The notes below the pieces were generated by a model, which saw nothing but the letters and a program-made list of their open reading frames with translations, was not told the origin of the DNA and did no database searches. Of a DNA stretch of 64,000 nucleotides, positions 1 to 64,000 are shown piece by piece. Position 1 is the first letter of the stretch. Every line of letters begins with the position of its first letter. Location of the stretch: contig JAJEDI010000092.1 in NCBI GenBank assembly GCA_022821585.1, forward strand, positions 1 through 64,000, read 5' to 3'. The stretch is from Caldilineaceae bacterium. Lineage in GTDB: Bacteria > Chloroflexota > Anaerolineae > Caldilineales > Caldilineaceae. Position numbers and translations under genes: made by a program.

Positions 1-60
1 TTCCGCCCCCCCTGGGGGGGGGGGCCCCCCCCCCCCCACGCCCCCCCTCCTACAACATGC
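1..60. other. Low-complexity G/C homopolymer edge
   Basis: The first ~50 bases are runs of C and G with almost no A or T, unlike the rest of the window. This looks like a contig end or assembly artefact. Bases 61-288, between here and the first gene end, show no supportable gene. Confidence 0.6.
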
Positions 61-288
61 CTCGTCGACCTGGTGTCGATATCTGTAACAGGTGCCCAAT
101 CGAAGGAGTTTCGCCAAACCACGTCCCGCCCGCCACATCAAGTCTCCGTAGGTGCCGGCCTGGTGCCTGCCCTGCGTCTCTCCCAGAGCCGCTATACAAT
201 TTCAGCCTCCTCTGGCATGAATTCCCCGCAAGACTGTTCCAACCCCGAATCCGGGACGCACCCAACCGTACCTATGAGGAAGGATCGC

Positions 289-1464
289 CTATGCGTTGTA
301 CAGCTCAAGATGCCGCGCCGCGATCACTTCCCAACTGAACTGGCGGGCCGCCTTACGGGCATTGACACGCAGCTTCTCCGCCAGCCGCGGTTCCTCGGCG
401 ATGCGCCGCACCGCTTCCGCGGCCGCCGCCGGATCTCTGGGAGGAACAAGAATCAGGTCGGAATCTGCCCTCAGTTCCGGCGTCGGATCTTGCGGATGCG
501 TTGTCACGATCGCACAGCCGTTGGCCAGCGCCGCCGTCAGCGTGCTGCGCCGCATACTCATCCCGTCCTCATACGGCATCACCAGCACGTCGATCGCGTT
601 GAAGTCCGCCGCAACCTCGGCTTCCGACTGGTGGCCCGTCCACTGCACGCGACTCTCCAGTCCATGTTCGGCAATGGAAGCCTCGACCCGCTGCAGATAC
701 CTGAAGTTCGTCTCGTCGCTGGCCCCCACCCGTTCACCGATCATCAGCAGACGCACATCCCGTCCCTCAACTGCCAGCGCCGCCAGCGTCTCGATCAGCG
801 TCAGCCCGCCTTTGCTGGCGTTAAGAAATCCGAAGTAGCCCAACACAAGCTGCCCGCTGCCGTAGCCGCGCGCCGCCCGTCTCTGGATTCGCTCTTCCAC
901 TGAGAACCGCCGGCTCTTGATGTCATTGCCGATCGGAATGCGGTGAAGCTGACCCGGTCGCGTCTCCCCTCGTACCGAGTCCCAGTCGCTCTGATTCGTG
1001 ACCACCACCGCATCCGCAGCACGCAAAGGCAGACGCGTCACCCAGTTCCGCAGACGCGCACCCGCCTTGGGAAAGAGATAGGGAACCCGCAGATCGTGAT
1101 ATGTCCAGGCGGCGCGCAGCCCCTGTCGCCGCAGGCAATACGGCAAAGCGTTGATGGCCGGATGCATCCCATAGGCCGCGGTCTGGTACTGAATGTGAAC
1201 CCATTCAGCGCCGGCGGCCCGGGCACGGACAGCGATATCGGACAGGATCCCCCAACCCCAGCCGCGGCGTCCCGGCAGCACACCAACTGCTCCCGTGTCT
1301 GTGGACCCAGGAACCTGCTCGTCGGTCAGGACGGCGACCTGCGCGCCCTGCGCCTGCAGAGCCGCAGCCAGTTCGGCCGTAAACCTGCCGACCCCGCCCA
1401 CCATCGGCGGATATTCACCCGTGACGAACAACACCTTCGGCTGCTCTGCCGCCACTCTTTTCAA
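289..1464 (-). CDS. Glycosyltransferase family 4 (GT-B fold)
   Basis: A 391-residue protein of normal length for a GT-B retaining glycosyltransferase. It likely transfers a sugar from a nucleotide donor to a lipid or polysaccharide acceptor at the cytoplasmic face of the membrane. The N-terminus (VLFVTGEYPPMVGGVGRFT) is the usual GT4 acceptor-domain start with a glycine-rich loop. Near residues 290-340 the donor domain has the pattern DVLVMPYEDGMSMRRSTLTAA followed by GCAIVTT, matching the conserved acidic/small-residue region of the family. It is the last gene of a minus-strand run and follows two small membrane proteins. Donor and acceptor cannot be told from sequence alone. Confidence 0.85.
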   Translation of the reverse strand: MKRVAAEQPKVLFVTGEYPPMVGGVGRFTAELAAALQAQGAQVAVLTDEQVPGSTDTGAVGVLPGRRGWGWGILSDIAVRARAAGAEWVHIQYQTAAYGMHPAINALPYCLRRQGLRAAWTYHDLRVPYLFPKAGARLRNWVTRLPLRAADAVVVTNQSDWDSVRGETRPGQLHRIPIGNDIKSRRFSVEERIQRRAARGYGSGQLVLGYFGFLNASKGGLTLIETLAALAVEGRDVRLLMIGERVGASDETNFRYLQRVEASIAEHGLESRVQWTGHQSEAEVAADFNAIDVLVMPYEDGMSMRRSTLTAALANGCAIVTTHPQDPTPELRADSDLILVPPRDPAAAAEAVRRIAEEPRLAEKLRVNARKAARQFSWEVIAARHLELYNA

Positions 1465-1490
1465 GCTCCCCTAACTAAATTGCCATAAAG

Positions 1491-1913
1491 CTATTCGGGT
1501 ATCCGCTCCTGCAGGGCGGCCAACAGCTCATCCTGCCGCGCTACAGCCGGCAAAAACAGCGTGCGGGGTACGTCCGTCTCGACGATACCGTCAACGGAAA
1601 CGGGCCAGTAGACGAGGCTCACCCCGGGCATGAAGCGGCCTGCCTCTTCACAGGTGATCATCTGACGGAACTGAATCTGCGTGGGCGCCTGCATCGGCGC
1701 GCGCACGGTCACGCCGTCGGCGGTCAGTTCCAGCCGCAACAGCGCCCAGCGAATGTGGACGAGGGCGAAAGCAATCGCCCCCAGCAGAAAGAACAGGGAA
1801 GGCAGGCTGAATCCGTTCAGGATCTCCCGCAGGAAAAGTAGCGCCACTGCCGCGCCGCCGAGGGCGAACAATCGATATGTCGTACGGGGAAGGTAAACCG
1901 GGGCGTCAGTCAT
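1491..1913 (-). CDS. Small membrane protein, bacterial PH-like
   Basis: About 140 residues. Two hydrophobic segments lie near the N-terminus (LFALGGAAVALLFL and SLFFLLGAIAFALVHI). A soluble beta-rich tail follows (LRLELTADGVTVRAPMQ, then an FRQM-TCEE stretch). Two membrane helices followed by a compact beta domain resemble bacterial PH-domain (YdbT/bPH) membrane proteins, but the match is only by layout. ATG at 1913 is chosen; a GTG at 1940 would add nine residues, and neither has a clear ribosome binding site. It sits between a glycosyltransferase and another small membrane protein. Function unknown. Confidence 0.5.
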   Translation of the reverse strand: MTDAPVYLPRTTYRLFALGGAAVALLFLREILNGFSLPSLFFLLGAIAFALVHIRWALLRLELTADGVTVRAPMQAPTQIQFRQMITCEEAGRFMPGVSLVYWPVSVDGIVETDVPRTLFLPAVARQDELLAALQERIPE

Positions 1914-1951
1914 CTGACTGATGGCTGGTGGTGCGTGCACTCCGCCAGCGG

Positions 1952-2272
1952 CTACTCACCGCGCTTCGGTTGCCGCGGACTGCTGACAATCAGCATCGCG
2001 AACGCCACCACCGAGAGAACGCCGGCGCCGTAGACGATCACGCGGATAACCTGGCTCTGCCACAGTGCCGGCGCAAAACCGGCAAACCCGCCTAGGATTC
2101 CAGCCAGAGGAACCGTCGCAATCAGGACGAAATGGAGCATCATGTACGCCGGCGAGGGACGCGGAAAATCTTCACGCGTGAGGAACTTCATCATCAAGTA
2201 GATCGCGCCCAGCGGATAGAGTACGCCCACCAGCAGAAGAACGGCCGAGCCAGCCTTGTACAGAATGTCCAT
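1952..2272 (-). CDS. Three-helix membrane protein of unknown function
   Basis: A 106-residue protein with three evident membrane helices: residues ~8-30 (AVLLLVGVLYPLGAIYLMM), ~43-65 (MLHFVLIATVPLAGILGGFAG) and ~73-97. The C-terminal tail is basic (RQPKRGE). It starts 18 bp after the stop of the ABC ATPase, so the two are probably cotranscribed. I do not recognise a family. It is too small and lacks the signatures to be the missing permease of the neighbouring BMP-type transporter. Confidence 0.55.
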   Translation of the reverse strand: MDILYKAGSAVLLLVGVLYPLGAIYLMMKFLTREDFPRPSPAYMMLHFVLIATVPLAGILGGFAGFAPALWQSQVIRVIVYGAGVLSVVAFAMLIVSSPRQPKRGE

Positions 2273-2290
2273 GCTTTTCGCGTATGTCGG

Positions 2291-3838
2291 TCAGGCCGTC
2301 TGCTCGCCTGCCATCATCAGCCCGATCTCCTCGCGCGTCGCCGCGCCGATATCGACGACGCCCATCACCCGCCCGCCATTGAGAACGGCGACGCGGTCAG
2401 CCAGGCTGAACAACTCATCCAGGTCTTCGCTGATCAGCAGCACCGCAACCCCGGCCGCCTGCTGCTCCAGCAGCCTTTGACGCACCGCCTCCGTCGCGCC
2501 TACGTCCAGCCCCTGTGTCGGATGGGCCGCGATGATCAGCTTCGGGTCCGTCGTCAGTTCACGGGCCAAAATCAGTTTCTGCAGATTCCCGCCGGAGAGC
2601 GCGCCTGCGTTGGTCGTGATACCGGGCGTGTCCACGTTGAACTCGTCAACCAACTCCGTGCTCATCTTATCCAGGCCGTCGCGGTCCAGGAACGGCCCCG
2701 GCCTGTCCCGGTAATGTTTGAGCGCGATGTTGTCGGCCACATTCATCGAACCGACCGATCCCACGTGGATGCGACTTTCCGGGACGTGGGCGATGCCGGC
2801 ATCGATGATGGCACGCGGGGTCTTGTTGGTGAGCTCCTGCCCCAGCAGCGTAAAGCGACCGCTGGTCGCCCGCCGCAACCCGGTCAACAACTCGGCCAGC
2901 TCCTTCTGCCCGTTGCCGGCAACGCCGGCTATACCCAGGATCTCACCCCTTCGGATCTGCAACGAAACATCCCGCAGCGCCGGCAAGCGCTTATCGTTCA
3001 GACAGCCGATGCCTTCAACTTCCAGACAGACTTCGCCGAACGCCTGCTCCTCCTTGTCAATGCGGAAAATGACCGACCGCCCCACCATCAGCTCGGCCAG
3101 ATGCGCCGCGCTGGTTTCGCCCGTCACGTCCTCGCTGGCCACCACCCGCCCTTGGCGCAGCACCGTCACACGGTCGGCAAAACGGGTCACCTCATCCAGC
3201 TTGTGGCTGATGAAGATGATCGTCTTGCCCTCCTGCACCATGCGCTGCATCGTCTGGCCCAGCGCGTCCGCCTCCTGCGGCGTCAGGACGGCGGTTGGTT
3301 CATCGAGGATCAGGATTTCCGCGCCGCGGTACAACGCCTTCAAAATCTCGATTCGCTGCTGCTCGCCGACGCTCAACTGCCAGACGAACGCCTCCGGGTC
3401 CACGTGCAGATCGTACTGCTCGCTCACTTCCGCAATCCGTCGCTGCACCCGCTGCATATCCAGCCGCAGCGGTTTGAACCGTCCCTGCTCGCCGGGCTCG
3501 CAATAGGGATCGTCCAGCCCCAGAATGATGTTCTCGGCCACCGTCTGGTTCATCACCAGCTTGAAATGTTGGTGGACCATGGCGATGCCCAGGTCGAAAG
3601 CAGTCTTGGGTGAGTCGACGTGCACGGATTGCCCGTGCACCAGCACATGACCCTCTTCCGGCAGATACAACCCCGCCAGAATATTCATCAGCGTCGACTT
3701 GCCCGCACCGTTTTCGCCCAACAGGGCATGAATCTCACCCTTGTTGACTGTCAGATCGACGCTGTCGTTTGCCAGGACCCCGGGAAACCGTTTGGTGATT
3801 TCCCGCATTTCCACGGCGAGAGGTGCAGAGTTCGTCAT
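2291..3838 (-). CDS. Two-domain ABC ATPase of a BMP-type nucleoside/sugar importer
   Basis: A 515-residue protein with two fused nucleotide-binding domains, as in NupO/YufO and simple-sugar importers. Domain 1 has Walker A GENGAGKST (residues 41-49), signature LSVGEQQR and Walker B LILDEPTAVL. Domain 2 has the degenerate Walker A typical of this family (GVAGNGQKE), signature LSGGNLQK, and LIIAAHPTQGLD in place of a canonical Walker B. It would power import of nucleosides, purines or related ligands. The two genes upstream encode BMP-family binding proteins, so the three form a transport unit. No permease gene is present on either side, which is unusual. Automated pipelines may mislabel this family as heme transport. 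Confidence 0.92.
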   Translation of the reverse strand: MTNSAPLAVEMREITKRFPGVLANDSVDLTVNKGEIHALLGENGAGKSTLMNILAGLYLPEEGHVLVHGQSVHVDSPKTAFDLGIAMVHQHFKLVMNQTVAENIILGLDDPYCEPGEQGRFKPLRLDMQRVQRRIAEVSEQYDLHVDPEAFVWQLSVGEQQRIEILKALYRGAEILILDEPTAVLTPQEADALGQTMQRMVQEGKTIIFISHKLDEVTRFADRVTVLRQGRVVASEDVTGETSAAHLAELMVGRSVIFRIDKEEQAFGEVCLEVEGIGCLNDKRLPALRDVSLQIRRGEILGIAGVAGNGQKELAELLTGLRRATSGRFTLLGQELTNKTPRAIIDAGIAHVPESRIHVGSVGSMNVADNIALKHYRDRPGPFLDRDGLDKMSTELVDEFNVDTPGITTNAGALSGGNLQKLILARELTTDPKLIIAAHPTQGLDVGATEAVRQRLLEQQAAGVAVLLISEDLDELFSLADRVAVLNGGRVMGVVDIGAATREEIGLMMAGEQTA

Positions 3839-3958
3839 AGGCGATGGAGTTTGATAATGTGAGTCGGCGTCTATGAAGGAATGAAGTCAGAGAGTGGCGA
3901 AAACGATCTTGACCCCACTCACTGACTCACGAGTCTCGACCTGCTTTCTACACCTTCA

Positions 3959-5077
3959 CTACTGAGGGATCTCGCCGGTAACACCAGCTACCAGCCAGTC
4001 ATAACTGAGTAGCGCGGGGTCGTCCATGCATTCTCCGGCCGCAACCCGCTCTGCGCCGGTATTGTCGCTGATCGGCCCGCAGAAGAACTGAAAACTACCG
4101 TCAAGAATGCTTTCCTTGGCCTCCTCGACCGCAATCTGTACAACCGCCGGCACAAATTCAGCCACCGGCGCAAGATCTAACACGCCGTCTTCCATGCCCC
4201 ACCAGATCGGCTCATTGGTCCACGTCCCGGCAGCCACGTCACGCACCTTCTTTTCGTAAATGACCTGCCAGTTCCAGATCGGTGCGGTCAGCAATGCCTG
4301 TGGCGCGATCTCCGGGTTGACAACGTTGTAGCCGATGGCATAGACGCCCTGCTCCTCAGCCAATTTGTCCGGTTCGACACTGTCGCTTTCGCGGGCCACG
4401 ACATCTGCGCCCGCATCGATCAGCGCCTGCGCGGCTTCGCGTTCGGCAGGAGGATCAAACCAGGCAAAGATCCATATCGGCCGTACCTCTACAAGAGGAT
4501 TAATGGACTGGGCGCCCAGGGCGAAAGCATTCAGATTGCGCACCACCTCCGGAATCGGGTAAGGCGCAATGTAGCCGATGATATTGGATTGTGTCATCGC
4601 ACCGGCAACCATTCCGGACAGGTACCAGCCCTGGTAGCCGCGACCGTCGTATATGCCCACATTCTCAGCCGTCTTGTATCCGGTGGCATGCTCAAACTTC
4701 ACATCCGGAAACCCTGCCGCGACTTCGATCACGCTGTCCATATAGCCGAAACTGGTGGCAAAGATCAAGTCATAGCCCTGCGACGCGTAACTCTGCAGCA
4801 CACGCGCTGCGTCCGGCCCTTCCGCGACCAGTTCGCTGTATGCCGTCTCCACGCCCAGCTCTTCCAGTGCCAACCTCCCCTGATCGTGCGCATAACTCCA
4901 GCCGAGATCTCCAACCGGGCCGACGTAGACAAATGCAACCTTCACAGACTCAACCGTACCAGCGGGAGCTGCTGGCTCTTCAGCGGCAGGCATTTCGCCG
5001 ATCTGCTGACAAGCGCTCATCAACACTGTCAGAGTCAGCAGAACACCAACCAGCTTCTTCCAATGTCGCATCCTCAT
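3959..5077 (-). CDS. BMP-family ABC substrate-binding lipoprotein (copy 1)
   Basis: A 372-residue lipoprotein. A basic N-terminus (MRMRHWKK) precedes a hydrophobic core and a lipobox ending LMSAC, so Cys23 should be lipidated. The mature part starts with the BMP-family hallmark VKVAFVYVGPVGDLGWSYAHDQGR and continues with YDLIFATSFGYMD, NIIGYIAPYPIPEVVRN and ADVVARESDS. This is the PnrA/Med family, which binds nucleosides or purine-like ligands outside the membrane. It lies between a second BMP gene and the ABC ATPase in the same direction. The two BMP proteins are clearly paralogous along their length (shared PIGDLGW/PVGDLGW, NIIGY and IPEV motifs), suggesting a duplication with ligand divergence. 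Confidence 0.9.
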   Translation of the reverse strand: MRMRHWKKLVGVLLTLTVLMSACQQIGEMPAAEEPAAPAGTVESVKVAFVYVGPVGDLGWSYAHDQGRLALEELGVETAYSELVAEGPDAARVLQSYASQGYDLIFATSFGYMDSVIEVAAGFPDVKFEHATGYKTAENVGIYDGRGYQGWYLSGMVAGAMTQSNIIGYIAPYPIPEVVRNLNAFALGAQSINPLVEVRPIWIFAWFDPPAEREAAQALIDAGADVVARESDSVEPDKLAEEQGVYAIGYNVVNPEIAPQALLTAPIWNWQVIYEKKVRDVAAGTWTNEPIWWGMEDGVLDLAPVAEFVPAVVQIAVEEAKESILDGSFQFFCGPISDNTGAERVAAGECMDDPALLSYDWLVAGVTGEIPQ

Positions 5078-5147
5078 GTGACCATACCCCCTTTCACTTC
5101 CATTTCAGGTGGATTGACCCATATTGCAGCCAAGTGACACGGTAAAC

Positions 5148-5193
5148 AGATTGCTCCTCTCTTTGTGCCTGCACGGTAAGAGAGGAGCAATCT
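5148..5193 (-). terminator. Long perfect hairpin between two BMP genes
   Basis: Arms 5148-5163 and 5178-5193 are perfect 16-bp inverted repeats around a 14-nt loop. It lies downstream of the second BMP gene and upstream of the first on the same strand. No clear T-run follows on the minus strand, so it may be a partial terminator, an RNA-stabilising hairpin or a processing site that sets the ratio of the two binding proteins. Confidence 0.55.
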
Positions 5194-5298
5194 TTGAGGA
5201 TCACGGTCGATTTGATTCAGGCCTCGACCTTATGCAGGAAGGCGACCTGAGTCCAAATACAGTACTTCACACGGTCCAACTGCAGTTCAACCCTCGGG

Positions 5299-6447
5299 CT
5301 AGTTCCCAAGCGGCGCGGCCTCACCCGGCGCCTCGCCGACAACCCCCTCTACAAACCAGTCCATGCCCAGCATCTGGCCGTCATCCATGCACTGGCCGTC
5401 GTCCAGGAACTGCACACCGTTCTGGCCGTTCATCGCGTCGCAAAACACGTCCGTCTCACCGGAAACGATCATGGCCTGCTTTTCGGCGACCATCGCGGCG
5501 ACGTCCTCAGGAACCGACGGGCTCATATCTGCCAAACCGACGATCCCGTCGTCCATGCCGCCCCAATACTGCTCTGTAACCCAGTTGCCGTCGCGCGCCT
5601 GCTCCGCAAATTTCTGGAATGCCGGCCCCCAGTTCCACACCGGTCCGGTGAGGACGCTGTCACCGACGAACGCACGCATGTCGCTGTTGTAGCCGATGCT
5701 CGTCCCGCCGCGCTCGGCCGCCGCCTTCTGCGGCTCCGTCGTGTCCTGGTGCTGAGCGATGATATCCGCGCCCTGGTCCAGCAGCGCTTCAGCCGCTTCC
5801 TTCTCTTCCGGCGGGCCAAACCACGTGTTCGTCCACACGACCCGCACCTCGGCGTCCGGATTCACCTCGCGCACGCCCAGCGTGAACGCGTTGATACCTC
5901 GGATCACCTCGGGAATCGGGAAGGCGGCCACGTAACCGATGATATTGCTCTCGGTCATGCTTCCTGCCACCAGACCGCTCAGATAGCGTGGCTGGTACAT
6001 GCGGCCGAATAGCGTGCTCATGTTGTCGGCCGTTTTAAAACCGGATACATGCACAAAATACTGGTCCGGGAACTCCTGGGCGACCGTCAGAGTCGGGTCC
6101 ATGTAACCGAAGCTGGTGGTGATGACCAGGTCATAACCTTTCTGGGCGAAGTCGCGAATCACGCGCTCTGCGTCCGGGCCCTCGGGCACCATCTCTATGA
6201 AGGCCGTCTCCGCGCCGCCTTCCAGGTTCTCTTCCAGGAACAGCCGCCCCTGATCGTGCGCATACGTCCAGCCGAGGTCGCCAATCGGCGCGACATAGAC
6301 GAAGGCCACCTGCAACGGCATAGCCATGTCGTCATCGCCTGCCATCTCTTCTTCCATGGGCGCCTCGGTGACCGGCTGGCATGCCGCAATCAGCAGCGCC
6401 AGGATGACCATGACACCCACCACTGTCCACGATTGTCGGATTCTCAT
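5299..6447 (-). CDS. BMP-family ABC substrate-binding lipoprotein (copy 2)
   Basis: A 382-residue lipoprotein, first gene of the minus-strand transport run. The signal peptide ends in the lipobox LLIAAC (Cys23), followed by an acidic linker rich in Glu, Met and Asp. The mature domain carries the family motifs LQVAFVYVAPIGDLGWTYAHDQGR, YDLVITTSFGYMDP, NIIGYVAAFPIPEV and GADIIAQHQDTTEP. It is predicted to bind a nucleoside-like or small-sugar ligand outside the membrane. Its order (binding protein, hairpin, second binding protein, ATPase) suggests two ligands feeding one ATPase. The expected permease genes are not in the window. Confidence 0.9.
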   Translation of the reverse strand: MRIRQSWTVVGVMVILALLIAACQPVTEAPMEEEMAGDDDMAMPLQVAFVYVAPIGDLGWTYAHDQGRLFLEENLEGGAETAFIEMVPEGPDAERVIRDFAQKGYDLVITTSFGYMDPTLTVAQEFPDQYFVHVSGFKTADNMSTLFGRMYQPRYLSGLVAGSMTESNIIGYVAAFPIPEVIRGINAFTLGVREVNPDAEVRVVWTNTWFGPPEEKEAAEALLDQGADIIAQHQDTTEPQKAAAERGGTSIGYNSDMRAFVGDSVLTGPVWNWGPAFQKFAEQARDGNWVTEQYWGGMDDGIVGLADMSPSVPEDVAAMVAEKQAMIVSGETDVFCDAMNGQNGVQFLDDGQCMDDGQMLGMDWFVEGVVGEAPGEAAPLGN

Positions 6448-6801
6448 GAAACTGTCTCCTTTGAGTCAAATGGGTCCACTAGATAATGTCTGTACGGTAG
6501 GCCGCCCGTCGCCAGGCGGCTGAAAATCCGGAGTCAGCAGTAGGGGAACTGCGTGTCTGGGGAATGACAGGTGTCCGGTTAATAGCTTGGACAATAACTA
6601 CTGAGCCAAGATGAGGCAATGGTATCGCAAAGACTGCCAAAATTCAACTACGGAAACAGCGCGATACGGCACACAGGCTATCGTTAGGCATTCCTGCGCG
6701 CCCATCGGTATAATTTCAAAGAAGACTGTGGCAACCTGCCGGTGAACTGCGAACGATGACCGGCGCCCGGCCACCGAAAATCTACCAGAGGTCCAAACTT
6801 C
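6448..6801. promoter_or_regulatory. Divergent intergenic control region
   Basis: This 354-bp gap separates the divergent BMP operon from the methyltransferase gene. A perfect TATAAT sits at 6709-6714 on the plus strand, though no good -35 hexamer is evident before it. Six-base arms GCCGGT (6738-6743) and ACCGGC (6759-6764) could form a hairpin in the 5' leader of the plus-strand gene. I do not recognise a known riboswitch, including the B12 and SAM types that would suit the neighbour. Confidence 0.4.
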
Positions 6802-8010
6802 ATGACAGAGTATCAGATTACCTACTGGCGCGAGTTCCCGTCAATGGTGGTAGCCCGCGAGGGCCGCCGCAGCCGGCATAAGGTACAGCTGCCGGCCCGT
6901 TTTCAGGTCGCAATCGACGAAGCCGCGATGCGCGCCGGCGCCACCGGCACCGACGAATACCTGGACGGCTGGCTGCGTACAGACTGGCAGGAGCAGGCGG
7001 GGGATCCTGAGGAAGTGGCCCAATCCGTCGCCGCACAGCTCGAAGCCGACTATCCCCCCCAACGAATACGCAAACTCCTGTCGTCGATAACACCCGACTC
7101 TTCATCCGGCGGCTGGCTGACGCCGCGTCACCATCCGGTCATCGAGCGCCTGCACCGGCACAACGGCCCCCTCCTTGGCGACGGCGCCATGGCCACGATG
7201 CTGCAGGAAGTCGGCCTCACCGGCGGCGCCGCGCCCGAACTGTGGAACGTGGAAAACCCTGACGCCGTGGAGGCGGTCTATCGCGGCTACGTCGAGGCCG
7301 GGTCCCACATTATTACCACCAACACCTTCGGCGGCACCACCGCCCGGCTCAAAATGCATGATCTGGAGGACAGACTGGCTGAACTCAATGCGGCCGGTGT
7401 CCAGTTGGCGCGCAAAGTCGCCGACGAGGCCGGCGATGTGCTGGTGGGCGCCTCCGTCGGCCCGACCGGCGAGCTGCTCGATCCCCTCGGTGTGATGACC
7501 ATGGACGAGGCCACGGAGCTCTTCGCCAAACAGGTCGCTGTCATGGCCGCGGCCGGCGCCGACTTCATCCTCACCGAAACAATGAGCGACCTGCAGGAGG
7601 TCGAAGCCGCCGTGCGCGCCGTCGATCAAGCGACCGACCTGCCCGTCGTCTCCATGCTCACTTTCGACACCAACCTGCACACCATGATGGGCGTCAGTCC
7701 CAAACAGGCGGTCGAAACACTGGCCAGCTGGGGCGTACAGGTAATCGGCGCCAACTGCGGCAACGGCCCCGAAGAGATCCAGACGGTGATGGCCGAAATG
7801 GTAGCGCACCGTCCGCCCGGGATCGTTCTCTATGCCCAGAGCAACGCGGGCCTGCCCGTCCTGCAGGAAGACGATGTCATCTACGACGGCACGCCCGAAG
7901 TCATGGCCGACTACGCCCGCCACATGCAGGCCCTCGGCGTCGACGTGATCGCCGGCTGCTGCGGCACAACCCCAACCCACCTGCGTGCGATGCGCGAGGC
8001 ACTGGAGTAG
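6802..8010 (+). CDS. Virulence-factor-domain / homocysteine S-methyltransferase fusion
   Basis: A 402-residue two-domain protein. Residues ~1-105 (MTEYQITYWREFPSMVVARE, then KVQLPARFQVAIDEAA and YLDGWLR) match the short domain annotated as 'virulence factor', usually a separate small protein beside one-carbon genes. Residues ~112-402 are a homocysteine S-methyltransferase barrel: LLGDGAMATML near residue 124, THIITTNTF-like ITTNTFGGT near 171, and zinc-ligand cysteines at 319 (GANCGNG) and 386-387 (GCCGTTP). It should move a methyl group from a small donor such as a betaine or methylated compound to homocysteine or a similar thiol. The barrel alone is of normal length, so the N-terminal domain is an addition. 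DUF1638 lies ~1 kb downstream, a known neighbour of such genes. Confidence 0.85.
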   Translation: MTEYQITYWREFPSMVVAREGRRSRHKVQLPARFQVAIDEAAMRAGATGTDEYLDGWLRTDWQEQAGDPEEVAQSVAAQLEADYPPQRIRKLLSSITPDSSSGGWLTPRHHPVIERLHRHNGPLLGDGAMATMLQEVGLTGGAAPELWNVENPDAVEAVYRGYVEAGSHIITTNTFGGTTARLKMHDLEDRLAELNAAGVQLARKVADEAGDVLVGASVGPTGELLDPLGVMTMDEATELFAKQVAVMAAAGADFILTETMSDLQEVEAAVRAVDQATDLPVVSMLTFDTNLHTMMGVSPKQAVETLASWGVQVIGANCGNGPEEIQTVMAEMVAHRPPGIVLYAQSNAGLPVLQEDDVIYDGTPEVMADYARHMQALGVDVIAGCCGTTPTHLRAMREALE

Positions 8011-8066
8011 GAGAGGGATGAGCCAGTCGCGCACTCAGTAGCATATCGGACCGACATGAAAACTTC

Positions 8067-8336
8067 GTGACTGTAGGGTATACTGTCGTCGACCGTCCGA
8101 AAGCGGATGAAATTGCAGATATGGCCGACAGCGGCCGCGACATATCTGAGTTTTTTACAAATCAGGGGACAATGAAGCAACCGTTGACGGGCGTCAACGT
8201 CGATTTAACGCCGGATATGCTTCAGGAACTCGATCAGTTGGCCGTCGAGTTGTGTGTCAGACGCCAAGCGGCCATGTTACTGTGCTTGCGGCAGGCTCAG
8301 GACCAACATCTTCTGGCGAATCGCCGCGAACCATGA
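8067..8336 (+). CDS. CopG-like ribbon-helix-helix antitoxin
   Basis: An 89-residue protein resembling small CopG-type antitoxins. It has the recognisable block ADMADSGRDISEFFTNQG, then VNVDLTPDMLQELDQLA and RQAAMLLCLRQAQDQH. The VNVDL strand and following helices form the expected DNA-binding ribbon-helix-helix. The start is uncertain: GTG at 8067 keeps the usual pre-domain residues, and ATG at 8121 gives a shorter form. Neither has a strong ribosome binding site. Its stop overlaps the next start (ATGA), so the two are translationally coupled. No toxin gene lies beside it. Confidence 0.65.
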   Translation: MTVGYTVVDRPKADEIADMADSGRDISEFFTNQGTMKQPLTGVNVDLTPDMLQELDQLAVELCVRRQAAMLLCLRQAQDQHLLANRREP

Positions 8337-8623
8337 CAAAAAAAGTGCCGTTGACCGATAAACAGCGGGTCGACCTTCAATCTCTTCAGGAGATGCCTGA
8401 CGACCAAATTGATACAACCGACATCCCCGAAATTCTCGACTGGACGGGCGCCAAGCGCGGCGTCCTCTACCGGCCCGTCAAGCAACAGATCACGCTGCGC
8501 CTGGATGCGGATGTCATTTCATGGTTCAAGGCCCACGCGCAGGGCGGCCGCGGATACCAGACCGACATCAATCGTGCGCTGCGCGAGCACGTTTTACGTA
8601 GTGAAAGGGAGGCTACGTCTTGA
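8333..8623 (+). CDS. brnA: BrnA-family antitoxin, without BrnT
   Basis: A 96-residue protein starting MTKKVPLTDKQ at 8333, overlapping the upstream stop by ATGA. The segment IPEILDWTGAKRG followed by YRPVKQQITLRLDADVISWFKAHAQGG and a YQTDINRALREHV helix is diagnostic of the BrnA family, whose C-terminal ribbon-helix-helix binds DNA and neutralises the RNase BrnT. In ordinary modules brnT lies directly upstream. Here that place is taken by another antitoxin-like gene, and no BrnT-like sequence is visible nearby. It may be an orphan, or work with the upstream protein as a DNA-binding pair. Confidence 0.75.
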   Translation: MTKKVPLTDKQRVDLQSLQEMPDDQIDTTDIPEILDWTGAKRGVLYRPVKQQITLRLDADVISWFKAHAQGGRGYQTDINRALREHVLRSEREATS

Positions 8624-9015
8624 CGGACCGGGAGAACGGTGAGGCTGTCGAACGCCGTTCGGATACGCTCAGCGGGGCCTCGGTGTTTCGAGATACGCAC
8701 TTGCCCGTCCCCACCCTGCGGCAGCCGGACGCTTGCAGTAGTTCCGCTGAAGTCGCCGAGAAGGCGGAGTTTTGAATCCGGCCTGAGAACCTGAATATCT
8801 CGCTGACTCTTTGCGGTCCAAATGCCAGAGATTCTCTTACAGTTGTTTGACTGGAAAGATCAAAATCGCCGCAATTGGCCGGTCCTATCACCAATTCAGA
8901 GGGATTTGAAGCAGAGAATTTGTTTGACAGTTGTTTGACTGGAAAGCCGAAATAGCCCAAAATCGCGGTCTTGCTTTCCTTTAGAACGCCAATTTTCAGC
9001 CAAAAGCGACCCATC
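8624..9015. other. Gene-free stretch with a 20-bp direct repeat
   Basis: No supportable gene lies in these ~390 bases. The sequence is less GC-rich than its surroundings. The 20-mer ACAGTTGTTTGACTGGAAAG occurs at 8839-8858 and again at 8927-8946, 88 bp apart in the same orientation. It could be a remnant of a mobile insertion or a repeated binding site. Confidence 0.5.
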
Positions 9016-9609
9016 GTGAGAATCGGTATAATCGCCTGCGGCGCCATCGTGCGCGAACTGATCGCCATCGCCAACCGCCGCGGCTGGGACTACGAACTGA
9101 CCGCCGTCCCCGCCCAGCTCCATAACCGCCCCGAACGCATCGCCCCCGCCGTGGCGAAAAAGCTCGACGCCTGGGCGGCCCGCTTCGACCGCATCCTCAT
9201 CGGCTATGCCGACTGCGGCACCGTCGGCGCCCTCGATGCCCTGCTCGCCCGCTACCCCCACGCCGTACGCATCCCCGGCCCCCACTGCTACGAGTTCTAC
9301 GGCGGCCAGCTCTTCGACCAACAATCCGAACGCCAGCCCGGCACATTCTACCTGACCGATTTTCTCGCCCACCACTACCAAGGCCTTGTCATCGAATCAC
9401 TGGGCCTCGACCGCCACCCCGAACTGCGTGACACCTTTTTCGGCAACTACGAGGAACTGCTATATTTGCGCCAACTACCGGACCAGGACGAGAGCGAACG
9501 CGCACGGGAGGCGGCCGCCAGACTGGGGCTCTCATACAAGGAGGCCGATTCCGGATTGGACGTCTTGGAGGAACGCCTGGTGGACCTGATCGAAAGCGAA
9601 AACCGCTGA
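9016..9609 (+). CDS. DUF1638 family protein
   Basis: About 197 residues from a GTG at 9016 (VRIGIIACGAIVREL). An upstream in-frame ATG at 8971 would add 15 residues that do not look like protein and overlap the repeat-bearing spacer. Conserved features of DUF1638 are visible: the start IGIIACGA, a central ILIGYADCGTVGALD near residue 60, PGPHCYEFYGG near residue 82 with Cys and His, and FYLTDFLAHHYQ. Members are often found beside corrinoid methyltransferase and one-carbon genes, which fits the homocysteine methyltransferase upstream. The exact reaction is unknown. The next gene starts 12 bp after its stop, so cotranscription is likely. Confidence 0.75.
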   Translation: MRIGIIACGAIVRELIAIANRRGWDYELTAVPAQLHNRPERIAPAVAKKLDAWAARFDRILIGYADCGTVGALDALLARYPHAVRIPGPHCYEFYGGQLFDQQSERQPGTFYLTDFLAHHYQGLVIESLGLDRHPELRDTFFGNYEELLYLRQLPDQDESERAREAAARLGLSYKEADSGLDVLEERLVDLIESENR

Positions 9610-9621
9610 CCACCGCCCACC

Positions 9622-10557
9622 ATGCGCCGAGTCCTCTTTCTCTTTCTTGACGGCGTCGGCTTGGGGCGCGATGATCCGGAAGTTAACCCGCTCGCCGCGG
9701 CCGCACTGCCAACTCTTTCGGCACTGTTCGATGGTTGTCCGCTCACCGCCTCCACCGGGCGTTTCAGCCATGGCGACGCCCATCTGATCCCGACCGACGC
9801 CCACTTGGGCGTGCCGGGCCGCCCCCAGAGCGCCACCGGCCAGGCCGCCATCCTGACCGGCGTCAACGCCCCCGCCCGCCTGGGAGAACACTATGGTCCG
9901 CGGCCGGACCAGCGCGTGCGCGACATTCTCGACGAGGCCGGCATCTTCGCCCGGCTCCACGGGGCCGGCTACGCGACCGCATACGTCAACGCCTACCCCC
10001 AAGGCTATTTCGACGCCGTCAAACGCGGCAAACGTCTGCTGAGCGCAGTCCCCTACGCGGCAAAAGGCGGCGGTCTCCAGTTGCGGACATGGCGAGAGAT
10101 GGTAGCGCAGCAGGCCTTGTCCGCCAACTTCACCGGACAGGGCTGGCGTACACAGTTGGGCTATCCCGATGTGCCGCTCTACTCGCCGCAGGAGGCGGGC
10201 GCACAGTTCTGGCGCCTTGCCCAACCCGTGCGCTTCGCCTTTTTCGAGCACTGGCAGACCGACTTCCTCGGCCACTACCGCGACCTGCGCGGGGCCATCG
10301 AGGACTTCGAACGCATTGACGGCTTCCTCGCCGGCCTGTTGGATGTCATGGACTGGCAGGAGACCCTCTTGATCGTCGCCAGCGATCACGGCAACGTGGA
10401 GGACTGCACGATCCGCAAACATACCGAAAACCAAGCCTTGACCGTTCTAGTCGGTGGGCGTGCCGCGGCCTATGCCCAGCGCGTTCACCGTCTCGACAAT
10501 TTCGCCGATATCGTCGCCGACTTTCTGGATGAAAGGGACATAGTCGGCGGCCACTGA
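9622..10557 (+). CDS. Alkaline-phosphatase-superfamily metalloenzyme (iPGM-like)
   Basis: A 311-residue protein. It opens with VLFLFLDGVGLGRDDPE, where Asp10 sits in the metal-binding position of the alkaline phosphatase/iPGM superfamily. PGRPQSATGQAAILTGVNA near residues 68-86 carries the candidate catalytic Ser/Thr, and SDHGNVEDCT with HTENQAL near residues 254-272 provides the second metal cluster. It likely hydrolyses or moves a phosphate or similar ester using two divalent metals. It is shorter than the ~510-residue cofactor-independent phosphoglycerate mutase, lacks its inserted domain and so is probably not a mutase. It is 12 bp from DUF1638 and probably cotranscribed with it. Confidence 0.75.
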   Translation: MRRVLFLFLDGVGLGRDDPEVNPLAAAALPTLSALFDGCPLTASTGRFSHGDAHLIPTDAHLGVPGRPQSATGQAAILTGVNAPARLGEHYGPRPDQRVRDILDEAGIFARLHGAGYATAYVNAYPQGYFDAVKRGKRLLSAVPYAAKGGGLQLRTWREMVAQQALSANFTGQGWRTQLGYPDVPLYSPQEAGAQFWRLAQPVRFAFFEHWQTDFLGHYRDLRGAIEDFERIDGFLAGLLDVMDWQETLLIVASDHGNVEDCTIRKHTENQALTVLVGGRAAAYAQRVHRLDNFADIVADFLDERDIVGGH

Positions 10558-10671
10558 CAAGCCCGCGAGTGACCAAATACCAACCAGCGTTCTGACGGAT
10601 CGTCCTATAACCAACTGCCTTTACCATTTACCAGCCTCTGCAACGCATCAAAACCACAGATTGGAGAAACT

Positions 10672-11580
10672 ATGGAACTGCTGCCATTTGCCAACCCCGG
10701 CCGCTTCTGGAAAGGGAACCTTCACACCCACTCGACCCGTTCCGACGGGACACAGCCGCCCCAGGAGGTCTGCCGGCTCTATCAACAGGGCGGTTACGAC
10801 TTCATCGCCCTGACCGATCACTTTCTGGAACAGTACAGCTTTCCCATCACCGATACGCAGCCGTACCGTTCAGCCGAGTTCACGACCATCATCGGCGCGG
10901 AACTGCACAGCGGGGCTATCGAAAACGGCTCGGTCTGGCATATCGTGGCCGCCGGCCTGCCCTTCGACTTTGCCCCCCCGTCTTCAGATGAAAGCGGCGC
11001 CCAACTCGCGGCCAGGGCCATGCAGGCCGGCGCCTTCGTCGGCATCGCCCATCCCCACTGGTACACACTTACCGCAGTCGACGTCGACGCTCTGGGTCCG
11101 GCGCACGCGGTCGAGGTCTACAACGGCATTGCCGCAGACGCCAATGACCGTGCCGAAAGCTGGCACATCCTCGACGTACTTTCGGACAGACGCCAGCGCT
11201 ACTTCGCCTACGCCGCCGACGATGCCCACCTCACCGACAACTACAAGGACTTCCGCCGCGGCTGGGTGCAGGTGAAAGCCGAGGAGTTGTCTCCAGAGGC
11301 CCTGCTTACCGCGTTGAAGGCCGGAGCATTCTATTCCAGCACCGGACCGGAAATCTACGACATCACTTGCGTCCCGGGAGAACGCCTTTCCGTCCAATGT
11401 TCGCCCGCTGAACGCGTCTTTCTGACCGGTGTCGGCAGCGCCGCCCAGCGCGCCTGGGGCAACGGTCTCACAAGCGCCGAATTCGACCTGTCCGACTGGG
11501 ACAGCCACCACTGCAGGGTGACGGTGCGGGACCAATGGGGCGGCAAAGCGTGGTCGAACCCGATCTGGTTGGAAGAATGA
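10672..11580 (+). CDS. PHP-domain metal-dependent phosphoesterase
   Basis: A 302-residue protein with a PHP domain. The metal-binding motifs are LHTHSTRSDGT near residue 18 (HxH then D), FIALTDH near residue 44, IIGAELHSG near residue 73, a later GIAHPHWY near residue 124 and YAADDAHLTDNY near residue 181. This is the CehA/McbA-like or general trinuclear PHP arrangement, hydrolysing phosphoesters or related ester bonds. The C-terminal ~80 residues form a beta-rich appendage (GAFYSSTGPEIYDI). A ribosome binding site (GGAGAAACT) precedes the ATG. Its last bases overlap the start of the PfkB kinase (ATGA), indicating translational coupling. Confidence 0.82.
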   Translation: MELLPFANPGRFWKGNLHTHSTRSDGTQPPQEVCRLYQQGGYDFIALTDHFLEQYSFPITDTQPYRSAEFTTIIGAELHSGAIENGSVWHIVAAGLPFDFAPPSSDESGAQLAARAMQAGAFVGIAHPHWYTLTAVDVDALGPAHAVEVYNGIAADANDRAESWHILDVLSDRRQRYFAYAADDAHLTDNYKDFRRGWVQVKAEELSPEALLTALKAGAFYSSTGPEIYDITCVPGERLSVQCSPAERVFLTGVGSAAQRAWGNGLTSAEFDLSDWDSHHCRVTVRDQWGGKAWSNPIWLEE

Positions 11581-12509
11581 GCGGCAATTCGGATTCGGCA
11601 GGTCTGCAGGTCGATGTCCTCTGTCTGGGCATCGCCTGCTACGACCTGATTTTTTCGGTCGACCGGCACATCGGCGCCGATGAAAAGATGAAAGCGTCCG
11701 ACCTGACAGCCTGCGGCGGAGGCATCGCTGCCAATGCGTCCATGACTGTCGCCCGTCTTGGATACTCCGTCGCCTTCGCCGGATATCTGGGCCAGGATAT
11801 GTACGGCGACAAACATCTCGATGAACTCAACGCCGCCGGCGTCAACACCGAGCTTGTCGTCCGCGGCGAATGGCCGACCTCCCTGTCCGCCATCCTCGTC
11901 AAACCAGACGGCTCCCGTGCCCTCGTCAACTACGGCCTTGGCAGAGAAATGCCGGGCGAGGAAGAGTTCCATCTCGAAGACTGCCGCCCGCGCGCGGTTC
12001 TGGTGGACGGACATTACCACCAGGCAGCCGCGCCCCTGGTCGCCCGCGCCCGCGCCGCCGGCATCCCCACCGTGCTGGATGGCGACACACTTCATCCCGG
12101 CTCGAAAACGCTGATGGAAATGGTGGAATTCCTGGTGGTTTCAGAACACTTTGCCCGTCAATTCAACCGTCAGGACGATGTCGAGGAGGCCCTGACGCAG
12201 CTGAGCTGCTGCGCGCCCTCGACGATTATCACCCTCGGCGAACGCGGTCTCTGCTGGCTCAACCGGGCAGACAGCCGCTTTGGCGCCAGCGCCGGCAGCT
12301 ACCCGGCCTTTGCGATTACCGCAGAAGACACCACCGGCGCCGGCGACGCCTTCCACGGCGCCTTCACCGCCGGCCTTTCACAGGGGATGGCGTGGGAAGA
12401 ACTGCTGCGTTTCGCCTCAGCAGTCGGCGCGCTCTGCTGCACCAAAAAAGGCGCCCGCCTCGGCATCCCAACCGGTGCAGAGGTGGCCGCGTTTCTGGCG
12501 CGAAACTGA
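11577..12509 (+). CDS. PfkB-family carbohydrate kinase
   Basis: About 310 residues from the ATG at 11577, which overlaps the PHP gene stop in ATGA. An upstream in-frame ATG at 11535 would lie inside that gene and is less likely. It has the N-terminal PfkB pattern (DVLCLGIACYDLIFSVDRH), the GGGIAANASMTVARLG substrate loop near residue 42, and the C-terminal signature DTTGAGDAFHGAFTAGL near residue 248 with the catalytic Asp and anion hole. It phosphorylates a sugar or sugar-like alcohol with ATP. Coupling to a phosphoesterase suggests one short pathway acting on a phosphorylated sugar, but the substrate is unknown. Confidence 0.88.
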   Translation: MSGNSDSAGLQVDVLCLGIACYDLIFSVDRHIGADEKMKASDLTACGGGIAANASMTVARLGYSVAFAGYLGQDMYGDKHLDELNAAGVNTELVVRGEWPTSLSAILVKPDGSRALVNYGLGREMPGEEEFHLEDCRPRAVLVDGHYHQAAAPLVARARAAGIPTVLDGDTLHPGSKTLMEMVEFLVVSEHFARQFNRQDDVEEALTQLSCCAPSTIITLGERGLCWLNRADSRFGASAGSYPAFAITAEDTTGAGDAFHGAFTAGLSQGMAWEELLRFASAVGALCCTKKGARLGIPTGAEVAAFLARN

Positions 12510-12614
12510 CCTGCACCTGCGGCGATCTGAGCGCGGGAACTGACCAATATCGGTTGCTGCCAATCTGCGGCGCCGGGCAGCAGATGTTCACCCCTTCACC
12601 GCCAATTCTGTCGC

Positions 12615-12643
12615 TTGTGAACGATTTAGTTTTCTTGTATTGT
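12615..12643 (+). promoter_or_regulatory. Candidate sigma-70 promoter before the PhyH gene
   Basis: The 358-bp gap 12510-12867 has no gene but contains an AT-rich pocket rare in this DNA. TTGTGA (12615-12620) and TATTGT (12638-12643) are 17 bp apart. The hexamers are imperfect, so this is a weak call. Confidence 0.35.
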
Positions 12644-12867
12644 ATGGTATGTTAGTAGTAGAGTGTGGCAGAGTCTGAATGAGGTTTCGCCGACCAATGG
12701 CGGCGGCGGTGAAAGGGGACGGTTCGACAGCCGTCCATTTTATTCGTGCCTTTTCTCGCCAAAAGCCAGATAGCAGAGGGGCGGCGAGACAAGCTCGACG
12801 CACAGCCGTCGAAAAGCATGACAATCGCTGGATCATCCCATCCATAACGGTTTCGGGAGGACAGATT

Positions 12868-13734
12868 ATGACGGTAACGGCTCCTGAGCGGCAGTTCGAC
12901 GACGGCCTTACCGACGAATTCCCGCCGGATCTCTATGCACCGACAGGGGTTGTCACAGGTGTCGACGGCTTCGACGCTGTGACCGACGCCCACGTTGCGC
13001 AGTTCCACAAGCAGGGCTTTCTGATTGTCGAAAACGCCTTCACCCCGCACGAAGTGCAGGTGGCGCTGGAAGGTCTGTTTCACCTCTTGTCAGGTGAAGT
13101 GGAGGAGTTCAACGGTGTTCAGTACGAGCGAGCTTCCTCCGGCGTAGCGGTTGAGGAGATGCCGATTGAAGAGAAGCAGGACTACGTTCGCAAATTCATG
13201 AGCTTCGTCGACTACGACGAGCGCCTCAACGAGCTCGCACATCACCCTCTCCTGCTGGCCCTTGTGGAACGCCTCATCGGCGATTCGCCCGTTCTCTTCC
13301 AGAGCATGGCGCTGCTCAAACCGCCCCGTCTGGGTCGCGACAAACCCTGGCACCAGGACGCCGCCTACTTCCAGATCGAACTTGACGCCAAAGTTGTGGG
13401 CTGTTGGATCGCGCTGGACGAGGCCACGATCGAGAACGGCTGCATGGTAATTGCCCCAGGCAGCCATCTCAAAGGTCCCGTCGTACATTTTCGCAGGCGG
13501 GATTGGCAGATCTGTGACACCGACGTGGACAACAGTGGAGCGATGGCCGTACCGCTGAAGCCCGGCGGTCTCCTGATCTTCCAGAGTTTGCTCCATCACG
13601 GCACGCCACCCAACCAGACCGGGACGCGCCGCCGCGCGCTGCAGTTTCACTATAGGCCGCAAAGCGCGCCCCTCACCAGCCAAGAGGAAAGACTGGCGAT
13701 TTTTGGCGGTGAAGGGCTGGGGGCGGAGTGTTGA
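12868..13734 (+). CDS. Phytanoyl-CoA dioxygenase family Fe(II)/2OG oxygenase
   Basis: About 288 residues from the ATG at 12868, preceded by GGGAGG at 12855-12860; the open frame extends upstream but without family sequence. The double-stranded beta-helix has the iron ligands in PWHQDAAYFQIE (HxD) and a distal His in LLHHGTPPNQTG, with the 2-oxoglutarate-binding Arg in GTRRRALQFHY. Family members hydroxylate small acyl, amino-acid or osmolyte substrates with Fe(II), O2 and 2-oxoglutarate. The N-terminal VAQFHKQGFLIVENAFTPHEV is the classic PhyH opening. It stands alone, upstream of the tRNA on the opposite strand. A second PhyH gene lies at 35 kb. Confidence 0.88.
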   Translation: MTVTAPERQFDDGLTDEFPPDLYAPTGVVTGVDGFDAVTDAHVAQFHKQGFLIVENAFTPHEVQVALEGLFHLLSGEVEEFNGVQYERASSGVAVEEMPIEEKQDYVRKFMSFVDYDERLNELAHHPLLLALVERLIGDSPVLFQSMALLKPPRLGRDKPWHQDAAYFQIELDAKVVGCWIALDEATIENGCMVIAPGSHLKGPVVHFRRRDWQICDTDVDNSGAMAVPLKPGGLLIFQSLLHHGTPPNQTGTRRRALQFHYRPQSAPLTSQEERLAIFGGEGLGAEC

Positions 13735-13744
13735 GGTAAACTAA

Positions 13745-13842
<98 letters not shown>

Positions 13843-14127
13843 GCTGGCTATTGTATCGATTGAACTGCACGCGGTCAAGTGAAGCAGCCGCGTTCCATAT
13901 CAGAGTCCCACATGCTGGGCGTGCAAGTCTGTTTCCCCCGAATCAGCTTGCCACCAAAATAATATTCGTTCCAGAACCGTCTTTAGGTCTCTGGTCACTC
14001 TACCCGACTCGAAAATGCGTCGTGACCGCAGGCCGACTTTCGGCGACCTTCTTGTCGCCGGGATTTATCGATAGACTTATACCTGACATTCAACACCAAA
14101 CGCTGAAAGCGGTCTGGATAGAATAGT

Positions 14128-15462
14128 ATGCACCTGGCCTGCCCCGAATGCGGAGCTCCGGTAGAGGTTTCCCCTTCGTTCGCGAACTGCCCTGCCTGTA
14201 ATGCCAATGTCTCCTCACACTATACGCCCGCGGAAATGACCCGGACGATCTACCATCGCGCCCTCGAACACTATTCGATGGGAAATGAAGTGGCCGCGCT
14301 GGAGGGAATCGACCAGGGCATTTCACTCTTGGAGGCGCCGGAGCTACACCTGCTGGCGGCTCTCATCTATCGCAAACGCGGCGAATTCAAAGAGATGCGG
14401 GAGCACGTGGCCGCTATCCCCGCCGATGACATCCTGCGTAGCGAAGGCGAATGGCTGCTGCGCTCCCACCAGGAGCAACTCCAGCTGGGACGGCGCGAAG
14501 AGGCCCGCAGACGCGGCCGCGCCAAAGGTACCCAGCTCGCAGTCGGTAAAGCAAGCCGGCAGTTCAGCACCGAATATTACCCGGCCCCACTCGATAAAAA
14601 ACAGGTTGCTACCAAGGGCGCTGCCAGAGTGCGGCGCAACCGCCTTCCTTGGGCAATTCCTATCGCCGTTCTGTTGCTTGTCATCATCTTCCTCGCGCGC
14701 GGCTCAGGCGATACACTCATGACCGCGCTGGGGCAACTGCGTACGATTCCCGACGAGTTCAAAGCAGTCTACTCCTCCTTCACCAGGGACGAACCGGAGG
14801 TTGTGCCCGCCTCAGTTGACGAGGCTGACACCGGCGTCCAGGTCGGCGCCGCCTCCCAAATCAACACCGCCGCCACAGAAGATACCCCGCCGACGCCTGT
14901 AAACTCTTCTGCCGCGGCCCCATCTCCCACGACGCTGCCCACGCCGCAACCGACCCAGTCGCAGCCGGCTCAATCGCAATCGGCTCCCACCGCTACAGTC
15001 AGCGCTTCTCCTGAAGTGGTCGCGACAAAGATCGCCGAGACACGCCTGCAATCCTTCGACTTGACCACCTTCCTGCATGAACAAGACCGCGCGGACCTGG
15101 CCGCACTCGGAATACAGGCTACCTGGGCCCCGGACGCGCCCCCCGGCGAGTTGATTCTCCAGGGAACGGTGACCATGACCTCTGTGCAGACCGAGTTGTT
15201 GGAGTTGGCGGCCGCTGTCGAAGGGGTTACGTCGATCGACAGTAGCGGCCTGGAATTGGTCCTGCCCGAAACATACACTGTCCGCGAAGGCGAAAACCTG
15301 CGTCACATCGCACTGCGGTTGTACGGAGACCAGGACCGCTGGACGGAAATCTACGAAGCCAACAAGGATCTGGTAGGCGAAGATCCCAATAACCTCTGGG
15401 TCGGCCTTTCGCTGACCATTCCTCAGGAAGAGATTTCCCAGGAGGAACAAGCCCAGCAATGA
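14128..15462 (+). CDS. Zinc ribbon - TPR-like - TM - BON - LysM protein
   Basis: A 444-residue protein with an unusual domain chain. Residues 5-24 form a zinc ribbon (C5, C8, C21, C24). Residues ~36-120 are helical and TPR-like (TIYHRALEHYSMGNEVAALEG). One membrane helix lies at ~173-190 (PWAIPIAVLLLVIIFLARG). It is followed by a ~110-residue low-complexity linker of Pro, Thr, Ser and Gln, then a BON-like domain (~330-385, LILQGTVTMTSVQTELLELA) and a C-terminal LysM (~388-436, YTVREGENLRHIALRLYGD). This predicts a cytoplasmic sensor or assembly domain connected through the membrane to a cell-wall or glycan-binding tail. It has no operon partner. Specific role unknown. Confidence 0.75.
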   Translation: MHLACPECGAPVEVSPSFANCPACNANVSSHYTPAEMTRTIYHRALEHYSMGNEVAALEGIDQGISLLEAPELHLLAALIYRKRGEFKEMREHVAAIPADDILRSEGEWLLRSHQEQLQLGRREEARRRGRAKGTQLAVGKASRQFSTEYYPAPLDKKQVATKGAARVRRNRLPWAIPIAVLLLVIIFLARGSGDTLMTALGQLRTIPDEFKAVYSSFTRDEPEVVPASVDEADTGVQVGAASQINTAATEDTPPTPVNSSAAAPSPTTLPTPQPTQSQPAQSQSAPTATVSASPEVVATKIAETRLQSFDLTTFLHEQDRADLAALGIQATWAPDAPPGELILQGTVTMTSVQTELLELAAAVEGVTSIDSSGLELVLPETYTVREGENLRHIALRLYGDQDRWTEIYEANKDLVGEDPNNLWVGLSLTIPQEEISQEEQAQQ

Positions 15463-15578
15463 GTCGCGTTCCCTAGCGCTCCGCTACAAACCTGATATCG
15501 CTCTGTTCCCAATAGTCCGGCCCTGTTCAAACACTGGACGCGCTGCTGTCGACGCATCCGCCCGCGGCGAGAGAACGC

Positions 15579-16814
15579 ATGAAATCCGGCACAATCGACA
15601 GACGACTACTCACAATTCTGCTGGTCGTCTTTGTTCAGATGCTGGGCGCCTCCCTGATCTTTCCTGTCCTCCCGCTCTATGCCCAGCGGCATTTTCATCT
15701 GTCGGCGGAGCTGATCACGCTCCTCGCCTCCTCTTTCTTCGCCGCCCAATTCCTCGCCGGTCCATACATCGGTCGTCTATCCGATAACTACGGACGGATT
15801 CCGGTCCTCATCGTCAGCCAGATCGGGACGGTCATCAGCTTTGTGATGTTGGCCTTTGCGCCAAGCTTTGGCTGGCTCTTTTTTTCCCGCATCCTCGATG
15901 GCATCACCGGCGGCAATATCATCGTAGCCCAGGCATACATTACCGACATCACGCCGCGCGAAAAACGCACCGAAAGTCTGGGCTACATTTATGCTGTTTT
16001 TGGTCTCGGTTTCATTTTCGGCCCCGCTCTGGGCGGCGTCCTCGCCGCGGCCTATGGCCCTCAGGTGCCGTTTCTGGTGGCTGCAGTGGCTGCGGCGGCC
16101 GTCGTCCTGCTCACCTGGTACGCCCTGGATGAAACGCTCTCCGCAGAAGAAAGGCGCCGCGCTCGCGTCCGCCGCGCCGGCAGCCTCACACTCAGCAGCC
16201 TGCTGGGCGGCGCCCCTTGGGCCTTGCCGCTGATGCTGATTCTCCTCATCGCCTTCCTGGGTCAGTTTGCCCTGGGCCTCTTACAATCCACCTTCGCGTT
16301 GTTCGGAGAAGCCGTCCTGTTCCAGGGCGAAAGCCGGGAGGTCACAGATGTCGGCATCGGCCTGCTGCTCTCCGTTGTTGGCGTCTCCCAGTTGTTTACG
16401 CAGACCTTCCTGCTGCGTCGCTTGGCGCGGCGCTTCGACGAAGCCCAGTTGGTCGTGATGGGCAGCGTCCTGCGCACCATCGGCATGACTGTATACGCGC
16501 TCGTTACATCGCCGTGGCTTGCAGCATTCGGCTCACTCTTCTTTGCCGTCGGTTTTGGCATCGCCAGTCCACCACTGCAGTCGATGGCCACTTCACTTGT
16601 GTCAGATCAGGACCGGGGTGGCGTACTGGGCTGGTTTCAATCCAGCGTCAACCTGTCCACCATCATCAGTACGGCCATCGCCGGCGTCTTCTTCGCCCGG
16701 GGGCCAACGGTCCCCTATTGGATCGGCGCAGCCTCCTCCGCTTTGGTGGTGCTGGCGATGATCGGTATGATGCGGAGGATGCCGACCGAGCCCGTCCGAT
16801 CGCCAGAAGCGTAG
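15579..16814 (+). CDS. MFS transporter (DHA1 drug:H+ antiporter type)
   Basis: A 411-residue membrane protein with 12 predicted helices. The loop after helix 2 carries the MFS motif A (GPYIGRLSDNYGRIPVL), and helix 5 has the antiporter-type glycine-rich FGLGFIFGPALGG pattern. The protein therefore resembles TetA-like DHA1 efflux carriers that exchange a drug or metabolite for protons at the inner membrane. It ends in a short basic/acidic tail. The next gene starts 42 bp downstream and encodes a UxaA-like dehydratase, so it could instead move a sugar acid or its product. Substrate not predictable. Confidence 0.85.
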   Translation: MKSGTIDRRLLTILLVVFVQMLGASLIFPVLPLYAQRHFHLSAELITLLASSFFAAQFLAGPYIGRLSDNYGRIPVLIVSQIGTVISFVMLAFAPSFGWLFFSRILDGITGGNIIVAQAYITDITPREKRTESLGYIYAVFGLGFIFGPALGGVLAAAYGPQVPFLVAAVAAAAVVLLTWYALDETLSAEERRRARVRRAGSLTLSSLLGGAPWALPLMLILLIAFLGQFALGLLQSTFALFGEAVLFQGESREVTDVGIGLLLSVVGVSQLFTQTFLLRRLARRFDEAQLVVMGSVLRTIGMTVYALVTSPWLAAFGSLFFAVGFGIASPPLQSMATSLVSDQDRGGVLGWFQSSVNLSTIISTAIAGVFFARGPTVPYWIGAASSALVVLAMIGMMRRMPTEPVRSPEA

Positions 16815-16856
16815 AGGGCCTCGTAAGGAGCGCATGTCGAGCAACGGAGAACTCTG

Positions 16857-19637
16857 ATGGCACACAATGACAGGCCGCACCCCGTTACACGCCCCGACCT
16901 CAACAGCCCGATCCCCCTTGAAGCCGTCGCCCGCTTGCCGCACGACGCCGACAACGTCGCCATCGCCACCCGCCGCCTGGAAGCCGGGCTGACAATCGAG
17001 CATGACGGCCGGCACTTCACGCTCGATACCACCATCCTCGTCGGCCACCGTTTCGCCATCGGACCGATAGCAGAGGGCGCCCCCCTGTTGTCCTGGGGCC
17101 TTCCCTTCGGCTTGGCGACCCGACCGATCGCGCCGGGCCACTACGTATGCAACGCCGGCATGATCGAGGCGCTCAGCGGACGCGCCCTCGACTTCACCCT
17201 CCCGCAGCAACCGAACTTCCAGGACCGCATCATCCCCTACGAAGTCGACGCAGCCGCCTTCCGTCCCGGCCGGCAGGTGGAACGATATGAAGAGGAGCGC
17301 ACCTTCCTGGGCTTCCGCCGCGACGGCGGGCGCGGTGTCGGCACTCGCAACAACATCGTAATCCTGGGGACCACCTCCAGCACCGCCGCCTTTGCCAGAA
17401 GCCTGGCTCAGGCCTTGCAGCCCGCCGCCGCCCCTTTCCCCGGCTTCGATGGTATTGTCGCCATCGCCCACACCGAGGGCAGCGGCTACGAACGGCTCAA
17501 CAACCGGGAGTTTGTGCTGAGAACCCTCGCCGGCCTCATCGTGCATCCGAACGTCGGCGCCGTCCTCGCCGTGGACACACCTGAACTGCATGCAACCGCC
17601 GACCAGCCCATCAGCAACGCCGAGCTGGAGGCCTACCTGCACGCCCACGATTATCCCCTGGCGGAAGTGCCACACCGCTTCTTCACACTGTCGGGGGACT
17701 GGCAGGCCGACCTCGCCGAAGCCTCTGCAACCGTACAGCGCTGGCTGCCTGAGATAGCGACCCTGCCGCGCACGCCCCAATCCCTGGCCCATCTGAACAT
17801 CGCCCTCCAATGCGGCGGCTCCGACGCCTTCTCCGGCCTCTCCGGCAACCCGCTGGCCTCCGCCGTCGCCAAAGAGGTCATCCGCTACGGCGGACGCGCC
17901 AACCTCGCCGAGACCGACGAGCTGATCGGCGCCGAGGCCTATCTCCTGCAGAACACGCGCGATCTGGCCACCGCACAGGCCTTCCTCGACTATGTGGCGG
18001 AATTCAAGGAGAGACTGGCCTGGCACGGCCAGACCGCAGAGGGCAATCCCACCGGCGGCAACAAGCTGCGCGGGCTCTACAACATCGCCCTCAAATCGAT
18101 CGGCGCCGCAATCAAACGCCACCCCGATGTACGTCTCGATTGGACTGTCGATTACGGGGAGCGCATGGTGAAGACCGCCGACATACCAGATCCGTACAGT
18201 CCTTCGGGCGAACCGGCGCCTGGCTTCTACTTCATGAACACACCCGGCAACGACCTGGAAAGCATTGCCGGTCAGGTGGCCGGCGGCTCCAATCTGATCA
18301 TCTTCGTCACCGGCAACGGCTCGATCACCAACTTCCCGTTCGTGCCCACGATCAAAGTGATGACAACGACGCCGCGCTTCGAGTTGCTGTCGAACGAAAT
18401 GGACGTCAACGCCGGTGCCTATCTGGACGGCACGTCGATGGCCCAGCTGTGCGGCGAAACTCTCGATCTGTTGGTGGAGATCGCCTCCGGCCAGCCCAGC
18501 AAGGGCGAGCTGGCCGGTCACTCGCAGATCTCAATCTGGCGCAACTGGCAGCAGCAGGACCGCCGCCGGCTGCAGTCGATCCTCGAACGTCCCCAGCCGG
18601 ACGGTCAGCCGCTCACAATCAGAACGCAACCTGCCGAGACTGAAGAGGTCGACCTGCCCCAACCGCCCGCGGCCCGCGTCGGCCTCATTCTGCCCACCAG
18701 TCTCTGCTCCGGCCAGATCGCTGGCATGGCAGCCCAACGCCTCAACCGGGCCGCCGCAGAGCCAAACGCGGGTGAAGTCGGGAGACCTCCCCTCTTTACC
18801 GCCCTGCCCCACACTGAAGGCTGCGGTGTCGCCTTCGCCTCAACGCAGGCCATCTACGCCCGCACCATGATCGGGTACGCCACCCATCCTCTTGTGGGCG
18901 CCTGCCTCTTTCTGGAGCACGGCTGCGAAAAGGCCCACAACGACTACATCCACTCGCTGCTGCGCGACGGCGGCCTCGCAGAGGAGGATTTCGGCTGGGC
19001 CAGCGTACAGCTGGACGGCGGCATCGCCAGTGTCCTCGACAAGATCGACGGCTACTTCTCCGAGCAGGACGCCGCGCTGCGCCGGCAGAACGGATACGAC
19101 CGCAAGCTGTCCCTGGCGCTGCTCGGCGATGGCGACGTGCCTCCACTCGCCGCCGACAGCCTCGCCCGCATCGCCCTCTGGGTCGTGACCGCCGGCGGCA
19201 CTGCCGTCACACCGACCTCCGGCGGGCTGATCGCGGCGCCCGCCTTCCGCACGGCCCTGGGCCTGGATGTTCCCGACCTGTCGCCCTCCCTCTCCTATGG
19301 CCAGGCCGCGCAGGCCGCAGGTTTCCACCTCATGGAAATGCCCACCCCCCACTGGAGCGAGACGCTGACAGGCCTTGGCGCCAGCGGCGCGCAACTGATC
19401 ATCGCCTACTCCGACAAACTAAGGGCCGGACATCCGCTCGTACCCGTACTGCAGCTTGCCGGCGAGCGCGCCTCCGTTGCGCCCGATCTCCGCCTGTGCG
19501 GCAGCACCGGCGCGTGGCCGCAGCAGATCCTGGATCTGGCCGCGCAAACGCTGGCCGGCGACTATCAGCCGCACAGCGCCGTCCACAACCACATCGACTT
19601 TCAACTTACCCGCGGGCTTCTGGGGATATCGACGTAG
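16857..19637 (+). CDS. Double-length UxaA-family (altronate dehydratase-like) protein
   Basis: A 926-residue protein, almost twice the ~500 residues of UxaA. It begins with a SAF-like domain (~25-110, DNVAIATRRLEAGLTI and ILVGHRFAIGPI). It then has a UxaA core (GTRNNIVILGTTSST near 161, TPGNDLESIAGQVAGGSNLIIF near 460, PTIKVMTTTPRF). A second copy of the N-side core follows from ~610 (ILPTSLCSGQIAG, PHTEGCGV near 650, THPLVGACLFLEHGCEKAHND near 675-695). In the first copy the matching cysteines are lost (IAHTEGSGYERL), while the second keeps them, suggesting fusion with one catalytic and one degenerate unit. The expected role is Fe-dependent dehydration of a hexonate such as altronate or galactarate. 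The ribosome binding site is GGAG at 16845. Confidence 0.8.
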   Translation: MAHNDRPHPVTRPDLNSPIPLEAVARLPHDADNVAIATRRLEAGLTIEHDGRHFTLDTTILVGHRFAIGPIAEGAPLLSWGLPFGLATRPIAPGHYVCNAGMIEALSGRALDFTLPQQPNFQDRIIPYEVDAAAFRPGRQVERYEEERTFLGFRRDGGRGVGTRNNIVILGTTSSTAAFARSLAQALQPAAAPFPGFDGIVAIAHTEGSGYERLNNREFVLRTLAGLIVHPNVGAVLAVDTPELHATADQPISNAELEAYLHAHDYPLAEVPHRFFTLSGDWQADLAEASATVQRWLPEIATLPRTPQSLAHLNIALQCGGSDAFSGLSGNPLASAVAKEVIRYGGRANLAETDELIGAEAYLLQNTRDLATAQAFLDYVAEFKERLAWHGQTAEGNPTGGNKLRGLYNIALKSIGAAIKRHPDVRLDWTVDYGERMVKTADIPDPYSPSGEPAPGFYFMNTPGNDLESIAGQVAGGSNLIIFVTGNGSITNFPFVPTIKVMTTTPRFELLSNEMDVNAGAYLDGTSMAQLCGETLDLLVEIASGQPSKGELAGHSQISIWRNWQQQDRRRLQSILERPQPDGQPLTIRTQPAETEEVDLPQPPAARVGLILPTSLCSGQIAGMAAQRLNRAAAEPNAGEVGRPPLFTALPHTEGCGVAFASTQAIYARTMIGYATHPLVGACLFLEHGCEKAHNDYIHSLLRDGGLAEEDFGWASVQLDGGIASVLDKIDGYFSEQDAALRRQNGYDRKLSLALLGDGDVPPLAADSLARIALWVVTAGGTAVTPTSGGLIAAPAFRTALGLDVPDLSPSLSYGQAAQAAGFHLMEMPTPHWSETLTGLGASGAQLIIAYSDKLRAGHPLVPVLQLAGERASVAPDLRLCGSTGAWPQQILDLAAQTLAGDYQPHSAVHNHIDFQLTRGLLGIST

Positions 19638-19638
19638 C

Positions 19639-19660
19639 GGGCACCCGTGTCCGGGCGCCC
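19639..19660. terminator. Hairpin between converging genes
   Basis: Arms GGGCACCC (19639-19646) and GGGCGCCC (19653-19660) pair at 7 of 8 positions around a 6-nt loop, just after the stop of the UxaA-like gene and before the end of the opposing propeller gene. It may be a bidirectional terminator. It resembles the hairpins at 48523 and 62124. Confidence 0.5.
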
Positions 19661-19727
19661 ACTGTCAGTGGCTGGGGCTCAGCACGTATTGCTAGTGTAG
19701 CTGTCCGCTAGCTGGAATCGCGCGCCC

Positions 19728-20867
19728 TTACCGCGCAACTGCCGGGAAGTCCCCCGGCTCCACCAGCAGACGCACTGTGCCCGTCTCCAAATCGATCAGC
19801 CACAGTGAGGGCACGACATCCGGCCCTCGCAGGGGAAACCGGCGCGTGATCAGAAAGCGCCCGTCGGGACTCCAAACCGGCGGCCCGTGGTCGTAGGCCG
19901 GTTCCGCTGTCAACGCCGCCGCCTCCGTGCCGTCCGGGCGCATCCGCCAGATCTGGCTGCCTCGCGTCGCGCCCGGCCCCTCCAACTCCTTGCGCTGAAA
20001 CGCAATCCACGCGCCGTCCGCCGACGGCACCGCCGAACTGTCGTGGACAAGGGCCGCCCCGTCGCTCCCCACCACGCTCAACTCGACCTGCGCGCCGTTC
20101 TCCACGTCGATCGCGATCAGATGGGTCATCCATTCATCGCCGCTTTGCCTGAAGTCGGTCGTATACAGCCTGGGTAGGGAACGGTCCCAGGCGCATGTCT
20201 CGCCGGTGGCGGTCGGATAGAAGTCGGTCTGCCCGGCCCCGTCCGCCGTCCCTCCCGTCAGATTGATGACCGCAAGCTTCTGCTCCTCCGGCGAAACGAA
20301 GCAGAGCCACGCCCCATCAGCAGACCAGCGCGCATCGAGGCCAAGACGCTGGCTGTCGCCGAAGATCGGCGCAGTCTCGCCCGATGCCACATCCAGAAGC
20401 CAGATCCGCGGCGGGCTCAACACACCCGACGCGAACGCGTTGACCGAACGGCGCGTGTAGGCCACGTATTGGCCGTCCGCCGACCAGCTCGGACCGCTGC
20501 ACGACGCGTTTTCGCAGGCCAGCATCGGCCTGTCCTGCCCGCTGGCCAAGTCGATCAGCCGCAGATCGCTGAACCCCAGTTCACCCAACGCACCGTAGGC
20601 CACCAACCTGCCGTCGGGCGAAGGCGCGAAATCCCATACGCTGACTTCATCTGGGGTCAGGGCGCGGGACGAGAGGTCGGCGCCAAGCCCACCCGCCTCG
20701 AACGGCAGCGCGTGCAACTGCGCGCGTCCGACCTCGTCGACCGTCTTGTAGAGAACGTAGGAAACGCCGTCGTCCGCGCCAACCCGGCGGCTTTGCCCCC
20801 ACAGGCCCAGAAGCAACAGCGTGCACAGGCTGAGGATCGACAGTACGGTCAGATCAAATCGGCTCAT
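19728..20867 (-). CDS. Membrane-anchored PD40/TolB-like beta-propeller protein
   Basis: A 379-residue protein. The N-terminus (FDLTVLSILSLCTLLLLGLWG) is a signal anchor or uncleaved signal peptide. The rest consists of repeated beta-propeller blades of the WD40-like PD40 type: WDFAPSPDGRLVAYGA, GPSWSADGQYVAYTR, DARWSADGAWLCFVS, AVPSADGAWIAFQR and PVWSPDGRFLITRR, each beginning with a Ser-Pro/Ala-Asp-Gly turn. Such proteins bind peptides, sugars or other proteins at the cell surface. It is followed by the permease pair on the same strand with a 75-bp gap; whether they are one operon is unclear. Partner unknown. Confidence 0.75.
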   Translation of the reverse strand: MSRFDLTVLSILSLCTLLLLGLWGQSRRVGADDGVSYVLYKTVDEVGRAQLHALPFEAGGLGADLSSRALTPDEVSVWDFAPSPDGRLVAYGALGELGFSDLRLIDLASGQDRPMLACENASCSGPSWSADGQYVAYTRRSVNAFASGVLSPPRIWLLDVASGETAPIFGDSQRLGLDARWSADGAWLCFVSPEEQKLAVINLTGGTADGAGQTDFYPTATGETCAWDRSLPRLYTTDFRQSGDEWMTHLIAIDVENGAQVELSVVGSDGAALVHDSSAVPSADGAWIAFQRKELEGPGATRGSQIWRMRPDGTEAAALTAEPAYDHGPPVWSPDGRFLITRRFPLRGPDVVPSLWLIDLETGTVRLLVEPGDFPAVAR

Positions 20868-20942
20868 GGACTCGAGGGCGGGGACACCGGCACGGGCCGA
20901 AGGAACGCCTGGCCGCTGTGCACTGGCATTATCTCCAAGGTG

Positions 20943-21791
20943 TCACGGATAGAGATAGGGCTGGTTGGGTTCCGCTACAGCCTCCAACTGCTCCGCCAGC
21001 AGCACCGGAATACTGTTGCCTGCAGAAGCGGCGAACCGTCCTACCACCCGCACCCACTGGCCCTCCTCCAACGTGTCTTCAGAAGGCAGGCCGGCCGTCA
21101 GGCTGACCGGCAGGCCAACCGCCATCGCATCCGCCGCGCAGCAGCCGACAACGAAGCGGGTGAGGGTAAACGCTGCTTCGTCTGCGGCGTCATCGAGATA
21201 GACGAAGCCAACCACATCCGCAGTGTCGGTCTCGGCGGGCCGCTCCCCCTGGTGAAAGGCGAGAACCCAGTCCAGAATCGTGCGCTCGCTGCTCTCCCGC
21301 ACCACCGCAGAACCTACGGCAGCCGGCAATACCGAATCCAGCCCTCCGCCGCTGATCTCACGATTCTGCAGCGCAGCCACCCCCAGAGGACGCGGAGGCA
21401 CGAGCAGCCCGAGAACGATGGGAAGAGAGATAATGACAAGACCCGACCAACCCAAAGCGTGGCTGTGATCGTGGCTATGCTGGTAATTGTCCCCCGCAGC
21501 CATGGACCCCGCCTCGCCCGACCGTTCTGGACCAAGATCATGCGGCGCCGCGGGCGTATCTTCGGTCTCCTGAAGCAGGTAGTGGTAACTTAGCCCCACC
21601 ACAATAAGACCGAGCACAGCCGCTACCGTCAGCCAGTCAAATCGTTGACTGATGTAGTAGTTGAGCGTCCCGGTCGTTATGCGCGTAAACAGAAAGATGC
21701 CCAACCCCAGCAGCAGCAGCCCCTTCAGCGCGGCCTGCACCTTGGACAGTCGCAACAGTCTGCCGGTAATCGTAACTGAAACCTGTGACAC
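20943..21791 (-). CDS. TIGR03943-type putative permease subunit
   Basis: A 282-residue protein of the YcgQ-like family that accompanies a DUF318 permease. Two N-terminal membrane helices (LLLLGLGIFLFTRITTGTL and LTVAAVLGLIVVGLSYHYLL) and one near residue 117 are followed by a soluble C-terminal domain (TDTADVVGFVYLDDA, CCAADAMAVGLPV) with conserved cysteines. A histidine-rich stretch (YQHSHDHSHALGW) lies in the loop before the third helix. It is downstream of the permease on the same strand with a 36-bp gap. In other bacteria this pair is linked to metal, often zinc, homeostasis and to cysteine-rich partners; the His clusters support metal handling, but the substrate is not proved here. Confidence 0.8.
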   Translation of the reverse strand: MSQVSVTITGRLLRLSKVQAALKGLLLLGLGIFLFTRITTGTLNYYISQRFDWLTVAAVLGLIVVGLSYHYLLQETEDTPAAPHDLGPERSGEAGSMAAGDNYQHSHDHSHALGWSGLVIISLPIVLGLLVPPRPLGVAALQNREISGGGLDSVLPAAVGSAVVRESSERTILDWVLAFHQGERPAETDTADVVGFVYLDDAADEAAFTLTRFVVGCCAADAMAVGLPVSLTAGLPSEDTLEEGQWVRVVGRFAASAGNSIPVLLAEQLEAVAEPNQPYLYP

Positions 21792-21827
21792 TTCCTTAGC
21801 CTGTCCTGTCTTGCGTCAACCTATTCG

Positions 21828-22901
21828 TCAAACACCAACCTGCACGTTCCAGAACACACCGATAACCGCCACCAGCGCCAGCGGAAGCAGGATCAGATAG
21901 AGGACCGTACGCCGTCGGAAGACCCCCATAAACAGCAGCGAGCTCTTGATATCCACCATCGGCCCGAACACCAGAAAGCCGAACAGCGAGCCTGTCGTGA
22001 ACGCGTTGCTGAAAGCCAGGGCGATAAAGGCGTCCACCGTCGAGCAGACCGACAGAATGTACGCCAGCGCCATCATCACAAAGACGGAGATGATGGGCCC
22101 CTGACCGATCGTGAGCAATGTCGACTGCGGAACGACCGTCTGCATCGCCGCCGCCAGCATCGCTCCGGCAATCAGATAGCGGCCCATGTCCAGAAAATCA
22201 TCGCCCGCCATCACAAGCGCCTGCCAGACACCCGGGCGGGAGCCGCCGTGGTCGTGACTATGGTCGCGATCACCGGAGTCGTCGCGGCCGCTGGAGACAG
22301 CCAGCGTCTCGGGCAGCAGGATCTCACGCGGGCGCGCCAGATGAAAGATCAGCCCAACCGAAAACGCCACCAGCATACTGAACACGACCCGCCCCCACAG
22401 CACCGGGCCCCAACCGAACGCCGCGTACGTACTGAAGATCACGACCGGATTGATCACCGGCGCCGCCAGCAAAAAGGCGATCCCCACCGGAAGCGGCATC
22501 CCCTTGCCGTACAGCCGCCGCGTCACCGGAACCACCCCGCACTCACACACAGGAAAAACAAACCCCAACCCCGCGCCCGCCAGCGCCGCCAGCAGTGGAT
22601 GATTGGGTATGAAGCGCTCCACCATCCCCTGGTTCACATAGACGGCGATGAAGCCCGATACAATTGATCCGGCAATCAGAAAAGGAGCGGCCTCGATGAA
22701 CAGACTGAGGAAAATCGTGACGAACGTCTGGAAACGCTCGGCCGCGAAAAACCGGGCCTGCGGCGTGTTGATGCTGCTCGCCAGGACCACCAGCAACGCA
22801 AAAACCAGGAACGCCGCCACCCCCCAGCGTGGGCGCCCGAACCAGCGGTTCCCCGTTCTCTCTGCGGCTGCCTGTGGCAGCGGTGATGTCTGATTCATCA
22901 A
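21828..22901 (-). CDS. DUF318/ArsP-type permease
   Basis: A 357-residue protein with about eight membrane helices, of the family that includes YcgR, ArsP and UPF0718. Diagnostic segments are [35 protein letters not shown] (with the conserved Cys-Glu-Cys) and [21 protein letters not shown] His- and Asp-rich cytoplasmic loop ([12 protein letters not shown]) lies in the middle. Members export methylated arsenicals or move other small ions or metals. The paired TIGR03943 subunit directly downstream makes a two-subunit system more likely than stand-alone ArsP. No metal-responsive regulator is visible nearby. The spacer upstream (22902-23436) holds repeat elements but no gene. Confidence 0.8.
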
Positions 22902-22997
22902 CGAGTTCGTGGATGGCTGCGGCCCTTCTTGCCCGCAGCAAACCCTATCAAATAAACTCCATCACGTCCCGGCCACATTCAGTTCGTGACCCAGATT

Positions 22998-23106
22998 CGG
23001 GCGAGAGAAGGTTTCTCTGACTCCTCACTCCTCTCTCCTCGCATTTGGGCGGTCGGGCCTTCGGCCCTCCCTTGTGCGGGGGCTCCGCCCCCGCAACGCC
23101 CCCTCT
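22998..23106 (+). repeat. REP-like multi-hairpin element, copy 1
   Basis: About 109 bp. It consists of a short inverted repeat GAGAGAA/TTTCTCT (~23002-23018), pyrimidine heptamers (CTCCTCA, CTCCTCT, CTCCTCG), a GGGCC/GGCCC hairpin and a GCGGGGGC/GCCCCCGC hairpin. The block 23031-23106 recurs almost unchanged at 44056-44133, with two extra bases in the second copy. Confidence 0.7.
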
Positions 23107-23188
23107 ACACCAGCCTCATCCACCGTGCTGCCTCATTCCACCATCGTGCCTACCCAACAGGGCTTACTCTCCCTCGCACTTTCTTAAG

Positions 23189-23220
23189 CCACTGACCACT
23201 ATCCACTGACCACTGCAGTT
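23189..23220 (+). repeat. Heptamer tract ending in ACTGCAGT
   Basis: Imperfect 7-bp tandem units of the CCACTGA type, ending with the palindrome ACTGCAGT at 23212-23219. It lies 217 bp before the aminotransferase start, farther away than most tracts in the window. Confidence 0.7.
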
Positions 23221-23436
23221 CACTCCCCCGGCAATCTTCAATCTTACTTGACGTGCTACGTTCTGCCAACTCGCTTCCCACTTCTGTCTACCGCTACAGT
23301 CCACCTTAGACAGAATCTGTCTCTGTCGGTTATCATTCGCAGTACCCTCCCGGTGATCCCTTCCGGCCTTCACAGCGCCCGAAAAAATCCCGCCGGGGGT
23401 CTTCTTTCCAACTCCATCCAGCTCAAGGCCCAGGCA

Positions 23437-24621
23437 ATGTCACGCATGACGGTTGAACAGCTTCGGCAGGACCTTCCCATGACCGCGGAGGTCGGATACT
23501 TTCAGACCGGGACCTACGGCCCCGCCAGCGACTCCGTGCTCCAGGCGGTGCGCGAGACGATGGAAACCGAGGCTCGCCACGGCCCCGCCACCCCCGCCGG
23601 CCGGCAGTCGCACATCGAACGCGAAGCCGCCGCCCGCAGCGGACTGGCTCGAATGCTCAACGTCCAGGAAGAGGAGCTCGGCATCGAGACCAACACATCC
23701 CGTGCCATGCAACAGATCGTACGCGGTCTCGACTGGCAGGAGGGCGATGAGTTCGTCATGACCTCGCTGGAACATGTCAGCACTTACGGGCTCTCCTATT
23801 CGCTCAAGCAGCTACACGGCGTGAAGACCATAGTTCTGGGCGAAGTGTACGACGAACATCTTCTCGGCGATCTCGCATCTGTGCTCACAGACCGCACCCG
23901 CCTGATCTGCCTCAGCCACATCGCCTCCCCCAATGGCCGTCTTCTCCCCTGCAAGCAGGCAGCCGCCATCGCCCACGACGCCGGCGTGCCCGTCATGCTC
24001 GATCTGGCCCAATCGGTCGGCCAGATGCCGGTAGACCTGAAGGAACTCGACTGCGATTTTGCCGTCGGTTCCGGCCACAAATGGCTGCTCGGCCCCATGG
24101 GCACCGGCTATATGTATATCTCGCAAGACCAGCTCCCCGAGTTCCACCCCAACTTCATTCCCGACCGCAGCCCCTGGTCGCTGCACGATGCCCCCACACC
24201 GGCGCCGACCGCCCGCTCCCGCACCGAAATTGGCACCTATAACCATGCCCTCGTCGTCGGCCTCGGCCGCGCCGTCGAGATCGTGGAAAGCATCGGCCTG
24301 GATACAATGCAGGAAAGAATTACCCAGCTCTCCGGCCGCCTGCGCCAGGGTGTCGGCCACATCGATCGCGCCCGCATCATCACTCCCCAGGAACCCGGAA
24401 AGTCCGCCGGCATCACCTCGCTGATGTTCGACGGCTTCAACAAGACCGACATGGACGGCCTCGTAGACAGGATGCACCAGCGCCATCAGACGGTCGTCAA
24501 ATCCCAATGGCTCACCGCCCCGCCCGACCCGGTCAAAGTCGCCATGCGCATCTCCGTCGCCGCCTTCAACGACGAGAGCGAAGTGGACCGCCTGCTGGAG
24601 GGCCTGGACGAAGAACTGTAA
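23437..24621 (+). CDS. Class V aminotransferase / cysteine desulfurase-like PLP enzyme
   Basis: About 394 residues from ATG 23437 (a second in-frame ATG is at 23446). The frame upstream has no family sequence. The PLP-binding segment is CDFAVGSGHKWLLGPMGTGYMYI near residue 205-225, where the Lys of SGHKW is the predicted Schiff-base residue. MLDLAQSVGQMPVDL supplies the ring-facing Asp. The C-terminus (VAMRISVAAFNDESEVDRLLEGL) is the usual small domain ending. Likely an aminotransferase or a selenocysteine/cysteine lyase-like enzyme; sequence alone does not settle which. It starts the plus-strand run that continues into two carbohydrate-related genes. Confidence 0.85.
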   Translation: MSRMTVEQLRQDLPMTAEVGYFQTGTYGPASDSVLQAVRETMETEARHGPATPAGRQSHIEREAAARSGLARMLNVQEEELGIETNTSRAMQQIVRGLDWQEGDEFVMTSLEHVSTYGLSYSLKQLHGVKTIVLGEVYDEHLLGDLASVLTDRTRLICLSHIASPNGRLLPCKQAAAIAHDAGVPVMLDLAQSVGQMPVDLKELDCDFAVGSGHKWLLGPMGTGYMYISQDQLPEFHPNFIPDRSPWSLHDAPTPAPTARSRTEIGTYNHALVVGLGRAVEIVESIGLDTMQERITQLSGRLRQGVGHIDRARIITPQEPGKSAGITSLMFDGFNKTDMDGLVDRMHQRHQTVVKSQWLTAPPDPVKVAMRISVAAFNDESEVDRLLEGLDEEL

Positions 24622-24684
24622 CCCCAGCGGCCGCCAACGCCGCCGCTTACGAGAAATAATCCAAGAATAAGAGGAAAAAGTAAG

Positions 24685-25773
24685 ATGCCTGAACGCCTGG
24701 TCCTCTGGGGACCGCCCGTAGTGGAGAGAATCCCCGACGATCCCGATTACGCCGACTTTCTGCCCGCCTGGGTGCAAAAATGCGCCGACGTAGGCGTCAC
24801 CAAAATCATCGGTGGAGACCGCACCCGCGCCCTGACCGAAGCCGCCCATGCCGTTGGCATTAAGGTCGATCCCTACATCAACTACAACTCCTTCCCCCGT
24901 CACGGCTGGGCGCGTGTCACCTACGGCTGGTCCCTCGACTTTCTGCGTCCTCCCGTTACCGCAGCCGAGGCCCGCGCCGTCATGGACAGCCATCGCCCCA
25001 TCTACGACGCCCCCAAAGTTACCACCACCATGACCGACTTCGCCGCCAAAAACCCGCAGTTCCGCAGCCTCACCCGCACCCGCTCCTACACCCTGCAGCC
25101 CGGCGACGATCTCTACCTCAGCGCCGCCTTCCCCGAAGTGCGCGCCGAGCAGACCGAGCAGTTCATTGACACGCTCGCCCACACCCAGGGCGACGGCATA
25201 CAGGTCGAGTTCGTGCTCGGAAACGAGGACGAGAATAGCGCCGTCCCCTACGGCTACGAAGACCGCACCGTCAACGAGTTCCAGGCCAAACACGGCAAAA
25301 ACCCGTTCGACCTGCCCAATGACGACCCCGAATGGCTGCAGTTCCGCGCCGACTACGTCACCCTCGCCCTGGCCGAGATGCGCGCCGCCGTCAAGCAGGC
25401 CAAGCCCGACGCCGTCTTCTCCACCACCCTCATCGCCGGCGAAAAAGAGGACTACCTCAAGCTCCTGCACGACTGGCCCGCCTGGCTCGAACAGGGCATC
25501 GTCGACGAGTTCTACATCTGGTTCCGCACCAACTCCGACCCCGACGCCCTCCGGCGGCAGTTCAGCTACGCTGTCGAAGTGGCCGCCGGCCGCACACCCG
25601 TCATCGCCGAACTCTCCTGTTACCATCCCGGCAGCTTCCAGCAGCCCGACCAGATGCTGCGCGCCGCCGAAGTCGCCATGGACTGCGGCGCCGACGGCGT
25701 CGGCATCTACCGCAGCCACGCCGTCGAGCAACTGGATTTCTGGCCGGTCCTGGAAAAGATGAGTAAGTTGTAG
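24685..25773 (+). CDS. GHL10/DUF187-like TIM-barrel protein
   Basis: A 362-residue protein without a signal peptide. The layout (GVTKIIGGDRTRALTEAAHAVGIKVDPYINYNSF, then GIQVEFVLGNEDENS, WLQFRADYVTLALAEMRAAVKQ, IVDEFYIWFRTNSDP) fits the glycoside-hydrolase-like 10 barrel, in which a WLQFRADYV-type helix follows a strand carrying acidic residues. The role would be hydrolysis or binding of a glycan. I am unsure of the assignment because the catalytic pair is not obvious. It has a ribosome binding site (AGAGGAAAAAG) and sits between a PLP enzyme and a polysaccharide deacetylase, all in one direction. Confidence 0.55.
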   Translation: MPERLVLWGPPVVERIPDDPDYADFLPAWVQKCADVGVTKIIGGDRTRALTEAAHAVGIKVDPYINYNSFPRHGWARVTYGWSLDFLRPPVTAAEARAVMDSHRPIYDAPKVTTTMTDFAAKNPQFRSLTRTRSYTLQPGDDLYLSAAFPEVRAEQTEQFIDTLAHTQGDGIQVEFVLGNEDENSAVPYGYEDRTVNEFQAKHGKNPFDLPNDDPEWLQFRADYVTLALAEMRAAVKQAKPDAVFSTTLIAGEKEDYLKLLHDWPAWLEQGIVDEFYIWFRTNSDPDALRRQFSYAVEVAAGRTPVIAELSCYHPGSFQQPDQMLRAAEVAMDCGADGVGIYRSHAVEQLDFWPVLEKMSKL

Positions 25774-25856
25774 AAGGGCGAAAGGTCTGGAACTTCGTTT
25801 CAGCGATCGTGAAGGTCCGCGCGCGACAAACTGATCGAATGAAAGAGAGGCACACC

Positions 25857-26726
25857 ATGTCCTATTACGTCGCCGCCTACGACACCGAAGGCGTATACCC
25901 CTGGTGGGATAAGAACCGGCGTCAAAGAGGTTTCAGCTACACCCCCGAACATATCGCCGAATTCCTGGACGGCGTGCGCGCCGTCGCCGACGTCCACCTG
26001 CAGCGCAACGCGCCCGCTTCCTTCTTCCTCGTCGCCAAAATGCTGGAGATCTGCGGCCCTGAACTGCGCGCCATTCTCGACAATCCCCTCTTCGATATCC
26101 AGTGCCACACCTTTACCCATCCCAACCTGAAAGAGCTGGGCGACGACAGAGCCGCCCTCCATTATGAATTGGGCGACGCCAAAAAACTGATCGAAGACAC
26201 CTTCGGCCGCGCGGTCAACGGCCTCACCGCGCCCGGTGGCTACACCGACGGCTTTCGCGGCCATCCTGCCGTTCTGGATGTCATGTGGGAGGCTGGCTAC
26301 CGCTACGTGCGCAGCGTCGGCATGGGACCAAATGGGACCTTCCCCGCCCTGCTCGATCAGCCTTTCTGGTATGCTGAGGATGGCTTCCCCGAACTCCTGG
26401 AAACGCCTTCGCATGCCTGGCACGACAACGTCCTCACCGGCCAGCCGGCTAAGGTGCACTGGCCGCCGCTCCTGCCCTGGCCCTATCCCACCGCAATGCC
26501 CCGCGACGCCCAGGGCGTCTACGAAGCCTACGCCCCCGGCATCGACTACTGCACGCAGCAGAACCTTCTTTACTACATGCCCATCTTCCACCCCTGGTCC
26601 ATCTACCGCATCGACCAACAGGCCGCCCAGATCGGCCTCCTGCTCGATCACGCCCGCCAGAAAATGGAGCTGACCTCCTGCAACCACATCTACCAGCACA
26701 TCCTCCGCCATCCGGAGCTTGTCTAA
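25857..26726 (+). CDS. Polysaccharide deacetylase (NodB/CE4) family
   Basis: About 289 residues from ATG 25857, with GAGAGG upstream at 25845-25850; an in-frame ATG at 25809 would add 16 unsupported residues. The CE4 fold motifs are YYVAAYDTEGVYPWWD (motif 1 with Asp), FDIQCHTFTHPNLKEL (motif 2, HxxxH metal ligands), and LTAPGGYTDGFRGHP (motif 3). The family removes N- or O-acetyl groups from glycans using a divalent metal; a subgroup acts on other amides. No signal peptide is evident, so a cytoplasmic substrate or export by an unknown route is implied. It follows the GHL10-like gene by 83 bp. Confidence 0.8.
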   Translation: MSYYVAAYDTEGVYPWWDKNRRQRGFSYTPEHIAEFLDGVRAVADVHLQRNAPASFFLVAKMLEICGPELRAILDNPLFDIQCHTFTHPNLKELGDDRAALHYELGDAKKLIEDTFGRAVNGLTAPGGYTDGFRGHPAVLDVMWEAGYRYVRSVGMGPNGTFPALLDQPFWYAEDGFPELLETPSHAWHDNVLTGQPAKVHWPPLLPWPYPTAMPRDAQGVYEAYAPGIDYCTQQNLLYYMPIFHPWSIYRIDQQAAQIGLLLDHARQKMELTSCNHIYQHILRHPELV

Positions 26727-26900
26727 ACCGTGATGTCTTGCCCTTTTTGTAGCGGCGCCTCAATTGTTCTCTTGCACATGAGTCGAAAAAGTGTCCGGTG
26801 AGCCTGTTCACCATGATCCAGATCTGCATCCTTCGCTAGGAGGTTCACGACACAGCCTTCGTCGTCAGCGAAGCGGGCAAGGCACCGCTTAGGAAATTCT

Positions 26901-27749
26901 ATGGCGGGTAGCGAAACACAAACGCGTAATTATTTCATAGATGAAGGTGGCGATAGCACACTGTTTTCCCGCAGAGGGAAGGTGCTGATTGGTTCGGAGG
27001 GCTGTTCTCGCTTTTTCATGCTCGGTTTGCTGGAAGTGTCTGACCTTTCGGTATTACATTCTTCATTAGGTGACCTGCGGGAACGGCTGATGACAGACCC
27101 GTATTTCAGCAACGTTCCATCAATGCAAGCAAGGGCGCGAAAAACAGCTCTCGCCTTTCATGCAAAAGATGATGTGCCGGAAGTGCGAAGAGAAGTTTTC
27201 CAGCTCCTGCGTGCTATGGACGAGTTGCGATTCTTTGCTGTAGTTGCTGACAAATGGCACGTGTTGCAATATGTTCGCCAGCGAAACGAAAGTGAGCCTG
27301 ATTATCGCTACCATCCCAATGAACTATATGACTTTCTCGTACGGCGTCTGTTCAAAGGGAAACTGCACAAGAGTAGTGGATTTCAAATCTTCTTTTCAAA
27401 ACGCGGCAAATCTGACCGCACCGCCGCCCTGCGTCAGGCACTTGAAACAACCAGGAGCCGCTTCGCCACACAATATAACTTGAAAAGCGAAGCCTCCCTG
27501 CAAGTTTCTGAAGCGCCCCCGAAGGAGCTGGCAGGCCTGCAAGCTGTGGACTATTTTGTCTGGGCGTTACAAAGACTCTATGAACGTCACGAAGAACGGT
27601 ATGTAACCTATCTGTGGCATGCCTTTCGGTTGGTGCAGGACGTTCACGACATACGCAAGGCCGGCTATGGCGTGTACTATACACAGAAAAAGCCACTCAA
27701 TGCGGCGGCACTTGAGTGGCGGCAAGAAAATAAAGAGCCAGGGATATAG
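26901..27749 (+). CDS. DUF3800 family protein
   Basis: A 282-residue protein starting MAGSETQTRNYFIDEGGDSTLF. The YFIDEGGD motif near residue 12 is the conserved DESG-D acidic start of DUF3800, a predicted RNase H-like nuclease fold. A later acidic residue in LAGLQAVDYFVWALQR near residue 214 fits the second active-site position of the family. Its base composition is clearly lower in GC than neighbouring genes and its codon use is more mixed, suggesting horizontal transfer. DUF3800 genes often occur in defence or mobile islands, but no restriction or phage gene is here. The 320-bp spacer downstream (27750-28069) is also AT-richer and shows no gene. Confidence 0.75.
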   Translation: MAGSETQTRNYFIDEGGDSTLFSRRGKVLIGSEGCSRFFMLGLLEVSDLSVLHSSLGDLRERLMTDPYFSNVPSMQARARKTALAFHAKDDVPEVRREVFQLLRAMDELRFFAVVADKWHVLQYVRQRNESEPDYRYHPNELYDFLVRRLFKGKLHKSSGFQIFFSKRGKSDRTAALRQALETTRSRFATQYNLKSEASLQVSEAPPKELAGLQAVDYFVWALQRLYERHEERYVTYLWHAFRLVQDVHDIRKAGYGVYYTQKKPLNAAALEWRQENKEPGI

Positions 27750-28069
27750 GATTGAGCGAACCGCGGCTCGACAATCACACGGCTTGGAGCCGAATTTCAT
27801 CCACTGGCTGTATGGCACAATATATCTGATTACTTCGGTATCCGCAAATTCGAGTTTCTCCAAGCATCTACCGTACGTTCCATTCACGACTAGTAAGAGG
27901 GTTCCAAAGAGTCTGTAACGCTGGCAGTTCCGCCTCTATCGATCAACTGACCATGTGCGTACCTGTCCCTGTGTTGATTTCGCAAATGACATCTTGCGAC
28001 GAAACTTTGCACAATCAAGGACATATGTCCCAAACCAAGACCCGCCAGCACTCGTGAGCACTCGAACAC

Positions 28070-29128
28070 ATGACTAACCATTCACCCATCAACGTAGCCA
28101 TCGCCGGCCTCGGCCGCACCGGCTGGAACAACCACGCCAACGCCTGTGCCCACCTCCCCGACCAGTTCCGCGTCGTCGCCGTCTGCGACCCCGACCCCGA
28201 CCGCCAGGCCGAAGCCATCGAACGCTTCGACTGCCTCGCCTACGCGACATACGAGGAACTGGTCGCCGACAAAGCCGTCGAGCTCATGGTGGTCGCCACA
28301 CCCAGCAACCTCCATGCCGAACAGTCGATCGCAGCCATGCGCGCCGGCCAGCACGTCATCGTCGAAAAGCCCATGGCCAGCGACCTCGCCGGCGCCGACG
28401 CCATGCTCGCTGTCGCCAAAGAGACCGGCCGCACCCTCACCGTCCATCAGAATCTGCGCTACGCTGCCGACTTCGTCAAGGTGCGCGAGGTGATCGCCTC
28501 CGGCGTCCTCGGCCGCATCATCGAGGTCCGCATCCACAACGGCGGCTTCGACCGCCGCTGGGACTGGCAGACCATGAAAAGCTACGGCGGCGGCATGCTC
28601 AACAACAGCGGCCCCCATTTCGTCGACATGGGCATGCTCCTGATCGACGACCCCGAGCCGGACGTCTTCTGCCACATGGAGGCCACACCCCTCTATGCCG
28701 GCGACGCCGACAGCCACGTCAAGATCATCCTCAAACCCAAGCCTGACCGCGGCCCGCTGGTCGAGATCAACATCACCACCGCCTGCGCCGTCCCCCAGCC
28801 GAACTTCCTGGTCCTGGGAACGCAAGGCTCCATGGCCTGTTACCGCGAAGAAGCGCACCTGAAATACTTCGACCCCACCGAAGCGCCGCCCCTGGTTCTG
28901 GACGAAGCGCCCATCGCCCGCGACCGCGTCTACAATCGCGAACAGCTTCCCTGGAAGGAGGAGAAACTCTCCTTTGCCTACGATGGCGCGGGCGGCGTAC
29001 AGGAACTATATCGCGCTCTCTACGCGTCCATCCGCCTGGGCGAAGAGCTCGACATCACCCCCGAAAGCGTACGCGCCCAGATCGCAGTCCTCGAAAAGTG
29101 CCGTGAATTCAATCCCGGTGTAATCTAA
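28070..29128 (+). CDS. Gfo/Idh/MocA-family oxidoreductase
   Basis: A 352-residue dehydrogenase. The N-terminal Rossmann domain begins INVAIAGLGRTGWNNHANAC, with the dinucleotide-binding GLGRTGW loop. VVATPSNLHAEQSIAAMRAGQHVIVEKPMASD near residues 78-105 carries the conserved EKP, whose Lys contacts cofactor and substrate. The C-terminal beta domain (IIEVRIHNGGFDRRWDWQ) resembles inositol or sugar dehydrogenases. It oxidises or reduces a sugar or cyclitol with NAD(P). It precedes two sugar isomerase/epimerase-like TIM barrels on the same strand, a common gene trio in cyclitol and sugar catabolism. Confidence 0.88.
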   Translation: MTNHSPINVAIAGLGRTGWNNHANACAHLPDQFRVVAVCDPDPDRQAEAIERFDCLAYATYEELVADKAVELMVVATPSNLHAEQSIAAMRAGQHVIVEKPMASDLAGADAMLAVAKETGRTLTVHQNLRYAADFVKVREVIASGVLGRIIEVRIHNGGFDRRWDWQTMKSYGGGMLNNSGPHFVDMGMLLIDDPEPDVFCHMEATPLYAGDADSHVKIILKPKPDRGPLVEINITTACAVPQPNFLVLGTQGSMACYREEAHLKYFDPTEAPPLVLDEAPIARDRVYNREQLPWKEEKLSFAYDGAGGVQELYRALYASIRLGEELDITPESVRAQIAVLEKCREFNPGVI

Positions 29129-29195
29129 CAGAAGCGACGCGTGGAATCTTCCCGTTATTCGCTCTCCTTCTCTCTCCGTCATAAAGGAGTTTCGT

Positions 29196-30071
29196 ATGGA
29201 ACTGAGTTGCACATCCGTCATGCTTCCCCGCTGGGAACTGGACGAGACCTTTGACAAGCTGCAGGAGTACGGCTACGACGCCGTCGAGCTGCGCTGCCGC
29301 TATAACCCCGATGACCCGAACGCAAAGCCCTTCTTCTGGGGCCGCCATCTTTCCGACGTCAGCCCAGACAATATCCTCGACAAAGCCCCGCAGATTCGCG
29401 CCGCCGTCAAACGCACCGGCATTCGCGTCGCCGCCCTCGCGCCCAACGCCAGCTACGACGACACCGAGCATGTCCTCAAGCTCTTCAAAGGCGCTCTCGC
29501 CATCGATCCCGACCGACCGCCCCTGATCCGCATCGACGCTCCCAAACACGACCGCACCAAGCCCTACTGGCCCCAGTTCCTCGAGGCCCGCGCCGGCTAC
29601 GCCAAACTGGCCGAGTTGGCAAGCGAGCACGGCGTCAAGGCGACCTACGAAATCCATACCGGCACCCTCGCCGTCACCGCCTCACGCGCACTCGAACTCC
29701 TGCGCGACCTCGACCCCAACCACATCGGCGCCATCTACGACGTCCAGAACATGGTCGAAGTCGGCATCGAAGACACCCGCATGGGCCTGGACCTTCTCGG
29801 CCCCTACGTGGCCCACTGCCATATCGGCAACCGCCTGCCCGAGCCCGCCGGCCAAGGCCCCGACGGCAACACAACCTGGCGCTGGCGCGGCGCCCGCCTC
29901 GCCGAAGGCGTAGCCGACATCCCCCAACTGATCGACGACCTCAAGACCGTCGGCTACAGCGGCGCCCTCTCCCTCGAACTCTTTATCCCTGAAAACTTCG
30001 AGCCCGGAAACGACGACGAGATCGTCAAGACCGAAGGAGCCTTCCTGCGCAAGCTCATTGACCGGCCCTAG
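29196..30071 (+). CDS. Sugar phosphate isomerase/epimerase-like TIM barrel (1)
   Basis: A 291-residue xylose-isomerase-like (AP endonuclease 2 family) barrel. The N-terminus MELSCTSVMLPRWELDETFDKLQEYGYDAVELRCRY is typical. ATYEIHTGTL near residue 152 and IGAIYDVQNMVEVG near residue 180 carry the metal-ligand Glu and Asp. VAHCHIGNRLPEP, near residue 207, and LSLELFIPENF near the end complete the site. It isomerises or epimerises a keto-sugar or cyclitol intermediate. The strong ribosome binding site AAAGGAG precedes ATG 29196. It lies between the Gfo/Idh gene and a second paralogous barrel. Confidence 0.82.
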   Translation: MELSCTSVMLPRWELDETFDKLQEYGYDAVELRCRYNPDDPNAKPFFWGRHLSDVSPDNILDKAPQIRAAVKRTGIRVAALAPNASYDDTEHVLKLFKGALAIDPDRPPLIRIDAPKHDRTKPYWPQFLEARAGYAKLAELASEHGVKATYEIHTGTLAVTASRALELLRDLDPNHIGAIYDVQNMVEVGIEDTRMGLDLLGPYVAHCHIGNRLPEPAGQGPDGNTTWRWRGARLAEGVADIPQLIDDLKTVGYSGALSLELFIPENFEPGNDDEIVKTEGAFLRKLIDRP

Positions 30072-30125
30072 CCCGCAGAACCGCTAGGCCGCCCTGACCC
30101 ACAAAAAGCCCGCGGCCCCAGCAAC

Positions 30126-30152
30126 ACACAATACGAAATACGCAATACGCAA
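30126..30152 (+). repeat. Heptamer tract, ATACGCA family
   Basis: ATACG recurs with a 7-bp period (units such as ATACGAA and ATACGCA), ending 24 bp before the ATG of the next gene. No Shine-Dalgarno sequence lies between. Confidence 0.65.
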
Positions 30153-30175
30153 CAGAGCCTCAGGACGACCCCACC

Positions 30176-30994
30176 ATGCCCTACGCCATCTGCAACGAAC
30201 TCTTCGAAGACTGGCCCCTCGAGAAAACTGCCGCCTTCGTCGCCGACCTCGGCTACCAGGGCCTCGAGCTGGCCCCCTTCACCGTCTGCAACCTCGTCAC
30301 CGACCTCTCCGCCACCGACCGCCTCCGCATCCGGCGTACGGTCGAGGGTGCCGGCCTCTCCCTCGTCGGCCTCCACTGGCTGCTGGCACAGACCGAGGGC
30401 TTTCAGCTCAACGACTCCGCCCCCGATGTCCGCGCCCGCACTGCCCAATACCTGCTCGATCTCATCGACTGCTGCGCCGAGCTCGGCGGCGAAGTCCTCA
30501 TCTTCGGTTCGCCCCAACAACGTGACGTGCCCCCCAACCGTCCGCGCGCCGAAGCCTGGCAAACCACTGCCGAAATCATGCACGCCTGCGGCGAGCGCGC
30601 CCAGCAGCAGGGCGTCCTCTTCTGCGTCGAACCCCTCAGCACCAACGAGACCAACTTCATCGTCAACGTCGACGAAGCCGCCCATCTCGTGCGCCAGGTT
30701 GACCACCCCGGCCTCCGCATGATGGTCGACACCAAGGCCATGAGCAACGACCCCCGCCCCATCCCCGAACAGATCCGGGCCGTCCACCCTCTCTTCCACC
30801 ACGTCCACCTCAACGACCCCAACCTGCGCGGCCCGGGCATGGGCGACCTCGACTTCCGCCCCATCCTGCAGACCCTCGACGACCTTAGCTACGACCGCTG
30901 GCTCTCAGTCGAAGTCTTCGACTTCACCCCCGGCCCCGAAAGGACCGCACGCGACAGCCTCGCCTACCTGAACGCCATTTCAAGCCGCTCGTAG
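30176..30994 (+). CDS. Sugar phosphate isomerase/epimerase-like TIM barrel (2)
   Basis: A 272-residue barrel of the same superfamily as its upstream neighbour but different in sequence. It starts YAICNELFEDWPLEKTAAFVADLGYQGLEL. GVLFCVEPLSTNETNFIVN near residue 144 supplies the Glu ligand, LRMMVDTKAMSND near residue 182 the Asp, FHHVHLNDPNLRG near 204 the His, and YDRWLSVEVFDFTPG near 240 the last Glu. These four positions complete the divalent-metal site. It likely interconverts a ketose or related sugar. It closes the three-gene oxidoreductase/isomerase set; the next gene begins an importer with its own promoter. Confidence 0.83.
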   Translation: MPYAICNELFEDWPLEKTAAFVADLGYQGLELAPFTVCNLVTDLSATDRLRIRRTVEGAGLSLVGLHWLLAQTEGFQLNDSAPDVRARTAQYLLDLIDCCAELGGEVLIFGSPQQRDVPPNRPRAEAWQTTAEIMHACGERAQQQGVLFCVEPLSTNETNFIVNVDEAAHLVRQVDHPGLRMMVDTKAMSNDPRPIPEQIRAVHPLFHHVHLNDPNLRGPGMGDLDFRPILQTLDDLSYDRWLSVEVFDFTPGPERTARDSLAYLNAISSRS

Positions 30995-31060
30995 CCGGCG
31001 GACCGTCACAGCCACGACCACCGCAGCGATCAGATTGGAGGCGCGCCGCCAGTGCGACGT

Positions 31061-31088
31061 TTGACACAACACAATTTCTCCGTAAAAT
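31061..31088 (+). promoter_or_regulatory. Strong sigma-70 promoter for the SBP operon
   Basis: TTGACA (31061-31066) and TAAAAT (31083-31088) are separated by 16 bp. This is the best promoter match in the window and gives a ~155-nt leader before the binding-protein start. Confidence 0.65.
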
Positions 31089-31249
31089 GGAGTCGTTCCC
31101 ATTACGTCCGCTCTTCCCAAAGAGTGCAATGGAACCTTATCGTCCTTGGCACGGGGCTTCCTGTCCGCCAGACCGGAAGCACATGCAACCCCGCCAATCC
31201 CTCATCCGCGTTTCATACATCATCACACGTAGCAAAGGAGACCCAGAGT

Positions 31250-32851
31250 ATGGCATTGCGTAAGGTAGTGATTCGTTCAGCTGTACCCCTTGCAGCCCTG
31301 TTGCTTCTTCTGCTCGCTGCCGGGTGTGTCGCACCCGCTGCCGCGCCCGCAGATACAGGCGACGGGGACATGATGGAGGCGAAGAGCGAGCTCGTCGTCG
31401 CTGTCGCCCAGGAAATGACCTCCCTGGAAGCGCCGCTGGCCGCCGCTGAAACCAACTGCAACGGCTGTTTGAACGTTGTCGAAACGCTGGTCACGCGCAA
31501 CTTCGCCACCGGCGAGATCGTTCCCCTGCTGGCAACCGAATGGGAGCGCATCGATGACAGCACAATCCAGTTCCAGCTGCGCGAGGGCGTCACTTTCCAC
31601 GACGGCTCCCCCTTGAACGCCGCAGCAGTCGCCACAAGCATCAACTACATGTTTGAGGCCGACCTCGTCAGCGATCTCCGGGGCTTCATCGGCGGCGAGC
31701 TCAGCGCCGAAGCCGTGGACGAATACTCTGTAAACGTCACGGCCGAAAACCCCGACCCGATCCTGCTCGAGAAGATGTACTTCGTCGCCATCACCTCCGC
31801 CAAGCAGATCGAAGAAGATCCGGATTCCTACTCGACCAATCTGGTAGGCACCGGCCCTTACATGCTTGACGAATGGAACCGCGGCGAATCCATCATCTAC
31901 GTCGCCAACCCCGACTGGTGGGGGCACGACAACCCAGACGAGGCCGGCGGTAAGGTTTCCTTTGACCGGCTCGTCTGGCGCTTCCTCCCCGAGGACACCG
32001 TTCGCGCCGCAGCCGCCCAGGCCGGCGAGGTCGACATCGCTCAGTTCGTAACTCCGGACCAGTGCAACGCCGCCATGGGCGACGAGAGTCTGCGCTGCGC
32101 TTCCGTGGCCAGCGTCGAGACGATGTTTGCCCGCATGGGCAACCAGAAGCTCTTTGAGGACGTCCGCGTGCGCAAAGCCCTCAACCTCGCCATCGACAAA
32201 GAACTGATCGTCGAGACGCTGTTGGGCGGCGCCGCGACCATCACCGGTCAGATCGTCAATGAGACCGCAACCGGGCACAACGCCGACCTTGCGCCCTATC
32301 CCTATGATCCCGACATGGCCCGCGCCCTCCTCGAGGATGCAGCGGCCGACGGCGTAGACGTGGGCCAGGAGTTCACCCTCGCCTCCCGCCAGGGCCTGCA
32401 CGCCGGCCACGTTGAGGTCATCGAGGCCATCGGCGGCATGCTCAACGATGTCGGCTTCAACGCCAACGTCAGCGTCATGCCCCCGGACACCTTCAATCCC
32501 CAGTTCAGCCATAACTGGGCCGACCTGGAGGGCCAGCCCAACTGGGTCGCCGTTCACCTCCACGGTAACGAGATCTTGGACCTCTGGTTCTCCTACGTCA
32601 ACTACTTCACCTGCGGCGGCGTAGTGTCTCTCTACTGCAACGCTGAGGTCGATGCCCTCTGGGAAGAGGCCCGAAATCTCTCGGGCGAGGCCCGTGACAT
32701 GAAGTTGCAGGAGGCCGCACAGGTCGCCTACGACGACTATGCCTACGGCCTCATCGCTCACCTGGATCTGGCCTATCTGATCAGCGAAGACCTGAATTGG
32801 AACGTGAAGCTGGACCATCGCCTGCAGGCCAAGGAGATGTCACCCAAGTAA
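31250..32851 (+). CDS. Family 5 (Dpp/Opp-type) substrate-binding lipoprotein
   Basis: About 533 residues from ATG 31250, preceded by AAAGGAG at 31234-31240. The signal peptide PLAALLLLLLAAGC ends in a lipobox, so the protein is anchored outside the membrane. The fold is the peptide/nickel/oligosaccharide family 5: VTRNFATGEIVPLLATEWERID, FQLREGVTFHDGSPLNAA, VGTGPYMLDEWNRGESIIYVANPDWWG, and RVRKALNLAIDKELIVETLLGG. It delivers peptides or, in this carbohydrate context, possibly an oligosaccharide to the permeases downstream. A large inverted repeat lies between it and the first permease. Confidence 0.9.
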   Translation: MALRKVVIRSAVPLAALLLLLLAAGCVAPAAAPADTGDGDMMEAKSELVVAVAQEMTSLEAPLAAAETNCNGCLNVVETLVTRNFATGEIVPLLATEWERIDDSTIQFQLREGVTFHDGSPLNAAAVATSINYMFEADLVSDLRGFIGGELSAEAVDEYSVNVTAENPDPILLEKMYFVAITSAKQIEEDPDSYSTNLVGTGPYMLDEWNRGESIIYVANPDWWGHDNPDEAGGKVSFDRLVWRFLPEDTVRAAAAQAGEVDIAQFVTPDQCNAAMGDESLRCASVASVETMFARMGNQKLFEDVRVRKALNLAIDKELIVETLLGGAATITGQIVNETATGHNADLAPYPYDPDMARALLEDAAADGVDVGQEFTLASRQGLHAGHVEVIEAIGGMLNDVGFNANVSVMPPDTFNPQFSHNWADLEGQPNWVAVHLHGNEILDLWFSYVNYFTCGGVVSLYCNAEVDALWEEARNLSGEARDMKLQEAAQVAYDDYAYGLIAHLDLAYLISEDLNWNVKLDHRLQAKEMSPK

Positions 32852-32892
32852 CGGGTTGAGCAAACACTGCCCGCAAGGGCTTGTGAACTGAA

Positions 32893-32953
32893 TGCGTACC
32901 GCGTATTGCGCCCCGTCCCGCCCAAACGGTGACACCGCAATACGTGGTACGCA
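32893..32953 (+). terminator. Large hairpin between binding protein and permease
   Basis: Arms 32893-32910 and 32936-32953 pair at 17 of 18 positions around a 25-nt loop; the arms are made of CGCAATACG-type units. Such hairpins after a binding-protein gene often protect its mRNA or attenuate the downstream permeases. Confidence 0.6.
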
Positions 32954-32988
32954 GTTTTCAGAGACGATGACTGAATAGGCGAGGAGAG

Positions 32989-33036
32989 CAGAGAGAACAC
33001 CTCCCGTTTCTCTGTCTCCACTTCTCGCTCCTCGCA
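32989..33036 (+). repeat. Truncated copy of the REP-like element
   Basis: It keeps the 5' half of the element at 22998 and 44017: an inverted repeat of AGAGAA and TTCTCT (32992-32997 and 33008-33013), then pyrimidine heptamers ending TCCTCGC. The GC hairpins are missing. The permease start follows within 16 bp. Confidence 0.45.
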
Positions 33037-33051
33037 CCAAAGGGTGATCCG

Positions 33052-33969
33052 ATTCTTTTCTATCTGCGCAGACGCTTCATCCACTCGATTGGCGTCGCCT
33101 TCGCCGTTCTCACAATCGTATTTATAACCGGTCGCATTCTCGGCGACCCGGTCCGCATCATGGTCGGCGTCGAGGCCTCCGAAGAACGCGTCCAGCAGGT
33201 CCGCGACCAGTTGGGACTCAACGATCCACTCCCGGTCCAGTATGCCCGCTTCGCCGCGAGAGCAATTCGCCTCGACTTCGGTGACTCCTTCTGGCAGAAG
33301 ACCTCCACCCTCCCACTCGTCCTGGAGCGACTCCCCGCCACCTTCCGCCTTACCGCCGCCGCCTTCCTCATCGCCGCCCCGCTGGGCATTCTTCTCGGCG
33401 CTGCCGCCGCACTGCGCCCCCATACCTTCCTCGACAGGATTATTAACGTCCTTTCTTTGGGGGGCGTCTCCATGGTCGATTTCTGGATGGCGCTGATGCT
33501 GATCATCGTCTTCGCCGTTCAATTCGGCTGGTTCAAAACCTCCGGCTACGGTGGCTTCTCCTACATGGCCCTCCCTGCTTTGACCCTTTGCTATTCGCCC
33601 CTGGGACGCATCTCCCAGATCACCCGCAGCGCCATGCTCGACGAGATGAACCAGCCCCATATCACCGTCGCCCGCGCCAAGGGACTTGCCGAGCGGCGCA
33701 TCGTCTTCGTCCACGCGCTCAAAAACGCCGCCATTCCCGTCGTCACCATCAGCGGCGACATGCTCTCTTCCATGCTCAACGGCGCCATCCTGGTCGAAAC
33801 CGTCTTCGCCTGGCCCGGCATCGGACTCCTCACACTGCAGGCGCTCCAACGGCGGGATCTTCCCCTCGTGGAGGCGACCGTATTCGTGGTGGCCTGCATG
33901 GTGATCATCGTCAACCTGCTCGTCGACCTGAGCTATGTCTACCTGAATCCAAGGATCCGCTTCCAGTAA
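33052..33969 (+). CDS. DppB-type ABC permease, probable ATT start
   Basis: About 305 residues if the start is ATT at 33052 (ILFYLRRRFIHSIGVAFAVLTIVFITGRILGDP); the first ATG (33160) would remove the first membrane helix. Upstream of the ATT no ATG, GTG or TTG gives a DppB-like N-terminus, while AAAGGG lies 7 nt before it. The rest is a normal DppB/OppB-type permease: RLPATFRLTAAAFLIAAPLGILLG, LGGVSMVDFWMALMLI and the EAA-like loop RAKGLAERRIVFVHALKNAAIP. It forms the channel with the next gene. No ATPase of the Dpp type is in the window. Confidence 0.8.
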   Translation: MLFYLRRRFIHSIGVAFAVLTIVFITGRILGDPVRIMVGVEASEERVQQVRDQLGLNDPLPVQYARFAARAIRLDFGDSFWQKTSTLPLVLERLPATFRLTAAAFLIAAPLGILLGAAAALRPHTFLDRIINVLSLGGVSMVDFWMALMLIIVFAVQFGWFKTSGYGGFSYMALPALTLCYSPLGRISQITRSAMLDEMNQPHITVARAKGLAERRIVFVHALKNAAIPVVTISGDMLSSMLNGAILVETVFAWPGIGLLTLQALQRRDLPLVEATVFVVACMVIIVNLLVDLSYVYLNPRIRFQ

Positions 33970-34012
33970 CCCCGGCGGCTCCTTCCAAAGCCGCGGCCGC
34001 CACTGTTCCTTT

Positions 34013-34969
34013 ATGACCGCAGAGACAAAGTTGTTGTTGCAGGAAGAGGCAGAACGGACACGCCGCGCCTCCGCATGGCTCGTACCCCGCGCTCTCCTGC
34101 GCGACCCCGTTACTTTGATCGCGCTCACCATCTTCACTCTGATTCTGCTCAGCGCAGTGGCCGCCGAGCTGCTCGCGCCCCATGATCCGCTCGAGCAGGA
34201 CCTGCGCATGCGCAACATGCCCCCCTTGTCACCGGCCGCACAGGAAGGCGCCCCGCGCCACATCCTCGGCACCGACCCCCTCGGCCGCGACATGCTCAGC
34301 CGCATCATCTTCGGCGCCCGCGTCTCCCTCACTGTCGGCCTCAGCAGCGCCCTCGTCTCCGGCGTCATCGGCACCATGCTCGGCATCATCGCCGGCTACT
34401 ACCGCGGCAAGGCCGACGACATCATCATGCGCCTGGTCGATATCCAGATGAGCATCCCTGTGATCATGCTCGCGCTCCTCGTGCTCTTCTCGCTCGGCCC
34501 CGGCTTCTGGAACCTGGTCGTCGTCCTCGCTATCGTCAGGTGGATGGCCTACGCCCGCCTCGCACGCGGGCAGACCCTCGCCTACCGCAACTCTCCTTTT
34601 ATCGACGCCGCCATCGCCATCGGCAGCACAAATACGCGCATCATCTTCCGCCACATCATCCCCAACGTCTCCTCGCCCCTTGTCATCCTCGGCACCCTTG
34701 AGGTCGCCACCCTGATTCTGAGCGAGGCCGGCCTCAGCTTCCTCGGCTTCGGCATCCAGCCCCCCGAACCCTCCTGGGGCCTCATGATCGCCGGCGGCCG
34801 CCAGTACATCGCCTCCGCCTGGTGGATCGTCGCCTTCCCCGGACTCACCATCTTCCTCACTACCCTCAGCCTCAACCTGCTCGCCTCCTCCCTCCGCGCC
34901 ATCTCCGACCCCGTCCAACGCGAGCGCTGGCTAAGAAAAGGACCCGCCCCCGGTAACAGCAGCAGCTGA
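34013..34969 (+). CDS. DppC-type ABC permease
   Basis: A 318-residue inner-membrane permease. An N-terminal cytoplasmic stretch precedes the first helix (LIALTIFTLILLSAVAAELLAP). The diagnostic DppC segment HILGTDPLGRDMLSRIIFGARVSLTVGLSSA appears near residue 83, and the EAA-like loop AIAIGSTNTRIIFRHIIPN near residue 200. It pairs with the preceding DppB-type protein to form the channel of a peptide- or oligosaccharide-type importer. The gap to the upstream gene is 43 bp. The operon stops here, so the ATPase subunits must be shared from elsewhere. The next gene is a convergent dioxygenase. Confidence 0.9.
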   Translation: MTAETKLLLQEEAERTRRASAWLVPRALLRDPVTLIALTIFTLILLSAVAAELLAPHDPLEQDLRMRNMPPLSPAAQEGAPRHILGTDPLGRDMLSRIIFGARVSLTVGLSSALVSGVIGTMLGIIAGYYRGKADDIIMRLVDIQMSIPVIMLALLVLFSLGPGFWNLVVVLAIVRWMAYARLARGQTLAYRNSPFIDAAIAIGSTNTRIIFRHIIPNVSSPLVILGTLEVATLILSEAGLSFLGFGIQPPEPSWGLMIAGGRQYIASAWWIVAFPGLTIFLTTLSLNLLASSLRAISDPVQRERWLRKGPAPGNSSS

Positions 34970-35009
34970 CAGAGACAGGTCCTGGTCTTTTTGCTTCAAG
35001 TATTGCTAT

Positions 35010-35831
35010 TCAGTCAACCCGCGCCGTCACCCGCCTTTGCGCCGCCTGCTTGACCTTGCCCCACTTCTCCATCCACGCATTCCTGCCCTTATGCCGGATT
35101 ATGTCATGGATCGTCGCCCGTGGCTGATAGGGCAGATACATCCCGCAATGCCACGCCAGGTTGCGGTAGACCATGAAGTCGCCCGGCCCCAGGTAGACCT
35201 GCACCGCCCCCGGCATCGCCCGGCAATGCGCAAAGTAAAACTGCTCCGCCTCGGCGTCGCTCCACTCCGCCGGCGCCTCCTTCATCACCGGGTCCCCAGT
35301 CGATTCAACCTCATCCGGCAGATCCTGCTGCCGTAGGTGACTCCCGGGTACATACCACGTACAGGCGTCCGCGTATATCGCGCAGTTGACCTGGTTGAAA
35401 TAGCGCAGATCGTTCCATACCGTCGCCATGAACGACTCCATCTCCGCATCGCGAGCCTCCGCCGGCACCTCCACCACGCCATCGCGGTGCCAGCCGCAGT
35501 GCCACGGCCGTTCCAGCGGCTCAACCAGCAGCCCCATGATATCCAGATGCGCGTGCGTGTAACCAGGCCCCAGCAACCGGTCAACCGTCACCCGAAGTTC
35601 GTCGAGTTCTGCATAGTCCCTGAACGGTTGCAGATCGATGTATTCCTCGTACCGGTCCAGCGGTTGGATGCGTTGCGTCTGCGGCCCGTTGAGCTCATGC
35701 GCCAGCGCACGCGCCTTGTCCGCCTCGCGCCGCAAGTCCGTGAGCAGCGAGGGCGGTACGATCCCCCGAAAGATCAGGAAGCCCTGCTGATGGTACTCAT
35801 GCACCATCCAGTCTTCGAACCGAAACGTCAT
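35010..35831 (-). CDS. Phytanoyl-CoA dioxygenase family protein
   Basis: About 273 residues from ATG 35831 (MTFRFEDWMVHEYHQQGF), which has GGAGGG just upstream on the minus strand; an upstream in-frame ATG at 35903 adds a basic tail not seen in the family. It starts with the typical HEYHQQGFLIFRGIVPPSLL block. Iron ligands are in WHCGWHRDGVVEVP (HxD), and the distal His plus 2OG-binding Arg are in RNLAWHCGMYLPYQPRATIHDI. It is an Fe(II)/2-oxoglutarate oxygenase whose substrate is unknown. It is convergent with the Dpp-type permease and is a distinct paralogue of the gene at 12.9 kb, not a near copy. Confidence 0.85.
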   Translation of the reverse strand: MTFRFEDWMVHEYHQQGFLIFRGIVPPSLLTDLRREADKARALAHELNGPQTQRIQPLDRYEEYIDLQPFRDYAELDELRVTVDRLLGPGYTHAHLDIMGLLVEPLERPWHCGWHRDGVVEVPAEARDAEMESFMATVWNDLRYFNQVNCAIYADACTWYVPGSHLRQQDLPDEVESTGDPVMKEAPAEWSDAEAEQFYFAHCRAMPGAVQVYLGPGDFMVYRNLAWHCGMYLPYQPRATIHDIIRHKGRNAWMEKWGKVKQAAQRRVTARVD

Positions 35832-36070
35832 CTCTGCCCTCCTGCATTTCCGCTTTCTCAGACAGCGTTGCGTCCTCTGCATCGGACGGCGAAGCTCAGT
35901 CAAGAAAAGGAAATCATGTCTGAGTTTGCTCTATGACAGTACCATTGTTACGATGAATCTTGCAATGGCGAACTGTCCCAGTTTGGGTGCCTTCCGTTGG
36001 GCTGTCGCAACTGCAACAGAGTCCCATAGCCAGGTTACGGGAAACCAGGCAAGTCCACTTTATGAGGCAA

Positions 36071-36099
36071 TTGCTCTCCAAATTCCTATCGGCTATAAT
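36071..36099 (+). promoter_or_regulatory. Candidate promoter of the Mal-type importer operon
   Basis: TTGCTC (36071-36076) and a perfect TATAAT (36094-36099) are spaced 17 bp. They lie in the 443-bp intergenic region 35832-36274, which otherwise shows no gene. The -35 match is only 3 of 6. Confidence 0.45.
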
Positions 36100-36274
36100 C
36101 AGCCAGAGTTTTGCTTGCAATGCCGCGCATTGATCGCTCTCGCACAGCGACGCCAGGCCAATTTGCAACGCCCCTACTTCTTCCGGCCAACCATCAACCT
36201 GGCAACGCAGGCTTCTCGCCTGCCATCTTAACATTCCGTATTCGCGCACTGACCGCAAAAGGAGAAATGACAAG

Positions 36275-37768
36275 ATGGAGAATCTGAATCTCTCGAGGCG
36301 AAACTTCCTGAAGACAGTCGGTGTTGTCTCGGCAGGCTCTGCTCTGGCCGCCTGTGTCCCCGCAGGCGACATGGCGCAACAGCAGGACGGCGACCCGGCC
36401 GAGGTGACCCAGCACCTGATTGCATGGTTGGGCGGTTGGACCCCGACCGAAAGCATGGAGCGCAGTGAGGACAACCCCAACCCGCACAACAAGATCCTGG
36501 AAGTGCTTGACGCCTACAAGGCAGAACATGCCGGCGTCGAGATTGAATGGATCAGGCTGCCCTCCGGCGTCAGTAGCCGCGAGTGGATGGTGGCCCAGCA
36601 AACCGCTGGCACAGTCCCCCACATCATGCCCGCCGCCCAATGGATCATCAAGGAGGACGTCGACAAAGACTGGTGGGTCGTCCTGACCGACGCACTCCAG
36701 GAGCCAAACCCCTATATCGCCGCCGGCGAACCTGGCAGCGAGCGCTGGCTCGATCAGTTCTATCCCACGCCCAACTCCATGCTCAACATCGAAGGCAACT
36801 TCTACAACGTCGCCTTCGGCATCAACACAACCTGGTTCTTCTATAACGTCGACATGTTCGAAGAGCTGGGCATCTCCGTCCCCAACAGCTATGCTGAATT
36901 CCTCGAAAATTGCCAGGTTGCCAGCGACGCCGGCCTCATCGGCTACGACTTCATCACCTTCTCCCCCGCCGACACCGATGCCTGGTACCGCCAGCAGATT
37001 GGCTCGATGATCATGGAGCGCGACCTCGCCCCCCTCGTAAACCCGGACGGCCGCTTCGCCGAGCTCTCCGAGGTCGCCTGCGCCATCCGCGACGGTGTCT
37101 ATCACGCCCATCTGCCCCAGTTCCGCCAGTGGCTTGAGCTGTGGAAGCTCAACGTGCCCTATCGCCGCGCCGACTGGACCGTGCGCGCGCCCGACTCCAC
37201 CCGGCTCTTCCTCACCAAGAACACGCCCATCACCGAAAACGGCTCCTGGATCATCCCGCAGCTTGAGATCGATCCGCTGCTGGATTTCGAGTGGGCCACC
37301 TTCTGGGCGCCGCCCCTGACCAAGGAGAGCAGCGAATTCGTCACCGACCCGCCCACCGTCGCCCCCAACGTCGGCACCGTCACCGACAACTTCGCCATCT
37401 CCACCCGTGCCCGCAGAGACGGCGTGCTCGACACCGCCATCGACCTGCTGCGCTTCTTCTCGCACCCCGAAAACATCGAGCTGGTGCAGGGCGAAATCGG
37501 CCAGAACATGCCCAATGTCAAGGGTACCAGGGTCCCCGCCCGCTTCGCCGAGGCCCACAAAGGGCTGGTCGAGTCGATCGGCTACGTCACCATGTTCCAG
37601 TACGAGATCGTCACCATGGACCTCGAAGCCGCCGAGGCCTGTGGCAAGTCCTGGTGGTCCTACCTGCTCGATGAGATCTCCATTGACGAGTGCATCGAAC
37701 AGAACCAGGCCGCCTTCGAGGGCTACGCAACCCGCTACATTGACGAGCAAGGCAACGCCTGCCCCTGA
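36275..37768 (+). CDS. Family 1 sugar-binding protein with Tat/lipoprotein signal
   Basis: A 497-residue extracellular solute-binding protein. The N-terminus has a twin-arginine motif (LSRRNFLKTVGVVSAG) followed by a lipobox (LAACVP), so it is probably exported folded by Tat and lipidated. The mature part has the ABC sugar-binding layout: ILEVLDAYKAEHAGVEIEWIRLPSG, FGINTTWFFYNVDMFEELGISVPNSYAEFLE, and GSWIIPQLEIDPL. Translation starts at ATG 36275 after AAAAGGAG. It delivers an oligosaccharide to the MalF/MalG-type permeases downstream. A perfect hairpin separates it from the first permease. Confidence 0.9.
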   Translation: MENLNLSRRNFLKTVGVVSAGSALAACVPAGDMAQQQDGDPAEVTQHLIAWLGGWTPTESMERSEDNPNPHNKILEVLDAYKAEHAGVEIEWIRLPSGVSSREWMVAQQTAGTVPHIMPAAQWIIKEDVDKDWWVVLTDALQEPNPYIAAGEPGSERWLDQFYPTPNSMLNIEGNFYNVAFGINTTWFFYNVDMFEELGISVPNSYAEFLENCQVASDAGLIGYDFITFSPADTDAWYRQQIGSMIMERDLAPLVNPDGRFAELSEVACAIRDGVYHAHLPQFRQWLELWKLNVPYRRADWTVRAPDSTRLFLTKNTPITENGSWIIPQLEIDPLLDFEWATFWAPPLTKESSEFVTDPPTVAPNVGTVTDNFAISTRARRDGVLDTAIDLLRFFSHPENIELVQGEIGQNMPNVKGTRVPARFAEAHKGLVESIGYVTMFQYEIVTMDLEAAEACGKSWWSYLLDEISIDECIEQNQAAFEGYATRYIDEQGNACP

Positions 37769-37777
37769 CGTCACAGT

Positions 37778-37811
37778 GCCGGTGGTTAGCAGCTATCCGC
37801 TAACCACCGGC
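37778..37811 (+). terminator. Perfect hairpin after the sugar-binding gene
   Basis: Arms 37778-37790 and 37799-37811 (13 bp, perfect) with an 8-nt loop, 10 bp after the binding-protein stop and 12 bp before the permease ATG. No T-run follows. It probably sets the binding protein to permease ratio by RNA protection or partial termination. Confidence 0.6.
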
Positions 37812-37822
37812 CTCTTACCACG

Positions 37823-38719
37823 ATGAAAAAGACACTCTGGGAACGGATCTGGGAGACAAAGACAGGGTATCTGATGGTCGTGCCTACCCTGGCCTTCCTC
37901 CTTGTCTTCCAATACTATCCCGCCGTCTCCGGGCTCTACCGTTCCATGTTTGACTGGAACGCCGGGCTGGCAGGGAACTTCATCGGTTTCTCCAACTTCG
38001 TCGAGCTCTTCACCGACGACGATGTCTTCATCCGTTCCCTCAAAAATATGGCCCTGCTCACCATCTGGTACCTGATCGCCTTCGTCGGTCTCTCCACCGG
38101 CGTCGCCGTTCTGATCCACCGCATCCGCAACGAGGGTTCCAAGTACTTCTTCCGCCTCTTCATGATTCTGCCCGTCATTATTCCCGCCGTCGTCCTCATC
38201 CTGCTCTGGAAATTTATCTACGACTCCACAATCGGCCCCCTCAATGCCATCCTCATCGGCGTCGGCCTCCAGGACTGGACCCACGCCTGGCTCGCCGAAC
38301 CCAAAATCGCCATCTACGCCGTCATGTTCCGCAACTTCCCCTGGATAGACGGCATCTCCGTCCTCATTCTGCTTGCCGGGCTGCAGGCCATCCCGGTCGA
38401 GATCATCGAAAGCGGCCTTCTCGACGGCGCCAGCGGCTGGCGGCGCCTGCGCTACATCGAGCTGCCCCTCATCACCGGTCAGATCAAACTGCTCATCGTG
38501 CTGACTATCATGTGGGGCGTGCAGGAATACTCCGCCGTCTGGGCCATGACCCAGGGCGGACCCATCGACTCAACCCAAGTCCCCGGAATGTGGATGTACT
38601 TCAACGCCTTCCGCATCAGCCGCATGGGCTACGCCTCTGCCATCGGCGTCGTCATGTTCCTGATAACCCTCGTGGCAACCATCCTGAATATGCGATACAT
38701 AAGGTCCCAGGAATACTAG
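37823..38719 (+). CDS. MalF-type sugar ABC permease
   Basis: A 298-residue permease with six membrane helices, beginning MKKTLWERIWETKTGYLMVVPTLAFLLVFQYYPAV. The conserved EAA-type loop that docks to the ATPase is ESGLLDGASGWRRLRYIELPLITGQ near residue 194. The segment FSNFVELFTDDDVFIRSLKNMALLT is typical of carbohydrate permeases. It forms the channel with the following MalG-type subunit. The ATPase is missing from this operon, as is common in bacteria that share one MsmK-like ATPase among many sugar importers. Confidence 0.88.
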   Translation: MKKTLWERIWETKTGYLMVVPTLAFLLVFQYYPAVSGLYRSMFDWNAGLAGNFIGFSNFVELFTDDDVFIRSLKNMALLTIWYLIAFVGLSTGVAVLIHRIRNEGSKYFFRLFMILPVIIPAVVLILLWKFIYDSTIGPLNAILIGVGLQDWTHAWLAEPKIAIYAVMFRNFPWIDGISVLILLAGLQAIPVEIIESGLLDGASGWRRLRYIELPLITGQIKLLIVLTIMWGVQEYSAVWAMTQGGPIDSTQVPGMWMYFNAFRISRMGYASAIGVVMFLITLVATILNMRYIRSQEY

Positions 38720-38744
38720 CGGCATGCATATCACCTGCCCCGTA

Positions 38745-38778
38745 CCACGCAATACACAATACGGATTGCGTACCGCAG
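38745..38778 (+). repeat. Heptamer tract, ATACGCA family
   Basis: Units such as AATACAC, AATACGG and TTGCGTA recur with a 7-bp period between the two permease genes, ending with CCGCAGT, 14 bp before the ATG. No strong Shine-Dalgarno sequence follows. Confidence 0.6.
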
Positions 38779-38791
38779 TCAGGATCCCGGC

Positions 38792-39661
38792 ATGGTAACC
38801 CATAGCGATTCGCTAGCCGGCGGCCCCCCGCAAAACCAGAGACGCCGCCTGTACCGCGGCGACGGCTGGCGTACGCTGGCCATGGGCATACTCTGCGTCC
38901 TCATGATTGCGCCGCTGGTCATGGCGGTCATCATCTCGCTCAAAAGCCCCTCCCAGTTCACGCGCGTGCCCTTCCTCCCCACCTGGCCGCTGCGCTGGGA
39001 AAACTACGAGTTCGCCGTACAGATCATCAGCCAGTTCCTGCTCAACAGTATCATCGCCAGCGGCGCCACAGTCATCGGCGTGCTCCTCCTCAGCTCGTTG
39101 GCGGCCTATTCCTTCGCCCAGATAAGATTTCCAGGCAGAACATTCGTCTTCTACGCCGTGCTGGCCCTGATGATGGTGCCGGCGTCGCTGACCCTTGTGC
39201 CCTCCTTCGTACTCATCAGAGATCTGCGCCTCATCAATACCTACTGGTCACTGATCCTGCCCTGGATCGCAGGCGGACAGCTCATCGGCATCCTCATCTT
39301 GCGCGCCTTCTTCGAAAGCCTGCCCGGCGAGATGTTCGACGCCTGCCGCATCGACGGCGCCTCCGATTGGCAGATCTATTGGCACGTGGCCCTGCCGTTG
39401 ACCCGGTCGATGCTCGGCGTCGTCGCCGTGCTCAACATCCTCGGCACCTGGAACAACCTGATCTGGCCGACCCTGACCCTCTCGGAACGCAAAATGTGGC
39501 CGCTCACACCGGGGCTCTACTCCTACATGGAACAGTACTACACCAGCTACGGGCGCGTGATGGCCGGCCTGCTTCTCGGCTCAATCCCCCTGGTGATACT
39601 CTTCGTCTTCACCAGCCGCCTCTTCGTCGAAGGACTGACCTCCGGCGCCATCAAGACTTGA
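38792..39661 (+). CDS. MalG-type sugar ABC permease
   Basis: A 289-residue six-helix permease. The N-terminus is hydrophilic (MVTHSDSLAGGPPQNQRRRLYRGDGWR). The conserved loop EMFDACRIDGASDWQIYWHVALPLTRS near residue 178 is the EAA-type ATPase-docking motif. RFPGRTFVFYAVLALMMVPASLTLVP is typical of the second permease of carbohydrate importers. It completes the membrane part of the sugar importer begun by the genes at 36275 and 37823. A flavin-dependent oxidoreductase follows 76 bp downstream and may be cotranscribed. Confidence 0.88.
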   Translation: MVTHSDSLAGGPPQNQRRRLYRGDGWRTLAMGILCVLMIAPLVMAVIISLKSPSQFTRVPFLPTWPLRWENYEFAVQIISQFLLNSIIASGATVIGVLLLSSLAAYSFAQIRFPGRTFVFYAVLALMMVPASLTLVPSFVLIRDLRLINTYWSLILPWIAGGQLIGILILRAFFESLPGEMFDACRIDGASDWQIYWHVALPLTRSMLGVVAVLNILGTWNNLIWPTLTLSERKMWPLTPGLYSYMEQYYTSYGRVMAGLLLGSIPLVILFVFTSRLFVEGLTSGAIKT

Positions 39662-39737
39662 GACGGGATTTTCGGGTGACAAAAGCTAGAAAAGCCCGTC
39701 GAAACGACCCGGCTCTTCCAATTGACCGCAGCCACAA

Positions 39738-40817
39738 ATGACCGTCGCAGCCCCAATGAACCGCATGTCCGCAAATAAAAACACAGAAGATGACAGGACC
39801 GATTTTGATGTGATCGTGGTCGGTTGTGGGGGATGGGGGCTGGCGGTGCTCAAAGTGCTCAGCGACATGGGCCTCCGCGTACTCGGCATCGAACGCCGCG
39901 AGATCTGTCACAATCTCCGCCGCTACATGAAGCACATGGTGATGCACTCGGTTCTCTCCTATATGATTCTGGATCCGGAGGATGCGATCGTGGCCCGAAA
40001 AGGCGACGAATACCATCCACTGATCGAGGAGCTCATCCAGAGTTACAGCGATTTCGCGCAGAAATTCAATCTCCCCATCAGGACCCACCAGGAACTCGTC
40101 GATATTGAAGGCGCAAAGGATAATTTTGTGTTGGCAGTTCGCGACAAAGAGGGTCGTGCTTTACGGCTGAAAGCCAGACGGGTCGTGCTGGCAACAGGCT
40201 CCTACGACGAGCCAAATCTGGCCGGCATTCCCGGCGAGTCGAACGGCTCAGTACAACACTACTTCCACGAATGGGAACACATCAAGGACCAAAGAATCCT
40301 CTTCATCGGTGGCGGCTTCTCTTCCGCCGACGGCATTATCGCCCTCTGCCCCCGCAACCAGATCCTATGGGTCGTGCGCAAATCGGACGACGCGGTCGAG
40401 AAGATGCTGACCGACCAGAAAACGGTCTGGGGGCAGCCCGATGCACACCTCGTCAACACCGAAATCCTGACCGACAGCCAGGTCACCTCGCTGGAAAACA
40501 ACACCGCAGTCGTGCAAACACCTGGCGGCCGGCAGACGTGGGATTTCGATCTTTGTTACATGCTCATCGGCCATAAGCCAAACCAAAGTCTGTGCACACG
40601 CCTCCTGAACGGAAACCTGGATTTCGATGAAGAAACCTTCGAATCCTGCGAGCGCCCGGGCGTCTATCTCGTCGGCGCGCTCGCCAAGAAACACCTGGAG
40701 CATATCGGCTTGACGCACAACCTCTGTCCTGACAACGACGGAGTGCGCTACATCGAACGCATCCGCTCCGCCATGCAGCAGGAGTTCAACTGCGTCATTA
40801 AATCAGCTGACCACTAA
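39738..40817 (+). CDS. FAD/NAD(P)-dependent oxidoreductase (thioredoxin reductase-like fold)
   Basis: A 359-residue flavoprotein. The FAD-binding start DFDVIVVGCGGWGLAVLKVLSDMGLRVLGIER is a GxGxxG-like dinucleotide motif (here GCGGWG). VVLATGSYDEPN near residue 154 is the second FAD motif, and ILFIGGGFSSADGI near residue 188 is the NAD(P)-binding fingerprint. FDLCYMLIGHKPNQ near 275 matches the late family motif. No redox CxxC is visible, so it is not a classic thioredoxin reductase; it resembles YpdA-like and lysine/ornithine monooxygenase-like relatives. The last codons and stop lie inside a heptamer tract that precedes the next gene. Confidence 0.75.
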   Translation: MTVAAPMNRMSANKNTEDDRTDFDVIVVGCGGWGLAVLKVLSDMGLRVLGIERREICHNLRRYMKHMVMHSVLSYMILDPEDAIVARKGDEYHPLIEELIQSYSDFAQKFNLPIRTHQELVDIEGAKDNFVLAVRDKEGRALRLKARRVVLATGSYDEPNLAGIPGESNGSVQHYFHEWEHIKDQRILFIGGGFSSADGIIALCPRNQILWVVRKSDDAVEKMLTDQKTVWGQPDAHLVNTEILTDSQVTSLENNTAVVQTPGGRQTWDFDLCYMLIGHKPNQSLCTRLLNGNLDFDEETFESCERPGVYLVGALAKKHLEHIGLTHNLCPDNDGVRYIERIRSAMQQEFNCVIKSADH

Positions 40818-40834
40818 CTACTGACCACTGGTGT
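40805..40834 (+). repeat. Heptamer tract overlapping a stop and abutting the next start
   Basis: Units of the CTGACCA, CTAACTA and CTGACCA types. The tract encodes the last residues and the TAA of the upstream flavoprotein. It ends GACCACTGGTGTTCC, followed after one base by the ATG of the next gene. No Shine-Dalgarno sequence is present. Confidence 0.7.
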
Positions 40835-40838
40835 TCCG

Positions 40839-41642
40839 ATGCACACGAGCCAGCAACTCCGATCGTCACACTTTGAATACCGGCGCCCAGGGGCAGGCGG
40901 CCGCGTCGCCTTCAGCGCCTTCTGTGCTGAGTACCACGACCAGGATCGCGTCGGCGTCGTCTCACCCCGCCTTGAAGACGGCATCCTCCACACCGCCTAT
41001 GCCCTGCTGGCCATAACTACCTCCTTTTATGACGCGCAGAGGGCAAGCGGGAGCGACTTTTTCATCTACCCCCAGCATCTCGCCGTCATAGGTGAAGGCC
41101 CCTTAAACGCGTCCGGCACGGACCGCGAACCCGGCCTTGCAGACCAGATCGGCATTGCCACCGCCGCCGGCAGCCTTAATCTCTCCTTGGATGAAGCCGG
41201 TATCGGCGGCGCATGGGCCTGGCTCGACGTCTGGCCCGCCTCGAACTGGCACACCGCCCCCGTCGCGCCCACCGCCATGCTCAAGAAGGTCTTCGACCTC
41301 CACGTTAACCGCCTCTTCTGGCCGCAGGACTTCACGCACCAACGCCGGCAAGAGCAGGATACGGAGAACGAAGATCATCCGTTGCCCGACTATGCCCGCA
41401 GGATACTCAGCACGCGCCTCAAATCCGTCTACTACTACAATTCACCCGCGCCGACCGTCGAAATCTGCGCCGCCCAGCCAGCCGTAAATGTTGTTCAGAC
41501 GAGCCTCGAACGCCTGCCGGAACCGGTGAAGAAAACGCTGGCGCAAGAATCCAGTCCGCCCCGTCCTCCGGCCCGTGAGTCATACCGGCAAGTGACCGTA
41601 GACGACTTCCTGAAGGATATGGAGGCATGTTTCACCGCCTGA
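40839..41642 (+). CDS. Unrecognised 267-residue protein
   Basis: I do not recognise a family. The ORF has normal codon use and plausible composition, with no signal peptide or membrane helix. Notable stretches are HFEYRRPGAGGRVAFSAFC, GILHTAYALLAITTSFYDAQRASG, FFIYPQHLAVIGEG and a Trp-rich AWAWLDVWPASNWHTAPV near residue 127. The C-terminal ~45 residues are Pro/Ser/Arg-rich. It sits between a flavoprotein and a corrinoid protein gene on the same strand and its start directly follows a heptamer tract with no ribosome binding site. It may act with the flavoprotein or corrinoid protein. Confidence 0.6.
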   Translation: MHTSQQLRSSHFEYRRPGAGGRVAFSAFCAEYHDQDRVGVVSPRLEDGILHTAYALLAITTSFYDAQRASGSDFFIYPQHLAVIGEGPLNASGTDREPGLADQIGIATAAGSLNLSLDEAGIGGAWAWLDVWPASNWHTAPVAPTAMLKKVFDLHVNRLFWPQDFTHQRRQEQDTENEDHPLPDYARRILSTRLKSVYYYNSPAPTVEICAAQPAVNVVQTSLERLPEPVKKTLAQESSPPRPPARESYRQVTVDDFLKDMEACFTA

Positions 41643-41729
41643 CCTGTTGACTTCTCTGCCCTTTCGCAATAGGAACACATCACTGATTACAGGAAAGCCG
41701 AACTTCCGTCGGCACCGGAGGCACACCAC

Positions 41730-42500
41730 ATGAGCCGTGAAGAAGAGATCAAAAAAGAACTGTATGAAAACACGCTATCAGGTCGAGCGCCCATCACCGA
41801 AAAGCTCACCCAGGAGGGCATCGATCTGGGGATGGATCCTCTGGAAATCCTCTTCCAGGCACTGATTCCTGCGCTCCAGGAAGTTGGTCGTCTCTTCGAA
41901 ATCGGCGAGTACTTCGTGCCCGAAATGATGATCTCCGCCAAAGCCATGCAACGCGCCATGGCCATCCTCCAGCCGATCCTCGGCGACACCGGCGTCGAAC
42001 CCGTCGGCAAGGTCCTCATGCTGACCGTCAAAGGCGACGTCCACGACATCGGCAAAAACCTGTGCATTATTATGCTCGAAGGCGCCGGCTTCGAAGTGAT
42101 CGATATGGGCGTCAATGTCAGCCCGGAGAGGTTGCTCGACGCCGTCATCGAGCATCAGCCCCAACTGGTCGGCTTCTCCGCCTTCCTCACCACCACCATG
42201 CCCTTCTTCAAGACCAACATTGAGGCCCTGGAGGATGCCGGCCTGCGTGACAAGGTCAAGGTCATGGTCGGCGGCGCGCCCATCACCTACGAGTATGCCA
42301 TGAGCGTCGGCGCCGACGGCTTTGGCCCCGACGCCAGCCAGTCCGTCAAGCTGGCCAAGCAGCTGATGGTCGAAATGGGTTACGAGATTGACCAGAACGG
42401 GGACGGCGAATCCTCCGCCGGCGAATCGGCCATGCGCGCCGCCGTCGACGCCGTGGAAGGCCTGATGCGCAAGGCCGAAGACGAACATGTCAGTGGCTAG
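41730..42500 (+). CDS. Corrinoid (B12-binding) methyl-carrier protein
   Basis: A 256-residue protein of the MtaC/MttC/MtbC type. The N-terminal helical cap (residues ~10-90) precedes the B12-binding Rossmann domain. The cobalt-ligand motif DxHxxG is D103-H105-G108 in LTVKGDVHDIGKN, with the following VSPERLLDAVIEHQPQLVGFSAFLTT and KVKVMVGGAPI completing the domain. It carries a methyl group on cobalt between a substrate-specific methyltransferase and an acceptor enzyme. The C-terminal ~35 residues are acidic and not part of the core. A GGAGG precedes the ATG. The isomerase-like gene follows 26 bp later, and a UroD-type methyltransferase lies at 47.2 kb. Confidence 0.9.
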   Translation: MSREEEIKKELYENTLSGRAPITEKLTQEGIDLGMDPLEILFQALIPALQEVGRLFEIGEYFVPEMMISAKAMQRAMAILQPILGDTGVEPVGKVLMLTVKGDVHDIGKNLCIIMLEGAGFEVIDMGVNVSPERLLDAVIEHQPQLVGFSAFLTTTMPFFKTNIEALEDAGLRDKVKVMVGGAPITYEYAMSVGADGFGPDASQSVKLAKQLMVEMGYEIDQNGDGESSAGESAMRAAVDAVEGLMRKAEDEHVSG

Positions 42501-42526
42501 TTGCCGCACAGAACAAGGAAAACAAC

Positions 42527-43990
42527 ATGAGTAGCCAGCGCAAAACCGTCCGTCCCCGCATCGGCATCTTCGGCATCGGCCTCGGTGAGTACTGGCCCCA
42601 GTTCCCAGGCCTGAAGGAGCAGCTCGAAGGCTATCAGGCCCGCGTGGAAAGCCGCGTCGGCCAGTGGGCCGATGTCGTCAGCGCCGGTCTCGTCGACTCC
42701 GCCCCAGGCGGGCGCGACGCTGGAGACCTTTTCCAGCGCGAGCAGGTCGACATGGTCTTCTGCTACGTCGGCACCTACGCCACCAGCTCAACCGTCCTGC
42801 CCGTCGTCCAGATCCCCAAAGTCCCCGTTCTCGTCCTCAATCTCCAACCCTCCGCCGCCCTCGACTACGCCAATACCGACACCAAGGAGTGGCTCGCAAA
42901 CTGCTGCGCCTGCTGCGTGCCCGAGCTCAGCTCCGTCTTCCACCGCTGCGACATCGATTTCCACGTCGTCTCCGGCATGTTGGACGAAGAAGAAGGCTGC
43001 GAGGAACCGGCCCGCCGCGCCTGGGCCGAAATCCAGGACTGGACCGAGGCTGCCGGCGCGCTCCGTACCCTGCGCCGCAGCCGCATGGGTGTCCTCGGCC
43101 ACACCTACCCCGGCATGCTCGACATGTACAGCGACTTCACCCAGCACCATGGCCAGCTCGGCACCCACATCGAGATTCTCGAAATGTGCGATCTGGCGCA
43201 GATGGTCAACGGCGTCACCCCCGCCGCCATCAAAGCCAAGGAAGAAGAGGCCCTCGCCATCTTTGACCTCGCCGAGGACTCCCCCTCCGATCCGCTCGCA
43301 ACCCGCCCCGCCCCCGAGGCCCTCGACTGGGCCTACCGTGTCGCTGTCGGCCTCGACCGCCTCGTCGCCGACTTCGACCTCGACGGCCTCACCTACTACT
43401 ATCGCGGCCTCGACGACAATGAATACGAACAGATCGCAGCCGGCTTCGCCCTGGGCTGTTCCCTGCTCACCGCACGCGGCGTGCCCTGTAGCGGCGAAGG
43501 CGACCTCAAGAACTGCCAGGTAATGAAAATCGTCGACACCTTCGGCGCCGGCGGCAGCTACTCCGAGGTCACCGCCATGGACTTCCGCGAAGAGTTCATC
43601 CTCGCCGGCCACGACGGCCCTTTCCACATCGACATCGCCCAAGGCCGGCCCCTCCTGCGCGGCCTCGCCCTCTACCACGGCAAACACGGCGGCGGCGTCG
43701 GCGTCGAAACCCAGGTCAAGCACGGCCCCGTCACCGTCCTCTCCATGACCCAGACCCGCCAGGGCAATCTCAAGCTCCTCGCCGCCCAGGCCCAAAGCAT
43801 ACCCGGCCCCGTCCTCCAGATCGGCAACACCGACAGCCGCCTCAAATTCTCGCTCGGCCCCGCCGACTTCATCAACGCCTGGTGCAAAGAGGGCCCCACC
43901 CACCACTTCGCCCTCGGCGTAGGCCACATCCTGCCCAAGATAGAAAAATTCGCCAGCATCGCCAACCTCGAACTCAAAGTAGTCTGCTAA
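42527..43990 (+). CDS. L-fucose/L-arabinose isomerase-like protein
   Basis: A 487-residue protein with the N-terminal GIFGIGLGEYWPQFPGLKEQLEGY typical of arabinose-isomerase-like proteins, followed by VDMVFCYVGTYATSSTVLPVVQ. Candidate catalytic acids lie in GLTYYYRGLDDNEYE and CSGEGDLKNC (the conserved Glu), and the C-terminus has HYFALGVGH-like HHFALGVGHILPKIEKF. This fold interconverts aldoses and ketoses using Mn2+. The gene is coupled by 26 bp to a corrinoid carrier, an odd partner for an isomerase, so it may not act as a plain arabinose isomerase. The spacer downstream carries a REP-like element. Confidence 0.8.
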   Translation: MSSQRKTVRPRIGIFGIGLGEYWPQFPGLKEQLEGYQARVESRVGQWADVVSAGLVDSAPGGRDAGDLFQREQVDMVFCYVGTYATSSTVLPVVQIPKVPVLVLNLQPSAALDYANTDTKEWLANCCACCVPELSSVFHRCDIDFHVVSGMLDEEEGCEEPARRAWAEIQDWTEAAGALRTLRRSRMGVLGHTYPGMLDMYSDFTQHHGQLGTHIEILEMCDLAQMVNGVTPAAIKAKEEEALAIFDLAEDSPSDPLATRPAPEALDWAYRVAVGLDRLVADFDLDGLTYYYRGLDDNEYEQIAAGFALGCSLLTARGVPCSGEGDLKNCQVMKIVDTFGAGGSYSEVTAMDFREEFILAGHDGPFHIDIAQGRPLLRGLALYHGKHGGGVGVETQVKHGPVTVLSMTQTRQGNLKLLAAQAQSIPGPVLQIGNTDSRLKFSLGPADFINAWCKEGPTHHFALGVGHILPKIEKFASIANLELKVVC

Positions 43991-44016
43991 GTCCTTGCCA
44001 AATGGCGCTCATGATT

Positions 44017-44133
44017 CAGAGAGAGAAGAGTTTTCTCTTTCCTCTCTCCTCTACCCTCTCTCCTCGCATTTGGGCGGTCGGGCCTATTCGGCCCTCCCTT
44101 GTGCGGGGGCCCCGCCCCCGCAACGCCCCCTCT
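44017..44133 (+). repeat. REP-like multi-hairpin element, copy 2
   Basis: The same element as at 22998-23106. Its core 44056-44133 matches the first copy except for two inserted bases in the GGGCC loop and one base in the second hairpin loop. Preceding it are an AGAGAA-type inverted repeat and pyrimidine heptamers. The rest of the gap 43991-44408 shows no gene. Confidence 0.7.
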
Positions 44134-44408
44134 CCTAAAACCCCCGCCGCAGCGAGTGTGTGGCAATATGACCTTGACGACCCGCTGCGACCGAACTTTC
44201 CCCCACCCCGCGTCGTGGCTCGTTCCGAATGCGAGCCGGCGCAGGCGAGGCAACGCCCAATCAGGCCCAACCTACACCGCGATGACCATCAAGAGCCCGC
44301 TATAGAAATCCCGATAGTACAATCCTTCATTCCGGGTCCAGGCGACCGCACATTGCACACTCTTATAGAACATCGCATAGTAGTTATCTGAAAGCCACAA
44401 AACTTCCA

Positions 44409-47114
44409 ATGATCACACCAACCGACCTCACCACCGAATACGCTCCGAACCCCATCAGCATCGACTCCCAGAAGCCCCGATTCAGCTGGCTCCTCCAATC
44501 AGACCGCCGCAACCAGTCCCAATCGGTCTACCAGATCCTCGTCGCCAGCAGCGCCGAAAACCTCAAATCCGGCCGCGCCGACAAGTGGGACAGCGGCAAA
44601 GTAATCTCCGACCGCTCGATCAACGTCCCCTACGCCGGCAACAGCCTCACCAGCGACGAGACCTGCCACTGGCAAGTCCGCGTCTGGGACCAGGACGACC
44701 GCGCCAGCGCCTACAGCGAACCCGCCGCCTTCACCATGGGCCTGCTCGACGAAAGCGACTGGACCGGCCACTGGATCGGCGCCCCCACCGACGTCGCCTC
44801 CCCCCTCCTGCGCACGGAGTTCGACCTCGCCAGTCCCGTCAGCCGCGCCCGCCTCCACATTTCCGGCCTCGGCTGGTACGAACTCTACCTCAACGGCCGG
44901 CGCGTCGGCGACCATGTCCTCGACCCCGCCACCAGCGACTACACCCAGCGCGTCCTCTACGTCACCTATGACGCCACCGAACTGCTCCACACCGGCGCCA
45001 ACGCCGTCGGCGTCATGCTCGGCAACGGCTGGTACTGCGAACCCGGCTGGGAGCACCGCTACGGCGACTCCCCCCGCCTGCGCCTGCAGTTGAACGTCGA
45101 GTTCGCCGACGGCAGCACAACCTCCGTCGCATCCGGCGCCGGCTGGAAAACCGCCCCCGGGCCCATCACCCGCAACGACCTCTACGGCGGCGAGACCTAC
45201 GACGCCCGCCGCGAGCAGCCCGGCTGGGCCGCGACCGCCTTCGACGACACCAGTTGGGATCCGGCCGTCGACAAAGATGGCCCCGGCGGCAAGATGGTAG
45301 CCCAGGTCATGCCCCCCATCCGCGTCAACAAGAAGCTGCAGCCGGTTAACGTCACCCAGCCTCAGGACGGCGTACAAGTCTACGATCTCGGCCAGCTATT
45401 CGGCGGCTGGGCCAAACTCCGTCTCAAGGGCGAACGCGGCACAGCAGTAACCATCAAGTACGCCTGCCAGCTTCTCGAAGAGAGCGGCCTCGTGGATCAG
45501 GAATCCGGCGAATTCTACTTCCGCCACCGCTCCCGCGCCAGCGCCCACGAAGAAGGCGACGAGATCGACATCTATATCCTTAAGGGCGACCCCGATGGCG
45601 AGACCTACGAACCGCGCTTCACCTACCATCCCGTCCGCTTCGTTCAGGTCGAATCCGACCGACCCGTCACCCTCGAAGAGCTCCAGGGCCATGTGGTCTA
45701 CTCCGACGTCGACCTCTCCGGCGCCTTCGAGTGCTCCAATCCAATCTTCAACCGCATCCACGAACTCGTCCACTGGACCGTTACCAACGGCCTCTTCGGC
45801 ATCCCCCTCGACTGCCTCCACCGCGAGCACTGGGCCTGGACCGACCCGGCCACCATCGCCTCATCCCTCTACCCCCGCAAACACATGCCCCGCTTCTGGA
45901 CCAAGTGGCTCGACGACATCAAGGACGCCCAGCTCGAAGACGGCAGCGTCCCCGACATCTGCCCCAACTACGTCCAGCGCAACGATCCCGACCCCGCCTG
46001 GGGCGGCAACTACCCCATCCTCGTCTGGTATCTCTACCAGTACTTCGACGACAGCCGCATCCTCGAACAGCACTACGAGCCGGTCCGTCTCTGGGTCGAC
46101 TATCTCACCTCCGTCGCCGAGAACCACATCGTCAACGAAGGCCACTACGGTGACCACATGCTGCCCGGCGCTGCCCCCGGCGAGGAAGAGTTTGTCTCCT
46201 CCGATACGCCGCCGCCTCTCCTCTGGACCGGCTACTACTATCTCGGCGCCGCCATCGTTTCAAAGGTCGCCGACTACCTCGGCAAGGAAGATGAGGCCGC
46301 CCACTACGCCCGCCTCGCCGAACAGATCAAGAACGCCCTCAACCACGAGTGGCTCGACCCCGCCGCCCACCGCTACGCCTCCGGCTCACAGACCGCCAAC
46401 CTTTTCCCGCTCGCTCTCGGCATCGTCCCGCCGGCCAGCGAAGCTGGCGTCGTCCAGGACATTGTCCATAACATCGTCGACACTTGGGGCGGCCATCACC
46501 ACACCGGCAACACCGGCGTCACATGCCTCATCGACACGCTGACCCAACATGGCCAGGGCGAAGTCCTCCACGACCTCGTCGCCACCCCCACCTACCCCGG
46601 CTGGGGCTTCATGGTCGAGCAGGGCGCCACCACAATCTGGGAGTCCTGGAGCCTGCAGAGCACCGTCGGCGCCGCCGAAAGTATGATCATGTGGGCCTCC
46701 ATCGACGAGTTCTTCTACAACGACCTCGCCGGCATCAAAGGCCCCGACTATCACGGCCCCGGATTCATGACACCCGGCTTCCGCGAAATCCACATCGAGC
46801 CCCACCCGCTCGGCGACCTGAAACACGCCCGCGCCGCCCTCACCACCGTACGCGGCCAGATCTCCTCACACTGGTACCGCACCGACCGCTCCTTCTCGCT
46901 CGAAGTCACCATCCCGGTCAACAGCACCGCCCGCATCAGTCTGCCCACCCTCGGCCTGAACAATGTCTCCGTCAGCGAGAACGGCAACACCATCTGGCAG
47001 GACAACGCCTGTCTCGCAGGCCCCGAAGGCATCACATCCGCCCGCGCCCGCGCCGCCTACATCGACGTCGAAATCGGCTCCGGCACCTACCACTTCGATC
47101 TCGCCGGAACCTAA
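44409..47114 (+). CDS. Alpha-L-rhamnosidase, GH78
   Basis: A 901-residue protein of full GH78 length. It begins with an N-terminal beta domain (PTDLTTEYAPNPISIDSQKPRFSWLLQS). The central carbohydrate-binding part follows (ISGLGWYELYLNGRRVGDHVLDPATSDYTQRVLY). The (alpha/alpha)6 catalytic domain starts around residue 430 (GIPLDCLHREHWAWTDPATIASS). Conserved acids include Glu in LHREHWAWTD and the Glu of GATTIWESWSL near residue 748. The C-terminal beta domain ends VSVSENGNTIWQD. It cleaves terminal alpha-L-rhamnose from glycosides or polysaccharides. No signal peptide is visible, so it acts in the cytoplasm on imported oligosaccharides, consistent with the two nearby importers. Confidence 0.92.
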   Translation: MITPTDLTTEYAPNPISIDSQKPRFSWLLQSDRRNQSQSVYQILVASSAENLKSGRADKWDSGKVISDRSINVPYAGNSLTSDETCHWQVRVWDQDDRASAYSEPAAFTMGLLDESDWTGHWIGAPTDVASPLLRTEFDLASPVSRARLHISGLGWYELYLNGRRVGDHVLDPATSDYTQRVLYVTYDATELLHTGANAVGVMLGNGWYCEPGWEHRYGDSPRLRLQLNVEFADGSTTSVASGAGWKTAPGPITRNDLYGGETYDARREQPGWAATAFDDTSWDPAVDKDGPGGKMVAQVMPPIRVNKKLQPVNVTQPQDGVQVYDLGQLFGGWAKLRLKGERGTAVTIKYACQLLEESGLVDQESGEFYFRHRSRASAHEEGDEIDIYILKGDPDGETYEPRFTYHPVRFVQVESDRPVTLEELQGHVVYSDVDLSGAFECSNPIFNRIHELVHWTVTNGLFGIPLDCLHREHWAWTDPATIASSLYPRKHMPRFWTKWLDDIKDAQLEDGSVPDICPNYVQRNDPDPAWGGNYPILVWYLYQYFDDSRILEQHYEPVRLWVDYLTSVAENHIVNEGHYGDHMLPGAAPGEEEFVSSDTPPPLLWTGYYYLGAAIVSKVADYLGKEDEAAHYARLAEQIKNALNHEWLDPAAHRYASGSQTANLFPLALGIVPPASEAGVVQDIVHNIVDTWGGHHHTGNTGVTCLIDTLTQHGQGEVLHDLVATPTYPGWGFMVEQGATTIWESWSLQSTVGAAESMIMWASIDEFFYNDLAGIKGPDYHGPGFMTPGFREIHIEPHPLGDLKHARAALTTVRGQISSHWYRTDRSFSLEVTIPVNSTARISLPTLGLNNVSVSENGNTIWQDNACLAGPEGITSARARAAYIDVEIGSGTYHFDLAGT

Positions 47115-47138
47115 TCCGCGACCCATGGCCACGGTCAG

Positions 47139-47183
47139 CAACTAACCACTGACTACCAACTACCAACTACTGACTACTGCAGT
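47139..47183 (+). repeat. Heptamer tract ending in ACTGCAGT
   Basis: Six heptamers of the types CTAACCA, CTGACTA and CCAACTA, then the palindrome ACTGCAGT at 47176-47183. AAAGGAG (47186-47192) follows, then the start at 47200. Confidence 0.75.
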
Positions 47184-47199
47184 TCAAAGGAGTAGGATC

Positions 47200-48333
47200 T
47201 TGCAGGAAATGACATCGCTCGAACGCTTTATGGCCGCCATCAACGGCGAACCCATGGACATGTACCCCGCCCTCAACGTCTCCCCCAACTGGTCGATGAT
47301 GCCGCACTGGCCCGAGAAACTGGGGTTGAATTTCCTCCATCTGTCACATGGGACCGACGAGCAGAAGCTCAAGTTCTACGACGTGCTCCACGATGATCTC
47401 GGCCTCGACTACATCCCCTGCGGCACCGGCAAACCCTACGGCCAGCGCGGCAAACAGTACGTCACCGAGGAGGACGGCGTGCCCGTGCTCGTCGACGTCG
47501 GCTCGCGCAGCAAGACCCGCTACCACGAGTTCCCGCCCGACCTGCCGCCCGAAGAGCCCCTCTTCGAGACCGCCGCCGACGTCGAGCGCCTCGACCCGCC
47601 GCCCACCGCCGAGGAGATGTTGGCCACCGGCGCCTACGACTTCACCAAAAAGCTGCTCGAATATTTCGACGACACCGTCTTCTTCTACATGGGGGACATG
47701 GCGCCCTTCCCCACCTCCTTCTACATGCTCAGCTACGACAAGCTCTTCGACGCCATGTTCTTCCAGAAAGACCTCGTCTTCGCCCTCATGGACCGCCACG
47801 AAGAGGTCATCCGCCAGCAGTGCCGCCTCGCCCGCATGCTCGGCGTGCACGGCTACCAGCTCATGCAATGGTTCGCCTCCGCCGACATGATCTCTGATGA
47901 GCACTATGTCGAGTTCGCCCTGCCCGGTGAGATCAAAGCCTTCCAGTACATCCACGATGAGGGCCTGATCAGCAGCATGGCCCTCATGGGCTGGATCGAG
48001 CCCCGTCTCCCCCACCTGGCCAAGCTCGACTTCCACTGCATCCAGGTCGAATGCGGCCTCAAGAACTACTCGAACGACATCGTCAACGTCCGCCAGGCCC
48101 TCGGCGAAGAGGTCTGCATCTTCTCCAACTCCCACGCCATCACCGTCATCGAGCAGGGCGACGAGGACCTCTGGCGCGAAGATGCCCACCACCAGGCCAA
48201 AGCCATCGGCAAACAAAAGCGCTTCGGCGTCGGCCACGGCACCCCCACCACCTGGAAGACCTCCCCCGCAAGATACCGCCGCTACATCGACTTCATGCGC
48301 AGCGAGCTGGCGTCCATAGTCCCGCCGCACTGA
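47200..48333 (+). CDS. UroD-family (MtaA/CmuA-like) methyltransferase
   Basis: A 377-residue protein starting at TTG 47200 (AAAGGAG 7 nt upstream), or ATG 47209. The uroporphyrinogen-decarboxylase-like barrel is recognised by SLERFMAAINGEPMD at the start and by VDVGSRSKTRYHEFPPDLP. FHCIQVECGLKNYSNDIVNVRQALGEEVCIFSNSHAI near residues 285-320 is the late strand region of the MtaA/CmuA group. It lacks the strict porphyrin-binding context and more likely moves a methyl group to or from a corrinoid. A matching corrinoid protein lies at 41.7 kb, on the other side of the rhamnosidase. Substrate unknown. Confidence 0.82.
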   Translation: MQEMTSLERFMAAINGEPMDMYPALNVSPNWSMMPHWPEKLGLNFLHLSHGTDEQKLKFYDVLHDDLGLDYIPCGTGKPYGQRGKQYVTEEDGVPVLVDVGSRSKTRYHEFPPDLPPEEPLFETAADVERLDPPPTAEEMLATGAYDFTKKLLEYFDDTVFFYMGDMAPFPTSFYMLSYDKLFDAMFFQKDLVFALMDRHEEVIRQQCRLARMLGVHGYQLMQWFASADMISDEHYVEFALPGEIKAFQYIHDEGLISSMALMGWIEPRLPHLAKLDFHCIQVECGLKNYSNDIVNVRQALGEEVCIFSNSHAITVIEQGDEDLWREDAHHQAKAIGKQKRFGVGHGTPTTWKTSPARYRRYIDFMRSELASIVPPH

Positions 48334-48522
48334 GACAAACCCTGCCCGGATGCCACTGACCGGTTGTACGCCACTGGCATCCAACCACGAATCCCAGACC
48401 AGTATCATGGCCAGCGCAGGCCGGCATACACTTTGCTCGTCAAGCCCAAAACAGAATAGCGGACTGACCACAGGGCATCTGTTCCTATGGCGTGGCTACC
48501 TCAAGAGGATGCCGATCTGTAG

Positions 48523-48543
48523 GGGCGCCCCTTGTGGGCGCCC
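48523..48543 (+). repeat. GGGCGCCC hairpin element
   Basis: Arms 48523-48530 and 48536-48543 (GGGCGCCC each) pair perfectly around a 5-nt loop CTTGT. It lies in the 331-bp gap 48334-48664, which otherwise holds no gene. The flanking sequence matches the element at 62124. Confidence 0.6.
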
Positions 48544-48664
48544 TCTCCGCTAGCCCTTTCTGGCTATCTTGGGCTACTCTGGGGATACGAAATTAGATGC
48601 AATGGCCCCGGCCCTGCCCGTGACTGCTGCGGCAAAACACCATCGCTGATGGCATAATGCAACC

Positions 48665-48898
48665 ATGCCTGCAAAAATATCGATCAGAAATGTCCCTGAG
48701 GCAGTTCGCGATGAGTTGGCCAGGCGCGCCGCGCTTCAAGGCCAGTCTATGCAACAGTTCTTGCTCGAGGAGTTGGAACGTATCGCATCGCGTCCCTCCT
48801 TTACCGCATGGCTTCAAGGAGTTCGCCAACGCAAGTCGGCGGAATCACGCGTACAGCCACACCAAATCCTCCGCGCCCGCGACGCCGACCGAAAGTGA
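48665..48898 (+). CDS. FitA/VapB-type antitoxin without adjacent toxin
   Basis: A 77-residue protein starting PAKISIRNVPEAVRDELARRAALQGQSMQQFLLEELER. The SIRNVP strand followed by two helices is a ribbon-helix-helix DNA-binding antitoxin of the FitA/VapB kind, and the ILRARDADR tail is the usual C-terminal toxin-binding end. In intact modules a PIN-domain VapC gene follows directly. Here the sequence after 48898 has no PIN-like frame (no start such as VIVVDASV with the acidic residues), so the toxin seems to have been lost or disrupted. The start has no clear ribosome binding site. Confidence 0.75.
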   Translation: MPAKISIRNVPEAVRDELARRAALQGQSMQQFLLEELERIASRPSFTAWLQGVRQRKSAESRVQPHQILRARDADRK

Positions 48899-49182
48899 AC
48901 ACAATCGGCGCCCACGTGCCTGTTACAGCGCCGGACAGCCCGCTGCTGACACTCGAACTCAGGGTCAATCGCGCGCGGGTCCCTCCCTTGTCTCAACCTT
49001 TGGGAACACAAAGAAAACCACGCAACTCTTTCGTATAGTTTTTGAAGGGGAAGATATGGTAGGCGTTCGCTGTGCCGTGTGTGTTAATCTGGGAATGCAA
49101 TCGCGGGTGAAACAACTCGCCCGGCACAGCCTTATCGGGGTGATGAGGCCATGCCGGGCGATAGCCTTGGGCTGGACTGAGA

Positions 49183-49851
49183 TTACTCAATCACGCATCC
49201 TCTTGTCACCCCATTGACTGAATGGGTGAACGGGCCTGCATCGAAGTGGACGTCGTATCGAGAGAACAGGCTCCAAAACGCATGTCGGACACCATGCGGT
49301 GTCACTATGTAAATTACGGGGCCATCTGTCCAACGGGACAACTCCGAATAGGTAGCTTGAACGGCGATTCCGTCCGTTCTCAGATCGCCTACGATCGGTG
49401 CCGTCGAGTGATCCCAGACACTGATGATGCGGTAAGGTGAGGCGCCCCTCCTCGTAGTTGTCACCCTGTGTCGTACACGAAATATGTCATACACCCTGAA
49501 AAGGGCAGCTGTACTCAAGTATGCGTCACAAGAGCTCCAACCAACGGAGGTGAAGGACGCCGTCCAGGGTGCAGGTTCCACTGTCACAATGCTGGTTGGC
49601 ATCGTCTCTATGGAGTCTCTGACGGTCGCCAATGCCGCGAGTTGACGGTGGGCCTCTACTAAGGTGGCAGGCAAAGGACCTGTGTAATCGTCGTTAAACT
49701 CGATGCCTGGGTACTGCGCAGCCAGTTCGATCAATTGTGCTCGCGTAGGGCCTCCACTGCCAGGCGGTTGTTCAGCCAGGACCTCGATTGGCGCGACGGG
49801 ACCCAATAGCAATCCTAATGTCACAAGAACAGCCAAGACATTGCGTTTAAT
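49183..49851 (-). CDS. Secreted protein of unknown function, probable ATT start
   Basis: About 222 residues from an ATT at 49851 (49851-49849 on the minus strand), giving KRNVLAVLVTLGLLLGPVAPIEVLAEQ, a textbook signal peptide cleaved after LAE or similar. A perfect AAAGGAG (49859-49865) sits 7 nt upstream of the ATT. The ATG at 49878 would add nine charged residues, overlap this site and has none of its own. The mature part (QPPGSGGPTRAQLIELAAQYPG, then WSSCDAYLSTAALFRVYDIFRV) has two cysteines and matches no family I recognise. Base composition is more AT-rich than its neighbours, suggesting foreign origin. The sequence from 48899 to 49182 shows no gene. Confidence 0.6.
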   Translation of the reverse strand: MKRNVLAVLVTLGLLLGPVAPIEVLAEQPPGSGGPTRAQLIELAAQYPGIEFNDDYTGPLPATLVEAHRQLAALATVRDSIETMPTSIVTVEPAPWTASFTSVGWSSCDAYLSTAALFRVYDIFRVRHRVTTTRRGASPYRIISVWDHSTAPIVGDLRTDGIAVQATYSELSRWTDGPVIYIVTPHGVRHAFWSLFSRYDVHFDAGPFTHSVNGVTRGCVIE

Positions 49852-50066
49852 GGTTCGTCTCCTTTCATTGACAAGCATGGACGAGAGATGGTGTGCACAT
49901 CAAACACCAATTTACTCCCTCCCAACGTTCATGTCTCGCCAATTCTGTCCAATTCGAGTAAGTCAGATTCCCGATTTTGGTACACTGCTTCGTGTGCAGT
50001 TGTTCAGTACAAGGCATCGACCGGTTCGAGCCAGCGACCACTGTCCTACACCCCGCGCAATCTCAA

Positions 50067-50090
50067 GCCACTGACCACTGACTACTGACC
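50067..50090 (+). repeat. Heptamer tract abutting the MR/MLE start
   Basis: Units of CCACTGA and CTACTGA type end 3 bp before the ATG at 50094. No Shine-Dalgarno sequence is present. Confidence 0.7.
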
Positions 50091-50093
50091 TCC

Positions 50094-51260
50094 ATGAAAA
50101 TCACCCGCCTCGAAACCATCCGCCTCGGACGCCACCCCGACTCACTCTGGCTGCGCATCCACACCGATGACGGCCTCATCGGCCTCGGCGAGACCTCCTA
50201 CGCGCCCCGCGCCGTCAGCGCCCTCGTCCACGACCAGCTCGCCCCCCTCCTCCTCGAACAAGACCCCCTCGACATCGAGCGCCACTGGCACACCATGTTT
50301 GCCGCCGTCAACGCCTACGGCTTCGGCGGCGCCGAAACCCGCGCCATCAGCGCCGTCGACATCGCCCTCTGGGACATCGCCGGCCAGTACAGCGGCCAGC
50401 CCATCTACAACCTCCTCGGCGGCCGCAGCCGCGACCGCATCCCCATCTACAACACCTGCCTCAGCCACGGCCCCAACCAGGACGCCCGCACCTGGATGGA
50501 GGGCCGCGCCGGCCGGCTCGCCGCAGACCTGCTCCGCCAGGGCATCAGCGCCATGAAGATCTGGCCCTTCGACCTGCCGCCCGGCCCCGCCCGCGCCGAA
50601 ACAGGTGCACCCGGTCCGGTGCGCCATTACCTCGATAGAGATACGCTAAAAAGGGGTGTCGCCTGCGTCGAAGAAATCCGCGTCGCGGTCGGCGACAAAA
50701 TGCAGATCGCAATCGAAGGTAACGCCCGCTGGAACCTGCCCGCGGCCATCGCCATCGCCCGCGCTCTGGAGCCCTACAACATCATGTGGTTGGAGGAAAT
50801 GATCCCGCCCGACAACGTCGAATCCTATGCCCGACTCAAAGCCGAAAGCCGCATCCCCCTCTGCGTCAGCGAGCGTCTCTTCACCCGCTTCGGCTTCCGT
50901 CGCGTCGTCGAGGCCGGCGCCGCCGACATCATCATGCCCGACATCTCCTGGACCGGCGGCATAACCGAAACCCGCAAAATCTGCGCCCAGGCCGACACCT
51001 GCTACCTCCCTGTCACCGGCCACGACGCCACCGGCCCCGTCGCCCTCTGGGCCGCCGCCCACCTCATGCTCCACGTCCCCAACGCCATGAACCTCGAAAC
51101 CGTCCGCGCCTACTACAACGGCTGGTACAACGACGTCGTCACCGAGCGCATCCCCATCAACGCCGGCATGCTCTCCCTACCCCAAAAGCCCGGCCTCGGC
51201 GTCGCCCTGCGCGAAGAGACGTTGAACTGGTCGGACGCGCGGACTGAAGTCACAGAATAG
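50094..51260 (+). CDS. Mandelate racemase/muconate lactonizing enzyme family protein
   Basis: A 388-residue enolase-superfamily enzyme. The N-terminal capping domain starts KITRLETIRLGRHPDSLWLRIHTDDGLIGLGETS. Metal ligands appear in IAIEGNARWN (position of the first acidic ligand replaced by Glu), MWLEEMIPPDN and PLCVSERLFTRF near residues 200-255. GHDATGPVALWAA near residue 310 supplies the catalytic His, and ISAMKIWPFDLPP the Lys. It likely dehydrates a sugar acid such as a gluconate or rhamnonate. Downstream is an RraA-type aldolase, which could cleave the 2-keto product. Its ATG is directly preceded by a heptamer tract without a ribosome binding site. Confidence 0.87.
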   Translation: MKITRLETIRLGRHPDSLWLRIHTDDGLIGLGETSYAPRAVSALVHDQLAPLLLEQDPLDIERHWHTMFAAVNAYGFGGAETRAISAVDIALWDIAGQYSGQPIYNLLGGRSRDRIPIYNTCLSHGPNQDARTWMEGRAGRLAADLLRQGISAMKIWPFDLPPGPARAETGAPGPVRHYLDRDTLKRGVACVEEIRVAVGDKMQIAIEGNARWNLPAAIAIARALEPYNIMWLEEMIPPDNVESYARLKAESRIPLCVSERLFTRFGFRRVVEAGAADIIMPDISWTGGITETRKICAQADTCYLPVTGHDATGPVALWAAAHLMLHVPNAMNLETVRAYYNGWYNDVVTERIPINAGMLSLPQKPGLGVALREETLNWSDARTEVTE

Positions 51261-51297
51261 TTGGATGAAAATCGACTTGGACTTTGCCCGAAGCGAG

Positions 51298-51678
51298 CTA
51301 AGGTTCTCGCGGTTCAAGAAGCAACCGTAAGCCGGAGATGATTTCCTGCATTCTCTTTGAAGAGAGAGTCCCGATTCTCTCGATGAAAACTTGCTTATCC
51401 AATGTGACAATTTGCGAAATGTTCACAACACTCCGTCTGGGCAAATCCGCCTCCCCACTGTTCAGCAGAACATTTCCGGGTGAGAGCGCCTGATTCTGAT
51501 TTGAAGTAATTGCACAGGCAACGACCGTATCGATGCGGCTGAAATTGAACATATTGTTTTGTACAACGACGTACGGACGCCTCCCTCCCGGCTCTGACCC
51601 GTAAGGATCCTCCATGTCGATCCAGAATACATCTCCCTGTTCGATATACTGTCGAGACGCAGGCACATCATTTACCAC
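51298..51678 (-). CDS. MazF/PemK-type endoribonuclease toxin
   Basis: A 126-residue protein from GTG 51678, overlapping the antitoxin stop by 7 bp. The MazF/PemK barrel is visible as QGDVFWIDMEDPYGSEPGGRRPYVVVQNNMFN near the N-terminus, then VACAITSNQNQALSPGNVLL and SVVNISQIVTLDKQVFIERIGTLS. This toxin cuts RNA at short sequence motifs when not bound by its antitoxin. Both genes are more AT-rich than the flanking metabolic genes, pointing to transfer. They are transcribed toward the MR/MLE gene end. Confidence 0.9.
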   Translation of the reverse strand: MVNDVPASRQYIEQGDVFWIDMEDPYGSEPGGRRPYVVVQNNMFNFSRIDTVVACAITSNQNQALSPGNVLLNSGEADLPRRSVVNISQIVTLDKQVFIERIGTLSSKRMQEIISGLRLLLEPREP

Positions 51679-51926
51679 GGTTCATCCCTCATATGCTTTC
51701 GATGATATTCTTGAATCTCTCTTTGAATCGCCCTATCTTCATCATTGGTATACTCATCATGAACTCTGTTTAGCGCTGCCATCATGCGTCTCGTTTCATG
51801 TCGTTCAATATACTCCTGAACCGCGATCGCAAAGAGTCGACTTCGAGATATGTTCAATTCCCGAGTTAGTGTTTCCACCTTCTCAAATAGTGAATCGTTC
51901 AAAGAGATTGCCGTCTTCACTACCAT
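51672..51926 (-). CDS. Ribbon-helix-helix antitoxin partner of the MazF toxin
   Basis: About 84 residues from ATG 51926, with GAGGAGG just upstream; an in-frame ATG at 51962 would add 12 basic residues and has no such site. MVVKTAISLNDSLFEKVETLTRELNISRSRLFAIAVQEYIERH is a CopG/MazE-like ribbon-helix-helix: beta strand KTAISL and two helices. The acidic C-terminus (DEYTNDEDRAIQREIQEYH) should occupy the toxin's RNA groove. The two genes form a complete, probably working toxin-antitoxin module autoregulated by the antitoxin. The 265-bp spacer on the far side (51927-52191) shows no gene. Confidence 0.87.
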   Translation of the reverse strand: MVVKTAISLNDSLFEKVETLTRELNISRSRLFAIAVQEYIERHETRRMMAALNRVHDEYTNDEDRAIQREIQEYHRKHMRDEPW

Positions 51927-52191
51927 ACGTCGCCTCCTCAAGTGAATAAGGTAAAACTTCAATCCATACCAATAGTATAACCATAATTCCTACCCACTGT
52001 CAATACCATCCTCAACACCGCGAAGGACTATTATGCAATCCCCTCAATCGCAAAAAAGAAGGTTGCGGTCTGAAACGAATGTCTATATCATTACAGAGAC
52101 GAACGAAAACCCGCCGTACCACCCGAAAACTGACAACACCCAGACAGGCGCCCCACGCCCGTCAACGATACATCGAATCAGGAGATCCTGA

Positions 52192-52857
52192 ATGCTGTCC
52201 GAGCAGATCGACGCACTCAAGCGTTACGACTCCGCCACCATATTCAACGCCGTCGCCCTCAAACTGGGCCTGCCCAACCTCGACTACACCGACCACACCA
52301 TCCGCAGCCTCATGCCCGACATGGGCCTCGTCGCCGGCTTCGCCGTCACCGCCGAAGTCACCACCAACGACGAAGACTCCACCGCCCTTGAGTGGATCGA
52401 CTACTACGACTACCTCGGCAGCCAGCAGGGCCCCCTCATCGCCGTCTTCCAGGACCTCGACACCAACCCCGGCCGCGGCGCCTGCATCGGCGACGGCATG
52501 GCACGTGTCCACAAACGGCTCGGCGTCGTAGGCTTCATCGCCGAAGGCACCGTGCGCGACCTCGTCGGCATCCGCCACGTCGGCCTGCCCGTATGGGCCT
52601 GGGGAACCGTCCCCGGCCACGGCGTCTTCAATATGAACCGCTTCGGCTCGCCCGTCACAGCCGGCCGCCTGCGTATCCATTCCGGCGACCTGCTCCTCGC
52701 CGACTCCGACGGCGTCGTCCGCATCCCCACCGACCAGGTCGACGACGTCCTGCAACTGGCCGAAGAGGTCCGCACACGCGAAGCCGCTCTCTTCGACTTC
52801 TACGAATCCGATACCTTTTCCCTGCAAAAAATGCGAGCCCGCCAGCAACAATACTGA
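52192..52857 (+). CDS. RraA-family protein (HMG/oxaloacetate-type aldolase)
   Basis: A 221-residue RraA fold protein. The conserved active-site segment is GDGMARVHKRLGVVGFIAEGTVRDLVGIRHVGLPVWAW near residues 101-140, with the Arg-Asp of GTVRD binding metal and substrate. GRLRIHSGDLLLADSDGVVRIP near residue 163 is the second family motif. Although named after an RNase E regulator, most members are metal-dependent aldolases that cleave 4-hydroxy-4-methyl-2-oxoglutarate or decarboxylate oxaloacetate. Its place between an MR/MLE dehydratase and a glycan hydrolase suits a sugar-acid pathway. AGGAG precedes ATG 52192. Confidence 0.85.
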   Translation: MLSEQIDALKRYDSATIFNAVALKLGLPNLDYTDHTIRSLMPDMGLVAGFAVTAEVTTNDEDSTALEWIDYYDYLGSQQGPLIAVFQDLDTNPGRGACIGDGMARVHKRLGVVGFIAEGTVRDLVGIRHVGLPVWAWGTVPGHGVFNMNRFGSPVTAGRLRIHSGDLLLADSDGVVRIPTDQVDDVLQLAEEVRTREAALFDFYESDTFSLQKMRARQQQY

Positions 52858-52889
52858 GCCGCCCGACACCACCGGAATTAGGATTTTCT

Positions 52890-52927
52890 CTGACCACTGA
52901 CCACTGACAACCGACCACTGGTGTTCC
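52890..52927 (+). repeat. Heptamer tract abutting the GH105-like start
   Basis: Five units of the CTGACCA type, ending GACCACTGGTGTTCC immediately before ATG 52928. The same ending precedes the gene at 40839. No Shine-Dalgarno sequence is present. Confidence 0.75.
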
Positions 52928-54628
52928 ATGTCACTCGACGAACAGATCGAAACCCTCCTTTCACAAGCACCCGGCTTCTGGCACCTCGATGCCTGTGGCG
53001 TCACCCGCACCGAACGCCAGATCCCCGCCCTCCTGCACGGCACCGACCAGCCGCCCGCAGGCGAGCGCCTCCAGCTCGTCCTCATCGGCGGCCTCTCCGG
53101 CAAACAGGAAGACGCCGATACCGCGCTCGCGGCCCTGCACTCATATCGCACCGCACCCGGCCTGTCAGGCCGGTACGCCCTCAGCGCTGTCCCCTGCGCT
53201 AATCCCGACGGCCTCGCCCTCGGCGCCGCGCCTGAAAACGGCGCCGGCGGCAACCCCAGCACAGCCTACCCGCCCCCAGGAAACAGCTACTGCGACGCCA
53301 ATCCCGAAGCCCACTACCTCTGGCGCTGGATCACCTTCCAGGCGCCGGACCTGGTCCTTGAGATCCGGACCGGCGAAAGCACGACCTGGGAGGGCTCTGC
53401 CCTCTGCCTGGAACTGCTGGAGCAGTTCCGTTCCGTGCTCAATGCCTCTGAGCTCCCGTCCGACAGTTCGCTGATGGGCGCGCTCTCGACAGGCGAACCC
53501 AACCTCCTCCCGCCCATTTTCGGCCTGCGCCTCACCTGCGCCGCCGCCGACCTCGAAGACGAACTGGCCAAACTGTGGATGGTCCTCGGCCAGGTGCCCG
53601 ACCACGCCAGATCCCCCACCCGCAGCGCCCTGCAAGCCCGCGCCGCCCGCTCACCCCTGGAAGCCGCCCGCATCCTCGCCGGCGTCTACGGCCACGAACT
53701 CGATCCCGTCATCTACACCCAGGGCGTCGCCGTCAGCGGCCGCCTGCGCCTGGCCCAATTGGACGCGGAATACGCCGATCCATCAGACGGCATCGCCGCC
53801 ATGGTCGCGCCCTACATGTCCGGCGCCAAAGAGTGGTTCCCCGCCGGCGGCGAAGGCGGTGCCAACCTCGCCGGCCTTGTCTGGGCCGACGAGCTCGCCG
53901 CAACCACCGGCGATGACCGCTACGCCGACCTGCTCGTCCAGACCGCCGACCGCTACCGCACCACCCACGACAACGGCGTGCCCATCCCATCCAATCCCAA
54001 CTACCAGGTCGAGGACATGTTCTTCACCGCCGCCGTCCTCGGTCGCGCCTTTAAGCTAACCGGTGACGACGCCTACCTGACCATCCTCACCCGCTTCCTT
54101 TTGGATGCAGACGTGCAGCAACCGGATGGCCTCTTCTGGCACGACCGCCGTACACCCTTCTACTGGGGCCGCGGCAACGGCTTCGCCGCCCTCAGCTACG
54201 CCGAAACCCTGACCTACCTACCCGACGACCACCCCGACCGCGCAGCCGTGCTCGCCATCCACCGCCGCCACCTCCAGGCCCTGCGCGGCTATCAACACCG
54301 CAGCGGCATGTGGCGCCAGGTCGTCAACGGCCCCGGCTCCTACCCCGAAATGACCGTCACCTGCATGGTCGGCTATGCCCTCGCCCGCGGCCTGCGCCGC
54401 GGCTGGCTCGATGCCGGCTACACAGAAATGCTGACCCGCGCCTGGCAGGGCGTCGCCGCCCGCATCGACGACCACGGCGGCCTCGTCGACGTCTGCACCG
54501 GCACCGGCGTCCAGCAAAGCACCCGCGACTACCTCGACCGTCCCGCCATCTTCGGCCCCGACGAACGCGGCGGCGCCTTGTCTATTTGGTTCGTCACCGA
54601 AATGGAATCCTTTCTCCGGCAGCACTGA
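52928..54628 (+). CDS. M14-like domain fused to GH88/105-type hydrolase
   Basis: A 566-residue fusion. Residues ~1-230 look like a carboxypeptidase A-type (M14) fold remnant: LQLVLIGGLSGKQEDADTALAALHSY, ALSAVPCANPDGLALGA and APDLVLEIRTGEST, with the expected zinc ligands only partly kept. Residues ~260-566 form an (alpha/alpha)6 barrel: GGANLAGLVWADELAATTGDDRYAD, PNYQVEDMFFTAAVLGRAFKLTGDD, WHDRRTPFYWGRGNGFAALSYAETL (YWGRGNG is the GH88/105 signature) and SGMWRQVVNGPGSYPEMTVTCMVGYALARG. It likely removes unsaturated galacturonyl units from rhamnogalacturonan fragments. Cytoplasmic, no signal peptide. Its last ~45 codons are duplicated downstream. Confidence 0.72.
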   Translation: MSLDEQIETLLSQAPGFWHLDACGVTRTERQIPALLHGTDQPPAGERLQLVLIGGLSGKQEDADTALAALHSYRTAPGLSGRYALSAVPCANPDGLALGAAPENGAGGNPSTAYPPPGNSYCDANPEAHYLWRWITFQAPDLVLEIRTGESTTWEGSALCLELLEQFRSVLNASELPSDSSLMGALSTGEPNLLPPIFGLRLTCAAADLEDELAKLWMVLGQVPDHARSPTRSALQARAARSPLEAARILAGVYGHELDPVIYTQGVAVSGRLRLAQLDAEYADPSDGIAAMVAPYMSGAKEWFPAGGEGGANLAGLVWADELAATTGDDRYADLLVQTADRYRTTHDNGVPIPSNPNYQVEDMFFTAAVLGRAFKLTGDDAYLTILTRFLLDADVQQPDGLFWHDRRTPFYWGRGNGFAALSYAETLTYLPDDHPDRAAVLAIHRRHLQALRGYQHRSGMWRQVVNGPGSYPEMTVTCMVGYALARGLRRGWLDAGYTEMLTRAWQGVAARIDDHGGLVDVCTGTGVQQSTRDYLDRPAIFGPDERGGALSIWFVTEMESFLRQH

Positions 54629-54650
54629 TATCGCAAATGGAAACTCTAGT

Positions 54651-54718
54651 GGCCACTGGCCACTGACCACTGACCACTAACCACTGACCACTGATCACTG
54701 ACCACTGCAGTAAGGAGG
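54651..54718 (+). repeat. Eight-heptamer tract with ACTGCAGT and ribosome binding site
   Basis: Eight units of the form GRCCACT (variants AACCACT and GATCACT) at 54651-54706, then the palindrome ACTGCAGT (54704-54711) and AAGGAGG (54712-54718), five bases before the ATG of DUF1800. Confidence 0.85.
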
Positions 54719-54723
54719 TAGAT

Positions 54724-56127
54724 ATGGCAGATGAGGATCTGGGCCTGATGGCTCATTTGCTGCGCCGGGCAGGCTTCGGCGCCAGCCGCGAGGAGCTCGA
54801 GGCCTACGCCGCAAAAGGCTATGACGAAGTCGTAGAAGATCTGGTGGACGAGGAGCGCTGCCCGCCGATCGACGAGGATATCATCAAGCGCTACTTTGGC
54901 GGTGAAGGGCCGGAAATCCGTTCCGGCACCTGGATCTACCGCATGCTCAACAACCCGCGCCCGCTCGAAGAAAAGATGGCCCTCTTCTGGCACCACGTCT
55001 TCGCCACCGGCTACGCCAAGGGCGAGCACGCCCTCGCTATGAGCGACCAGATCGATCTCTTCCGCCGCATCGGCTTGAGCAACATCCACGAGATTCTGCT
55101 CGAGCTCTCCATGAACCCGGCGATGATCAACTGGCTCGACAACAACGAGAACATCAAGGGAGAACCCAACGAGAACTACGGCCGCGAGCTGCTCGAACTC
55201 TTCTCTATGGGCGTGGGCAACTACACCGAGGACGACATCAAGAACTGCGCGCTCGCCTTCACCGGCTGGACCTACGCGCAACCCGTCCCCCTCTACCCCC
55301 ACGGCTTCTACTCTCCCGAATTCCTCTTCCGCCCGGAGGACCACGACTACGGCGAGAAGACCTTCCTCGGCCACACCGGCAACTTCAACGGCGACGACAT
55401 CATCGACATCATCGTCGAGCAGCCGGCCACCGCCCGCTTCATCTCCCGCCATCTCTACAATTTCTTCGTCGCCGACGAGCCGCAGGTTCCCTCCTGGAAT
55501 GTGACCCCGCCCCAGGACCCGGACGCCATCGAAACCCTGGCAGACGCTTTCATGGAGTCGAAAGGCAACATGCGCCATGTCCTGCGCACACTCTTCAAAA
55601 GCGACTTCTTCAAGGCGGCCCGCTTCAAGAAGGTGAAAAGCCCCACCGAGCTGATCACCGGCGTCCTCAAGCTGGTCGGCACCAACCGCACGCCCACCCC
55701 CGGCATGCCGCAATACCACCGCGCCGCCAAAGTGATGGGCCAGGAGCTCTTCAACCCGCCTACCGTCGAAGGCTGGCACACCGGCCAGGAGTGGATCGAC
55801 GGCGGCATGCTCACCGAACGCATCAACTTCGCCGTCGACGAAGTGGGCGACGCCAGCAAGCCGGGCATCCAGGCCGTCATCAAGCGGCTGCGCGCCGCCG
55901 GCAACAGCCTCACCCCCGAGCAGTTCGTTGACAGCTGTCTCGACCTCGCCGGCCCCGTGAACCTGGAGGACAAGACCCGCGCCGACCTCATACGCTTCGC
56001 CCAAAGCGGCGGCGACCTCGTACTCTCCAGCAACGGCAGCACCAACGGCCAGACCGACGAAAACACCGACCGCATCATCCTGATGCTCCAACTCATCGTC
56101 GCCTCCCGCGAATACCAGTTCGCCTGA
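54724..56127 (+). CDS. DUF1800 family protein, copy 1
   Basis: A 467-residue DUF1800 protein with strong ribosome binding site AAGGAGG. Hallmarks are the start LMAHLLRRAGFGASREELEAYAAKGYDEVVEDLVD, the ALFWHHVFATGYAKGEH block near residue 86, NENYGRELLELFSMGVGNYTEDDI near 150, FTGWTYAQPVPLYPHGFYS and PQVPSWNVTPPQDPD. Unlike many members it has no signal peptide. Function is unknown; across bacteria it is paired with DUF1501, which lies just beyond the duplicate. Compared with copy 2 I count about 31 amino-acid differences (~93% identity), with the first ~66 residues the same. Confidence 0.9.
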   Translation: MADEDLGLMAHLLRRAGFGASREELEAYAAKGYDEVVEDLVDEERCPPIDEDIIKRYFGGEGPEIRSGTWIYRMLNNPRPLEEKMALFWHHVFATGYAKGEHALAMSDQIDLFRRIGLSNIHEILLELSMNPAMINWLDNNENIKGEPNENYGRELLELFSMGVGNYTEDDIKNCALAFTGWTYAQPVPLYPHGFYSPEFLFRPEDHDYGEKTFLGHTGNFNGDDIIDIIVEQPATARFISRHLYNFFVADEPQVPSWNVTPPQDPDAIETLADAFMESKGNMRHVLRTLFKSDFFKAARFKKVKSPTELITGVLKLVGTNRTPTPGMPQYHRAAKVMGQELFNPPTVEGWHTGQEWIDGGMLTERINFAVDEVGDASKPGIQAVIKRLRAAGNSLTPEQFVDSCLDLAGPVNLEDKTRADLIRFAQSGGDLVLSSNGSTNGQTDENTDRIILMLQLIVASREYQFA

Positions 56128-56173
56128 CCTGCAGTCTTTAGCAACACCGTCCCGCATATCCAGCCGGAAGGTG

Positions 56174-56225
56174 TTCACTAAAAACTGAAAACTGAAAACT
56201 GAAAACTGTAGTCAAAAACTGCAGT
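56174..56225 (+). repeat. Heptamer tract, AAAACTG family
   Basis: TTCACTA then four AAAACTG units (56174-56208), a near-palindrome ACTGTAGT and then ACTGCAGT (56218-56225). It precedes the chimeric fragment start at 56243. The homologous tract at 57934 has the same unit number but different bases. Confidence 0.8.
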
Positions 56226-56242
56226 TAAGCAAGGAAGTAAAG

Positions 56243-56416
56243 ATGGTCGCCCACAAAAAAGACCCCGCCCTCGTCGACGTCTGCACCGGCACCGGCGTCC
56301 AGCAAAGCACCCGCGACTACCTCGACCGCCCCGCCATATTCGGCCCCGACGAACGCGGCGGCGCCCTATCAATCTGGTTCGTCACCGATATGGAGACCTT
56401 TCTCCAAGAGAATTGA
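56243..56416 (+). pseudogene. Chimeric fragment: DUF1501 start joined to GH105-like tail
   Basis: A 57-codon open frame made by the tandem duplication. Its first eight codons (MVAHKKDP) match the DUF1501 start MVDHKKDP at 58003, and it then continues in frame into the C-terminus of the GH105-like protein (LVDVCTGTGVQQSTRDYLDR to the stop). It keeps a ribosome binding site (AAGGAAG) and could still be translated. It is not expected to have the activity of either parent. Confidence 0.85.
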
Positions 56417-56438
56417 TATCGTAGTCGGGAATTTGAGT

Positions 56439-56478
56439 GGCCACTGATCACTGATCACTGACCACTGCAGTAAGGAGG
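56439..56478 (+). repeat. Four-heptamer tract (copy of the tract at 54651)
   Basis: Four units, GGCCACT, GATCACT twice and GACCACT (56439-56466), then ACTGCAGT (56464-56471) and AAGGAGG (56472-56478). It is homologous to the eight-unit tract at 54651 but exactly four units shorter. Confidence 0.85.
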
Positions 56479-56483
56479 TAGAT

Positions 56484-57887
56484 ATGGCAGATGAGGATCT
56501 GGGCCTGATGGCTCATTTGCTGCGCCGGGCAGGCTTCGGCGCCAGCCGCGAAGAGCTCGAGGCCTACGCCGCAAAAGGCTATGACGAAGTCGTAGAAGAT
56601 CTGGTGGACGAGGAGCGCTGCCCGCCGATCGACGAGGATATCATCAAGCGCTACTTTGGCGGTGAAGGGCCGGATTTCCGCTCCGGCGCCTGGATCTACC
56701 GCATGATCAACAGCCCGCGCCCGCTCGAAGAAAAGATGGCTCTCTTCTGTCATCACGTCTTCGCCACCGGCTTCGCCAAGGTCGCGCACGCCCTCGCCAT
56801 GAGCGACCAGATCGATCTCTTCCGCCGCATCGGCATGAGCAACATACGCGAGATTCTGCTCGAGCTCTCCATGAACCCGGCCATGATCAACTGGCTCGAC
56901 AACAACGAGAACATCAAGGGCGAACCCAACGAGAACTACGGCCGCGAGCTGCTCGAACTCTTCTCAATGGGCGTCGGCAACTACACCGAGGACGACATCA
57001 AGAACTGCGCGCTCGCCTTCACCGGCTGGACCTACGCGCAACCCGTCCCCCTCTATCCCCACGGCTACTACTCTCCCGAATTCCTGTTCCGCCCGGAGGA
57101 CCACGACTACGGCGAGAAGACCTTCCTCGGCCACACCGGCAACTTCAACGGCGATGATATCATCGACATCATCGTCGAGCAGCCGGCAACCGCCCGCTTT
57201 ATCTCCCGCCATCTCTACAACTTCTTCGTCGCCGACGAGCCCCAGGTCCCCTCCTGGAACGTGACGCCGCCGCAGGACCCGGAAGCGATCGAAATCCTCT
57301 CGGACGCCTTCATGGAGTCGAAAGGCGACATGCGCCACGTCCTGCGCACGCTCTTCAAGAGCGACTTCTTCAAGGCGGCCCGCTTCAAAAGGGTGAAAAG
57401 CCCTGCCGAACTGATCGCCGGCGTCCTCAAGCTGGTCGGCACCTATCGCACGCCCACCCCCGGCATGCCCCGCTACCACCGCGCCGCCAAACTGATGGGC
57501 CAGGAGCTCTTCAACCCGCCCACAGTCGAAGGCTGGCACACCGGCCAGGAGTGGATCGACGGCGGCATGCTCACCGAGCGCATCAACTTCGCCGTCGACG
57601 AAGTGAGCGACGCCAGCAAGCCGGGTATCCAGGCCCTCATCAAGCGCCTGCGCGCCGCCGGCGACAGCCTCACCCCCGAGCAGTTCGTCGACACCTGCCT
57701 CGACCTCGCCGGCCCCGTGACCCTGGAAGACAAGACCCGCGCCGACCTCATACGCTTCGCCCAGAGCGGCGGCGACCTCGTTTTCTCCAGCAACGGCAGC
57801 GCCAATGGCGAAACCGACGAAAGCACCGACCGCATCATCCTGATGCTCCAACTAATCGTCGCCTCCCGCGAATACCAATTCGCCTGA
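56484..57887 (+). CDS. DUF1800 family protein, copy 2
   Basis: A second 467-residue DUF1800 protein with no indel relative to copy 1. The differences I count include Trp to Cys in ALFCHHVF, GE to VA in FAKVAHALAM, and conservative changes in the C-terminal half such as RFKRVKSPAELIAGV. Frame and length are kept, and most differences are conservative, so it is probably under selection and functional. It shares the ribosome binding site AAGGAGG and a shortened heptamer tract. It stands directly before DUF1501, in the arrangement usual for the pair. Confidence 0.9.
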   Translation: MADEDLGLMAHLLRRAGFGASREELEAYAAKGYDEVVEDLVDEERCPPIDEDIIKRYFGGEGPDFRSGAWIYRMINSPRPLEEKMALFCHHVFATGFAKVAHALAMSDQIDLFRRIGMSNIREILLELSMNPAMINWLDNNENIKGEPNENYGRELLELFSMGVGNYTEDDIKNCALAFTGWTYAQPVPLYPHGYYSPEFLFRPEDHDYGEKTFLGHTGNFNGDDIIDIIVEQPATARFISRHLYNFFVADEPQVPSWNVTPPQDPEAIEILSDAFMESKGDMRHVLRTLFKSDFFKAARFKRVKSPAELIAGVLKLVGTYRTPTPGMPRYHRAAKLMGQELFNPPTVEGWHTGQEWIDGGMLTERINFAVDEVSDASKPGIQALIKRLRAAGDSLTPEQFVDTCLDLAGPVTLEDKTRADLIRFAQSGGDLVFSSNGSANGETDESTDRIILMLQLIVASREYQFA

Positions 57888-57933
57888 CCTGCAGCTCTTA
57901 GCAACACCACCCCGCCTATACAGCGGAAAGGTG

Positions 57934-57985
57934 TTCACTAAAAACTAAAAACCAAAAACTAGAAACTGCAGTCAAAAACTGCAGT
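57934..57985 (+). repeat. Heptamer tract, AAAACTA family, with two ACTGCAGT
   Basis: TTCACTA followed by AAAACTA, AAAACCA, AAAACTA and GAAACTG (57934-57968), with palindromes ACTGCAGT at 57965-57972 and 57978-57985. It lies 17 bp before the DUF1501 start. Confidence 0.8.
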
Positions 57986-58002
57986 ACAGAAAGGAAACAA
58001 AG

Positions 58003-59136
58003 ATGGTTGACCACAAAAAAGACCCCGTACTCGTTGTCGTACAACTCAGCGGCGGCAACGACTTCATGAACACCGTCGTCCCCTATACCGCCGGCATCTA
58101 CTACGACTCCCGGCCGGTCGTGGGCCTCAAAGAGGACGAAGTCCTGCCCATTCACGATACCCTTGCCTGGAACCCGAACTGCGAGCCCCTCCAGCAGATG
58201 TACGAGGCCGGCGACATCGCAGTCGTACAGGGCATCGGCTACCCCAACTCCAACCGCTCCCACTTCCGCGCCATGGACATCTGGCACACCTGCGAACCGA
58301 TCGAGATCGGCACCGAAGGCTGGGTCGGACGCATGATCCGCGAGCTCGACCCCGGCGGCCACAACGTCCTCACCGGCGTCAACGTCGGCCAGGGCCTGCC
58401 CAGAGCCATGGCCGTGCCCGGCGTGCCCGTCACCTCCTTCGCCGACCTCGACACTTACGGCCTGCTCACCGGCATCGACGAACCCCGCCGCCGCACCCAG
58501 GCGCTTGAGGTCTTCAAAGGCATGTACGGCCACGAAGTCGGCGCCGGCTACGTCATGGACTACCTCTCTCAGACCGGCCTCAACGTCATCCAGGGCACCG
58601 ACGAGCTCAAGAAAGCCAAAGAAGGTTACAGTTCGACCGTGGAGTATGGCGACAGTGCCATCGCCAACAGCCTGCGCGACGTCGCCCGCGTCCATCTCGC
58701 CGGGCTCGGCACCCGCGTCTTCTACACCGCCCAGGGCGGCTATGACAACCATGCCAACGAGGTCCCCGACCATCCCAAGCTGCTCGCCGACCTCAGCACA
58801 GCCATCACCGCCTTCTTCGAGGACCTGCGCGCTCACAACGCCTCCTCAGAAGTGACGATGCTGGTCTTCACCGAGTTCGGCCGCCGCATCCGCGACAACG
58901 CCAGCGGCACCGACCACGGCTCCGGCGGCGGCGCCTTCATCATCGGCGACCGCGTCCAGGGCGGCCTCTACGCCCAATACCCCTCCCTCGACCCCGCCCG
59001 CTGGGTCCACGGCGAGGACATGGAACACACTATCGACTTCCGCGGCATCTACGGCACCGTACTCGAACAGTGGATGGGCATCGATCCCACCCAAATCGTC
59101 AACGGCCATTTCGAGCAAATCTACCCATACAGCTAA
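58003..59136 (+). CDS. DUF1501 family protein
   Basis: A 377-residue DUF1501 protein, related to the sulfatase/alkaline phosphatase superfamily. It begins PVLVVVQLSGGNDFMNTVVPY, the typical LxGGxD start. HTCEPIEIGTEGWVGRMIREL, GYDNHANEVPDHPKLLADLSTA and MLVFTEFGRRIRDNASGTDHGSGGGAFIIGDRVQGGLY are the family motifs, the last carrying the predicted metal ligands (TDHG). There is no signal peptide, whereas many homologues have a Tat signal. It is the partner of the DUF1800 genes upstream. The role of the pair is unknown. AGAAAGGAAAC precedes ATG 58003. Confidence 0.9.
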   Translation: MVDHKKDPVLVVVQLSGGNDFMNTVVPYTAGIYYDSRPVVGLKEDEVLPIHDTLAWNPNCEPLQQMYEAGDIAVVQGIGYPNSNRSHFRAMDIWHTCEPIEIGTEGWVGRMIRELDPGGHNVLTGVNVGQGLPRAMAVPGVPVTSFADLDTYGLLTGIDEPRRRTQALEVFKGMYGHEVGAGYVMDYLSQTGLNVIQGTDELKKAKEGYSSTVEYGDSAIANSLRDVARVHLAGLGTRVFYTAQGGYDNHANEVPDHPKLLADLSTAITAFFEDLRAHNASSEVTMLVFTEFGRRIRDNASGTDHGSGGGAFIIGDRVQGGLYAQYPSLDPARWVHGEDMEHTIDFRGIYGTVLEQWMGIDPTQIVNGHFEQIYPYS

Positions 59137-59170
59137 AATCTCTCAGCAAATTGAGAGCAAAATGGGTTTT

Positions 59171-59200
59171 ACCAAAAACTAAAAACTAGCAACCAAAAAC
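59171..59200 (+). repeat. Heptamer tract, CCAAAAA/CTAAAAA family
   Basis: Units CCAAAAA, CTAAAAA, CTAGCAA and CCAAAAA in a 7-bp period, followed by AAAAGGAG and the GTG start at 59219. Confidence 0.65.
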
Positions 59201-59218
59201 TCAAAAAGGAGTTCCACC

Positions 59219-60229
59219 GTGGGCAGACCATACGGTCTCTTACGCGCCGGCTTTCCCTTCCACAAGACGCTGGGAATGCGGCGGCTGACCAACTATCCCA
59301 TCGACCTCGCCTTAGGCAAGGAGGACCGCCTCTTCATCCTCTGCCGCAGCGAGGGCACCGCGCTCATCCGCAAGTACAGCACCGAGGATGCGGACCTCGG
59401 CTCCATCGGCATCTACGGCGACGAGCCGGGCCAGGTCACCTGGCCGGTCACCATCCTCGCCGACGCCGACGAGAACCTCTACCTCACCGATGAGGCGCTC
59501 CACCGCGTCACCATCATCGACAGCGAGGGCGAGCTGATCGACAGCTGGGGCGAAGAGGGCAGCGGGCCCGGCCAGCTCAACGGCCCCGCCGGCATGACCT
59601 TCGACGCCGAGGGCAACCTCTACGTCGTCGATTCCCTCAACCACCGCGTCCAGAAGTTCACCCGCGAGGGCGGCCTCCTCGGCGGCTGGGGCAGCTACGG
59701 CTGCGGTGAGGGCGAGTTCAACATGCCTTGGGGCATCGCCGTTGACGAACTGGGCGACGTCTACGTCGCCGACTGGCGCAACGACCGCGTCCAGAAGTTC
59801 AGCGCCGACGGCGAATTCAAGATGGCCTTCGGGACCTCCGGCTGCGGCGACAGTGAGTTCAACCGCCCCAGCGGCGTCGACGTCGACCGCCACGGCGACA
59901 TCTACGTCGTCGACCGCGGCAACAACCGCGTCCAACTCTTCAACGAAGAGGGCCGCTACGTGCAGCAGTTCATCGGCGACGCCACCCTCTCCAAGGTGGC
60001 CATCTCCTACATGATGACCAACGCCTACCCCAACCGCCTGCGCGACATGGCCAAGCTCGAAATTCAGAAGCTCCTGCGCTGGCCGCAGTCCGTCGTCGTC
60101 AGCGAAGACGGACTCATGTACGTGCCCGACACCGGCTCCTACCGCGTCCAGGTCTACAGAAAGGAGGCCGTCGAGCTCAACGAGCTCCAATTCGCGCCCC
60201 CCCGCCGCGCGCCGGCCCTCAACATATAG
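59219..60229 (+). CDS. NHL-repeat beta-propeller protein
   Basis: A 336-residue protein from GTG 59219, AAGGAG upstream. It consists of NHL repeats: VTWPVTILADADENLYLTDEALHRVTII, LNGPAGMTFDAEGNLYVVDSLNHRVQKF, FNMPWGIAVDELGDVYVADWRNDRVQKF, FNRPSGVDVDRHGDIYVVDRGNNRVQLF and a last SVVVSEDGLMYVPDTGSYRVQVY. Each has the NLYVxDxxNHRVQ core. About five to six blades close a propeller. No signal peptide is visible. Such proteins often serve as scaffolds or bind polysaccharides or proteins. It directly follows the DUF1501 gene and may belong to the same unit. Confidence 0.85.
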   Translation: MGRPYGLLRAGFPFHKTLGMRRLTNYPIDLALGKEDRLFILCRSEGTALIRKYSTEDADLGSIGIYGDEPGQVTWPVTILADADENLYLTDEALHRVTIIDSEGELIDSWGEEGSGPGQLNGPAGMTFDAEGNLYVVDSLNHRVQKFTREGGLLGGWGSYGCGEGEFNMPWGIAVDELGDVYVADWRNDRVQKFSADGEFKMAFGTSGCGDSEFNRPSGVDVDRHGDIYVVDRGNNRVQLFNEEGRYVQQFIGDATLSKVAISYMMTNAYPNRLRDMAKLEIQKLLRWPQSVVVSEDGLMYVPDTGSYRVQVYRKEAVELNELQFAPPRRAPALNI

Positions 60230-60316
60230 CTCTCAACGTTCACCGCAGCCAAAGCCAAATAGAGGCCGCACAAATTAACCGCGCCCGCAACAAGGCCGAT
60301 CAACCCGATTCCCCCT

Positions 60317-60348
60317 CTGACCACTAACCACTGACTACTGACCACTGC
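60317..60348 (+). repeat. Heptamer tract before the ThDP enzyme
   Basis: Units CTGACCA, CTAACCA and CTGACTA then CTGCCGT, 22 bp before the ATG at 60370. No Shine-Dalgarno sequence follows; CCGCAGTT is repeated instead. Confidence 0.7.
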
Positions 60349-60369
60349 CGTTCCGCAGTTCCGCAGCCT

Positions 60370-62004
60370 ATGACCACCATCCGTACCGGCGGCGAAGCGC
60401 TTGTCCACGGCCTTCTCTCCCACGGCATCGACACGATTTTCGGCCTGCCCGGCGTGCAGAACGACCACTTCTACAACGCCGTCTACGATGCCGGCGACCG
60501 GATACGCGCCATCCATACCCGCCATGAGCAGGGCGCAGCCTACATGGCCCTCGGCTACGCGCTCGCCTCCGGCAAAACAGGCGTCTATGTCGTCGTCCCC
60601 GGCCCCGGATTCCTCAACACCACCGCCGCGCTCGCAACCGCCTACGCCACAAATGCGCCTGTCCTCTGCCTCGCCGGCCAGATCCACCAGGACCAGATCG
60701 GCCGCGGCTACGGAATGTTGCACGAGATCCCTGATCAGCTGACAGTTATGCGTACGCTGACCAAGTGGGCGCGCCGCGCCGAAAGCCCCGCCGAGCTCCC
60801 GCAACTATTGGCAACGGCGCTCAGCGAAATGCGTTCAGGCCGCCCCCGGCCCGTCGGGCTGGAGACGCCGATAAACGTGCTCGCCGCCAAGGCAGAGATG
60901 AGCGATAGTCCCCTCCCCCTCACCGTGCGCCGGCCAGCGTTAGACACCGACACCGTCGAAGAGGCAGCCCGGCTCATGGGTGCGGCACGCAACCCGGTCA
61001 TATTCGTCGGTGGCGGCGCCATGCACGCCGGCGAAGAGGTCCGCGCCGTGGCCGAAGCCCTCCAGGCCCCAGTCATCGCCAGCGGTCGCGGGCGCGGCAT
61101 CCTCTCCAGCCGCCATCCATTCAGCCACACCTTCGCAGCCGGCGAACCCCTCTGGGAACAGGCCGACCTGGCCGTCGCCATCGGCACACGACTGACCAAG
61201 CCCTTAATCGATTGGAAGAGCCCGGACCATCTGTCCCTGATCCGCATCGAAATCGCGCCGCAGGATTCAAGCTTCTTGGCCCCTGCAGCCGTGACAATCG
61301 CGGCCGACAGCAAGGATGCCCTGCGTGCTCTGCTCCCGCTCCTGGCGCGCCACAACCGCCGGCGCCCTTCCCGCACCGCCGAAATGCTTGCCTTGCACAG
61401 GGACATGGAGGATCTATTCGACTCCCTCCAACCCCAGATCGACTTCATTCGCGCCATCCGCGACGCCCTGCCCGATGACGGCATCTTCGTTGATGAGCTA
61501 ACGCAGATCGGCTACGCCAGCAACATAGCCATGCCCGTCTACCAGCCCCGCACATTCCTCACCCCCAACTATCAGGGCACGCTCGGCTGGGGCTTCCCCA
61601 CCGCGCTCGGCGCCAAAGTAGCCGCCCCCGACCGCTCGGTCCTCTCCATCGCCGGTGACGGCGGCTTCCTCTACTGTGCAATGGAATTGGCCACCGCCGT
61701 GCAGCACGGCATCAACACCGTTGCCGTCGTCTTCAACGACGGCGCCTACGGCAACGTGCGCCGCATGCAGAAGGAGCTCTACGCCGGCCGCATCATCTCC
61801 TCAGACCTCGTAAATCCCGACTTCGTCGCCTTCGTCGAGTCCTTCGGCGCCATAGGCGTCCGCGTACACTCCGCCAACAGTCTCCGCGACGCCCTCACCG
61901 ACGCCTTCGCGGCCGACCGGCCCGTCGTGATCGAAGTCCCCGTCGGCGAGATGCCCGGCCCCTGGCGCATGATGTACCCCAACGAGCTACTGGTCGAAGA
62001 GTGA
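60370..62004 (+). CDS. Thiamine diphosphate-dependent enzyme (acetolactate synthase-like)
   Basis: A 544-residue enzyme with the three-domain ThDP layout. The catalytic Glu is in AIHTRHEQGAAYMALGYA near residue 54. VVPGPGFLNTTAALATAYATNAPVLCLAGQ is typical of the Pyr domain. The central domain has MGAARNPVIFVGGGAMHAG. The PP domain carries the ThDP motif GDGGFLYCAMELATAVQHGINTVAVVFNDGAYGNVRR near residue 432 (GDG...NDG). It could condense or decarboxylate a 2-oxo acid derived from sugar-acid breakdown; acetolactate synthase itself is usually paired with a small subunit, absent here. No FAD-specific feature can be assigned. Specific substrate unknown. Confidence 0.86.
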   Translation: MTTIRTGGEALVHGLLSHGIDTIFGLPGVQNDHFYNAVYDAGDRIRAIHTRHEQGAAYMALGYALASGKTGVYVVVPGPGFLNTTAALATAYATNAPVLCLAGQIHQDQIGRGYGMLHEIPDQLTVMRTLTKWARRAESPAELPQLLATALSEMRSGRPRPVGLETPINVLAAKAEMSDSPLPLTVRRPALDTDTVEEAARLMGAARNPVIFVGGGAMHAGEEVRAVAEALQAPVIASGRGRGILSSRHPFSHTFAAGEPLWEQADLAVAIGTRLTKPLIDWKSPDHLSLIRIEIAPQDSSFLAPAAVTIAADSKDALRALLPLLARHNRRRPSRTAEMLALHRDMEDLFDSLQPQIDFIRAIRDALPDDGIFVDELTQIGYASNIAMPVYQPRTFLTPNYQGTLGWGFPTALGAKVAAPDRSVLSIAGDGGFLYCAMELATAVQHGINTVAVVFNDGAYGNVRRMQKELYAGRIISSDLVNPDFVAFVESFGAIGVRVHSANSLRDALTDAFAADRPVVIEVPVGEMPGPWRMMYPNELLVEE

Positions 62005-62052
62005 CCTCCCCAACCCCCTCTCAACACCTCCCAACTGCCCCCTCCGGCAACC

Positions 62053-62078
62053 CACCACTGACCACGAACCACTGCAGT
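62053..62078 (+). repeat. Heptamer tract ending in ACTGCAGT
   Basis: Units CCACTGA and CCACGAA, then ACTGCAGT at 62071-62078. It lies after the ThDP gene and not directly before a gene, possibly because the gene that followed was lost or replaced. Confidence 0.6.
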
Positions 62079-62123
62079 TCCGGGCGGCCCGCGCTTCCCC
62101 CGTCCTGCCGGATTCCCCCGTAG

Positions 62124-62144
62124 GGGCACCCCTTGTGGGTGCCC
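62124..62144 (+). repeat. GGGCACCC hairpin element
   Basis: Arms GGGCACCC (62124-62131) and GGGTGCCC (62137-62144) around loop CTTGT. It is homologous to the element at 48523, with paired changes that keep the stem. Confidence 0.6.
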
Positions 62145-62269
62145 TCGCGGTTACCCCATCCTCGGGGAGCGTCATAAACCTCTGTGTCCTTCGTGGATTG
62201 ACAACACGATGGGCTTGCAAACTCCATCCCCAAACCGGCACAGCGGTTTACCAAAAGCAAACCGTCGTT

Positions 62270-62760
62270 GACATCTCGTCTGAGCCAAGTCGGTGTAGAA
62301 GCAAAATGCAAGAAAGCCATGAGATGCCGTGCGAGTTTGTCATGGCGTGTGAAAATGCGTCGACCCCACTTGAGTTTGTTGATGAAACGTTAGACGATGT
62401 TGCGCTCTCGGCAGCGGATGCGGTCATAGTCCCCTGGTTGCCTGCGATAGCGGTGCGAGGGGATGACCACCTCCACCTGTTGGGCTGCGAGCGGCTCTCG
62501 TAACGGGTCAGAATCGTAGCCTTTGTCGGCAATAACGGCATCATAATCGACAGGGGCGGGCAACGGTTCGGCTTGGGACACATCGTGGCGCTCACCCCCA
62601 GTCAGGATGAACCTGAGGGGAAAGTCAGAGGCATCGACGAGGAGATGGATCTTGCTGCTGAATCCGCCCTGGCTCCGACCTGGGCACTGTTCTTGCTGGC
62701 TGCGGCGTGTCGCTGCAGTCTCCTGGCGATTGAAAAAGGGACTGCACGCAGTTGGCGAAC
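62270..62760 (-). pseudogene. IS5-type transposase remnant with an internal stop
   Basis: On the minus strand one frame reads GRSQGGFSSKIHLLVDASDF, then GGERHDVSQAEPLPAPVDY and VIADKGYDSDPLREPLAAQ, followed by HRYRRQPGDYDRIRCRERNIV, all characteristic of IS5/IS1182-like DDE transposases (the Asp of ADKGYDS is a catalytic residue). A TAA then interrupts where the family usually has Glu, after which RFINKLKWGRRIFTRHDKLARHL continues in the same frame. The N-terminal third is missing. No clean terminal repeats were found. Dead element; coordinates approximate. Confidence 0.75.
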
Positions 62761-62937
62761 TGTGCCATGAACACCTGTGTTCGCAGTAGTGTCTGTTGAT
62801 TTGCCCGCTACCATCATCTTCATATGTTCATAAAGATTGCAGTGCAACTCTTGCCAATTCCTGCCATCGACATGCACGGCGCCGCTCCGGGCGCATTCTC
62901 AGCGTTTCTGGTATGCCGTCCCATTGAAACAAACCAA

Positions 62938-62964
62938 ACGTGGTGCCCATCAGGGGCACCACGT
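62938..62964 (-). terminator. Intrinsic terminator of the small lipoprotein gene
   Basis: Arms 62938-62948 and 62954-62964 form an 11-bp perfect stem with a 5-nt loop. On the minus strand it is followed by a T-rich run (TTTGGTTTGTTTC). It is 73 bp past the lipoprotein stop. Confidence 0.7.
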
Positions 62965-63036
62965 CTGATCTTACCTGCCTGATAGTGCAACGTCCGCGTG
63001 TTTGCAGGGCGTGGGCGTCACAGCGGCCTGTGTTCT

Positions 63037-63294
63037 CTAGCCGCCGCCACCTTCACTGCCGCCACCTTCACCGCTGCTGCCTTCGCTGCCGCTCTCACCG
63101 CCACTCTCACCGCCGCTGCCGCGTTCTCCGCCGCTCTCGCCGCCTTCGCCGCGGCTCTCCGTAACGTTGCCCGCACTCTGGTCGGTGTCGCTCTGTCCCC
63201 TCCGTGAACAGCCGACGGCTACTATCATCGTGACGATCAGCACCAGTATTGCCAACGTATGCGCCATCCTCAACTTCGTTCTTTTGCCTATCAT
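63037..63294 (-). CDS. Small Gly/Ser/Glu-rich lipoprotein
   Basis: About 85 residues from ATG 63294, with GAGGTG upstream; an in-frame ATG at 63321 lies before that site. The start (IGKRTKLRMAHTLAILVLIVTMIVAVGC) is a lipoprotein signal with lipobox VAVGC, followed by a short linker and a low-complexity tail of GGESGGE/SGSEGS-type repeats up to the stop. It is presumably an acidic, disordered surface lipoprotein. I do not recognise a family; function unknown. It is divergent from the response-regulator gene, with an operator-like inverted repeat between them, so they may be co-regulated. Confidence 0.6.
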   Translation of the reverse strand: MIGKRTKLRMAHTLAILVLIVTMIVAVGCSRRGQSDTDQSAGNVTESRGEGGESGGERGSGGESGGESGSEGSSGEGGGSEGGGG

Positions 63295-63379
63295 TTTTTC
63301 ACCTCGCTTCACCATGGCCATCTGAAGGCCTGTCCCTCATACACTGCCCATGACAGAGGAGAAATGTGTCACAAATCTG

Positions 63380-63405
63380 TCAGTTTGGGGCTAATTTCAA
63401 ACTGA
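63380..63405. promoter_or_regulatory. Operator-like inverted repeat
   Basis: TCAGTTTG (63380-63387) and CAAACTGA (63398-63405) form an 8-bp perfect inverted repeat with a 10-nt spacer, in the 463-bp region between the divergent lipoprotein and response-regulator genes. It may bind the regulator encoded next door. The remainder of the region (63406-63757) shows no supportable gene. Confidence 0.45.
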
Positions 63406-63757
63406 TCCGTAAGGAACCGTGAGTGTTCTATCAGGGCTTTCACCAGGGAGTCAGGATGGTGTACGCTAGAGAGGCGGTCAGAAAACAGAAGCAGGCCGAG
63501 TCTTTGTCACGAAACCGGTCCACTCGACTTTGTACCAACCTGGCTGAATGTGTGTGGAACACGGCCAGCGGAGTTCCGGGTCGGGTGCATCATGCGAACG
63601 GGGCGGAAATGGGCCCAACGGCTGAGGCGAGCCGGGAACGGGCTCGGAGAGCTTGGGAGAATTCGATTGGGCTGGAATGGCCGCGAAGACTCTTGGCAGA
63701 TGGATGCAGCGCCTCTATGAGACAACGCATCCGAGCCGGGTCTTTTGAGGGCAGGCG

Positions 63758-64000
63758 ATGCGCGGCACGGTGTTGATCGTTGAAGACGATACGAGGATAG
63801 CGAACTGGGTCAAGGTCTATTTTGAGCGGGCCGGGTTCAGCGCTGAGGTGACGCATGACGGTGAATCCGGTCTGGAACTGGCGCGCAGTCTGCTACCGGA
63901 CCTGATCATCCTCGATCTGATGCTTCCGCGTCTCGATGGCGTGGAGCTGTGCCGGATTCTGCGGCGGGAGTCGGACGTTCCGCTCATCATGCTCACGGCC
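63758..64000 (+). CDS. OmpR-type response regulator (cut by the window end)
   Basis: The first 81 codons of a response regulator: RGTVLIVEDDTRIANWVKVYFERAGF with the acidic pair D10-D11, DLIILDLMLPRLDGVELCRI with the phospho-acceptor Asp53 and PLIMLTA ending at the window edge with the switch Thr80. This is the OmpR/PhoB receiver form. The DNA-binding domain and any sensor kinase lie outside. GAGG (63747-63750) precedes ATG 63758. It is the only clear transcriptional regulator in the window apart from antitoxins, and lies divergent from the small lipoprotein gene. Confidence 0.9.
   Translation, partial: MRGTVLIVEDDTRIANWVKVYFERAGFSAEVTHDGESGLELARSLLPDLIILDLMLPRLDGVELCRILRRESDVPLIMLTA

Follow-up and report, generated by a model that had tools for sequence, protein, structure and literature searches.

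Period-7 tracts in the window

The window, the whole 64,000-nucleotide stretch of Caldilineaceae DNA analysed here, carries a series of short intergenic tracts built from tandem 7-bp units, together with REP-like elements (Table 1). Fourteen tract sites had been listed in the first-pass annotation, and the tracts are real: Tandem Repeats Finder (TRF; score of at least 30 for period-7 arrays) calls a period-7 array at 11 of the 14, with starts at 23189, 30121, 47148/47152, 50068, 52890, 54653, 56177, 56442, 57937, 59174 and 60317. The remaining three (38745, 40805 and 62053) are weaker and gave no TRF call at this score, their units being imperfect though visible by eye. Two further tracts, both of the CTCTCCT family, were found by TRF outside that list (23017-23040 and 44031-44065). 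The palindrome noted earlier at many tract ends, ACTGCAGT, is present at 7 of the 14 listed sites. The ORF at 62135, 3' of the 62053 tract, had no Pfam match at 1e-5.

Table 1. Heptamer tracts and associated repeats in the window.
Position	Strand	Feature	Evidence
23017..23040	+	period-7 tract, CTCTCCT family, GCATTT joint to REP-like element	TRF
23047..23101	+	REP-like element, predicted three-way-junction fold	fold z -3.1 and -2.0, one per strand
23189..23215	+	ACTRAYY tract, terminal ACTGCAGTT	TRF
30122..30152	+	ATACGCA-family tract; ATG 30176 lies 23 nt on	TRF
38745..38780	+	weak ATACACA/ATACGGA-like stretch, ATG at 38792 downstream	by eye; sub-threshold
40805..40831	+	imperfect ACTRAYY tract, overlaps stop of 39756-40817, precedes ATG 40839	by eye; sub-threshold
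43984..44400	+	dispersed repeat of ~400 bp, holds CTCTCCT tract and REP-like element	sequence comparison
44031..44065	+	CTCTCCT-family tract	TRF
44072..44128	+	REP-like element, predicted three-way-junction fold	fold prediction
47141..47179	+	ACTRAYY tract, terminal ACTGCAGTT	TRF
50068..50090	+	ACTRAYY tract, immediately 5' of ATG 50094	TRF
52890..52920	+	ACTRAYY tract, immediately 5' of ATG 52928	TRF
54650..54707	+	ACTRAYY tract, ~8 units	TRF
56177..56208	+	AAAACTR-family tract	TRF
56442..56467	+	ACTRAYY tract, 5' of ATG 56484	TRF
57937..57967	+	AAAACTR-family tract, 5' of ATG 58003	TRF
59174..59206	+	AAAACTR-family tract, 5' of GTG 59219	TRF
60314..60347	+	ACTRAYY tract, 5' of ATG 60370	TRF
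62053..62079	+	imperfect ACTRAYY tract with ACTGCAGTT, no clear downstream gene	by eye; sub-threshold

Period, unit families and location

The strict period of 7 withstood comparison to null models. A lag-match scan of 406 kb (the window and 19 further stretches, several from contigs already known as tract carriers) found 19 tracts at period 7, compared to 0-0.3 in Markov-2 controls; periods 4, 5, 6, 8, 9, 10, 11 and 12 gave 0, 0, 0, 0, 1, 4, 0 and 3 tracts, respectively. Stretches picked solely by contig number gave 4 (G318) and 15 (G342) tracts at period 7, and no more than 3 at any other period. All 19 tracts of the 406-kb scan are mostly noncoding, and called coding sequence holds 6 of 125 family-assigned tracts, the same over-representation in noncoding DNA that marks the heptamer SSR class of Xanthomonas and Nostoc.

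The tracts fall into four unit families: ACTRAYY, AAAACTR, CTCTCCT and ATACGCA. The families first listed had been described as unrelated; CTCTCCT and ATACGCA do lack ACTR, but ACTRAYY and AAAACTR have it in common. The accompanying proposal, that period and position rather than sequence unite the tracts, is in keeping with the period of 7, the location in spacers and the strand common to all four. Four is also the commonest number of units in every family (32 of 82 tracts for ACTRAYY, 10 of 25 for AAAACTR, 4 of 8 for CTCTCCT and 2 of 4 for ATACGCA), a mode to be read in light of a detection threshold that trims short arrays.

Arrays at orthologous sites in relatives are often longer or shorter by a multiple of 7, and a single site can carry different unit families in different genomes. 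The counterpart of the 52890 tract occupies nearly the entire 27-34 nt spacer in four relatives (L002, L003, L004 and L006); the 54650 tract is shorter in four, with spacers of 53, 60, 67 and 81 nt compared to 95 nt. The 57937 AAAACTR tract is kept in 7 of 7 relatives, the 59174 AAAACTR tract is interrupted by a ~1.2-kb insert in L019, and the 60314 ACTRAYY tract has shrunk to about one unit in L003. Among species of one genus, unit-pattern matches range from 6 to 618.

Tract orientation follows chromosome strand

Orientation is uniform in 21 of the 23 contigs of the window's own genome that hold at least two tract loci, a degree of order reached in none of 200,000 shuffles. In a complete relative (OY282376.1, G347), tract orientation flips where GC skew flips: among the matches listed (67 of 78), 43 of 45 on the plus strand and 22 of 22 on the minus strand lie in the expected half. 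The misplaced plus matches are at 4.008 and 4.071 Mb; skew is reversed in the 4.00-4.02 Mb sample.

After removal of near-duplicates, 104 of 112 tracts of the four families lie on the C-rich strand. Agreement with skew is 72 of 75 for ACTRAYY, 22 of 25 for AAAACTR, and 6 of 8 and 4 of 4 for CTCTCCT and ATACGCA, the latter two figures being based on 8 and 4 tracts only; by genome it is 52 of 54 (own), 40 of 45 (G347) and 10 of 11 (G346). A model based on composition only predicts 55-85% agreement, depending on unit and seed length, with the upper value reached for AAAACTR and CTCTCCT. Tracts antisense to both neighboring genes also follow skew (23 of 26). In all three genomes that offer sufficient data, the unit is read on the C-rich strand regardless of adjacent genes, which suggests that replication, not the adjacent gene, sets tract direction along each chromosome half.

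In G320, a complete but weakly skewed genome, 3 of 6 testable matches agree with skew and 23 of 29 are ambiguous; no lock is demonstrable, and the strand lock therefore rests on the own genome, G347 and G346. Array counts increase with |GC skew| (Spearman 0.75, 16 genomes), a correlation drawn from a single orthologous locus, one unit family and non-independent genomes. Running against the trend are G311, G308 and G306 (15 to 18 matches), with |skew| of ~0.10, and G315 (40 matches), with 0.15. In G347, dnaA is ~0.3 Mb away from one skew switch, as are rpoC and one rRNA operon, with mixed orientations among these loci. Sequence flanking the two switches (100 and 120 kb) and dnaA (3.2 kb) contained no DnaA-box cluster, and none of the 10 proteins tested per switch came from an origin gene.

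Tract ends and neighboring genes

The first-pass annotation placed most tract ends 3-25 bp from a start codon. For the window this is accurate: among the 11 TRF-supported tracts, 10 (all but 23189) have a called start no more than 35 nt from their end, and for 7 the distance is 25 nt or less. For the genus it is a partial rule, and the proximity in the window arises largely because its genes there run in the tract direction. In 1.93 Mb from the genus, 37 of 119 tracts are followed directly by a REP-like element; of the 82 that are not, 34 have a sense start, and 14 an antisense stop, no further than 45 nt from their 3' end. Sense start, antisense stop or REP-like element thus accounts for 85 of 119 3' ends, and 34 of 119 fit none. 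Among 79 tracts that lack a REP-like element, 62 have their 3' end closer than their 5' end to the coding border. The 3' end often meets the border or REP-like element via GCAGTT or GCATTT. The antisense genes appear genuine: in the own genome, those whose stops adjoin tracts contain a Pfam domain in 8 of 8 cases checked.

If the tracts were 5'-UTR elements – leader repeats bound by S1, a cold-shock or another RNA-binding protein to control translation – then start proximity in the window would follow, as would their retention at starts in relatives, where they sometimes fill nearly the whole spacer. Tract density per kb of spacer is likewise highest between sense genes (0.49, compared to 0.32 in divergent, 0.31 in antisense and 0.24 in convergent spacers), and such a role is suggested for TAACTGA repeats of Beggiatoaceae in the part of MacGregor 2015 (PMC4679880) drawn on here. 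As a common cause we consider the 5'-UTR improbable, because orientation tracks strand even in doubly antisense tracts, 14 tracts adjoin antisense stops and 37 precede a REP-like element; nor is any single motif common to the four families. The high density between sense genes makes a secondary effect on leaders possible. Of the two origins put forward earlier, one in the way the tracts are generated and one in a role within the 5'-UTR, it is the former that the data favor: the families share period, spacer location and strand, lengths often change in 7-nt steps, and a single site may carry different families.

REP-like elements

Tract and REP-like element occur together, again and again, in dispersed repeats about 100 to 400 bp long, and the repeat at 43984..44400 is missing from the matching spacer in 10 of 12 relatives in which that spacer could be placed. 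The elements are strongly structured (the 60 nt that follow a tract average -15.8 kcal/mol, n = 37), and their core is itself oriented, with 28 of 31 matches in G347 on the strand expected for their half.

These features might be taken to indicate that the array is the tail of a mobile element, of REP/RAYT, IS200/605 or MITE-like type, whose insertion into single-stranded DNA at the fork is strand-biased. This we think quite unlikely: no REP-like element accompanies 82 of the 119 tracts, the same element is preceded by different unit families, and one copy (L189) has no tract at all. The Y1 transposase domain PF01797 was found in none of the 13 genus genomes examined, the own genome included, and filled and empty spacers are too divergent to reveal clean ends or target duplication.

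The oriented core, the near-complete strand orientation and the scatter of tracts over the chromosome also recall KOPS, Chi and AIMS, which are chromosome polarity motifs. Selection of orientation by a putative segregation or repair motor that reads the tracts in a comparable way is similarly doubtful, given that families lacking one common motif share the orientation, that sites turn over between species, and that match numbers vary so widely within one genus.

Relation to known heptamer repeats

The passages of Rehm et al. 2015 (PMC4692102) drawn on here describe G-rich heptamer SSRs, GGGAATC in Xanthomonas and GGGGA(C/T)T in Nostoc, in which the 5' side of the G-rich strand adjoins an ORF of any direction, stop-codon overlaps included. 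In xanthomonads the mean ORF distance is 28 nt on that side and 160 nt on the other. The present tracts resemble them, as there described, in period, in mostly intergenic location, in the four-unit mode and in positional polarity, as the 62 of 79 tracts with the closer 3' end attest. Unlike the Xanthomonas repeats, for which the same passages report quadruplex formation and no leading/lagging preference, ours are strongly strand-locked; they also differ from both by comprising several unit families, by their coupling to REP-like elements and by lacking G-quadruplex capacity, four GGG runs occurring in none of 56 own-genome tracts. Polarity and four-unit mode recur here without G runs, which argues that quadruplexes are not the general cause.

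MacGregor 2015 (PMC4679880), in the portion considered, reports TAACTGA direct repeats in Beggiatoaceae, cyanobacteria and Bacteroidetes. These too are heptamer arrays, often sense near start codons, with 7-nt indels between strains (Cyanothece) and a scattered phylogeny; sense placement before a start codon describes most window tracts and, genus-wide, 34 of the 82 without a REP-like element. TAACTGA itself is not among the four units found here, and the published repeats have a single unit. In Microcystis, eight sets located between stop codons all point the same way along the chromosome; that portion poses the genome-wide validity of this as a question and contains no genome-wide replication-strand test. 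Borg tandem repeats (PMC9879509), as characterized in the text drawn on, differ in having perfect units of other, varied lengths, about half of them in ORFs, on linear archaeal elements. We judge heptamer repeats beside ORFs to be already known, and the several-sequence, strand-locked set to be distinct.

Origin of the arrays

The tracts are probably intergenic heptamer SSRs whose direction is set by chromosome strand, with strand-biased slippage at the fork as their presumed source (probability about 0.6). A 7-nt slippage tied to one strand is the most likely origin of the arrays: the nascent strand would slip by 7 nt at replication forks, unequally between the two strands, and arrays would extend up to a border guarded by selection or DNA structure, effects on translation or transcription being secondary and local. 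Findings that run contrary to this reading include the constant GCAGTT joint, which free slippage does not predict, and the 34 of 119 tracts noted above whose ends are away from any border or REP-like element.

Gene-side heptamers in bacteria have been interpreted as signals for translation or as switches based on quadruplexes. In the present set, direction is predicted by chromosome strand rather than gene, and tracts with no G run obey the published positional rule, which points to a replication-linked origin common to heptamer repeats; a shared origin of this kind makes the preference for a seven-nucleotide unit testable. A co-directional region on its own can mislead one into calling such tracts 5'-UTR elements. 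More speculatively, and with rather long odds, one strand-specific fork process might write heptamers of multiple sequences into the spacers of one template strand, halting at gene borders or at the folded REP-like element; without the lock, the same process would explain the repeats of Xanthomonas, Nostoc and Beggiatoaceae, with quadruplex and leader roles as by-products.

Several candidate causes were set aside. A strand-asymmetric hairpin of the repeat itself applies to ACTRAYY (38 of 55 stabler on the G-rich strand) and not to the other families, and polymerase stalling at a downstream hairpin finds no support in tracts abutting coding sequence, which show no difference from controls (p 0.25 and 0.99). 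Units match less well toward the 5' end of the array (a mean of 6.4 of 7 dropping to 5.9 across three units), but this trend is confounded by array length and was not used as evidence. Primase is associated with the trinucleotides CTG/CTA on the lagging template; an explanation on this basis was dropped because the leading strand is not settled. ACTRA contains TGA/TAA, and period 7 places stops in all three frames; the supply of stop codons was nevertheless rejected as an explanation for all tracts, since ATACGCA and CTCTCCT units are free of stops when read that way. As a separate observation, the TAG stop of three antisense genes is supplied by a tract (L065 5009, L068 11083 and L103 9580).

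A period of seven nucleotides

The first-pass annotation had listed 14 window sites as arrays of strict period 7. Tandem Repeats Finder called 11 of them; the other three (38745, 40805 and 62053) have imperfect units and score too low to be called. Two further tracts of the CTCTCCT family, at 23017 and 44031, were absent from that list. A lag-match scan of 406 kb of the same genome (the window plus 19 stretches, several from contigs previously known to bear tracts) found 19 period-7 tracts, all largely noncoding, while the remaining periods between 4 and 12 gave 0 to 4 each. With order-2 Markov controls the count was 0 to 0.3. Stretches of genomes G318 and G342, picked solely by contig number, yielded 4 and 15 period-7 tracts, and at most three of any other period. 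On this basis we conclude that period 7 is real and specific.

Distribution among genomes

The nearest named relatives of the genome are Caldilineaceae MAGs (Chloroflexota). The pattern ACYRACYACTRACYACT matches it 381 times; the reversed control, not once. Within the genus all 17 genomes carry it, with 6 to 618 matches each; it occurs in one of the 29 remaining genomes of the order (a single match) and in 17 of 301 genomes of the phylum, where G169 alone, apart from our own genome, has more than 10. The reversed control, i.e. a different heptamer, is abundant in G342 and G343, two genomes of another genus. Inverted pairs of arrays are frequent in the G342 and G169 stretches; those in L080, L083 and L091-L095 are built from other unit sequences, make long intergenic hairpins possible and in places abut both CDS borders. 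Similar pairs are reported for Xanthomonas (Rehm 2015, PMC4692102). One contig of G000 (C11) ends just past a long array; assemblies may therefore break at such tracts, with long ones undercounted.

Orientation and strand

The tract-end pattern ACYNACNACTGCAGTT has 97 matches in our genome, and 21 of the 23 contigs with at least two separate loci carry it in one orientation throughout; the exceptions are C42 and C53, the latter through an inverted pair 160 bp apart. None of 200,000 shuffles attained 21 uniform contigs (the best reached 18). Orientation in the complete genome G347 (OY282376.1) switches twice, half a chromosome apart, and GC skew, measured in evenly spaced 20-kb samples and finer ones, flips sign at ~0.07 and ~2.73 Mb. 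Its samples with reversed skew, at 4.0 and 4.9 Mb, contain plus-oriented ACTRAYY tracts, the second additionally one AAAACTR tract in the opposite direction. Of 69 tracts assigned to a family in 40 samples of G347 and the complete genome G346 (OX638330.1), 63 have the orientation that skew predicts; most of the six discordant ones lie near a switch or in weak skew, but one, at 3.43 Mb of G346, is a clear exception.

Within 1.93 Mb of the genus, the C-rich strand carries the unit in 111 of the 119 tracts with both neighbouring genes in view, and in 104 of 112 once near-duplicates are removed; a composition-only model predicts 55-85%. Coding direction does not explain the sign of the skew in these samples. 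In G320, complete and weakly skewed, the lock was not demonstrable (agreement in 3 of 6 testable matches, 23 of 29 being ambiguous).

Tracts on the C-rich strand, near-duplicates removed
Group	Agreeing/total
ACTRAYY	72/75
AAAACTR	22/25
CTCTCCT	6/8
ATACGCA	4/4
Own genome	52/54
G347	40/45
G346	10/11
Two other genomes	1/1 each

Indicators of the leading strand point in different directions: genes prefer the C-rich strand (595 versus 423), whereas rpoC in both complete genomes is on the plus strand where tracts are on the minus, hence on the G-rich strand, and rRNA operons have mixed orientation. The position of the origin departs from the usual rules; the 3.2 kb around dnaA contain no DnaA boxes.

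Position relative to genes

Among the 82 tracts without a following REP-like element, 48 have a CDS border no more than 45 nt from their 3' end (34 sense starts and 14 antisense stops) and 21 have one that close to their 5' end, in every case a sense stop and never an antisense start. The 3' end is the closer in 63 of 82 (62 of 79 without near-duplicates). All eight antisense genes checked in our genome have Pfam domains (cytochrome P450, argininosuccinate synthase and gamma-glutamyltranspeptidase, for example).

The REP-like element, a folded repeat detected by a short pattern within 40 nt past the tract, follows 37 of the 119. It is predicted to fold into a three-way junction, with z at 23041 of -3.1 on one strand and -2.0 on the other. 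The core GGGCGGTCGGGC is itself strand-oriented, with 28 of 31 matches in G347 on the strand expected for the chromosome half. Allowing one mismatch, it has 53 sites in the sample of our own genome (17 within called genes), of which 40 agree with skew; about 36 were judged genuine by eye, and 34 of these agree. Nearly all genuine copies have an ACTRAYY, CTCTCCT or CCCCTRA-type tract near their 5' side; at two (L061 and L100) it is weak or absent, and a tract-less copy is present in G317 (L189).

Origin of the tracts

Common to the four unit families are period, spacer location, strand and a 3' end tending to meet a border. The earlier view that period and position, rather than sequence, are the shared factor is partly borne out, with strand to be added and with the reservation that two families share ACTR. 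Given the absence of a common motif, the tracts antisense to both neighbours and these shared features, we favor slippage by 7 nt at the replication fork, which would be coupled to one strand and continue until it meets a protected border; what leads from the strand lock to slippage is our inference.

A single binding site as common cause is unlikely: ACTR unites two families, but the four have no one motif. Xanthomonas and Nostoc heptamers show the same positional polarity and four-unit mode as the present tracts; for those of Xanthomonas no leading/lagging preference is reported (Rehm et al. 2015, PMC4692102), whereas ours are strand-locked. Quadruplex formation is unlikely as a general reason for polarity or four-unit mode, because the present units share that mode yet none of 56 own tracts has four G runs. 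A leader element, as in the suggested 5'-UTR function, leaves tracts antisense to both neighbouring genes unexplained.

TAACTGA arrays also sit upstream of start codons, and in Microcystis a common chromosomal orientation was seen, its genome-wide validity being posed as a question; the introduction of the same paper, citing Mrazek et al. 2007, names heptanucleotides the top repeat category in most genomes (MacGregor 2015, PMC4679880). No strand-locked heptamer repeat was described in the literature searched, with subscription journals mostly outside its coverage.

Turnover across relatives

Upstream of the starts at 52928, 54724, 56484, 58003, 59219 and 60370, tract and unit family are retained in nearly all relatives with both flanks placeable (3 to 7 of 7 per site); in L003 about one unit remains before 60370. 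Spacers before 54724 measure 53, 60, 67, 81 and 95 nt, every difference a multiple of 7; those before 58003 do not always differ so. Elsewhere G346 lacks a 110-bp array, G347 lacks an array together with its REP-like element, and at one site the unit families differ. The CTCTCCT tract at 44031 lies inside a ~400-bp dispersed repeat, absent from the corresponding spacer in 10 of 12 relatives with a placeable spacer; contigs of G310 and G307 terminate within this repeat. The near-identical leaders and intervening short ORF of the DUF1800 pair suggest tandem duplication, with tracts copied along. At L141 a larger unit, including the heptamer tract, is itself tandemly repeated.

Locations of individual features
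Sequence	Position	Strand	Feature
Window	13748-13842	-	Selenocysteine tRNA, sole Rfam match of the window at gathering score
Window	54724-57887		Two DUF1800 genes, leaders near-identical, short ORF in between
G000 C11	132745-132929 of 132980		Long array directly before contig end
G347	5.15-5.22 Mb		dnaA, rpoC and rRNA operon, clustered ~0.3 Mb from switch
G346	4.83-4.87 Mb		dnaA, rpoC and rRNA operon, clustered ~0.3 Mb from switch
L061	9164		REP-like copy, 5' tract weak or absent
L100	15639		REP-like copy, 5' tract weak or absent
L019	~2750-3960		~1.2-kb insert splitting tract upstream of NHL-repeat gene
L141 (G347, 1.516 Mb)	~15960-16400		Six tract ends, spacing mostly 95 bp
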